The notes under the pieces: model-generated
Database searches by the model: none
The model's input: only the letters and a program-made list of their open reading frames with translations
Told to the model about the DNA's origin: nothing
Shown here: positions 1-64,000 of the stretch, piece after piece
How the letters are laid out: every line of letters starts with the position of its first letter
Numbering within the stretch: the stretch's first letter is position 1
Position numbers and translations under genes: made by a program
NCBI RefSeq assembly: GCF_963675165.1
Contig: NC_087393.1
Location: forward strand, 955,002 to 1,019,001
DNA length: 64,000 bases
Direction: 5' to 3'
Origin: Halichondria panicea
Taxonomy: Eukaryota > Porifera > Demospongiae > Suberitida > Halichondriidae

Positions 1-99
1 CAACCAGGTTAGCAGCTAGCTAGGGGATCTGCCCAGATTTACCAAGTGGTGAATCAAAGAACTTTTTGACCTATAATACTTAACATGAAACTAGTTACT

Positions 100-266
100 G
101 CATTGCCGGTTATTTTCGTATGGTGGAAATTGTCATATTGAAGATCAGATACGAAAATTGAAATTATTCTGCAGCAATAGATTCAATGTCACTATATCCT
201 GAGCTGTACAAATATTAAATAGGTACATGTAGTTCATACGAATGAAAATTACCCGCTATACGGTAT
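100..266. repeat. Small non-autonomous inverted-repeat element (tagcggg family)
   Basis: Lies in the first visible stretch of the DNA-PKcs gene. It ends in a sequence close to aattacccgctatacggta. Its interior resembles 10233-10409 and about 28188-28330, sharing tattttcgtatggt and ctatcctgagctgtac. It has no coding capacity and is probably a MITE. Confidence 0.6.
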
Positions 267-399
267 TAGTGGTGGTTGTACCAACCAACTAGCGGATCCC
301 TGTGTTAGTGAGGGCGGGTAAAAGTGGTTACATATAATGATGTAATGCAAGGTACAGTTGGAGTCAGTGTGTTTCAGTTTTTGCCGTATGTGCCTACAG

Positions 400-14792
<14,393 letters not shown>

Positions 14793-14981
14793 GCACAGGC
14801 ACTCTCGCTTAGAAAACTATATAATTATGGACGATAATTATTGTTGCCATGTATTTATTTAATCAACAGTAATTTTGTTTTGTGTTTAATTTCTAATTAA
14901 TACTCATAATTTAACATACAGTCATTGCATGTTCACTTTGTACAAAAATAGTGACAACATAAAAGCATATATACGTGCAGT

Positions 14982-17900
14982 TTAATAACCTATAGCTAGA
15001 CCGTCAGCTCGTCCATCGCTCCCCGCCCACCACACTTGCTCCACACCCTCACAACTCCTCTCAGACGGGTGCAACAATGTTACAATCTGTCCTCGTCCAA
15101 ACAATGATCGCTTGTGACCAACGACGGGGCCCTCCACATTGTGCCCTAGGGCTTTCAGGCCGGCTATCGTCTTGTCGTCAATTCCTTCCTCCAATGCGAC
15201 ACACCCTCCCTTCTGTTGCTCGACACCGGGTACATTCTTTGGAGGAGGTATGATACAGAAACGAGGTACATCCAATGCTTCCTGGGGGTTCATTCCGTAC
15301 TCAAGCATATTCAGCAACACCTGTGTGTGTGTGTGTGTGGGGGGGGGGGGGATAATGTAGGGGTGTAGAAAGCACGGGTGCTGGAGTATCCCCTTGTCTC
15401 AAGCTACCTTACGTATAGTTGCTCCTTAAATAGCTAGATATATATATAGGCCACCCCTAGTCTCGAGCACTACCTTACAAAAACATCTTCCTAATACACC
15501 TCTAGATCTGTAATGGGAGCATGAAAGATGATAAATATAGCATAAAACTTCAATTGTACATGTAAAATCAATACCTCAAGGAAAATTGGTAGTGTTATAA
15601 ACATAAACACACCATTGGATAAGAGGTACACCTTTTTGGTAAATGGGACAGACAATCCAAATGCAGATACATGTATACATGGCCATTCAATTAAAGCTTG
15701 CTATGCACACACCTCGACACTATATGCACACACCTGCACGTGGCCCTGTGGTTGCATGAAACCTCCCATGACGCCAAAGCTGGAGAACAACTGTCCGGTG
15801 TCTGCCCTCGTTGCCATACCGGGTATAATGGTGTGATAAGACCGTTTGCCGGGGGCCAAGGCATTGGGGTGGGTGGGGTCTAGCGAGAAGTTGGCACCAC
15901 GGTTCTGGAGAAAGGGAAAGAGTAAAAATTGGAGCTAGTTGATAGTTGTACAGTAGCAAATTAATTGGTGTGCTAATTGTTTGGCAGGGTAATTACAAGA
16001 AAAGATTTTGTACGTACCTGCAAGGTGAAGCCACACCTCTCTGGGACGAGCGCACTGCCAAAGCCCATGTAGTTGCTGTTTATGAAGGAGCATGCGTTGC
16101 CATGGGCGTCCACAACGGTAAAGTACACTGTGTCACTGGAGGTGAATGGCTGCCCTCTCTCGTACGCAGGGAGGCACCTGTGTGTGTGTGTGTGTGTGTT
16201 TGTTGTGAGGGTGTGTGTGTGTGTGTGTTTGTTGTGAGGGTGTGTGTGTGGGCGTTGTGAGGTGTGTATGGGGGGTGAAATACGTTGAGAACAAACATAG
16301 ATACAAAAAATTGGGGTTCTTGAGCACTATCAACGTTTGCTTTTATTAACGACACAAAGCTATTAGCAAGTACCGAGCATAATTGACATTTTCCGCTCAC
16401 TTGTCAGTGGACATCAGCTGTCTCCTGGTTGAGGCGTAGTCTTTAGATAGAAGACCTTCCACTGGTACACTGACTTTAGTCGGGTCAGCCGTGAACCACC
16501 AGCTGTCGGCAAAGCTCAGCTGCATGGCCTCGATGAGTTTGTGGAGGTACTCCACGCTGTTGTGGGGGGTATCTGTATGGGGGGTAATAGGGGTGAATAG
16601 GTTGTGGGGGGTAACAGAGGTGAATAGATCACACTTCAAACTGTCATTAGGTTTTTATGTGCAGCTTTCCATTATATTGACATCAGCTTTTACCAAAAAC
16701 ATTGATATTGATTATAGGTAAGCGCACTTCTGCTATGATACATTTGACAGGTGCACACTGCATACAGCCTAGATCTTAATAGGTACCCCTAAAGAAGGCC
16801 AACTGCAATATAAAGGCCAGGCACTCACTGATAGGTCCCAAACGAACAGCTTATGCAATCATGTACAAACAACTCCTCAACAAAAGCCACCTCTGTACAA
16901 TGCTATTTTACAACGTGTTCGTTACAAAAGAGTTCCGCTGCACCTTTGAAATCAAACCCCTCCAGAATGTTTAGTGCAACGAGGGCAGTGATGCCTTGGC
17001 CGTTAGGGGGGATCTCCCATACATCAATGTCCCGGTAACGCGTTCTGATTGGCTCGTCAAATGTACTCCGATGAGTTCGAAGGTCGTCCAAAGTCATGGC
17101 CCCTCCGTTCTCCTTCAAACACGCTACTATCGCCTCGGCAACTTGTCCCTCGTAGAATCCCGCCTTACCATGGGAGGCAAGAGACTGTAGGAAGAGAATA
17201 ATAGCAATAGTACGTATACATTATGTATGTACATCGTTATTTCACTAAATAATTGGCCTACTGTACATACTCTACTAACAGTTAGTCTACCTTTGGGCAT
17301 ACACACAGTGACCGTATTGCGTAGAGGGTGGCCTGCTAATACAGGTCCAAACACATGCTATGGAGACTTTGGGGCCCATTAACCTGGCTGTATTATAGAG
17401 GGTGGCCTGCTAACACAGGTCCAAACACATGCCATGGAGACTTGGGCCCATTAACCTGGCTGTATTATAAAGGGCGGCCTGCTAACATAGGTACAAACAC
17501 ATGCTATGGATAATTTAGGGCCCTGTATTATAGAGGGTGGTACATGTAGCTAGGCTGCTGTACATACTCTGAATGTGTTTGCTAGATGGGGCATCTTCAT
17601 GATATCGCCAGCTTTGGGGGCGTGGCCATTCAACAACATGTCCCCTCCATGGCGGTTAGATGGTTTCAGCAGGTCAGGTGACCCATTCGACCAGAAGTGA
17701 GCTGTAACTGGGGCAACAGGAAATCCATCCTCGGCCAGGGCAATGGCTGGTTGGAGTAACTCAGAGAGGGAGAGCTGCGGTGACGAAACAAGTCAACGAA
17801 AATGTAATTTAAAAGCGCTGAGGCTCTTACTTACAAATATAGCTAAGGGCTGGCGCAAGGTGCATTGAGATATCGTACACGAAATTTATTTAACAAAAGG

Positions 17901-18470
17901 TAATTCCATGAAAATGTCATGCTATAATTATGGTATCTTCATTTAGAAGGTGTATTTTCTACTGACCTTTCCAGATCCAAATCGCTCCACCGTGTCCACC
18001 CATCCAGCTGCAGCTCCTGGTACTGTCACAGTGTGGGCGTGTCTGGGTGGAAGTGGGTGTCCCAGGGAAAACCCCTCTGAGGAGAGCCGCTCCAAGGAGA
18101 GAGCCTGGGGGCAGCGACCACTGGAGGGGAAGGGAAAATACACTTAATGCAATAACCAAGCAGGGATGCATTTGAGGGCGACTACTTATCGAGCACACCA
18201 CCACAAAGGCGTACATACGTACCTTCCATTGAGTCCCTGCACTGTTTTAGTGTGTGCATTGTAGAATAAACAGAAGCAGTCTCCTCCAATACCAGTGCTG
18301 CAAGGCTCTGTGACGTTTAGAGCAGCTGCTACAGCCACTGCAGCGTCTGCAGCATTCCCTCCACTCTTGAGCACCTGCAGACCGACCTCCGCCGCTAGAG
18401 GCTGACTGCAAGCCACACAGCCACTCCTGCATATGACTGGAGACCTTCTGGATGAGTAGGGGAGAGCCAT
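14982..18470 (-). CDS. Gamma-glutamyltransferase-like Ntn hydrolase (YwrD type)
   Basis: Eight exons on the minus strand: 18470-18223, 18120-17967, 17774-17568, 17184-16926, 16572-16401, 16177-16018, 15904-15734, 15320-14982. They sum to 569 codons plus stop. Family features: [19 protein letters not shown] and [11 protein letters not shown] near the N-terminus, LNGSGR at the exon 1/2 junction, [16 protein letters not shown], and the autoprocessing site [11 protein letters not shown]. The Thr of SSDT is the expected N-terminal nucleophile of the small subunit. [27 protein letters not shown] and [10 protein letters not shown] follow. The family splits gamma-glutamyl bonds such as that of glutathione. 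There is no signal anchor before the enzyme domain, unlike classical animal GGT1, and the sequence looks closer to the bacterial YwrD-like group. The exon 4/5 junction (donor gtaacg) was chosen because it restores frame. The gene is convergent with PRKDC. Confidence 0.88.
17321..17540. repeat. Tandem ~80-bp repeats (about 2.5 units) in a GGT-like intron
   Basis: Units begin tagagggtggcctgctaa and contain ccaaacacatgctatggaga and cattaacctggctgtatta. Single diverged units lie in DNA-PKcs introns near 3640-3770 and 13380-13490, so it is a dispersed repeat that has amplified in tandem here. Confidence 0.75.
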
Positions 18471-18591
18471 GATATATCAGACTAATCTTTGATTTTGCTC
18501 TGAACTGATTCGCTTCTTTGCAGAAAAGAGGGGAGGGGCTAGTAGACCACGTGACCAGCTCAGACCCACGTGGTATTGATAGAGAGAGAAG
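18471..18591. promoter_or_regulatory. Shared divergent promoter with two CACGTG E-boxes
   Basis: Only about 120 bp separate the start codons of the minus-strand GGT-like gene (18470) and the + strand mL58-like gene (18592). Two CACGTG palindromes lie in it, at 18548-18553 and 18567-18572, 19 bp apart. CACGTG is the core site of bHLH-zip factors (USF, MITF/TFE, Myc/Max). No TATA box is evident. That both genes use these sites is inference. Confidence 0.5.
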
Positions 18592-20658
18592 ATGGAACTC
18601 AGAAGACTGTGCCGCCCTGTTCTCAGGTCCTGTTGGGGTGGGTGTTAGTGTATTATGTGCTCCAAGATGCTGTATATGTGTGAGCTTTGAGTCATGTGCT
18701 CTGTATCTATTCTAGGCTGGATATCGTGTGACATACGGTCTCTTCAGCGACCATTATCTACTTCTTTCGGTACATCCACACCACTCGCTGGGGCAGTTGA
18801 TTCTTTACCAATACCCAACTGTACACCGGTGTTGCCAAGGCAACGTGGAGTGTTTGTGGAGGACAAGAGGAACAGTTTTGAAGAGTCTCAAGAGCCGCAA
18901 CAGTTCCTGAGTAGAGATGGACAAACAATAGTGTGTGTGCACCCCACGCGCCCCACCTCCCTTCTGGAATCAAAGGTGAGTGACTGAACACACCTTTTTT
19001 GTAAGAAAGGGGAGAGGTCCTTTTGGAAGGTACACTAGTCGGAAGGTACATGCAATAGCCTCAGCCTTGTCAACAGTTAGTTATCTTTATTATTAAAGTG
19101 TGCAACGGCTATCCATTAGTGTGTTTAGATCTAAGTTCTTGGACTGGTCCATACTCTTGGTATTTTCTATTCCTTAATTGCTCTTGTTTTTATGTAGCCA
19201 CTACGATCAAGAATAAAGCAGGTGAACAAAGATCGCCGGACATCTCTTGAACCGGAAGAGGTGAGTAAACGGTCGACCATTGTGTCTGTGGATATCTCTC
19301 AGCTCGTGCACTCATTCCTAACAGGAGGTGGTGGCTCGTAGGCTGCGGGCAATGGACGGTGCTCTGTGGTCTGTTAACACTCTGGCCAGGCATTTCAACG
19401 TCTCTTGCAAGCTCATCAGGTGACTGAGCTTCCGTCAGAATGCATGGTTTGCACAATTTTTGTTTATGGAACCATAGATTGAAAAAGAAGGGGATTGGAA
19501 ACGACCAGGCCCCACCCTGTGTCAACGGGTGAAACACTCCGCGTTATGATTTCACGCTCGCAAATATTTTAGTTTTTACCGTACTCAGGTTGTATTTCAA
19601 CTGTTTCTTGCTCTCCTATCCACTATCGATCACTCAGAAGCTGGGAGGTACTCTAGAGAAGTAAGTTTACACCACTGACAAGCTCTAAGCCCCTTGTCTT
19701 TACTCTGTTTTTACTTTTTGTTGAGTTTAGCTTGAAATACTCCATGTCAACTTTTCTCTTTCCCTGCTGTGAAGCCGAAACAGCAAAGGACATTGCTTGA
19801 CTTGGTTATTATGTATCTAAGTGCTATATAGGATGGTTTCATGCTATGGATAAGCTGTACTGTTCATAAACGTTTGCAGTATAGTCCTTCAAACTGCTTT
19901 AGTATACTTTTAGAGACACCACGGACCTTGACCTCCCACGACTTCATAGTAAGAGCTATTCCTTAATTCTTGTATAGCATTTATTTGTTTAGTGATAAGT
20001 GGCTGCGTTGCTTAGTCTACCTTTTAGAGCTAGATTCTCTAGAATAATCAACATTAAAAAGTGATCAATTTCACCATTTCTATGTACAACACATTGTATG
20101 GCAGCAAGACAGGTAATGAGCATGCTGACTATAAATATAATCCTTTGTAGTTTTAGCCACACCCTATAACGCGGAGTGTTTCACGCAAACATTTTCGTTT
20201 CCAATCTCCTTCCTTTTCAATCTATGATGGAACTTATTTATTTTTGAGAAAATTACGTTATTTAATAACTGCCACTTTACATTACTTGTGTTGAAAATTA
20301 TGTATAATATACGTATGCTGCCTGCATGCATTAAGTGCTTTAGTTTTAAAGTCTAGCTACCACCACTTAACCCCCTCCCCCACACTTACAGTCCTCTTCT
20401 TCCCCTATTCTCCACAGTCAAGTGGCTCCGGCTAGTTTACAGAGACAGAGACAACTGGACCCTGGAGAAGACTAAAATGGCCGCCATGAGACCGTATCAA
20501 AAGAAGCTGTACAAGCAACAGCTGCAAACGGTGAGCCATTAAGACGTAGTGTGGTAGTACAAAGTTTATTATTAGTTTGCTCTCTTTCTGTTCAGGAGCG
20601 TCAGAAAAAGTTAGAGGGACTGATCTCAAAGAATAAGGAGATATTATCTAGTGACTGA
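18592..20658 (+). CDS. Mitochondrial ribosomal protein mL58/MRPL20-like (6 exons, 221 aa)
   Basis: Exons: 18592-18637, 18716-18975, 19198-19260, 19325-19419, 20392-20530, 20596-20658. Phases agree throughout and the sum is 222 codons. The N-terminus MELRRLCRPVLRSCWG is rich in Arg with no acidic residue after position 2, as in a mitochondrial presequence. A segment QTIVCVHPTRPTSLLESK is followed by EEVVARRLRAMDGALWSVN and TLARHFNVSCKLIR. This is the helix-turn-helix-like 'RxLRxxDPxxWTxxxLAxxFNV' pattern of fungal-type mL58 (Pfam MRP-L20). A basic C-terminal helix follows (YQKKLYKQQLQTERQKKLEG). Neugrin has a related helical motif and is the main alternative. Assignment is from memory of the family pattern only. 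Confidence 0.55.
19473..20226. mobile_element. ~750-bp inverted-repeat transposon in the mL58-like intron
   Basis: Ends are ccatagattgaaaaagaagg then ggattggaaacga, and at the right the reverse complement (tcgtttccaatctccttcct then tttcaatctatg). A second copy at 50653-51417 has the same interior (for example ttgcttgacttggttattatgtatctaagtgct, read in parts). The interior has no intact ORF. It separates exons 19325-19419 and 20392-20530. Confidence 0.8.
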
Positions 20659-20898
20659 GGTTCAATTAACTTCATTATCATCTGTTTAATTATCAACGTG
20701 TAATAATTATGTGTGTGTGTGTGTGTTAATTGTTCTATTATTATTATCGTATAATATATAGTCAACATGAATGAAAATTACCTGTTAATAATTATGACAA
20801 TTGAGTGACTGTACAAAAAATTAATATGTAATTGCATATAATTATATCCCAAATTGATTGTAGGATTGTTTTGCTGTTTCCAAGGCGCTACCATACCA

Positions 20899-22304
20899 CT
20901 ATTGTAGAGCGTAAGACTCTATAGCTGCAGGTTGTTTGTCATCGTTGACTCCTGGCTCCTATGGAATGGTGGGTATGGTGTAGAGTATATAGCACAATGT
21001 CAATCTACTTCTAATTTTAGGTACCTTATAATGCTTGATCAGAGCTACTAAATGTTTCATATTTGCTGGCAAAGGAGGTTACTATTTAAGAGCGGGCTCT
21101 GATAGAATATACGTAGTACTCTGTACCTGCATGCATGAAAATACACAGATTCTTACTTCAACCTATCCTATATTAACATTCATAGTCTAGATCATAATAT
21201 TGTATAGCCATCACTCACGGAGGTCTTCTTTATGTTGCGGTAGCAGACGAAGACTACCACAAACATGCTCACAAATACAACAATAAGCACCACCAACACT
21301 ATCGGCAGGGAAACAGCAACTGTGTACATGGAGAGGGGGATGCTGCATAAAAGTGTGTACATGTAGCAACAACATAAACTATGATTGAATCTTTCCTATA
21401 CAACACAACAATTGTCCCGAAATCAGAGGCTGAACGTTAATGATAACAGCCTTGACCCTACTCACACACAACGTACGTGCAATTGTCCTTTCGCGCTGTT
21501 CCTCCTCCTCCTCGTGAAGCTTCTCCTCCTGGAGGTTGGCCTTGTGGGCAATTTCAGCAAGTGGGCAAGCAAAGCACTCAGCTTCGCCATGCTCGTCTGC
21601 ATAGAGCACTGTATCTCGCAAACATTCAGTGCATCTGTTCGGGTTGCGGACACACCTCACACAGTTGGCTATCCCACAGGCTGTATGGAACAGAGACACA
21701 GAGTGGGTGATATATGGAATGTACACAAAGGATTATGTTCCTAGATATAGCAGCACATGCTGTACGGAATGGAGATAACAGTAATGAGAATGCAAAATGC
21801 ATGGCATTAAGTACGGGCTATAATTAATCTCTTCAAAAACATCATGCAATGTCAGGGTTTTATCTAGTGGGGGGGGGGTGAATCTTCCCCCCCCCCCAAC
21901 TTTGAACCTGTGCATTAGTTCAACCATTCTAACTCGTACCAAAGCAGATGTTACTCTCGTTGTTTCTTTCGTGCCCCGGCCCCAGCCTGCACGTAGCATC
22001 ACATGAGCTGGGTAGTGGCTCTTCCTCTTCCCCTTCCTCGCACTCTACCTCAGCCTCAGCTAAAGGGGGAGGAGTACAATACACAGTCACAGTATACAAG
22101 CACTATTATCAATATGAGGCGTGAGAATGGCTTTCAGAAGGTTTGCTTAAATCAAAAATCATAAATCAAAAATCATTTTATGGCCCAATTTCGACTTACT
22201 ATTTCTCACTGACAGACAATTCATACGCAGGTGCATTCCTACGTACGTGGGTATAAAGCTCCGTATATGCACAGCTGCATTCAACACGGCTTACTCTTTA
22301 TACG

Positions 22305-22343
<39 letters not shown>

Positions 22344-23772
22344 AATAGTGGCTTACCATTTGCAGCTGGGTATTCGTTCAAGTTTATAACTGACGGAGCA
22401 GCGCACTCTGTGGATGGAGGAGAGAGATAATAATTATAATGACAGCAAAACATTATTGGCATCCGTTAAATTAAGGAAGTAAAACAGGATGTGCTTACAA
22501 TATACTTCTTTACAAGTGTAATATGTACAAAAACGTACATGCACGTATATACCTGAATTTACGCCTACAGCCAGTAGTTGCTCAAGGTATGGTACATGGA
22601 CAGGTAAAGCAAATAGTCCTTTAGAGTCTATACAAAACGTACTCGAAGACTAGGGTACTAATTATGTTCCCACAGCCACCGAACCAACTGACTCATCACA
22701 ATAGTTGTACTCCTCATGGTTGATGGTGAACGCACTGACTGTGTTATCGAGAGCGGACACGGGACACTGGGTAGCACACTCTAGGGTATGCCCACTCTCG
22801 TAGCGACACTCCTCAGCCAGTCCGGATGTACAGGCGGTACACCTCATACACTTACCAACAGTACCATAGCACCTCTCACACTCGGACACACATTCTGTGG
22901 GAGAGGGGGAGAATTATTAAGGTGTACGCAATTAGTCTGTGTGGGGGGGAGTCGACATAAATTAATTATAACATGTATTTGGCCATATCCTCAACACCCA
23001 TACAACTTGACTTGGTATTATCAAGGGCGTATAAAAGAAGAGAGGGCATGCAACTCCTATATGAGCAGAGTTCAAACGTGGGCGGATGAATGTGCATGAC
23101 TGTGCATGAAATGAAATTTATATTTTTAGCACTTCATGCAAATGTACACATTCCTCCGCCCACGTTTGAACTCTGCTAGCTACGTGTACTGATAGTGGAG
23201 TTGCATGCCCTCTCTTCTTTTATACGCCTGACTGCATCACAGGAATTGTTGGTCATGCATGCACTGTCACTTTAACTTGGCCGGGACGATATCGATCCAA
23301 TACACATAATATTATACGTACATATAGCTAAGTACATATGCTCAACAAAGTTGACATTATTTTCAGTGAATTTACAACGAATTACAACATACAGTACACT
23401 ATTTAACGATATCTACTCACCATTGACACAGGACTGAGTAGCGGTGTTGTTACACTCCAGACACCCAGTCTCCATGTTCGTCCTGTCAAGCGACCCAGCC
23501 GTTGACTGAGCCACAAGAACGTCCCCTCTACACTCAATCAGATATCTCAGATCAGCATCTCCCGTCAATTCCCCCGAGGCTATGGCGGTTCTGAGAGCAC
23601 CCTCCCCATCAAACGATATACAATTCAGATAGACTGTGTAGTTTTTAGGGAATATCTCTTTAATAGAATGACGCAGATCTTCCAAGGGTCGGGCACACGG
23701 TGGAGTTGTTATTGCTTGTGAGGTGATTACTAGCAGCAACCCAACAACAGCAAAGACCAGTAGATTGGACAT
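20899..23772 (-). CDS. Cysteine-rich single-pass membrane protein, array member A (splice donor damaged)
   Basis: Seven exons: 23772-23421, 22894-22697, 22407-22357, 22059-21940, 21680-21477, 21319-21219, 20958-20899. The sum is 361 codons plus stop. Signal peptide MSNLLVFAVVGLLLVITSQA, then a domain with [20 protein letters not shown], then Cys-rich exons ([39 protein letters not shown]) loosely like furin or TNFR-type repeats. A Glu-rich stretch, one TM helix (VSLPIVLVVLIVVFVSMFVV) and a short tail ending EPGVNDDKQPAAIESYALQ follow. The donor after exon 2 reads ATGAGT, whereas B and C have GTGAGT. Reading through gives a stop about 13 codons later and a soluble, TM-less product. The family is not recognised; function unknown. 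Confidence 0.75.
22309..22339. repeat. (CA)n microsatellite
   Basis: A short CA tract in intron 3 of array member A. The equivalent intron of member C has a related tract at about 35430-35455. Confidence 0.85.
23023..23229. mobile_element. Palindromic MITE (caagggcgtataaaag family)
   Basis: Ends are caagggcgtataaaagaaga then gagggcatgcaactcc, with the inverse at the right. Inner inverted blocks gcagagttcaaacgtgggcgg pair as well, so almost the whole element can fold. Relatives are 29763-29994 and 26045-26250. The equivalent intron of array member C (about 36190-36215) lacks it. Confidence 0.85.
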
Positions 23773-23996
23773 CTTGATAGAGGTAGCTACTAAGAGCGTG
23801 GAAGATGGCTCAGACAGTGGACAATGTTGTGTTCTGTTCAGCTATAGCTTCTATTTAATGTATACATGTACTTCTTCCCAGCTGGGACCACCCCATTTGA
23901 TTCATAACACATTTTTGTGTTGTTGTTGTTAATTAGTACAAATAATTATAAGACCCCACCAAATAGTTACGCGCACCAGGGGTAGATCGAGTGATT

Positions 23997-24742
23997 TATG
24001 GAAAACCAAACGTTTCAAAATTACATATAAAATACGCTTGCGATAGGTACAAAATAGCATGCGCTAACACAAAAGTTCACCAAGGGTTCAGGATTTCTTT
24101 TTTTATTGCCTCGATCAATCGTCATCTCCTTCTTACTAGCTACTAGACGACCAACAAAGAAAGGACACAATCTAAAATTGACACTTTACAAGAAACCATT
24201 GACATTTGCTTGCAACAAGGGACCCCTACTGCCCAAAGTCTAGAGTTGGTGGATAGGATTGACAAATGTCTACTATTAGATCTATCAGTGCTACCAGTTT
24301 CGTAATAGCCGGGGATTACAGGAAGTGCTTTCTCAATGGGAGACTGAACTACTTCATTTGAAAGAAAGATTCAGAATCCCGGGTGTCCCAAAATTATTAT
24401 TAAGGTAGAAATAGTTAAAGCTTATTTGGAACAGGAATATAGGTCAATGGTTCTTCTTTTTTCAGTTGGTTAGTAAAAAAGGAGATGTGATGATTGAGGC
24501 AATAAAGAAAGAAATCCTGAACCCTGCGTGAAGTTTTGTGTTGGAATAAATTTTGCTCGCGTGAATAGTTGTTTGCTTTTGCACACGTAGAACATCTGGA
24601 GCAAATTTTACTCGCGTGAATTTCTTTACTGTTTGTAATTAAATTTGCTTGAGTGAATGGTTATTAATGCGCGTAAATTGAATGTTTGCGTGCCCTATTT
24701 GTATATCGCAAGCGTATTTTATGTATAATTTGGGTTTCCATA
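23997..24742. mobile_element. Foldback element between array member A and the dynein fragments
   Basis: The terminal inverted repeat of about 50 bp (tatggaaaaccaaacg, atataaaatacgcttgcgat) returns inverted at 24690-24742. A second inner inverted pair is caagggttcaggatttcttt (24079 onward) and aaagaaatcctgaaccct (24507 onward). Flanks GTGATT (23991-23996) and GTGACT (24743-24748) may be a short target duplication. No ORF was recognised. Confidence 0.75.
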
Positions 24743-25102
24743 GTGACTGGTGTGTGTGTGTGTGTCGGTTTGTGTGTGTGTGTGACAAAGCTGTTTGAGC
24801 GAACTAGACACTTTCATGGACTGCTTTAACTGCTATATGAGACAGTGGCTGAAAAATAATAGGCTACTGATAGTTGAAACTTGTAGGCGATCTTCGAAGG
24901 CGACAAAAAACACTGTTGTCTAATCGTGGCTTTCTAGATTCACGATCATTCCCCACAATGTTAACGTCATTACGGTAAAAACTGCTTGTGCAATGAAGCT
25001 CAACGCACGGGTAAATGCTATGAACATCTTGTTATGAAGTATTATTGGGTGCTAAAATAGTAAATAAATAGACTGTATACGGTGGTATATATGTACAGGT
25101 AC

Positions 25103-25241
25103 CTTCCATTCTTTCACGACTGAGTCCACTGATATTGAGGTCAGCTAATGCAGCGGCCAGTACCTGGTAGGCACTCATCTTGCCTCCCATTGGTTCACCC
25201 GCTATCATGAACTCGTGACGTACCAGCATCATCTCGTAGAT
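25103..25241 (-). pseudogene. Orphan dynein heavy-chain exon (AAA P-loop)
   Basis: This exon has a good acceptor (cccatgcag) and donor (gtacct). It translates [20 protein letters not shown] then [15 protein letters not shown], which is the P-loop exon of an axonemal dynein heavy chain (AAA module, DNAH1/3/7/12-like). The Walker A residue after the Lys is Met instead of Ser/Thr (GEPMGGKM). It ends in phase 1, matching the start of the exon at 26355-26258. That partner lies upstream of it in the direction of transcription, the wrong order. No other dynein exons were found, so it is scored as a gene fragment. Confidence 0.75.
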
Positions 25242-25452
25242 CTGCATGGGAATAGTTAATGAAATAACATGGTCAATTACATGTGGTTGTTTGAAACCAT
25301 ACAGGCTGAGATAGAAACTGAGTTTCTTCCAGGCCAGGTAAAAAGAGTATGTACATTGAATACTAATTGCTACTAGACATTGATCTGAATTATTGACAAT
25401 TAATATGCAGTTGCCAGTTGACAATATATTGTACAATTGTACTGTTACTATA

Positions 25453-26004
25453 GGTGTTCGCCATATCAAATATCAATGCTCTGAGAGTGAATTGTGATAA
25501 TCTGGATAATGGTACATTGCTGATCATGTGTGATGGGTGGGAGAATTGGGAAATACGCATGTACGTAGATACTCATCTAAAATGTGCGACTATACTCTAC
25601 TACCTTGTGAACAACAAAATTAATGTACGAACAACAGCCAGACCGTAAAAGTTCTGTTGGAACTTTGAACTTTGAACTATATACTTATGATTTTTTGTAT
25701 TACTTGAGTTTTTGGTCATGTGATCAGACACGTTTTGTGAGATTTACTGTTAATCAATGACGTTTTCTATCTCTCTAAATCAGAGTATTTACTGAGCTAA
25801 ACTGACTTACCTACCCCTAGACAGCTAAGGTGTGTGAACATATTGAACTTTAACAAGTTCAGACAGAATCTGCATGAAAGATCACCTCACCACCACTGCC
25901 CGAGACACCAATACAAGTGTCCAAACTGCGGGGGGAACAACAGGAGAGGACCAGTACCCATCTCGAGACATGCCCACAAGTTGTCCCAATTGTACAGACC
26001 GTAT
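25453..26004 (+). pseudogene. Decayed TRAF-like copy
   Basis: After an acceptor-like tatag, GVRHI is followed by a small insertion and frameshift, then NALRVNCDNLDNG, VDTHLK, and around 25875 KDHLT and (in another frame) YKCPNCGGNN. In the same order these match the intact TRAF gene at 27079-27380 (VRHINALKVKCNNMDNG, DTHLNTC, KDHLTNHC, YQCPHC). Several frameshifts and stops, and loss of everything beyond the second zinc-finger region, mark it as a pseudogene. Confidence 0.75.
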
Positions 26005-26044
26005 TTGTAGATTAGCAGCTATAGGTGTTAATTGGCTAGTACCA

Positions 26045-26250
26045 AGGGCGTATGAGAGAAGAGGGCATGCACTCCCTATTAGTCCAACGTGCGAGCAAAA
26101 ACTTTATTTGATCTATTTAAAGCTATCTTGCTACATGTACTTTACACAAAATCAGACACATTTATAATGTACTTTTCCAGTAAATTCAACCGCCCACTTA
26201 CAGTTTTTACTCGCAGGCTGTTGCATGCCCTCTTCTCTCATACGCCCTTG
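26045..26250. mobile_element. Palindromic MITE (caagggcgtatgagag family)
   Basis: The left end caagggcgtatgagagaaga is repeated inverted at the right, with ctagtac on both outer sides as a 7-8 bp target duplication. It sits immediately beside the dynein exon at 26258-26355. Confidence 0.8.
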
Positions 26251-26257
26251 CTAGTAC

Positions 26258-26355
26258 CCCATCAGACTATTCATGAGAGACTGGGTCAAAGCAACCATAC
26301 AGTTCCCCAATGGTCATGGACTTGGGGTTGATGACACAAACATCAGCCATGCAGT
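26258..26355 (-). pseudogene. Dynein heavy-chain exon with a nonsense mutation
   Basis: After an acacag acceptor it reads DCMADVCVINPKSMTIGELY then GCFDPVSHE, a stop, and SDG before a gtacta donor. Axonemal dyneins have VINPK.I.MGQLYG.FDPVSHEW.DG here, so the stop (TAG) replaces the conserved Trp codon TGG. The exon starts with two bases, the phase needed to follow the P-loop exon at 25241-25103, but it lies on the wrong side of that exon. Confidence 0.8.
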
Positions 26356-26724
26356 CTGTGTGTATGTGAAGGGGGGTGGGGGTGTTAAATTGATATACAG
26401 AGTATTGAAAGTGAAAAGAAAGGAACATAAGTAAGTTTGTAATATGAGTGCAATGAACCTTCATGAATACAAATAACTGCTTTTGACACAAAACCAATAC
26501 ACTGAGCTACGTGACGTGCATAGATCTACATGTAATGAAATTCATTTCTGTGGTCCCTATAGGTCTACACCCTGAGGTTACTAGATGATGCCAAAGTACA
26601 ATACTTGTTGACAACATGTTATCTCTATTTTAATATATAGGGAAGATCCCATACAGTTGGTGTGCTATAGGCCTATATAAGGGATTGCAGATAGAAGTTG
26701 TTCATTTGCAATTTTCGTTTCAAC

Positions 26725-28109
26725 ATGGCAGCTCAAACTGGAGGCTACAACTGCAAATGGATTGATAATCCCTCCGATGATCTTAGATGTCAGATCTGTA
26801 AGCTAGTAGCGAGGGAGCCCCAGCAGCATGGAGGAGATGATGGGTGTGGCCAGATCTTTTGCAACAGCTGTATAACAGTACATCAGAAGACTAATAATAT
26901 CTGTCCAAATTCATTATGCGCGGAGCAACTAAAGAGTCTGTTCCTGGATAAAAAAAGTGCGTACGTATGTACGAAATAATGCATAACTGATTGTTTAGTA
27001 GTAGATCTAAGAATGTAGGCGTAGTTACCAGTCTACTCATTTATACTGTACATGCATGTACAAGCAATTGTACTGCAGGTGTTCGCCATATCAATGCTCT
27101 GAAAGTGAAGTGCAACAATATGGATAATGGCTGCAAGTGGGATGGAGGAGTATTAGGCAAGCTAGATACGCACCTAAACACATGCGACTACGCTCTAATA
27201 CCTTGCGACAACATATGTACAAAGAATGGCAGTAAGGTAAAGATTTTAAGAAAGGATAAGAAAGACCACCTCACCAACCACTGCCAGAAACGTCAGTACC
27301 AGTGTCCACACTGCAAAGAAATGGGGGAATACCAGGAGAGGACCAGCACCCACCCCAAGACATGCCAACAAATCCGTGTATCCTGCCCCAATGCCAGTCA
27401 CGCAGGAATAAATTACAACTGTAAAGCTTTTTTTCCTCGTTGTGAACTACTCGCCCATAGATCCACCTGCCAATATGAGTTAATGTCCTGCAAGTACGCT
27501 GAGGTTGGGTGTCAAGAAAATCCTCTTCGCAAAGACCTCAAGAGACACGAGGAAAACGATCAGCTTCACCTGAGAGCCACAACTGCCAAAGTTCTCGAGT
27601 TGACACAGCAACTAAATGAAACTGTGGAACAATTAACATTTAGATTGGATAGTTTCCCACGGCACAAAAATGGCAGAACTACATTCTATAGTGGTTTACT
27701 CTGCACATCTCACAAAGGATACAAATTTCGAATTCAGGTCTATGCAGGTGGTAATGGCTCTGGAGAAGGCACTCACGTTTCCATCTACGCCTGCCTAATG
27801 AAAGGAGACCATGATCATGATCTCTTCTGGCCATTTTTAGGAGAAGTCACTTTCGAGCTGCTCAATCAGATCGAGGACAAGCAGCATCATAAAATGACTG
27901 TACAATTCGAGGACAACGAGAATAGTCAGAGAGTGGTGGAAGGTGAAGGGGGTATAAAAGGATGCGGCATACCACAGTTCATCACACACACTGTCCTCGA
28001 GTACAGTCAGGCCAAGAATTGTCAGTACCTGAAAGATGATGCTCTAATCTTTCGAGTTTCAGTGCAACCACCAAGCTACAAGCCATGGTTACAGTGTAAC
28101 CACGAGTGA
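26725..28109 (+). CDS. TRAF-family signalling adaptor (RING, TRAF zinc fingers, coiled coil, MATH)
   Basis: Two exons, 26725-26956 and 27079-28109, make 420 aa. The N-terminal RING-type finger lies at about residues 22-62 (CQIC, CGQIFCNSC, CPNSLC). TRAF-type zinc fingers follow at about 80-200 (CNNMDNGCKW, CPHCKEMGEY, CKYAEVGC). A short coiled coil (KVLELTQQLNETVEQLTFRL) precedes a C-terminal MATH/TRAF-C domain with CTSHKGYKFRIQVYAGGNG, THVSIYACLMKGDHDHDLFW and ALIFRVSV. TRAFs bind receptor tails through MATH and act as E3 ligases in the cytosol. The start is the ATG in MAAQTGG. The gene lies between cysteine-rich receptor-like genes A and B, opposite strand. A decayed copy is at 25453-26004. 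Confidence 0.92.
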
Positions 28110-28187
28110 CACAAAACAATTAATAAACAACTTTAACAGCACATACATTTATGTAATATAATAACTACATAATTATGTATAGTATTA

Positions 28188-28330
28188 TCGAATAGCGGGT
28201 TATTTTGTATGCTGGGTGAAATGTTTGTATTTTTCGTATTGCAGCTAAAGCATTATTAAAAAACTGCGAAATTTTTCTGGCGCAATAGGTTCATCATCAC
28301 TGTCCTGAGCTATACGAATATTTAAAATAC
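28188..28330. repeat. Decayed small inverted-repeat element
   Basis: Starts aatagcgggttattttgtatg and includes tgtcctgagctatacgaatattta. It is the same family as 100-266 and 10233-10409. Lies just downstream of the TRAF gene. Confidence 0.5.
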
Positions 28331-28459
28331 ACGACAGCATTAGATGAAAAAGTCATCATAAACCGGACAAGTGAGGTGATGTACAATGAAGTGAACTAAA
28401 ATTATGTTTAGTTATAATTAAGAGTGAAACCGTAATGTGCAGATATGTGTCTGACTGAC

Positions 28460-28579
28460 CATTGCCTCGTTCTTTGCATCCTCCAGGTTGCTGGCCAGTT
28501 TGTTGAGTGTCTCTATGATAGGTTGTATTTTATCCACTGCACGAGATACCTCTCTCTCTCTCTCAGTGAACTCCTCTAC
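28460..28579 (-). CDS. Orphan 40-codon exon with coiled-coil character
   Basis: An open, in-frame exon bounded by a consensus acceptor (tttactaaccag) and donor (gtcagt). It encodes VEEFTEREREVSRAVDKIQP followed by IIETLNKLASNLEDAKNEAM, with heptad-like hydrophobic spacing. No neighbouring exon of the same gene was recognised. It lies 3' of the stop of array member B on the same strand. It could be a fragment of a lost gene, like the nearby dynein exons, or a 3' exon of an alternative transcript. Family not recognised. Confidence 0.4.
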
Positions 28580-29227
28580 CTGGTTAGTAAACTCTCAAAT
28601 TCCTTTCGTCTGAGTGGCCCTGGAGTCTGAGTGTAGTCTGGGAGGGGGATTATTAAGCTTTTATGTTAACACAATGGGACAAATGGAATCATAATTTAAT
28701 ATTATCTGCTAGCATTCTTTTGTACACTCTGCAGGGGATCGACCCAGTGTTTAATAATTGGCCATGCATCAGCTTTAGTTCCAGGTACAGCCATGCTACC
28801 ACATTAATTTTAAAAGCTTAGAGATGTACTAAATCCAAAAGTCCTGTTTTTGACAAGCTAACCATGGCCATCGGCTTTTTCCGAAAAAAAATTATGGCAG
28901 CTTCTTCGAAGATTAGAATTAAGACCATCAGACGTCAATATTATAATGAATAAGGGTTTGTATAAATGTGCAAAATCAAATGTAATTAAGGGCTAGGGGT
29001 ATACGTACATGTACAATACAAAATTAATGACAAAATCTACAATCATGCTCACAGCATTAAAAACACAGGACAAACAAACGCACAACTTATAGTACCCATA
29101 AAAACCGTATCGGCGGTCGATACGCCCTTGGTACTCAAAATTATAAAAATTATAATATCCAATTATCAGGAGTGCACTCCTATAATTATAGCATGTGATT
29201 GTTTTTGAAAGTGCTGTTTCCATGGGG

Positions 29228-32200
29228 CTATCGAAGCGCGACAGTTGGCTGTGGCCTCCAGATATGTCGCTCGTCGGCACTCATTCCCTCGGAAGTGTTG
29301 GACAGGCCAGTACTGCATGTGGGTGTGGTTAAATGTGTGCAAAGGAATGAAGTTGCACAAAAGAGTATGTACAGTAAGTAAAGCCTTATAACATACGAAG
29401 CTGCAGTAGGATTTACTTTTCACGAGCAGCTTAGTGCAGATCACTATAACTGAGTTATGAGAAGACTAAGTTGGTACCATATTCGTAACACCTCCCATCT
29501 TATTCACATTACAAAACTAACATTCGACATCACTTACGGAGGTTTTCTGTGTCTTTTCTTGCCATGGTAACTGACGTGGGGGTAGCGATGATGAGCAAAG
29601 AATGACATGCTCACAAAGAATACGATGGCAAGCACCACCACCAACGCCAGGGAAACACCAACTGTGTGGGTGGGGTGGGGGTGTGGTTACAATTAATGCA
29701 CCTTTAGCAATATGCTAAAATCTAAGACAATTACAATGTGATTCTAGCTATCATAGTGAGACCAAGGGCGTATAAAAGAAGAGAGGGCATGCAACTCCAC
29801 TATCAGTACACGTAGCTAGCAGAGTTCAAACGTGGGCGGAGAAATGTGTGCATTTGCATGAAGTGCTAAAAATAGAAATTTCTATTTTTAGCATTTCATA
29901 CGCAGTCATGCATATTCATCCGCCCACGTTTGAACTCTGCTAGCTACGTGTACTGATAGTGGAGTTGCATGCCCTCTCTTCTTTTATACGCCCTAATTGG
30001 TGATAACATGTACCATGTACACTCACAACCTTAATTGCATACAAATCTTACTTGCAATTCTCCTGTCATGGCGGGTCTTTGTCTCCTCGAGAGCCCTCTC
30101 CGCTTGGATATTGGCATCGTGAGCAATTTTGGCAAGTGGGCAAGCAAAACACTCGCCCACATAGAGCACTGTCTCTCGCAAACATTTAGTGCATCTGTTC
30201 GGGTTGCGTTCACACATCACACAGTTGGCTATCCCACAGGCTGTATGGAACAGAGACACAGAGTGGGTAGGGGATATTTCCAAGAGAGAGAAAAATACTT
30301 ATGATTTTACAGGGGCATCATTTTTTCATAACTTGATCTACCGTTGATCCAATGCCAAAGATATCTTTAAATGATGCGTTTAAAGGTTAGGGACATAATT
30401 TGCCACTTTTCGGTATTGGACCATAATTATGGGCTATGGTGTGGCAAATAATCTATATCTGATGTCTGATAACACCATTTGAAAGGTCTCTTTCAGAAAA
30501 TCAGTTGATATTGGATCAATCAAGTTATGGCAGCTTAAGTCTCCCCGAACCATTGATTAAACAGGGCAGGGGGGAAGCCCCTTTGATTGGTGGGTGGTAT
30601 GGAATGTACACATTTTAAGAACATGCTGTACGGAATGGAGACAATGAGAGTGCAAAGTAAGTATGGGCTACACATTCAATAATATGTTTGTAGTTTTCAA
30701 TCCCACAATGTCGTACCAAAGCAAGTGTTAGTGTTGTTGTTTCTTTCGTGCTCCATCCCCAGCCTGCACCGAGTATCACATGAGCTGGGTAGTGGCTCCT
30801 CCTCTTCTTCCTCGCACTCTACCTCAGTCTCTAAAGGGGAGGAGTACAATACACAGTCACTTTGATAGATCGATCACATCACCACCCACACACTAATTAG
30901 ATTGGTAAAATTCCAAGCCCATGCATGACAGATGCAAGAAGTCACGTTACTCTGCCTATTCTTGGCCTCCATACATTCTGATGTAGTGGGCATTATAACT
31001 ACAACTTATTGTTGCTCTGAAAGCTCCATATACACAGCTGAATTCAACGGCTTACTCTTTTACGCAATACACTTTACTTCGTCATAGTGGCTTACCATTT
31101 GCAGGCGGGTATTCGTTCAAGTTTCTAAATGACGGGGCAGAACACTCTGTGAATGGGGAAAAGAAAGTTCCATTGGTAGGAGGAAGCTCATTAATTTTGG
31201 GCAGCCAGCTAGAAGCTGAAGGAGTACAAAAGTTTCATACTATTAAAATAATATCTCAGGCTGTAATTAGTGACAGAAAATATTCTTATACCTCGTTGTG
31301 CATGTGGCAGGGGCATACAGTAATAACATCACTTGCCACTGGAAGAAATACCTACAGTACAGGGGTCATGTACGTTAATTTGGACTGGTAGCTTGGCCTA
31401 CTGCTATATCATTATTATGCCTCGGTGCGCATGCGCAAGTGAGGTATACGGTACTGTGTTTGTGTGTTTGTGTGTCTGTGTCTGTGTCTGTATAGACTGC
31501 TACAGCTGCTCAAGAATGAATCAAGTGGAAATAAGAGTTTCTATAGGCTTCTAGTCATGTTTACTTGGATTATAATTCGTGGATTTGAAAAATAATGCTT
31601 CGTTCTCGAGTTATGCCTAGTTTTGCTAACTTGGAATGCCATTGCAGCCTTTTCAGAAGCACGTAGCTAAACTTGTTTACCGAGTGTTGCTACTCTACTT
31701 AGTAGTTAGCTCTGCACTAGAACGCTAGCTATTGGTAGCTGCAAGAGTGAGAAGAGAGCTGCAAGGCTCTGCTGACTTGCAGCCATTAATTTTAGGCTTA
31801 AACTTTTGGCATCGATCGTTTTTAACAACAATCATCGTCGATCATTACCCACTCCTTGAGTTCCTTGGATTTTGCATGCAGTAAAATTAAAAATGTTCAT
31901 CATGATAATTATAATCAATGTGTGTACAGTAGCTTAGTAGCTTTATGTTATGTAGCTTTGGCACCTCCACCGAGGCATCAGCACCCGCGGTGCTTTCATT
32001 TAATGCAGCCACACGGTATGAAACAATTCGATGACTTTCTTTTGCATATCTAGCTAGACTCTCTAAGAGGGGTAATGCAGAGCTAGATCTTTATAGCCGC
32101 ATGCACGATAAAAAGTGCTCAAGTACGGTCAATCAGTAGCAGTTACAGCTGTGACTAATTACGTTCTCTTGAGCTCACCACAATAGTTGTACTCCTCATG

Positions 32201-33070
32201 GTTGATGGTGAATGCACTGACTGTGTTATCGAGAGGGGACACGGGACACTGGGTAGCACACTCTAGGGTATGCCCACTCTCGTAGCGACACTCCTCAGCC
32301 AGTCCGGACGTACAGGCGGTACACCTCGTACACTTACCAACAGTACCATAGCACCTCTCACACTCGGGCGCACATTCTGTGGGAGAGGGGGGGGGGTATA
32401 AGGTGTACACAATTAGTCTTCAATGCGTATGTGTGGGGGGGGGTCTACAAATGGGCCATGCAACACAGTACAATGAACTGATGAGTGAGGAATAACTGAA
32501 AGTGAAAACTATTATACCTATTATCAGGAGCATTCGTGTGCTCCTACTAATACCATGTACCACCACAGGTCATTCATAACTGTCACTTTAGCATCAAATT
32601 ATACATCATAAATGGAGTTTGTAAATTAGTTTGAACTACAGTAATAGCATACTTCACTCACCATTGACACAGGACTGAGTGGCGGTGTTGTTACACTCCA
32701 GACACCCAGTCTCCATGTTCGTCCTGTCAAGCAACCCAGCCGTTGACTGAGCCACAAGAACGTTCCCTCTACACTTAATCAGATATCTCAGATCAGCATC
32801 TCCCGTCAATTCCCCTGAGGCTATGGCGGTTCTGAGAGCACCCTCCCCATCAAACGACATACAGTTCAGATAGACGGTGTAGTTCTCAGGGAATGTCTCT
32901 TCAATAGAATGACGCAGATCTTCCAAGGATCGGGCACACGGTGGAGTTGCTTTAGTCTCCACTGTACATGTTTCACTACTGGTAGTCTCACCCTCATCGT
33001 GTTGTGCGTGTGAGCCAGAGGTGGTTAGTAGGAGCAAGCTGACAACAACGCTGATCAGTAGCTTGCACAT
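29228..33070 (-). CDS. Cysteine-rich single-pass membrane protein, array member B
   Basis: Seven exons: 33070-32662, 32376-32179, 31146-31096, 30830-30717, 30240-30052, 29661-29538, 29312-29228. The sum is 389 codons plus stop. The start [20 protein letters not shown] is preferred over an upstream Met (33100) because member C begins at the same residue. Order: signal peptide, an insert with EGETTSSET, the domain with [15 protein letters not shown], Cys-rich exons, a single TM helix (VSLALVVVLAIVFFVSMSFF), a His/Arg-rich juxtamembrane stretch ([18 protein letters not shown]), and a tail ending HIWRPQPTVALR. All splice sites are GT-AG. The tail differs completely from member A. No canonical PxQxT TRAF-binding motif is visible. 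Function unknown; a cell-surface receptor is likely. Confidence 0.78.
29763..29994. mobile_element. Near-perfect palindromic MITE in intron 5 of array member B
   Basis: Arms of about 100 bp pair from caagggcgtataaaagaaga through gcagagttcaaacgtgggcg to a centre at aaaatagaaatttctatttt. Same family as 23023-23229. A stray family end is visible at 29119-29131. Confidence 0.88.
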
Positions 33071-33221
33071 CTTAATTGCTTGATATAGTGGTACGTACAT
33101 GTAGCTAGCTAGATATATCTAGCTACTACTTGTAATGGAATGTGGAAGCATAGCTGCTATCAGGATTTCGAGTAGACTAGAATCTGAATATTATATTCAT
33201 ATATTCATGCACTCCTGAAGC

Positions 33222-33283
33222 TAGACTGGAAACCACGCCCCTTTCTTTCCCTAAAGAAAGGGGCGTGGTTCCAGTCTATCCTG
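33222..33283. repeat. Hairpin-forming inverted repeat
   Basis: tagactggaaaccacgcccc then tttcttt pairs with aaagaaaggggcgtggttcc then agtcta around a 5-base loop. Lies just 5' of array member B, in the space before member C's 3' end. Confidence 0.75.
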
Positions 33284-33658
33284 AAGCCAGAGTCTCTGTC
33301 TTGAAGCTGTGGTGGCAGGTACGTACGTGGGATGGACTATGTGGCTGCGGTGGCTGCCGCCAGCTAGCTCCACCCGGACCCCCATTCATGCAGTTGTTCA
33401 AAAAGGCAATGAATAAAAAAACTATGTTATTCATTGCCTACAGTATGTGTACATGAACTGGTTACGTTAGCCTCCTTCACGGGCCTTGGATTGTCAAAAG
33501 TACGGCCTGGGATCAAGGCTAGTTCACAATTGTCATGGCAACATGTTTACAGCATTAAAAACACAAGATAAACGCACATCATAATTTCTACGTTACATTT
33601 TACTGAAAAATATCCACATTATTGATAGCATGTTGTTTGAAAGTGCTGTCTTCATGGG

Positions 33659-34222
33659 CTACCGGAGCACGATAGTTGGGCGTGGTCTCCAAACATGAGA
33701 TGGTTGTTCGTCGACACCGCTTCCCTCAAAAGTATTGGGCAGGCCAGCACTGCATGTGGGTGTGGATAGATAGACATGGATAAAAGGAATGAAAAATCAA
33801 GAGCACCCTTGGTAAGACTATAACACAGTATGACAGCAAGGCCATAGCAAGCGGTCAGACCACTTTTGGGAGCATAATGGTTTCCCGGCAATGGTTGTCA
33901 ATATTGCAGTCGATTAGTTACAATTTTGGCCTGACCACTCTAAACTTGCTTGCTACGTCCCTGGACAGTACGATTTGCTTTTCGCAGAGAAGCTTAGTGT
34001 AGATCACTATACATGATTAGTATCAAGACCAAGTGGGTTCCTATAATAACACCTCTCCTCTTATTCACATAAAAAAACTAACAGACAACACTTACGGAGG
34101 TTTTCTGTGTCTCTTCCTGCCATGGTAACTGACGTGGGGGTAGCGATGATGAGCAAACAATGACATGCTCACAAAGAATATGATGATAAGCACCACCACT
34201 AACGGCAGGGAAATAGCAACTG

Positions 34223-34253
<31 letters not shown>

Positions 34254-34289
34254 TGTGTGTGTGTGTGTGTGTGGGGGTGGGTGTTGGGG

Positions 34290-34349
<60 letters not shown>

Positions 34350-36790
34350 GGTGTGTGTGGTGTGTGTGTGTGTTGGTGGGTGTTGGGGTGTGGGGTGTGT
34401 ATTCAATCTTGGATAGGGTTTACACTGTAGCTATCTTAAGGCCAGAGACTACATGCACACAAAACGTACGTGCAATTGTCCTTTCACGCTGTTCCTCCTC
34501 CTCCTCCTCAAGCTCCTCCTCCTGGAGGTTGGCCTCGTAGGCAATTTCGGCAAGTGGGCAAGCAAAGCACTCAGTTTCGCCATGCTCGTCCACATAGCGC
34601 ACTGTATCTCGCAAACATTCAGTGCATCTGTTCGGGTTGCGGACACACCTCACACAGTTGGCTATCCCACAGGCTGTATGGAACAGAGACACAGAGTGGG
34701 TGATATATGGAATGTACAAAAGGATTATGTTCCTAGATATAGCAGCACATGCTGTACGGAATGGAGACAATACTAATAATGAGAATGCAAAATGCATAGC
34801 ATTAAGTACGGGCTATAATTAATCTCTTCAAAAACATCATGCAATATCAGGGTTTTATCTAGTGGGGGGGGGGGGGGCAGGGATGAACCTTCCCCTCCCC
34901 CAAAATGTTGTAATCACATTAGTACTGTCTATGATGTAAACCAGATCTACTGTTATGCACTAGCATGTAATCGGGGGTGTGGTCAACAAATGTAGGAGTG
35001 GCCAAACATTTCGCAAACCTCCCCCCCCCAAACTTTGAACCTGTGCATTAGTTCAACCATTCTAACTCGTACCAAAGCAGATGTTACTCTCGTTGTTTCT
35101 TTCGTGCCCCGGCTCCAGCCTGCACGTAGCATCACATGAGCTGGGTAGTGGCTCTGGCTCTCCCCCTTCCTCGCACTCTACCTCAGCCTCAGCTAAAGGG
35201 GAGGAGTACAATACACAGTCACAGTATACAAGCACTATTATCAATATGAGGCGTGAGAATGGCTTTCAGAAGGTTTGCTTAAATCAAAAATATTTTATGG
35301 CCCAATTTCGACTTACTACTCCTCATTGACAGACGATTCATACGCAGGTGCATTCCTACGTACGTGGGTATAAAGCTCCGTATATGCACAGCTGCATTCA
35401 ACGGCTTACACTTTATACGCTACACACTGCACACACACACACACACACACACGCACACTAGTAAATAGTGGCTTACCATTTGCAGCTGGGTATTCGTTCA
35501 AGTTTATAACTGACGGAGCAGCGCACTCTGTGAATGGAGGAGAGATAATAATTATAATGACAGCAAAACTTTATTGGCATCCGTTAAATTAAGGAAGTAA
35601 AACAGGATGTGCTTACAATACAGTGTGGCTTACTTCTTTACAAGTGTACAAAAAACTGTACATGCGTATATACCTGAATTTACGCTGAATAAAGCCTACA
35701 GCCAGTAGTTGCTCAAGGTATGGTAGATTTTTTACATGGACAGGTAAAGCAAATAGTCCTTTATAGTCTATACAAAACGTACTCGAGGCTTAGGGTACCA
35801 TCCATCAGGCAGCAAACATTGGCTACAGCTGTGACTAATTATGTTCCCACAGCCACCGAACCAACTGACTCACCACAATAGTTGTACTCGTCATGGTTGA
35901 TGGTGAATGCACTGACTGTGTTATCGAGAGGGGACACGGGACACTGGGTAGCACACTCTAGGGTATGCCCACTCTCGTAGCGACACTCCTCAGCCAGTCC
36001 GGACGTACAGGCGGTACACCTCGTACACTTACCAACAGTACCATAGCACCTCTCACACTCGGGCGCACATTCTGTGGGAGAGGGGGAGAATTATTAAGGT
36101 GTACGCAATTAGTCTGTGTGGGGGGAGTCGACATAAATTAATTATAATATGTAATTGGCCATATCCTCAACACCCATACAACTGACTTGGTATTATAATG
36201 TTATTGACTGCATCACAGGAAGTGTTGGTCATGCATGCACTGTCACTTTAACTTGGCCGGGACGATATCGATCCAATACACATATACGTACATATAGCTA
36301 AGTACGTATGCTCAACATAGTTGACATTATTTTCAGTGAATTTACAACATAAAGAATAAACAAAGTGTACACTACTTAACGTTATCTACTCACCATTGAC
36401 ACAGGACTGAGTGGCGGTGTTGTTACACTCCAGACACCCAGTCTCCATGTTCGTCCTGTCAAGTGACCCAGCCGTTGACTGAGCCACTAGAACATCCCCT
36501 CTACACTCAATCAGATATCTCAGATTAGCCTCTCCCGTCAATTCCCCCGAGGCTATGGCGGTTCTGAGAGCACCCTCCCCATCAAACGATATACAGTTCA
36601 GATAGACGGTGTAGTTCTTAGGGAATATCTCTTCAATAGAATGACGCAGATCTTCTAAGGGTCGGGCACATGGTGGAGTTGCTTTGGTCTCCACTGATTC
36701 ACTACTGGTAGTCTCTCCCTCCTCGTGTTGTGCGTGTGAGGTGGTCAGTAGGAGCAAGCTGACAAAAACGCTGATCAGTAGCTTGCACAT
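33659..36790 (-). CDS. Cysteine-rich single-pass membrane protein, array member C (A/B mosaic)
   Basis: Seven exons: 36790-36394, 36071-35874, 35527-35477, 35192-35073, 34673-34470, 34219-34096, 33749-33659. The sum is 394 codons plus stop. Signal peptide [20 protein letters not shown], ectodomain with [16 protein letters not shown], Cys-rich exons, TM helix [20 protein letters not shown], juxtamembrane [18 protein letters not shown], tail ending [12 protein letters not shown]. The signal-peptide end and the TM/tail exons resemble B. The body of exon 1 through exon 5, including intron sequence, resembles A. All splice sites are canonical, with intron 5 containing a long (TG)n. Function unknown. 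Confidence 0.78.
34220..34403. repeat. Long (TG)n/(GGTGT)n microsatellite at the exon 6 acceptor of array member C
   Basis: About 180 bp of TG repeat with GGTGGGTGTTGGGG interruptions. On the coding strand it is a CA tract ending cacacag, directly before exon 6 at 34219. ORFs across it are low-complexity artefacts. Confidence 0.95.
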
Positions 36791-37245
36791 ATTGGTACTG
36801 CATATACTTCAAGACAGTTAGCTCCTTAAGTTCTCACCGAGGTACGTAGGAAATGTTGTTTCCTTGTACTTTTTGTAGCAACAAGCTGTACTGTGAGGGC
36901 TGCATCCTGTACGTACATCTATCAGCCCCACCCCGTACCCCCTCCTCAGAGCAACTTTGACCTGCTAAATAAAGGGGCGTGGTTTACAGTCTGCTTGAAG
37001 TACGTCCCTGGATCCTCTAGCCTCTGCCTCTAGCCTCTGCCTCTAGCCTGAGCCTCTCCCACATGCACAGTAAAGATACTGGGGTAAGCATGCCTACTGA
37101 TACTGACCCTATTTCTAACAGTTTTAAAAGAGCGGTACATTTAATTTGTAGCATAGTTCCATGTTTAAGTACTGACCTGGCACATGCTGCACTATACTAT
37201 AGATCTACTCCTACAGTTCCTTAATTTTCCCTACAGATATTTGTC

Positions 37246-37931
37246 ATGGAGAAGCGTGCTCTGGTGATCCTTGCCCCAGGGGCTGAAGAGATGGAGACAG
37301 TCATTAGCACCGATGTCCTCCGTCGCGCAAAGATTAATGTCACCCTCGCTGGACTGGACTCAGCCGAACCCGTTATTTGCAGCAGGAATGTATGCATTGT
37401 GCCCGACATGTCTCTGGACGACGCTGTATTGAGGGGCCCCTATGATATCGTGGTTTTGCCTGGGGGGCTTGGAGGCTCAAAACGATTGGCTGACTCGGAA
37501 AAAGTTAAGAGTGTCCTCATATCGCAGGAGTCTGCTGGAGGTTTTGTGGCTGCAGTCTGTGCTGCACCTAGTGCTCTACTCTCACATGGAATATCGAAGG
37601 TACAACTGACTAATAGATTTTTAATGGTGACATTGTATTTTTACAATTAGATCGTTCAATCAAGCATGAATATTACTTGTATATACGGGTATTACCATCA
37701 CTTTTATCCTCCCAGGGCAAGCAGATTACCTCCCACCCCTGTGTGAAGAAAGAGCTGGAGGCTAGCGGACAGTACAGCTATTCTGAGGCTCGTGTAGTTA
37801 GAGACGGGACAGTGATCACCAGTCGAGGACCAGGCAGCTGTTTCGAGTTTGCTCTGGCCATTGTGACAGCTCTGGTGGGAGAGGAGGTTGCCAAGGAGAT
37901 AGCTGGACCAATGATGTTGCCAACTGTTTAG
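37246..37931 (+). CDS. PARK7: DJ-1/PARK7 protein (copy I, intact)
   Basis: Two exons, 37246-37599 and 37716-37931, give 189 aa, the same length as human DJ-1. The protein is a DJ-1/PfpI-fold redox-sensing chaperone/glyoxalase-type protein. Visible landmarks: [19 protein letters not shown] with the conserved Glu (E18 position), the nucleophile-elbow Cys in FVAAVCAAP (C106 position), [20 protein letters not shown] with the conserved His, and [18 protein letters not shown]. An acceptor-like ctacag at 37231-37236 suggests a 5' UTR intron. It lies divergently from array member C (455 bp apart). A broken duplicate lies at 58277-58956. Confidence 0.96.
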
Positions 37932-38174
37932 CTTACTTTGAGTTGTCACACACCTGCTCAACTTTGTTAGTGGAATACGTTAATTCAAGCAGCCTATTAA
38001 ATTCTCTTGAACTTCTATATTTTTTGTGGCATGCAAAAATGTATCGTGATAATTTAAATTCATAATTCATAATTTATAACATCACTTTGATCACAATATA
38101 TTTGCACACTCAGTACAGTGGTTTTCCATACCTTTACAGGCTTATACTCCAAGAGCACTGCAACCACTATATGT

Positions 38175-38226
38175 AGTAGCCTATATAAGATGGCACAGTA
38201 TACTGTGCCATCTTATATAGGCTACT
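38175..38226. repeat. Perfect 52-bp palindrome
   Basis: agtagcctatataagatggc then acagta is followed with no loop by its exact reverse complement. Located 240 bp after DJ-1; no equivalent was seen after the DJ-1 duplicate. Confidence 0.9.
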
Positions 38227-38704
38227 GCAGACTTTCACACAACTCAAAGGGAATATGTACATACTCTACTTGCACAGCATTCAATCATCACTCCTACTCA
38301 TTTATGCGATGCTCGAGGTCAACAAGCTGCTTCCGAAAAAATCCAGCAACTCCTTCCTGTTTGGATTTGATTCACTACATATATGCAGCAGTAGTTAGAC
38401 CCGGATAAAATGTATGGATAGTAAGTACAGGCCCTCAGCTCCCTATCAAGTTTCATTGCAAAAATGAAGCAAGCAAGAAGTTAGCTGAGCTACCATCGCA
38501 ATCACTTCAGTCAGAGTCGATGTACCGTATATACACCTGGAAAATTTGGGTGAATGAGCCATTTGAACAAACTTGGCGGTTTTTAATTTAACGTCTCTAC
38601 AGCAATGACATTGTTTCCACCATTAATTGGCAGCTGCAATTTGGTAAAAATGTTCCAGGTATATAATTATAATAAGGGGTTTGGATTTTGCAGGCCACAC
38701 ATGG

Positions 38705-39899
38705 TATGGCGCTCCATTTGTTTCATTATTCAATAGTGAAAAATATTGTCAATGGCGAAATATGTTGACAATGATGTAATGGGATTGTCAATACTTGGGT
38801 TACCTATTGTCAATGATTATCCGATTCATTGTCAATAACTATCGTCATGTTTGTCAATAATTGGGTTGCCTGTTGTCAATGATTATCTGATTCATTGTCA
38901 ATAATATTGTCATGTTTGTCAATAATTGTTGGAATTATTGTCAATAATTATCATCATTATTGTCAATGATTGCTCAATTTTATTGTCAATAATATCGTCA
39001 TGTTTGTCAATAATTGTTGTCAATAATTATCATCATTATTGTCAATGATTGCTCAATTTTGTTGTCAACATTTATTGTCAATGATTGTTCAAAGTATTGC
39101 CAATAATTATTTACCCGTTTTTATTCAATGTCCCTGCTCCATTCCGGAATGGGTCACCATATTTTACTGCGCATGCGCATGAACTACCAAGAGCCACGTG
39201 GGAGGAGTTGACTCACTGTACACGTACACAAAAAGACCAGAGATTAAAGACTTACCGCAATTAACTCACGACCTCCCCAGAACACGTACTGCAGGAAGCT
39301 TTAGCAAGGGTCTTGAAATCGAATGGCAGCCAACGAGCAGGAAGCTCAGGTAAAATAACTCTGATATATATAAGCTTCCTGCAGTACGTGTTCTGGGGAG
39401 GTCGTGAGTTAATTGCAGTAAGTCTTTAATCTCTGGTCTTTTTGTGTACGTGTACAGTGAGTCAACTCCTGCCACGTGGCTCTTGGTAGTTCATGCGCAT
39501 GCGCAGTAAAATATGGTGACCCATTCCGGAATGGAGCAGGGACATCGAATAAAAAGGGGTGAAAACATCATGATAATTATTGGCAATACTTTGAACAATC
39601 ATTGACAATAAATGATGATAATTATTGACAATAAAATTGAGCAATCATTGACAATAATGATCATAATTATTGACAACAATTATTGACAAACATGACGATA
39701 TTATTGACAATGAATCAGATAATCATTGACAACAGGCAACCCAATTATTGACAACATCACGATAGTTTATTGACAATGAATCAGATAATTATTGACAATA
39801 GGCACCCAATTATTGACAATCACATTACATCATTGTCAACATATTTCGCCATTGACAATATTTTTCACTATTGAATAATGAAACAAATGGAGCGCCATA
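38705..39899. mobile_element. 1.2-kb foldback transposon with internal tandem repeats
   Basis: Outer ends are tatggcgctccatttgtttc and the inverse. Inverted arms run from 38705 to about 39301 and from about 39372 to 39899, with a ~70-bp spacer. Both arms carry many copies of a ttattgtcaataat-like unit, and both contain ggaatgggtcaccatatttt and ctcacgacctccccagaaca. The left arm is longer because it has more units. No ORF of substance. Its right edge cuts off a pseudogene copy of the seven-helix gene's first exon. Confidence 0.88.
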
Positions 39900-39902
39900 T
39901 AG

Positions 39903-40099
39903 CTTATTAGTAGGAAAAAAGCTTGATGCAAATTCACCAAGTTTTGTGGCCTGTTCAAAAAAGAGCTCTCATCCTCAGGTAGTCGCTGCTATTGATACAG
40001 TCGCTGATATTGCTTGATGGCACTGCTGCAGAGCTGTCAGCTACAGCCACTCCACTACTGACAAACAAAATAGCCAGTAATTTAAACAATGCACTGCAT
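39903..40099 (-). pseudogene. Truncated third copy of the seven-helix gene's exon 1
   Basis: It matches the 5' half of exon 1 at 62672-62184 and also ~100 bp of its upstream DNA (to about 40205). It begins ATG CAG TGC ATT GTT, but an extra T makes the next codon TAA. Homology ends at the codons for FFPTNK, where the foldback element begins. Not functional. Confidence 0.82.
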
Positions 40100-40215
40100 C
40101 TCTCACTCCTGCTGTGCAAATACTGATTTACAGTACCGGTATCTACTGACTCTATTAATGTAGCAGAGTTTGCTATAAAAATACTTGATTTACCAGAATA
40201 AAAATATGATCATCA

Positions 40216-40422
40216 TACCGTATAGCTGGTAATTTTCGTGGGGTAAAATATTCGTGGTTTTCGTGGTTGGAGGTCTGACCACGAATATTTTACCCACGAA
40301 TGAAGCGACCTTGCCTACCTTTACCTACAATCCAAGCAGCAACCACGAAAATATTATCCACGAAATGTCTCATTGCTGAACCACGAATATTTTGTCCCCC
40401 GAAAATTACCCGCTATACGGTA
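40216..40422. mobile_element. MITE, taccgtatagc family
   Basis: Ends taccgtatagctggtaattt and aaaattacccgctatacggta in inverse orientation. Inner repeats of ccacgaatattttac lie in both directions. Same terminal family as 7186-7457. Confidence 0.75.
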
Positions 40423-40440
40423 ATTATATATACATGCTAG

Positions 40441-40491
40441 TAGCCTCGATTCCAGGCCGCCCTCTGGTGAGAGGGGCTGGGATCGAGGCTA
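40441..40491. mobile_element. 51-bp mini-element of the tagcctcga (Mutator-like) family with perfect target duplication
   Basis: Starts tagcctcgattccaggcc and ends gctgggatcgaggcta. It is flanked by ACATGCTAG on both sides (40432-40440 and 40492-40500). Confidence 0.88.
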
Positions 40492-40923
40492 ACATGCTAG
40501 CTACTTTGAGGTTAATTAGAGACGACAGTGATCACATGCACCACTGTAGGCCTTGCTCAAAATTTTGCCTATTAGTCTAGTCTCCAAGTGTCATGCATTT
40601 TACCTAGTCTTTCCCATTAGTCTCAAAATCATCAAGAGAATTATACTGCAACATCGCAGACACTTCTATATATAATCTTCTAAAGAACTATTATTGGTGA
40701 AAGAAATCTTTAAATTTGCCATTCGTTGCTAACTCTTCACACACTTGCTCAACTTTGTTTTTCTAACAACCTACTTGTATATTGAATTTCCAAATTTTTT
40801 TGTGGCATGCAAAATGTAGTATTTTGTAACATCACCTTGATCACACAAAAATTAATTAATTATTCAGTTACATTCACGCTCAATGTGGAAGTAGAAAATA
40901 AAGCTTAGGATCATAATTATTCA

Positions 40924-43900
40924 CTAACTCTTCTCTTTTTTTTTTAGGAGAGGGGTAGTTTCACTAGTAGTAGTACTACTAGCCTTAAGTTTGTCCCCAC
41001 GTCCATTTCTCTTGATCTTCTGGACAATTCCTTCTTCCATTAACTGGAAAATTTGAGTCATATGTTCCTCTATTCTGTTCCTTATAACTGTATCATTGTT
41101 ATCTTTTCCAATGCATTGCATAATCCTTGTCCAGAATATCCCTGAGATTGACGCAAAGAGAGAGGGGATGAGAGCCGCAAGGAAGGTCAGTATGCCGCGA
41201 TTGTTTCGGTACTCCTGGTTCAAAGTTATATAGATGTACATGAATGAAACAAAAACACCAATACCAGCGGCCAGTACACAAACCAAAGCAATAAGGAGAA
41301 AAAAGTAACATAAACATACACACCATGTGATATTATTGTTTTTCTGTACAATTTTTGGCTGATCGTCCATACCATTTTCTGGTTGTTGTTCTTCCAAAGA
41401 GCTGAAGGTTGGTGTTGGATTATTTTGTGCTTTTGTTTGTGCGTTTTTCGGTGTTGCAATACGGTCGGTCGGACCTCTTGCTGGTGGTAGTGTTTTGTGG
41501 AAAACTTTAAGGATCACAGCAAAGAATGATATCAGTGCAAAGAGGCTTGTAACGTACAAGAGAAGAAGTGAGCCGGTTTCCACAGGAGCAGCTATGGCTC
41601 CAATGAACATATAAATAGAATTGAAAAGTGCAAGTTGAGTGAACAACGTTACAGCAAAAATAGCAAAACCATGAAGGAAGATCTTTCCACATATCAAACC
41701 AGTATTCTTACAGTCCCGAAAGCCAAAACAGTTTATATTATGCCAAGAATTTTCAATACTGTTGAACCGAAAAACAACAACTATTGCTGTTCCGATGTCT
41801 GCCGCAAGAAAAATTCCCATACCAATAGCCATCAGGATAAAAGCTGTGTAGATATCACTATAGTGTGTAGGTGGCGTTGTCAAGCCATTGATAAGAGCCA
41901 AGATATTGCAGAAGATTAACAATAGAATAATCGGCACAATCAATACAAGAGTTGCCCAGACAAAGTATCGTAGATTTTGTTCAGTCATTTTTCTTTTAAA
42001 TCGTTCATACATACTAGCCAATAGCAAAGGAATGGAAAACACACTTGATATCTCCAACAGTCCAAAGGCAATACACAACAGTGTCCTTAAACGCAAGAAG
42101 TTGGGAACTTCATCAAATATACAGTAGTCACTGGGATTGCTTGAATTAAAAACGTACACTGAGTATCCACTTTCAATTGTCGAGTCAATTCCCTTTGTTA
42201 TCACAGAATTACGATGTATAGCATACGTGAGAAGCTGCAGTAGTGTGGTGTGGAATAAGATAAACCCTTTTAAACTAGAGCACTAAAGTGCAAACCCTCG
42301 GCTGGTGACATGACATGATTATAAAGAAACCAGAAGAGTTATATAATGCAGTGCATGTAGTGATGAATAATTATCATGTATGACTTATTGAACTGTGTAG
42401 CACAGCAACTCAGGAGCTAAACCAGACTGGAGGCATGCTAAAACATTTGAGAACAGGATATTTATATGCACTGTAGACTAGGATCACAGCAAAGAAGCCT
42501 GGAGTCTCATGCAGAGAAGTATGGCTCCTGGAGTAGGATCCCAGAGTCACAGAGACAAACCAGACACAATTCTAGCTTTCTATTCTTTTCCACAAACAAT
42601 CAGTAATTATTGGCTTATGTTTCGAATAATAACCGCACCTAATTATAATGGTTTATGTTTCAAATAATAGCCGCGTTTAGTAGTAGAAGAGGAAGAGGGA
42701 TATTGGTACGGAAGTACCCTCGTGTAACATCCATGTTACCCGCGGTTTAATCGAGGCTGTGTCAACAAGCTAAAGCTGTAGATGGGCGTGGTCCGGCTAG
42801 GCCAAGCTGATGGCCTATTTCTAGTTCTACACACAGTGTACCACAAGCATATATGCTCAGTCTGTGCAACTCACTCATATTTAAAGGTCTATACCTATTT
42901 TAGCAGTTATAACCAGCACACTTACATGTTTTAGCAATACAAGACTATAAATAGCAGCTGTTTGCCTAAAACTTTCCTTCTTCTATCTATGCTGGAATGT
43001 CCCTTTTTACTGGGTGTGCATGGTCAGTCATTAGCAAGTACAACACATGGCTCACAGACTGGGCGTGTTGAAAAAGATTATGTCTCGAGAAAACACAATT
43101 TTCTTATTTTGAGCGAGTTACCCAGCAAAATAGCCTCGTTTATAGGGCGTAACACGGATAGTTTTCGAGGTTTTACTGCAGATTCAATGTAAAGTGAACT
43201 GCTTCCGTTACCAATCCCTCTTACTCTTCTATCTATGGTAGTACGCAAAAAGCTTCTTAGGTTTAGCTCGCCTTTTCTGCGAAACAAAGACTTCTTTGCA
43301 AAATCTGCCAAATTTTAAGCCTTAGTTTTAATGCTACAAGTTTCCCTACGTACAAATTGTGATACCTAAATCACCAGGTAAGCCAAACTGAGCGACAGAC
43401 ACACACACACACACAGACAGACTGACAGACTACTGTAACCGAGGCCGCCTATACGCGCCTCGGGTTAATAATTGAATTAAGTCTATTTGAGTTGAGCCCC
43501 AGAAGTTATGTCAAGTATGTTATAGTTATTGACTGGTTGACTAGTAATTATGGCTTATAACCAACCAATGCCGAGGGCGTAGCCCGAGGCTGAGGTTGGT
43601 TATAAACCATAATTACTAGGCAACCAGTCAACAACTGATTTATTTACTGCAAAAACAGCAAAACAGTCATTTGAACATCAATGGAGACAGTCAAGCTTGC
43701 TCTCCCAGCCACTTGTGCCTCAGAATATGCAGTTAGAACAGTTACAGCTGTCAAATATAAGAGCTAGCTACTTCTCCAAGCAGCTAGATTCTACTGGAAG
43801 CCATAAACTTTGACCAGACCCGCCCACCAATATCAGCAGCTGTCGTTTTGCATTGCACAAGTCTACGTCTACCAACACTGCACTGTACTTAGCCTCGGTC

Positions 43901-46334
43901 CCAGGCCGATTTTTCTTTAATAGAACTAAGCGTTCAATTGGAGACGGATCAGCCTGGGGTCGAGGCTACACTGTACTGTACTCCTCTACCTCTGGCCACA
44001 GCTAGCCTTGACTAGAAACACAGAGCAAGAATTGAACTGCAGTGTTTCAGGCCTCATGAACATGTAATAAGTAGCTTAGACTGCTAGCTAGCTCAGGTCA
44101 ATATGACAATAGCACAAAACATAGTCTACAAAAACTTTTGTGTGCTGTATTGCTATTTTACTGTGTACAAATTGTCAAGATGATTCAAAAGTTGAATAGT
44201 GCTTGTAGGAAGTAAAAATATGAGCCATATTCCATACTTCCCTGGGGGAAGTAAAATATGGCTCATATTCACTGGAAATCACCTTGGATACGGAGTGAAT
44301 CAGTAAATAAATATAATTATAGCTCATTTAGGCTGTAATAAATTATGGTTGGCAAGTATGCCAGAGACTTTATAACTTGTTGAAGCGTAATAGAAGAGCT
44401 TTTCAAAGAATCCGATGGTATAATTATGAAACTTCGAAATTGAGTAAACTATGACAAGTTATGACAACGTTATGGAGGCTCAACTCAACTCAAAATTAAT
44501 ATACTTTAGTGTATACATATTTAAGCCGCTCAATGTATATAGCTATACCTACCGTATCAAGAGTACATGAAGGGAGTAAGCAAACTATTCTATATACACA
44601 CCATATAATAATATTATGTTGTTCTCTCTATGTCCAAACACTTGTATACTAAACGGTGTGGGTTAATTGACATGACCATGTATGGCTAAGGCACGCGGGC
44701 TATGAATGTGGTAGAGTAATAATGTAGCATTAGTAGCTGCATCTTGACAAGGAAATGTCTACAATAATCAAAAACTCTACCACATGTGCTTGTGCAATAC
44801 ATGTACCGTATAGCGGGAAATTTTCACGGGTGCTATTTGGCTCCAGAGCCCTCAGTAGAAATTTTTGTGGGTTCTAATATTCGCCTTTCAATGCCACCCA
44901 CCAATAACTTCGCATATGAAATACTGGTGCGTGGCTAGTTAATTTTAGCGTATATTGCTCTGCTCTCGAAAGACGCGAAATTGCACCTCTCATGAATCCT
45001 ATAGGCCCTCTTAACTATCCTCAAACTGCTCTAACATTAATTTTTGCGGTCTGATTCTTTTTTCTAGCCGTTGTCAAGGCATTTACACAAATTTGAGTAC
45101 TATTATTGTAGCTCATCAGCATAATTATTCTTTTGCAGGTAGGCCTTCCTAACCACTCCAAGTGAACTAGCTGTCTGAATCTTAATACCGGTCCGAAATA
45201 GGTATGTAATTTCATACAATGCGTTCACAACTTATAATATTTTTCACCATTATTTTAGCTATGAAGTACAAGTTCAAAGGACTGTAGTAAAGACTCATAA
45301 TTAACTGGATACATGCATGCAAGTTTTGCAAACACTTCTGAACACTTTTGTTTCATTTTCAGTTACTATAATTATGCTATAGCGCTATATAGACTCGTCA
45401 TTATTTTTGTTATTGTTTATTGTTTTATGAGATTGAAATGGTGTTAATTGGAATGATTAATAACACGTGTCAAAATGACCCGCTAGAAGTGGGTCAAATC
45501 GACACACCTTCAATTTGACACACGTGTATGTCATTTGGAGGGACAATCAAATGACACGCGTGTCAGTGTTGAAACAACCCACTTGTTTTTACAGTGTAAC
45601 CACACTGTTTGAGTGTGGTTGTATATAGAGCCACTTGAGATGTGGGTGTTTTATACACACATGCATGGTATGCAGAAAGTCAGACACAACAATTTATACC
45701 TAAATTTATACCTACAAAATATCCCATGTACGCTTGCACCAAAGGCTGAAACTAATTAACAATTTAATCCGCGAAACGTTTCTTTTATAGATCTATATAT
45801 ACCCTCGAAATATACCCACAATACGGTGCAAACTTTAGCACTTACATTAGCTGTCAGATTGTTGAGTAGATGATGACCAGTGCTGTTAGTCACTTTGCAA
45901 TAGTCACTTGGTCCTGAATCTGGGTTAGTTACATTGTCATCACTTGAAAAGCCACAAATCGGGTCAAGAGTAATATCTGTGCAACGTGTCTTGACGTTGT
46001 AAGCAAATAGTGAGAGATAATGAAGTAAGTCACTGCGAATCAGCATCAAGACAGACGAGTCAAGCCATTGATAGGTCACTGTATCGTTAGAGTTAATAAA
46101 GTGGTAGGTGACATTAATCGAAATACTCGCTTGTTTATTAGTAGGAAAGAAAGCTCGATGCAAATTCACCAAGTTTTGTGACCTGTTCAGAAGAGATTTT
46201 TCAATCTTCAGGTAATCGCTGCTATCGATACAGTCGCTGATTTTGCTTGAAGGCACTGCTGCAGAGCTGTCAGCTGCTGTAGCCACTCCACTGCTGACAA
46301 ACAAAATAGCTAGTAATATATCAATGCACTGCAT
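40924..46334 (-). CDS. Unrecognised ectodomain plus seven-helix membrane protein, copy I
   Basis: Exon 1 is 46334-45846 (163 codons) and exon 2 is 42234-40924 (436 codons plus stop), joined in phase 0, 599 aa. Exon 1 has a signal peptide (MQCIDILLAILFVSSGVATA) and a ~140-residue ectodomain with several N-glycosylation sequons and Cys residues (DCIDSSDYLKIEKSLLNRSQ; PICGFSSDD). Exon 2 has about seven hydrophobic helices, for example TLLCIAFGLLEISSVFSIPL, FVWATLVLIVPIILLLIFCN, GSLLLLYVTSLFALISFFAV and GILTFLAALIPSLFASISGI, with a long loop between helices 5 and 6 and a polar C-tail. No GPCR or channel motif was recognised. Copy II at 59124-62672 keeps the same exon lengths and splice phases, which supports the model. 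The 3.6-kb intron contains hairpins and MITEs. Confidence 0.78.
43531..43634. repeat. Imperfect inverted repeat (~100 bp) in the seven-helix intron
   Basis: gactggttgactagtaatta then tggcttataaccaacc pairs with ggttggttataaaccataat then tactaggcaaccagtc around gccgagggcgtagcccgaggc. Probably a MITE. A separate hairpin (ccatattccatacttcccc with an inverse partner) lies at about 44215-44275. Confidence 0.65.
43890..43968. mobile_element. 79-bp element of the tagcctcga family with 9-bp target duplication
   Basis: Starts tagcctcggtcccaggcc and ends cctggggtcgaggcta. It is flanked by CACTGTACT at 43881-43889 and 43969-43977. Inside the intron of the seven-helix gene copy I. Confidence 0.85.
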
Positions 46335-47384
46335 CTCTTCACTGCAAATACTGCTTTACACTACCTGCATGTAGAATTATAGTCACAGGATCACATGTTT
46401 GCTATAAAAACTAGATTTACTATATCAACAATCTTAATTAAATTACTGTGGGGACCCTTAAGGCTGTGTACAGCTTGCATAGACCTATAGTCTCCAATCC
46501 AGGCCCATTAAAATAAGGCCTGGTATACCTATTGCATGGGTAATAGTGCACATGCGCTTCAATTACCTAGTACTACGATTGTAAAACCTTAGCGTATTTT
46601 AATCGACCTGGAATTGAGGCTACTCACTATAGCTATAATAAAGGTCATGCAATCAGTAAAAATCGTCTCAATCCGAGGCTAGCATATATAGACCTTGCAA
46701 AATACTAGATGCATGCTAGCATAATTATGAGACTAATGTAGTTACTATATATGCATGCACTGCATGAACACTGAGAATTATGCCAGCCTATAATAATTGT
46801 ATAAATTATACCCGCATAAAAAAGATCAAAATGTAGAGAACCATCTATCTGATCAACAGCAGGTACTATTGTTTCAACTGTTGAAGCTGATCAAGTCCCA
46901 ATGGCTTTGTTTTACTAGATCAATCAATCTTGCTGGTTGACCCTCACAGGCTTCAGAAACACTATCACATTCACCACAGCAATGTGTGTATGCTTTTCTT
47001 TGTGTTTGTCACAGTACATTGTCTTTATGCTCAAACTCTTACTCACACATTTAGTACTTGAACAAGGTCTTGGTTCTACCCTCTCTCCAGCTCCACTCAG
47101 TGTGGTTTTAATTCAGTGCAGCATTTGCATTCTTCAGACCTGCATGCAGGTAGACATTGTAGCACAGTGAAAATAATGCATGAAAACTATAACTATAACT
47201 ATAGGGTGTATGCCATAGTATTATTATATTCACAGGAGTGCTTATGTACTCCTGATATTCACAAATTAATGTGACAATCAAGAGTTCATAATGAACTCTT
47301 GGTACAATTAAAAATCCCGCACATGCGCACAAAAGGAATCCCCAGGGAATTTCCCCCTTGGTCTAAGTCAGCATCTTGGTGGGC
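46335..47384. other. Promoter-side spacer of the seven-helix gene, copy I
   Basis: No gene seen. It contains an aged tagcctc-family element at about 46488-46622 (inverted ggcctggta/cctggaattgaggcta), AT-rich DNA, and at 47310-47384 a stretch (ccccagggaatttccccctt) matching 62890-62925 upstream of copy II. Copy II's divergent spacer is only 359 bp. Confidence 0.5.
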
Positions 47385-48491
47385 TAGCCTCGATCCCAGG
47401 CCGAGTTTTCGCTTTTATAACGGTTAGGCGAACAACTGGGCCTGGTACTAGTTGTCTGCGCATGCGTCAGTCGTTCGTATTCTGACGAATGGATATTCTC
47501 GTTCACTTTCGTGACATTTATATTCTTGTACTATCGTGTACTAGAAGTCAGTTCCCGTTTTATCATTATTGGAATCGATTGGAATGGCTCTTAGTTGAAG
47601 CTTCTCTCTTCTCTGAAGCTTATTCTGAAGACTGAACAACAAGGGAAGAGGTATAAAGCTTTGTCAAGCTTGTTAAGGTCAGATATTTTTGTGTGGGCCC
47701 TATGGCTATGCTATCAAGTGTTGTTCATGTTTGGCAAGATCTACCGGTACGTAGGTAGACTATATATAGTTTCATCATTAATATGGTGGATCAAGTGAAG
47801 AGTGTGAGCTAGAGAACTTGGTGCTGCCATCATCAGCTCGTCGACAATGACACTATAACCGAGAAATTTAATATGTATAGATCTACACATAATTATTTAA
47901 AATGTCTACTTCTCTGTACAGGATCTAGGAGCAATGGCTAATATCCAGCTATCCCAACAGTGCTCCTCTTGGCTATACTAACGGACGAGACTGGACAGTT
48001 TGAGGTAAGGGTTTAACCGTCTTTGGTTTCTTTTAATATTGTCCTATACTCACAGGACTGGAGTATGACCTGCTCATTCGAGCGTTGCTGGGTAGCTCAG
48101 AGACATCAAGAGAATCTATGTTTTCTCAAGCAAAATTTAACTGAGTTACGAGTTGGGGCCTAGAATCACAGAGGTCCAGCAGCCTGCTAAATCTTTTTGA
48201 AATGTAATTTGAAGGCATTCAATCATCCTGAAGTTGCCCTGGGTCACTGTAATTGTGCTGCAGCACAACTGGAAACTCCCCAGGCCTTTGTGAAGCAGCT
48301 CCCTATGTGCATCTTTTGTGTACTCACTCTGTGCATTTTCTGTGTACAAATTTCTATTATTGATTTATTAAATATTTTTGCCGACCACAAATATACAATG
48401 AAAATTTGACGCATGCGCAGACAACTAGTACCAGGCCCAGTTGTTTGCCTAACCGTTATAAAAGCGAAAACTCGGCCTGGGATCGAGGCTA
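47385..48491. mobile_element. 1.1-kb Mutator-like element with ~85-bp TIRs
   Basis: The TIR starts tagcctcgatcccaggccga and extends past actagttgtctgcgcatgcg; the inverse lies at 48410-48491. Flanked by a 10-bp direct repeat CTTGGTGGGC (47375-47384 and 48492-48501). The interior (splice-like motifs, short open stretches) has no recognised transposase, so it is non-autonomous. A sister copy in the opposite internal orientation is at 52006-53094. Confidence 0.85.
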
Positions 48492-48577
48492 CTTGGTGGG
48501 CGTGTTGTGATAAAGCTAGTTGACTGCACTGACTGTACTGATAGACTAAGGCTGTGTGAACATCGGGAGATGACCTA

Positions 48578-48650
48578 TGGAGTTTAAATTGCTAATCACT
48601 GCTCTGTTAATGCTCTCAATCTTCTGTACAAAAGCTGACCAAAGTATAGG
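48578..48650 (+). pseudogene. Exon 1 of the divergent secreted gene, copy I (broken gene)
   Basis: ATGGAGTTT encodes MEFKLLITALLMLSIFCTKA then DQ. This parallels the signal-peptide exon of the right-edge gene (TLLMLSIFCAQTYAEADQ at 63032-63113), with a donor-like gtatag at the same place. The matching second exon is not found until 53686, is frameshifted, and is separated by three transposons, so the gene copy is dead. Confidence 0.7.
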
Positions 48651-48803
48651 ATCAGGGGCGTAGGCAGGAATTTGAGGAAGAGGGGCTAGGGTGTGAAGGA
48701 GCGCCGAAAATTTTCGGCGACCGGAAACCACACCTCCTAATTAATGACTGATTTCCGGGAATAGTTGTTGTACCAGGAGTGTCTGGTTGTGTACGATTTA
48801 TGA

Positions 48804-49888
48804 TAGCCTCGATTCCAAGCCGCTGAGAAAGACGGCCTGGTATACACTGTTTACGCATGCGCCAGAATTACCCAGAATCTGGGTAATCGTAAATTGCAGT
48901 ATATTTATCAGTATTCTTATTCCGCATTAGCTTGTAAAACATTGATATCCGTTTCATTTATAATGATGTCATTGAAAAAAGAAAGTTGTGTAATGGCTGC
49001 TACCTTCTCTTCTGCTCTCGCGTACGCGTTATCCTGTGTTGGAAAACCAGGTCTAGTCTTGAAAGACAAGCAGCTGGAGGCGTTGAAGTGTCTGTACGCT
49101 GGTGTTTATGTGGGTACCGTACCGACCGGCTATGGCAAGTCCCAGAGAGCAAGTCCATCTGCTTTCCAGACACTCCCTTTCTTGATTGATGTGAAGCTTG
49201 ACAGGACCAGTGCACCTCTCTCTGAAAGAAGTGTTGTGATGGTGATTTCTCCTCTTGTTTCTCTGAGTGAAGCCATCTTTAAAGTGTTGGTGTGTCTGTT
49301 CGACGTTCAGTGCCATTCTCTCTGGAAGGAAGTATTGTTGTGACATTTGCCGAAAATTGGTCACAGAGTAAGTACGTGGTATCTGATCCGAGAACTGTGT
49401 GGCCTGAATGTGTTTACAATCCGAGGGACTTGTGTGTATCCGATCCGAGGGACTTGTTGCTTGAGTGTGTATCCGGACTTGTTGCTTGAGTGTGTATTAA
49501 TGGATAGTGCGCTCAATGGTAAATCTATTGTGTAAATCAATAAGTAGTCCTCACATTATGTTACGTCACAGCCACTGTACTTATCCACATTTATTTTTTA
49601 CCCACAGGTTTAACTAATTTCTTATGAGATTAACTTGTCGCCTGAGTGTGTATCCGATCCGAGCCTCAAGTTAATGAATAAATCTACAGAGCTGATGTTT
49701 TGCTTAGCTGTCTCTGTCTACAGTATATACAGAGAGGTAGCCTCTCCTTTTCTGTTCTTTATCACAATAAAATAAAATACTGTTTTAACGTTCAATGAGT
49801 AAAATACGGTAAATAATAAATTAATTGTCCACCCACACGCCAACAGTAAATACCAGGCCCACTATTCAAGGGGCTGGAGTCGAGGCTA
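48804..49888. mobile_element. Mutator-like element carrying a RecQ-like helicase fragment
   Basis: Starts tagcctcgattccaagccgc with ggcctggtatacactgttta inside, and ends accaggcccactattcaagg then ggctggagtcgaggcta. It is flanked by a 9-bp direct repeat GATTTATGA at 48795-48803 and 49889-49897. Ends and target duplication place it in the same family as 47385-48491. Confidence 0.85.
48990..49343 (+). pseudogene. RecQ-like helicase N-terminal fragment within a transposon
   Basis: From MAATFSS it reads KDKQLEALKCLYAGVYVGTV then PTGYGKS, a RecQ-type Q-region and Walker A motif. FQTLPFLIDV and VVMVISPLVSL (motif Ia region) follow. The reading frame ends at 49343. The DEAH box, helicase C-terminal domain and RQC are absent. 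The stretch GKSQRASPSAF differs from the usual GKS.CFQ, which suggests compensated frameshifts. Downstream (49380-49500) are short tandem repeats of gatccgagggacttg. A helicase needs both RecA lobes, so this is a fragment carried by the element. Confidence 0.7.
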
Positions 49889-50652
49889 GATTTATGATGT
49901 TACAATAATTATTTTGTTGTTAATATGCATGAAACATTGCTAATATTTACAGTGCTAACTACATGTACAATGTATATGATAATGTAGCTGATCAGTTACT
50001 TTGCTGGCTCTTCATCAGTACTCAGGCTGGCAGTACTAGAGGCTAGAGCTTGGCAAACTGGCACTAGAGCTTGGCAAGTTGGCACTAGATCTTGGCCTTG
50101 ACTCACGCTTGAGAAATAATGGTCCAGTTTCTGCGACATAGTTGCTGCTCTCAATCAACCTCTGTGGTAGATTATTGATCAGTTGCACAGTGCATTGCGA
50201 TGTGCAAGAAATAGTTTATAGCCACACCTGTTTCAATTAAATGGTGCATGCTAGCCAGCTAGCTAGCTAGCTTAGTTACACTGAAGAATCAAAGTTACTA
50301 GTATAGTATAGAGCTAGCTCTTGGACATGCTGTTTGTCTGCCACTAATCTATACCTGTAATTCCCAGGCTCAGTGAAGACAGTCATCAGAGAAGGTGGGG
50401 CTCTTAGTGTGGTTTTTGCAGAGGAAGGGGGGGCTCCAGCCCCCAAAGCCCTGCCCCTCCCAGGGGCGTAGGCAGGAATTTGAGGAAGGGGGGGCTGAGC
50501 TGTTCGCGCCAGAAACTACTTGGCGCGGAGCGCCGAAAATTCCGGTGACCGGAAGCCACACCCCCTAATTAATGACTCATTGCGCATGTGCAAGAAATAG
50601 CCACACCTTGCTTCAATTAATAATACTGCTAAAGCTAGCTAGCTTAGTTGCA

Positions 50653-51417
50653 CCAGAGATACAAAAGAAAGGGGATTGGAAACGACCGCCCACGCCCTAT
50701 GTAAAAGGACTGACATCCGGTGAAGCACTCCGTGTAATTATTGCGCTCGCAAATAATTACATGGAAAAGTTTTGTATCCCTGGTTTCTAGCTCTCCTATC
50801 CACTAGAGATCACTCAGGGCCTGGGAGATACTTGAGAGAAGTAAGCTTATACCACTGACAAGCTCTAAGTCCGTTGTCTTTACTCTGTTTCCAATTTTTT
50901 TGAGTTTAGCTTGAATTACTCTATGTCAACTTTTCTCTGTCCCTCCTGTGAAGTCAAAACAGCAAAGGACATTGCTTGACTTGGTTATTATGTATCTAAG
51001 TGCTACATAGAATGGCTTTATGCTATAAATAAGCTGTACTGTTCATAAACGTTTGCAGTATAGTCCTTCAAACTGCTTTAGTATACTTTTAGACACACCA
51101 CGGGCCTGTCCCTCCTACGACTTCATAGTAAAGGCTATTTCTTCTTGCATAGCATTTATTTGTCTAGTAATAGTGGCTGCATGGCTTAGTCGACTTTTTA
51201 GAGCTAAATTCTCTTTACTTTTTAGAAAAATCAACATTAAAGATTATCAATTTCACTGCTATGTACAGCACATTGTAGAGCAGTCAAGACAGGTAATGAG
51301 CATGCTGACTATAAATATAATCCTTTGTAGTTTTAGTCACGCCCTATAACACGGAATGCTTCACGCAAAAATTTCGTAAAAATTTCGTTTCCAATCCCCT
51401 TTCTTTTGTATCTCTGG
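50653..51417. mobile_element. ~765-bp inverted-repeat transposon, second copy
   Basis: Ends ccagagatacaaaagaaagg then ggattggaaacga, with the exact inverse at the right. The interior matches 19473-20226 in order and orientation. The outermost ~15 bp differ between the two copies but are self-complementary in each. Confidence 0.8.
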
Positions 51418-51581
51418 TCAAACTCACATATGAACTTTGTTCTGCACAGTCAGCAAAGTCAAGTGGGCACACGCCCACAAGCATAGTGACAAAGCCACAA
51501 GCCACGGCACGTTAGGGACAGAACATACACGTACACAGGGCTATATCAGAGTCTGAGACAGTGTATCAATTAAGGCTGCAG

Positions 51582-53257
51582 GGCCGTAGCCACCAGTCAG
51601 GTTAGTCAGGTTTCAACCTGACCACTTTTTCTGAGGTGAATAGGCAATGGTCGTCACTACAGTAAACACATAATGGACAAAAAATGCAAGTGAACTTCTT
51701 CTGCAGTGCAAAACATGCAAGCATGCTAGAACTATAAGTGATCAAGACTATTAGTCTACATGCTATCATTGCTATGGCGAGAGAGAATCCCTTCCAAGTC
51801 TTTCAGACCAAGCTCACCATCCAGCTAACCATTTTTTGTTCCCCAAGCGATCATTTGGAAAGTCCAAACCAGTTTTGTGGTCTTGCCAAATACAACTTTG
51901 CTGTTTCTCCATCATGATAAGAATCAAGATGTTGTGTTCTGTAACATTAATTTTGTGTTAGGGCTAAGCTTTAAAGCTGAACAGAATCTAGTCCAGCAGT
52001 ATAGCTAGCCTCGATCCCAGGCCGAGTTTTCGCTTTTATAACGGTTAGGCGAACAACTGGGCCTGGTACTAGTTGTCTGCGCATGCGTCAAATTTTCATT
52101 GTATATTTGTGGTCGGCAAAAATATTTAATAAATCAATAATAGAAATTTGTACACAGAAAATGCACAGAGTGAGTACACAAAAGATGCACATAGGGAGCT
52201 GCTTCACAAAGGCCTGGGGAGTTGCCAGTTGTGCTGCAGCACAATTACAGTGACCCAGGGCAACTTCAGGATGATTGAATGCCTTCAAATTACGTTTCAA
52301 AAAGATTTAGCAGGCTGCTGGACTTCTGTGATTCTAGGCCCCAACTCGTAACTCAGTTAAATTTTGCTTGAGAAAACATAGATGATGTCTCTGAGCTACC
52401 CAGCAACGCTCGAATGAGCAGGTCATACTCCAGTCCTGTGAGTATAGGACAATATTAAAAGAAACCAAAGACGGTTAAACCCTTACCTCAAACTGTCCAG
52501 TCTCGTCTGTTAGTATAGCCAAGAGGAGCACTGTTGGGATAGCTGGATATTAGCCATTGCTCCTGTACAGAGAAGTAGACATTTTAAATACGTGTAGATC
52601 TATACATATTAAATTTCTCGGTTATAGTGTCATTGTTGACGAGCTGATAATGGCAGCACCAAGTTCTCTAGCTCACACTTTCACTTGATCCACCATATTA
52701 ATGATAAAACTATAGTCTACCTACGTACCGGTAGATCTTGCCAAACATGAACAATACTTGATAGCATAGCCATAGGGCCCACACAAAAATATCTGACCTT
52801 TAACAAGCTTGACAAAGCTTTATACCTCTTCCCTTGTTGTTCAGTCTTCAGAATAAGCTTCAGAGAAGAGAGAAGCTTCAGCTAAGAGCCATTCCAATCG
52901 ATTCCAATAATGATAAAACGGGAACTGACTTCTAGTACACGATAGTACAAGAATATAAATGTCACGAAAGTGAACGAGAATATCCATTCGTCAGAATCTG
53001 ACGAACGACTGACGCATGCGCAGACAACTAGTACCAGGCCCAGTTGTTCGCCTAACCGTTATAAAAGCGAAAACTCGGCCTGGGATCGAGGCTACAGAGT
53101 ATAGCCAGTAGAGAAGGGGCGTTACCAACGATACCGAACTTTTTTTTTTTTTTTTTTTTACGATACCGAAAATGGGCGTGCCCCAAAAATTCGGCGTGCT
53201 ACGCACGCCGATTTCTTAACAACCTGACCACTCTAAAGTTGGTGGCTGCGGCCCTGA
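51582..53257. mobile_element. Inverted-repeat element interrupted by a Mutator-like element
   Basis: Left end cagggccgtagccaccagtc, with gtttcaacctgaccact further in. Right end aacctgaccactctaaagtt then ggtggctgcggccctg is the inverse. The element at 52006-53094 sits inside it. No coding region recognised. Confidence 0.65.
52006..53094. mobile_element. 1.1-kb Mutator-like element, second copy (interior inverted)
   Basis: Same ~85-bp TIRs as 47385-48491, with the interior present as its reverse complement. Flanks AGTATAGC at 51998-52005 and 53098-53105 give an approximate target duplication with 3 extra bases on the right. A poly-T run (about 53140-53160) follows outside. Confidence 0.82.
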
Positions 53258-53685
53258 GGCTAGGAGTTGAAAGCCTACGAGAAAAACACTGAGCTTGAAG
53301 CCATTATTGCACAGAGCTAGAGGGTCATGAAACCATGGTCGAAGGTCACATTCACTTAAATGAGCATTTAGGCTGTTAATTTCGACAAGGTGTTCCAAAG
53401 GTCCTGTTGCTAGTCTGGAGAGTTCTAGTATTACATCCTTACAACTCTCTCCATGAATTAACCTACGTCGCCTTCTGTCTGGGGCTAATCCTTTCTACTA
53501 CAGTAGTAACAATCGAATCCATGCTGCCGTGGCGGTTAGCTATAATGATATTCATGTAGACTATCATTTTATTCACACTTGTGGTCAATTAAATGTCCAA
53601 GAAATTCCTGGACACACTTGAACCAAACCTCAATGTGAGTTTGACCAGACTCAAGCTTTTAGGTTGAGGCGGGTATTCGAGACTA

Positions 53686-53963
53686 ACCCCTCAGGCTGCC
53701 TTCACCATCGCCTCAAGCAACCCCCTAACCTCACAGTCCGATCGCGAGCCCACCAGTTACACTTTCCCCAACCACCCTCTCTCTCCCGGATGTAGACGCC
53801 ATAATTATTTCACGATGTCGTGAGCTGCCTATATTATTCGAAGAGCAAGATTCGCTGGTTGGTATTTTTATTTCTCTGAACAATGCGATCGGATTCATGT
53901 GCTTTGAAGACGTTGGAAAAGAGCTAGTGCACCAGACAACACATATAATGACATTCCCACATC
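53686..53963 (+). pseudogene. Exon 2 remnant of the secreted gene, copy I
   Basis: It matches 63336-63594 closely: PTSYTFPNHPLSLPGC, then PILFEEQDSLVG and CFEDVGKELVHQTTHIMTFP. A 4-bp insertion after the cgccat codons shifts frame into a TGA stop, and homology ends abruptly after MTFPH. Together with 48578-48650 this is the decayed copy of the divergent secreted gene. Confidence 0.85.
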
Positions 53964-54602
53964 TCCATTCCATTCCCGATACAGCTCCGGCTGGTCAACC
54001 ACCATACTCACTTTAGAAAGACTTTATTTAGATCACCCCACAAGATTTTTATGAATGTACATCAGTTTTACATCTTATTTTTTAATTGTACAATGTCATA
54101 AATGCACGCCAATAACAAATTTGGTTAACAGCATAAAAACATAAAAACAATGCCACATGATCATAGATATTTTACAGTGCACATTAAAATAAAATAAAAA
54201 AAATACAATTTTACAAAACTAGCAAAGAAGAGACTGGTCTAGCTCCTGTAAGTTAGTACAAATGAAAAGTATACTATTGTAGTACAGTAGACTCGTTAAT
54301 CCGGTCACCCTTGGGACCAGGCAGCTTGGCCGGAATAGCGAGGTGGCTGTAGCTCAGGAAATAGCCGCGGCTTAAAAACAACCTTACCTCGAATCTAATG
54401 ACTACTTTTGCGGTTCTTGTCTCGAGGATAATGTAGGATAGTATTGAGTACAGAGTGCACTATCTCTATTGACTGGGAGTGAATAGTGAATCATTTGTTC
54501 TCTATTTAAGTGTAATTCAATTTTATTTGATAAACCACACCCAAAACGTCATATCCGGCCGTAATACACGTATAAAATTACATTGAAAACCTTGTTTGGG
54601 AC

Positions 54603-55337
54603 TAGCCTCCTTCGCAGCCTTTCCTTTTTCTGTTCTTTGTCACAGAAGAGAAAATTGGAGGAACAAAGAAAGAAAGAAGGAAGCAACTAAGAAAAAGGAG
54701 AGCCTGCCTTGCTAAGTCGCGTGATCCCCTACTGACGTAGACAAATTTTAACGAGCGTGGGCGAGAGAAAACCTCAATAACTGTCCTCCCACACAGTACT
54801 TGGAGCGCATTTACCAGGAACATAATCTGGTACAGTAGTACAGTGCAGTAGAGTCAGCCTTCGTGAGACCTTTAGTCAGTAGAGGAAGTATGAAAGACTA
54901 GAGTAGAGTAGACTATACTGCTGTAATAATTATATCTACTAATCAAGTGGGTCTGTTCTAAACTCAGGAAAAAAAACTGAGCTAAATTTAGATATTTAGT
55001 CTCTTTACTCTTTAGTCTTTACTAGGTAAGCCCTCGTCTACGATGTCTCCACGCTTGATTCTGGCTTACTATCTACTAATAGCTTTTATTTAGAGTTTGC
55101 AATGCGTAGGCATGCTGTAGCTTTTTGCTCTGTCAGGCTCCGCCCAGCTAGTGATTGCCCACGTTCATTTTCACTCGTCTACCACTCGTCTACCGTCACG
55201 CGACTTAGCAAGGCAGGCTCTCCTTTTTCTTAGTCTCTTCCTTCTTTCTTTCTTTGTTCCTCCAATTTGTCCCGTATTTTATCTTATTGAACTACAGTGA
55301 CAAAGAACAGAAAAAGGAGAGGCTGCAAAGGAGGCTA
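54603..55337. mobile_element. 735-bp element with tagcctccttcgcagcc ends nested in the pogo-like MITE
   Basis: Terminal repeats tagcctccttcgcagccttt to tgttctttgtcac, with further inverted blocks (gccttgctaagtcgcgtga). The flanking 9-bp GTTTGGGAC repeats at 54594-54602 and 55338-55346. The terminal TAGCCTC and 9-bp duplication link it to the Mutator-like family. Confidence 0.88.
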
Positions 55338-55362
55338 GTTTGGGACAGCCAGCACTGGCCGG

Positions 55363-57684
55363 TGTCAGAGGAATGAATGACTCCCCGGTGGGAGTGACCC
55401 CCCGGTCATTCCTGCCTAAGGTGTGGGTGACTCCCCTTTGCGCATGTTTGTTCCCGCCAATGTGACCTGTTTCCATCGATGTAATTCGGTATATAGTAGC
55501 AGGAGTACATGCATTCATGCACTCCAATGCATGTACTCCTCATAGTAGAGAAGGAAGAGCCATGCAGGATGAAGAAGAGCAAGGTTAGTAGTAGCAAGGT
55601 AGAAATGAAGCAAGTGTTCATCCTGTAGTATAGACAGCAAGTGACAGCTGGAATGTAGACCTATACATAATAGTTATAGGCTGAGTCCAAGGTCTCTATG
55701 GGGTTTTGAGACCCGAAGGCCCGAGGCTGTAGCATCTTGAGCGTAGTGAGGGTGCTACTAAGCGCCTAAGGGTTGGTTGAAAATGGTAGCCTCTATAAAT
55801 AACAAGAAGCACACCAAAGCTGCTGATGCAGCTGACTGGAGGATACGTGTGCGCAGCGATGAGGAGAAATCAAGAATCCTCGAAGATTGCCATGCCAGAC
55901 GCTTCCTCCTCTCACAAGCCAGACGTCCCCTCTTCTCACAAGCCAGATGCCCTCTCCTCTCACAAGCCAGATGCTCCCTCCTCTCGCAAGCGAGACGCCC
56001 CCTTCTATCGTTAAGCTGCATCCTCTATGGAGCCACCTTTGAAGAAGCAAAGGACTACTCAGTCTGTAACAAGAAAGGTATATAGTTATATATACTTGTT
56101 AACAGGAGCTATCGTTAATTACAATTATTATTATGTGCACACTATACCGTTCATTATAATTATTGTGTGCACATTCGACAGAATTCAAGCTACTGGGTGA
56201 AGGATTTGGACCTGAGAACGGGAGACAAGGATGTAATTCTTGCTGAGAGTGGGATGCTTTCTGACCGTCATATGTATGCTGCCCACAAACTAATGAGAAT
56301 GCAATTTCCAAATATTGAAGGCTGCATGCTACTCTACTCTTCTGGTTCAGAAGATGTCCTTTCATGCAGTCACTAGTATAGTGAAGCCACAGGTATAATT
56401 TCTACTTAGAACTTAATTTAATAGTAGTATTATTATAATTATAGTATACATAATTATACCTCATCCTTGGCCGTATAATTATAATATTATTATAATTATA
56501 TCATACTCGTGCAGATATTCTTTGTAACAGAGAGGCATCACTGGATTGCGACAGCACTCATCAAGGGGGAACTTTTCCTCTTTGATAGCTGCTTCCAATA
56601 TGGGAAAGAACTGGAGCCAAGTGCTGAGCTGCAAATCGCACAAATGTATAAGCCTTTAATAGCCCGCACAATGGGCTAGCTGTTACTGTCTGTGGCCTCC
56701 ATTCAACAGCAGAGCAGTGGCAGTAACAACTGTGGTTTGTTTGCAATTGCCGCTGCATACCACGCATTGCAAGGAGACAATCTGGATACCATCACCCTAA
56801 ATGAAGACAAAATGAGGCCACATGCACCTTGTGCGTTGCTTTGAAAATGAGAAACTCAGAAGATTTCCAAAGTCAAAAGATGTTAGTAGCCGCAAGAGAC
56901 CAGAAAGATTTTCCAGCATATATAGTAATTACGATATACTGCCCTTGTCTCCGCCCTGACTGTTATGATGAAATGGTCCAGTGTGATATACGTGTAATGT
57001 GTGGTATCATTATAAATGTGTTCGTATTAAAGTATCTCCACTTGGAGATTGGTTCTGTCCTATATATATATAATTATAGTTGTAGATCTAAATAGAATTT
57101 TTTAGCATTTCGTTATCTTCCACTAGCTGTTTTTGTTTATACACTGTAATTTGCACTGTTGTTTTGTTTGTTTTTCATGCACTGTAGATCTAGTTATTGT
57201 GATGGATGTTGTTGTATTATAAGTTTTGCTTTACAGTGACGACCGTGAGACATGTGAAAATGTGAACAGAGTGTACAATGCAGTATAAGTACTATATAGG
57301 TACTAACTGATATGATAGCATAGCTAGACTGAACCAGTTTACAGTAAGGAACAGCTGTAATTATAGTCAATACTATATAACATTACAATACTATATAAAC
57401 AGGCCTCTCACAGATAGCATGCATGCAGTCCTGATAACAGTCTCTTGAGCTTGATTGTATAGTCACACTGCATGTGACAGGTATTGAGGATGTACTTAGT
57501 ATAGCCCTGAAGTCTCTTTAGCTCTATGGATGTTCGTATATAAATTTCGGGGGAGTCATTCGTGACTAGGAGTCAGTGACCGGGGGAGTCATTTATACCT
57601 AGGCGTGAGTGACCGGGAGTCACTGGTGACTAGGTAGGAGTGACCGGGAGTCATTATTTAGGGGAGTCATTCATTCCTATGACA
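55363..57684. mobile_element. Ginger-like DNA transposon relic with Ulp1 protease
   Basis: TIRs TGTCAGAGGAATGAATGACT then CCCC at the left and its near-exact inverse ending TGACA at the right. Degenerate gtgaccgggagtca-type subterminal repeats lie at both ends (55381-55440, 57545-57670). 4-bp flanks CCGG (55359-55362) and CCAG (57685-57688); the empty MITE at 61670-62102 has a single CCGG there. TGT termini, a 4-bp duplication and a Ulp1 domain fit Ginger elements. An H2C2-like trace (SDEEKSRILEDCHA at about 55855) may be the remains of an integrase. Confidence 0.72.
55783..56900 (+). pseudogene. Ulp1/C48-type cysteine protease pseudogene of a transposon
   Basis: Pieces in order: DAADWRIRVRSDEEKSRILE then DCHA (integrase zinc-finger-like start), about 4.5 copies of a 24-bp repeat coding SSHKPDAP in another frame (55894-56005), LSDRHMYAAHKLMRMQFPNI (56260 region), ERHHWIATALIKGELFLFDS and SNNCGLFAIAAAYHALQG. 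HHW supplies the catalytic His, FDS the Asp, and NNCGLF the nucleophile Cys of the Ulp1 fold. A TAG stop after IARTMG precedes the Cys motif, and a frameshift follows DKMR (next piece HLVRCFENEKLRRFPKSKD), so no full protease can be made. Confidence 0.78.
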
Positions 57685-58270
57685 CCAGTATAACCGAAAT
57701 AGTGAGTGGCCGTACTTCAGGGTGAGTTTTGTGCAGTAAACATATAGCTAGCATTCCGTGCCAAGCCAAATGGCCGGTATATCGAGGTGGCCGTTCTTCA
57801 GGGAGCCGGAATAGCGAGAGTCTACTGTACATGCTCCTCAAAAATCAGACCTTAACTAGCACAAACTCAAAAAATCAATGCCTAACACATTTGCTACTAA
57901 AAATTTACAAAATTCTGTGTATCTCAGAACCTACTAACAGCCTGCACTTCTGCTGGAGCTCAAAAGATGCATGTGCAAGGTAATGAAGTACTTGCACAAC
58001 AAATTTCAGATCTTAAAGTACGTTCCTGGATCCTCTAGCCTAGCTAGCTCTCTCTGGCTCTAGCTAGCCTGAGCCTCTCCCACATGCACAGTAAAGATAC
58101 TGGGGTAAGCATGCCTACTGATACTGACCCTCTTTCTAACAGTTTTAAAAGAGCACTAGTCTACATTTAATTTGTAGCATACCGTAGTTCCATGTTTAAG
58201 TACTGACCTGGCACATGCTGCACTATACTATAGATGTACTTGTACAGTTCCTTAATCTTCCCTACAGATA
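56990..58270. other. Gene-poor stretch before the DJ-1 duplicate
   Basis: AT-rich DNA of the Ginger-like element to 57684, then the right end of the pogo-like MITE. From about 58015 it becomes the upstream region shared with DJ-1 copy I (37010-37245), including cctgagcctctcccacatgc. No gene seen. Confidence 0.5.
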
Positions 58271-58276
58271 TTTGTC

Positions 58277-58956
58277 ATGGAGAAGCGTGCTCTGGTGATC
58301 CTTGCCCCAGGGGCTGAAGAGATGGAGACAGTCATTAGCACCGATGTCCTCCGTCGTGCGAAGATTAATGTCACCCTCGCTAGCTCTGGACTGGACTCAG
58401 CCGAACCCGTTATTTGCAGCAGGAATGTACGCATTGTGCCCGACATGTCTCTGGACGACGCTGTATTGAGGGGCCCCTATGATATCGTGGTTTTGCCTGG
58501 GGGGCTTGGAGGCTCAAAACGGTTGGCTGACTCGGAAAAAGTTAAGAGTGTCCTCGTATCGCAAGAGTCTGCTGGAGGTTTTGTGGCTGCAGTCTGTGCT
58601 GCACCTATAGTGCTCTACTCTCACATGGAATATCGAAGGTACAACTGACTAATAGATTTTTAATGGTGATATTGTATTTTTACAATTAGATCGTTAAGCA
58701 TGAATATTACTTGTATATAGGGGTTACCATCACTTTTATCCTCCCAGGGCAAGCAGATTACCTCCCACCCCTGTGTGAATGAGGAGCTGGAGGCTAGTGG
58801 ACAGTACAGCTACTCTGAGGCTCGTGTGATTAGAGAGTGATCACCAGTCAAGGACCAGGCAGCTGTTTCGAGTTTGCTCTGGCCATTGTGACAGCTCTGG
58901 TGGGAGAGGAGGTTGCCAAAGAGATAGCTGGACCAATGATGTTGCCAACTGTTTAG
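58277..58956 (+). pseudogene. DJ-1/PARK7 duplicate (copy II, inactivated)
   Basis: Nearly identical to 37246-37931, including ~250 bp upstream. A 2-bp insertion (TA) in the codons after AAVCAAP (about 58605) shifts frame before the exon end. In the second exon (from 58748) a 7-bp deletion relative to copy I gives RVIRE then TGA. A two-codon insertion (ASSGLDS for AGLDS) is also present. It reaches its relic stop at 58954-58956, only ~170 bp from the next gene. Confidence 0.9.
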
Positions 58957-59123
58957 CTGTTACATATTTATTACATGGTTGCTGCACATTATTGGTCAAC
59001 TTCGTAATTTGGAAAGACAAAATTACATGCACACAATAAGAATATGGGCATATATAAACTGAAAGAAACAGAGGGAGGAGGGTTGCAGTTAATCAGCAGT
59101 AACTATCATAATAGTATCAATAA

Positions 59124-62100
59124 CTATGAGTCCGTATGATGAACAAGTACTCGTTCATCTGCTCTGCCAGTCTTTTTTTTTAGTATTGTTGCTGTACCAT
59201 ATTTTGTAGATCTGCTACCTGAACCAGTTTTTCTCTTTTCCGTAGGATTAATGAGATGTTTTCCATGCGCTCCGCCAGTCTTGTTTTGTACCTTTGCTCC
59301 ATTACATTTTGTACCTGAGCTAGTGTTTCTTGTCGACACGGCAATCCTGCATAGATGTCTATCTATTGACACCATTTTGTTCCATATTCTTTCTTCAAAG
59401 TTCGTGTCTGTATTATTCTTGTTTCCAATGCATCCCATAACCTGCGTCCAAAATAACCCCGAGGCTGACGCAAGGAGAGAGGGCAGGAGAGCCCCAAGAA
59501 AGGTCAGTATGCCACGATTGTTTCGGTACTCCTGGTTCAATACTATATAGACGTACATGAACGTAACAAAAACACCGATACCAATGGCCAGTACACAAAC
59601 CAAAAAAACATAAGGTACAAGGCAGGTGAAACATAAACACCCACGAGCATAAGTAATTTGTACTTGTCGATTGTTTAGTTGAGCTGCTTCTCTTGGTTGA
59701 GCTGCTGCCGGTAGTGTTTTGTGGAAAACTTTAAGGATCACAGCAAAGAATGATATCAGTGCAAAGAGGCTTGTAATGTACAAGAGAAGAAGTGAGCCGG
59801 TTTCCACGGGAGCTGCTATTACTCCAATGAACACATAAATACAATTGAACAGTGCAAGTTGAGTGAACCACGTTACAGCAACAATGGTACCAACATGAAT
59901 GACGTTCTTTAGACGTATGCATTTACCTTCAGTATTCGCAAAATTTGGAAAGCCAAAACAGTTTATCTCATGCTGGGGTCCGGTAATAAAGTGGAAACGA
60001 ATCACAACATAGATCGCAGCTAGTGTGTCTACCACAGGAAAAACAACCATAGCAACAGCCATCACTACAAAGGCTGCAATTATGTCGTTAAAATTTGTTG
60101 GTGGTGTCCTCAAGCCATTGTAAATCGCATACCCATTACAGCAAAAGAGCAATAGAATGATCGGCACAATCAATATAAGAGTTGCCCAAACAAAGTATCT
60201 AAGTTTTTTTTCTTTGCCATTGTTATCAGTACTACTCATTTTCTCTTTAAACTCGTCATACATACTAGCCAATAGCAAAGGAATGGAAAACACACTCGAT
60301 ATCTCCAACAATACAAAGGCAATGCACAGCAGTCTCCTCAAAAGCAAAAAGCTGGAAACTTCATCAAATATACAATAGTCACTGGGGTTGCTATTAAAAA
60401 CGTAAACGGAGTATCCACTTTCAATTGTCGAATCAATGCCGTTTGTTATTGCTGTATTACGATGCACAGCATAAGATAAAAGCTGCAGTATGCATGTGAG
60501 ATAAATCTTATAAAGTTCAGTACAGCTTGTATATGGTGACATATTTTCACAGGTGGATTTGTTTGCGTTTTCACTGTTTAGCTCATTTTGCTGGCATTAA
60601 ATCCTGCTCAAGTTGTGAAATTATCATAGTGTTTCTATGTACTCGCAAGTGGTTTTAATGAGCATTTGCAATTTTACTCTCATTCGCAGAAATAATACTC
60701 GCGAAAATATGTCACCATATATATAAGGCCACTCCAAGTGACACTCTGGTTTCTGGTCCTGAAGTTTTTCTAATTGCATGCGGGCGGGCGGCTTTTCTCA
60801 TTATGTCATTATCAATTTTACCTTATGAATCTCATTATTTTTCAAATGAATATCATTATCACACTATTGCCTTGTACTGATAGCATTAATCTTATTCATT
60901 ACCCAAGATTGTGTAGATTATGTAGTGTTAATGAGATTCATAATCCTTATCAGTGCATGTGACGTCATGAGTCAATGTGTTTTGCCTAGCTAGCTGCTGG
61001 AACTATTATACAATATCTTTAGCAACAAAAGGGGCTGGCTTAAGCAAGGTAAGAGTAGCTGTTTAGGCCCTCAAAAGATGGAGTATGTTGTCATGATTAT
61101 GTTTCCCAAGTGGGAAGTCAATATGTGCAAAATTGTCTTAGCTATACTGGCTTCTTTAGCTCTGGCAGCCACCCTAGAGGTAGGCTATGTTGTGTATCTC
61201 AAGAATACAGTACCTGCTACTCTTCCCATTTATGATACTAGTACCTAGCAATGAGTTATTCATCTAGCCTTGTTTTTGAAGCTTGATCTTGGCATCTTCA
61301 TGGCCTCTTTTTGCAGTTTTCTTACTAAAAGTGGCATGACGTCATCATCATTTATGGGGCTAATTAGCATAATTGAATTAAGCTAATTAGTTTTTTGGAA
61401 AAAGAAAACATTGAGCTTCATGTTGAATCATCTTGATGTAGCATAAATGGTATGTTGCAAATAATACAGCAGTATGAACATTGTGTTAAATTTTGGTATT
61501 CAGACTTTGACCCGGGCCTTAAGTGCGCAGAGTTTGTACCACATGGACCATTCTGCGCATGCGTAGTAGAAATAATGAGATAAAATCCAAGAATAAAATC
61601 TGATGCGGCCGGTGGACCAGAAACCAGAGTATCACTTTACAATAATAATAATGCATTTATAATAGGCTCTACAGCAGACTCTCGTTAATCCGGTCACCCT
61701 TGGGACCATGCAGCTTGGCCGGAATAGCGAGGTGGCTGTAGCTCAGGAAATAGCTGCGGCTTAAAAACGACCTTACCTCGAATCTAATTACTACTTTTGC
61801 GGTTCTTGTCTCGAGGATAATGTAGGATAATGAATCATTTTGTTCTCTATTTAAGTGTAATTCAATTTTATTTGCTAAACCACACCCAAAACGTCATATC
61901 CGGCCGTAATACACGTATAAAATTACATTGAAAACCTTGTTAGGGACAGCCAGCACTTGCCGGTAACCGGAATAGCGAGTGGTCGTACTTCAGGGTGAGT
62001 TTTGTGCAGTAAACATATAGCTAGCATTCCGTGCCAAGCCAAATGGCCGGTATATCGAGGTGGCCGTACTTCAGGGAGCCGGAATAGCGAGAGTCTACTG

Positions 62101-62672
62101 TATATAGTTATCTATATAATTTACATACGCCACTGCTACGGACACATATAAGATCTACCTGCATGAAAACTTTCAGCACTTACATTAACCGTCAGATTGT
62201 TGAGTAGATGATGACCAGTGCTGTTAATCAGTTTGCAATAGTCACTTGGATAAGGGGTAGTTACATTGTCATCACTTGAAAAGCCACAAATTGGGTCCAG
62301 AGTGATATTTGTGCAACTTGTCTTGACATTGTATGTGAACAGTGAGAGATAATGTAGTAAGTCACTACGAATCAGCATCAAGACAGATGAGTCAAGCCAT
62401 CGATAGATCACTGTATTGTTAGAGTTAGTGAAGTGGTAGGTGACTTGAACTGAAATACTTGCTTGCTTATTAGTAGGGAAAAAAGCTTGATATAAATTCA
62501 CCAAGTTTTGCGGCCTGTTCAGAAGGGAGCTCTCAATCCTTAGGTAGTCGCTGCTATCGATACAGTCGGTGATATTGCTGATATTGCTTGAAGGCACTGC
62601 TGCAGAGCTGTCAGCTACAGCCACTCCACTGCTGACAAACAAAACAGCCAGTAATTTAACAATGCACTGCAT
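59124..62672 (-). CDS. Unrecognised ectodomain plus seven-helix membrane protein, copy II
   Basis: Exon 1 is 62672-62184 (163 codons, the same length as copy I) and exon 2 is 60482-59124 (452 codons plus stop), phase 0, 615 aa. Signal peptide MQCIVKLLAVLFVSSGVAVA. The ectodomain has NVT/NST/NLT sequons and conserved PICGFSSDDNVT. Helices match copy I (LLCIAFVLLEISSVFSIPLL; YFVWATLILIVPIILLLFCC; GVFVTFMYVYIVLNQEYRNN; GILTFLGALLPSLLASASGL). The loop between helices 5 and 6 is shorter than in copy I, and the C-tail is longer and basic (NPTEKRKTGSGSRSTKYG). The intron holds a pogo-like MITE (61670-62102). The gene starts 359 bp from the divergent secreted gene. Family not recognised. Confidence 0.8.
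61670..62102. mobile_element. Intact 433-bp pogo/Tigger-like MITE
   Basis: Ends tacagcagactctcgttaat and cgagagtctactgta, TA borders. Contains ttaatccggtcacccttggg. It is the uninterrupted version of 54283-57829. Lies in the intron of seven-helix gene copy II. Confidence 0.85.
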
Positions 62673-63031
62673 CTCTAGCTCTCACTCCTGCTGTCCAAAT
62701 ACTGATACAGTATACCGGTATCTACTTACTCTATTAAATGCAGCAGAGTTTGCTATAAAAAATACTTGATTTACTAGATTTACCAGAATAAAAATAATGA
62801 TCATTAATTTGCACATGCGCAGTTCGCGCAGCATGCAGTCGAATTGTCCCTTGGAATTTCCCTTGACCACAGACTGTGAAAATTGTCCCAGGGATTTCCC
62901 TTGACAGTCAGCATTTTGTGGGTGTGTCATTCTAAGTTCTGTAGCTAGGCTAGCAAGCCACCTTAATTACATACATAGACTTCGTACGTACATGTAGTCT
63001 GCTAGAGAAAGAGACTAGACATGCTCCCTGA
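62673..63031. promoter_or_regulatory. Divergent intergenic region between the seven-helix and secreted genes
   Basis: 359 bp separate the two start codons, which point away from each other. It contains a near-duplicate pair gtcccttggaatttcccttg (62847) and gtcccagggatttcccttga (62885). The same arrangement existed in copy I before a Mutator-like element entered at 47385. Co-regulation is inferred, not shown. Confidence 0.45.
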
Positions 63032-64000
63032 ATGACCAAAATGTTAATCGCTAGATCTACCCTGTTGATGCTCTCAATCTTCTGCGCGCAAACCTATGCA
63101 GAAGCTGACCAAGGTATCATGTCACTGAGAATAGACCATAGGCATAGATACTATAAATTTATATTTATACTTATAGTATCTATGAATAGACCATGTATCC
63201 CGTGTCTTTATAACTGCGTTATGATACTAAATAACTAACTGACTTACTCTCAATCTCCTGTGTAGGTGTATCTAAAGTGGCCATTACTATCAATCAGTAC
63301 CTAATCAGAGCCTCCAACAAACAAGCTACCCCTCAGGCTGCCCTCACCATCGCCTCAACCAAACCCCTAACCTCACTGTCTGAGCCCACCAGTTATACTT
63401 TCCCCAACCACCCTCTCTCTCCCGGATGTGGACGCCATATTTCACGATGTCGTGAGCTGCCTATATTATTTGAAGAGCAAGATTCGCTGGTTGGCATTTT
63501 GACCCCTCTGAACAATGCGATCGGATTCATGTGCTTTGAAGACGTTGGAAAAGAGCTAGTACACCAGACAACACATATAATGACATTCCCACATCACGAC
63601 GATTGTATACCTATAACCATCGTGAGGCACAAGACGAAGCATTACGTCGTGTGCATTGATTCTTCTATGCGAGTAATTTCATGCTTGATCAACCTCAACT
63701 TCGACAATATTACCCAGTCCTATCTCCAATGTGCTTCCCTCGGCAGTTTCCCCCCCTCAGTGGACTTCAGCGAAATCTCAAACTTTGTTTACGTCGGTGG
63801 TGACCTGTTCATATTTGCTGTTCAAAATATTGTCTATGAGTACTACCCGGATAGATTGTCCCTAGCGTCCGTGAGTGGGTGTACACTCCCTCACCTTGCT
63901 CACAATGTTCGACTAGTTTACAATGACATAGACACAGTTCTAATGTATTACAACACTAACGAAGGAGCTGATATCGTTGTGGTTTTCAATTTAGCAAACG
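63032..64000 (+). CDS. Unrecognised secreted protein, divergent partner of the seven-helix gene (incomplete)
   Basis: Exon 1 is 63032-63113 (signal peptide, MTKMLIARSTLLMLSIFCAQ). After a 152-bp intron, exon 2 runs open from 63266 to the window end (245 codons). The phase-1 join gives EADQGVSKVAITINQYLIRA. Later stretches include PGCGRHISRCRELPILFEEQ, TFPHHDDCIPITIVRHKTKH, DLFIFAVQNIVYEYYPDRLS and NDIDTVLMYYNTNEGADIVV. Recurring LFIFAVQNxVYEY/VLMYYNTN-like strands could be beta-propeller blades, but no family was recognised. The ORF lacks an ATG in exon 2 and is easy to overlook. A broken copy lies at 48578-48650 and 53686-53963. The C-terminus, and any membrane anchor, is outside the window. 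Confidence 0.72.

Follow-up and report, generated by a model that had tools for sequence, protein, structure and literature searches.

The window, by which we mean the whole 64,000-nucleotide stretch of Halichondria panicea DNA analysed here (C17:955,002-1,019,001), contains two blocks that lie on one 5.7-Mb contig of a 131-Mb genome assembled in 39 contigs. The comparison of block I (37.0-54.0 kb) with block II (58.0-63.6 kb) revealed similar pieces in a common order and orientation, as a preliminary description of this DNA had reported. The features discussed are as follows, the seven-helix genes being called receptor I and receptor II in view of the putative function considered below.

37246..37599, plus strand: exon A of DJ-1 copy I, an intact PARK7-type coding exon.
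37716..37931, plus strand: exon B of DJ-1 copy I, an intact coding exon including the stop codon.
39902..40213, minus strand: probable remnant (312 bp) of another receptor II copy, with the promoter side and the 5' part of exon 1, frameshifted.
40924..42234, minus strand: predicted exon 2 of receptor I, an open frame with an acceptor at the family position, about seven hydrophobic stretches and a cytoplasmic tail.
45846..46334, minus strand: predicted exon 1 of receptor I, with a donor (AAT|GTAAGT) placed as elsewhere in the family, a signal peptide assigned by eye and an ectodomain; the intron is 3,611 bp long.
53686..53963, plus strand: fragment of the single-pass membrane gene in block I, with 4-bp and 6-bp differences and a broken frame.
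58277..58638, plus strand: exon A of DJ-1 copy II, with a 6-bp in-frame and a 2-bp frameshifting insertion.
58748..58956, plus strand: exon B of DJ-1 copy II, with a 7-bp deletion.
59124..60482, minus strand: exon 2 of receptor II, predicted from a splice site and an open frame.
62184..62672, minus strand: predicted exon 1 of receptor II, separated from exon 2 by an intron of 1,701 bp.
63032..63113, plus strand: predicted exon 1 of single-pass membrane gene II, with a signal peptide assigned by eye.
63266..64000 in the window and on to 64,583, plus strand: predicted exon 2 of the same gene, with the ectodomain and a membrane-spanning stretch.
64,641-64,700 and ~64,731-65,577, outside the window, plus strand: predicted later exons of the same gene, a small exon and a proline-rich tail placed by eye.

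The gene structures of the receptors and of the single-pass gene are predictions made from open frames and splice sites of consensus type. A further candidate piece of the blocks, 54,283-54,607 against 61,670-61,951, was dropped because it is a dispersed repeat (at least 41 matches; 40 of the 1,374 first-look candidates were scored); the intron of receptor II holds a dispersed repeat at ~61,670-62,102. Elsewhere in the window, three ORF copies on the minus strand (23413-23841, 32654-33118 and 36386-36808) encode a small secreted cysteine-containing protein and sit in repeated stretches (21.5-23.7, 32.2-33.1 and 34.4-36.7 kb) with a similarity of 90-97%. A Pfam search at E 0.001 gave no match for two of these ORFs and only a sub-threshold HNH match (E 0.035) for the third. 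Other ORFs matched a PI3/PI4-kinase domain (12886-13332, plus strand), gamma-glutamyltranspeptidase (14982-15398, minus strand) and TRAF/MATH (26991-28109, plus strand).

DJ-1 copy I is complete (37,246-37,931), as previously described, and its spliced product of 189 aa has a DJ-1/PfpI domain over its full length, with animal DJ-1 proteins as relatives. It aligned without gaps over residues 2-186 (185 residues, E 2.4e-64) with DJ-1 chain 3b36 of the PDB, which we take to be human, and the Glu, Cys and His positions are kept. Copy I is most likely an ordinary protein of the established PARK7 family. Since copy I aligns with the PDB chain without gaps, the three coding indels that separate the two copies belong to copy II (58,277-58,956). 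They are the 2-bp (TA) insertion and the 7-bp deletion already noted in the preliminary description, and an in-frame 6-bp insertion that it did not mention; copy II, being frameshifted, differs from the family in lacking an intact frame. The Pfam search of the genome returned five DJ-1 matches, three of them at the two C17 loci and two on C8. The C8 matches were considered as a second PARK7 gene and rejected, since they represent a different type of DJ-1/PfpI protein (28% identity in the longer match), which leaves copy I as the only complete PARK7-type DJ-1 found in the genome by this search.

The DJ-1 pieces of the two blocks (36,994-37,933 and 58,012-58,958) are 92.7% identical with gaps counted. 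The copies differ at 15/563 coding and 25/363 noncoding sites (p 0.0027), and within the coding sequence at 9/139 silent and 6/419 replacement sites (p 0.0036); in the intron, 2/109 aligned sites differ, as counted by eye on the alignment. The relative scarcity of coding and replacement changes suggests, with modest support, that DJ-1 was under constraint for part of the time since the duplication.

The third element in block II is predicted to be a single-pass membrane gene that extends from 63,032 to ~65,577, beyond the window. The gene had been described as secreted and open; the frame is indeed open, but it continues past position 64,000, and the gene would also encode a membrane-spanning segment and a tail. 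A blastn comparison of an extended block II (57,801-75,000) with 36,501-56,500 showed that block I keeps ~278 bp of this gene, with 91.4% identity between 53,686-53,963 and 63,328-63,595. The 4-bp frameshift previously assigned to copy I is present as a 4-bp difference, together with one of 6 bp; of the gene described as broken, block I shows only this short piece. A genome search with the exon 2 protein found the single-pass gene in full once, and the other two matches both corresponded to the block I fragment. In block II, the start codons of receptor II and the single-pass gene lie head to head, 360 bp apart (62672-63032), and it is possible that the two genes share a promoter region. The interval from receptor I to the fragment of the membrane gene contains two inverted copies of a 1.1-kb element (47385-48491 and 52006-53095), 96.7% alike and each with 85-bp terminal inverted repeats; an ORF piece located between them (48,807-49,343) had a sub-threshold match to a DEAD helicase.

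The seven-helix ORFs (40,924-42,282 in block I and 59,124-60,596 in block II, both on the minus strand) had been taken as whole genes that stay open in both blocks. Both frames are open, but each ORF appears to be only exon 2 of a two-exon gene. An ORF with a signal peptide assigned by eye lies upstream of it in both blocks (45,756-46,355 and 62,136-62,681, minus strand) and, on the evidence of splice sites and reading frames, provides exon 1, with the signal peptide and ectodomain; the preliminary description had left this exon unjoined. The donor AAT|GTAAGT and a CAG acceptor were found at the same codon in 12/12 family loci examined, with introns of 47-3,611 bp. The patterns for this check were drawn up after inspection of the translations of the loci; two family searches listed 29 and 16 matches, and the count excludes C17:1076666, C17:1047585, C11:6526410 and C3:2546934. 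The upstream ORF might instead be a separate gene for a secreted protein adjoining the seven-helix gene, since it has its own signal peptide and stays open past the donor in block I. The in-phase junction of exon 1 to the seven-helix frame at all 12 loci, across introns of such different lengths, makes this reading very improbable.

Several of the 12 loci are broken: the exon 2 frame is interrupted in C11b and C11c and in pieces in C17e, and C11b has no open exon 1 frame up to the donor. The exon 1 frame of C15 has no in-frame signal peptide, and C17f and C17g, also among the 12, are distant members (27% identity for the seven-helix match). The codon counts for exon 2 leave out C11b, C11c and C17e, those for exon 1 leave out C11b, and both leave out C17f and C17g. 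A tandem pair of family members, C14:5168157-5171657 (L017) and C14:5174474-5178001 (L016), is young, with five silent and no replacement changes in exon 1 and dN 0.019 and dS 0.023 in exon 2.

We infer that the seven-helix proteins are putative cell-surface receptors. They resemble GPCR-like receptors with a large N-terminal ectodomain: a signal peptide was recognised by eye, exon 1 carries N-glycosylation motifs (five to seven in each of the six members tested), and the hydropathy windows of exon 2, grouped by eye, gave about seven hydrophobic stretches; the TM5-TM6 loop and the tail vary between receptors. However, unlike such receptors, receptors I and II gave no match above cut-off in Pfam/NCBIfam and none among PDB sequences at a threshold of E 1. 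In the Pfam scan, each of the two exon 2 ORFs had one sub-threshold match, neither of them to a 7tm family, and when the receptor exons and the single-pass gene were compared with the PDB and with family profiles, the matches were weak only. The genome contains at least 22 matches to 7tm_1, at least 19 of them over its cut-off. No match was confirmed in pattern-based searches for exon 1 of receptor II in bacterial and archaeal genome contigs and for exon 2 in viral contigs. The AlphaFold2 model of the ectodomain had a mean pLDDT of 32.6.

Divergence between the blocks is uneven: at the DNA level it is ~3-7% for DJ-1 and the third element and 10-18% for the two seven-helix genes. The Nei-Gojobori silent divergence was 0.067 for DJ-1 (bootstrap 0.029-0.114), and that between receptors I and II was 0.291 (0.175-0.428) for exon 1 and 0.531 (0.42-0.66) for exon 2. 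In counts of silent sites, both exon 2 (102/270; Fisher p 5e-13) and exon 1 (26/106; p 8e-5) exceed DJ-1 (9/139). The receptors are thus several-fold more diverged at silent sites overall, with the exception of one segment of exon 2, between TM4 and TM5 (0.137), where the silent count (5/40) is indistinguishable from that of DJ-1 (p 0.31). Silent divergence reached 0.69 in the TM2-TM4 segment and the TM5-TM6 loop and was undefined in the tail. This patchiness (0.137-0.69) makes sequence exchange between receptors I and II possible. The region from TM2 to TM4 is hypervariable between the two exons (59124-60482 and 40924-42234), with dN 0.42 and dS 0.69, and dN in the neighbouring segments is 0.09 and 0.035.

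The preliminary description suggested that purifying selection had kept both membrane proteins, and proposed dN/dS as a check. Pairwise silent and replacement differences between receptors I and II (26/106 and 29/374 in exon 1; 102/270 and 218/906 in exon 2) indicate constraint since the two genes separated. However, with silent divergence far above that of DJ-1, the two open frames tell us little about what was retained after the duplication, and the claim is unsupported as it was stated. Receptors I and II are probably not duplicates of this event, and receptor I would be an older paralogue.

The phylogenies are divided on the exact kinship of receptors I and II. In the exon 2 tree, receptor II grouped with the C11a paralogue (88/90), to which it is nearer (silent divergence 0.326) than to receptor I; a grouping of receptors I and II was not rejected (AU p 0.141). 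In the exon 1 tree, receptors I and II grouped together (87/98), and the grouping of receptor II with C11a alone was rejected (p 0.001), but not that with C11a and C11c (p 0.267). The introns of the two receptors (3,611 and 1,701 bp) gave no blastn match to each other at E 1e-3.

We interpret the short stretch at 39,902-40,213 as the equivalent of receptor II in block I. On its promoter side there are 9/113 differences from receptor II and 36/105 from receptor I; two C11 promoters, which look unrelated, differ from it at 51/113 and 48/113. The coding part differs from receptor II at 11/197 and from receptor I at 18/197 sites, and on coding sequence alone it grouped with receptor II at only 53%. 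The value against C11a (85/197) was set aside, as it reflects a difference in exon 1 length. A genome search with the promoter stretch of receptor II found, beyond the query and a 42-base match inside the query, the remnant only. The remnant is directly flanked by a palindromic repeat (38,705-39,899) and by another inverted-repeat element (40,216-40,422), and dispersed repeat sequence occurs in the stretch that follows DJ-1 copy I.

The duplicated three-gene block of the preliminary description would correspond to one older duplication that made both blocks, receptors included; DJ-1 and the flanking pieces would then have been homogenised later by gene conversion or have evolved slowly, and the receptors rapidly. 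The common order and orientation of the blocks, the exon 1 tree, the failure of the exon 2 tree to reject a pairing of receptors I and II, and the patchy silent divergence of the receptors are all consistent with such a history. However, it leaves unexplained a separate remnant with the promoter side of receptor II, and the introns and promoters of the receptors cannot be aligned, yet the noncoding sequence of DJ-1 differs at only 25/363 sites. We consider it unlikely. The duplication itself stands; the seven-helix pair is probably not its product (silent divergence 0.29/0.53 against 0.067).

An assembly artefact, in which two divergent haplotypes were joined end to end, was raised as a caution in the same description, and some animals are highly heterozygous. 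The two blocks differ in content, however, with receptor I and the remnant in one and receptor II in the other, and both lie within a single 5.7-Mb contig. Moreover, the searches with the DJ-1 family, exon 2 of the single-pass gene and the receptor II promoter stretch revealed no further copy elsewhere. This explanation therefore seems still less probable than an older duplication of the whole block.

We favour a history, to which we give a probability of about three in four, in which second copies arose of DJ-1, receptor II and the single-pass gene, and all three later fell back to a single working copy; receptor I would be an older paralogue. The duplicated unit would have consisted of DJ-1 (plus strand), receptor II (minus strand) and the single-pass membrane gene (plus strand), an arrangement that spans ~7.6 kb in block II, and would have been duplicated within one chromosome, in what we infer to be a single event. 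The DJ-1 intron and flank and the promoter side of receptor II are common to both blocks, as expected for a segmental duplication. Both copies would then have been eroded by deletions, small indels and repeat insertions. In block I, all that would be left of receptor II is the promoter side with the beginning of exon 1, and of the membrane gene ~278 bp from exon 2, DJ-1 remaining whole; in block II, small indels would have broken DJ-1, and receptor II and the single-pass gene would have stayed open. Receptor I, which now lies inside block I, would not have arisen through this duplication; it would be an older member of the receptor-like family with two exons and seven helices. A point against this history is that DJ-1 might appear younger than the block through gene conversion at a later time.

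Each block has lost different genes, DJ-1 being broken in block II and only fragments of receptor II and of the single-pass gene being left in block I. The reciprocal loss proposed previously is borne out, and is fuller than was claimed given the receptor II remnant; what is not supported is the retention of both receptors as duplicates. As in other cases of tandem or segmental duplication with reciprocal gene loss, linked copies have lost different genes through small indels and deletions, and repeats are found at the edges. The present case differs in its small scale and in the older paralogue that, located within one copy, mimics a retained duplicate.

The duplication event itself is ordinary genome turnover. 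It shows how synteny at the level of blocks can mislead, since an old paralogue in a young duplicated block resembles a retained duplicate; here, only silent-site divergence and the 312-bp remnant separate the two. More speculatively, and rather doubtfully at present, the seven-helix genes may represent an undescribed, fast-turning receptor class of this lineage, combining a conserved exon for a glycosylated ectodomain, an invariant intron and a seven-helix exon with a hypervariable TM2-TM4 region. Receptor II would then share a head-to-head promoter with a single-pass receptor, the two being perhaps co-expressed partners whose turnover dragged DJ-1 along. If the receptor family were confirmed, it would merit characterisation as a multi-copy membrane family for which the libraries searched have no profile.
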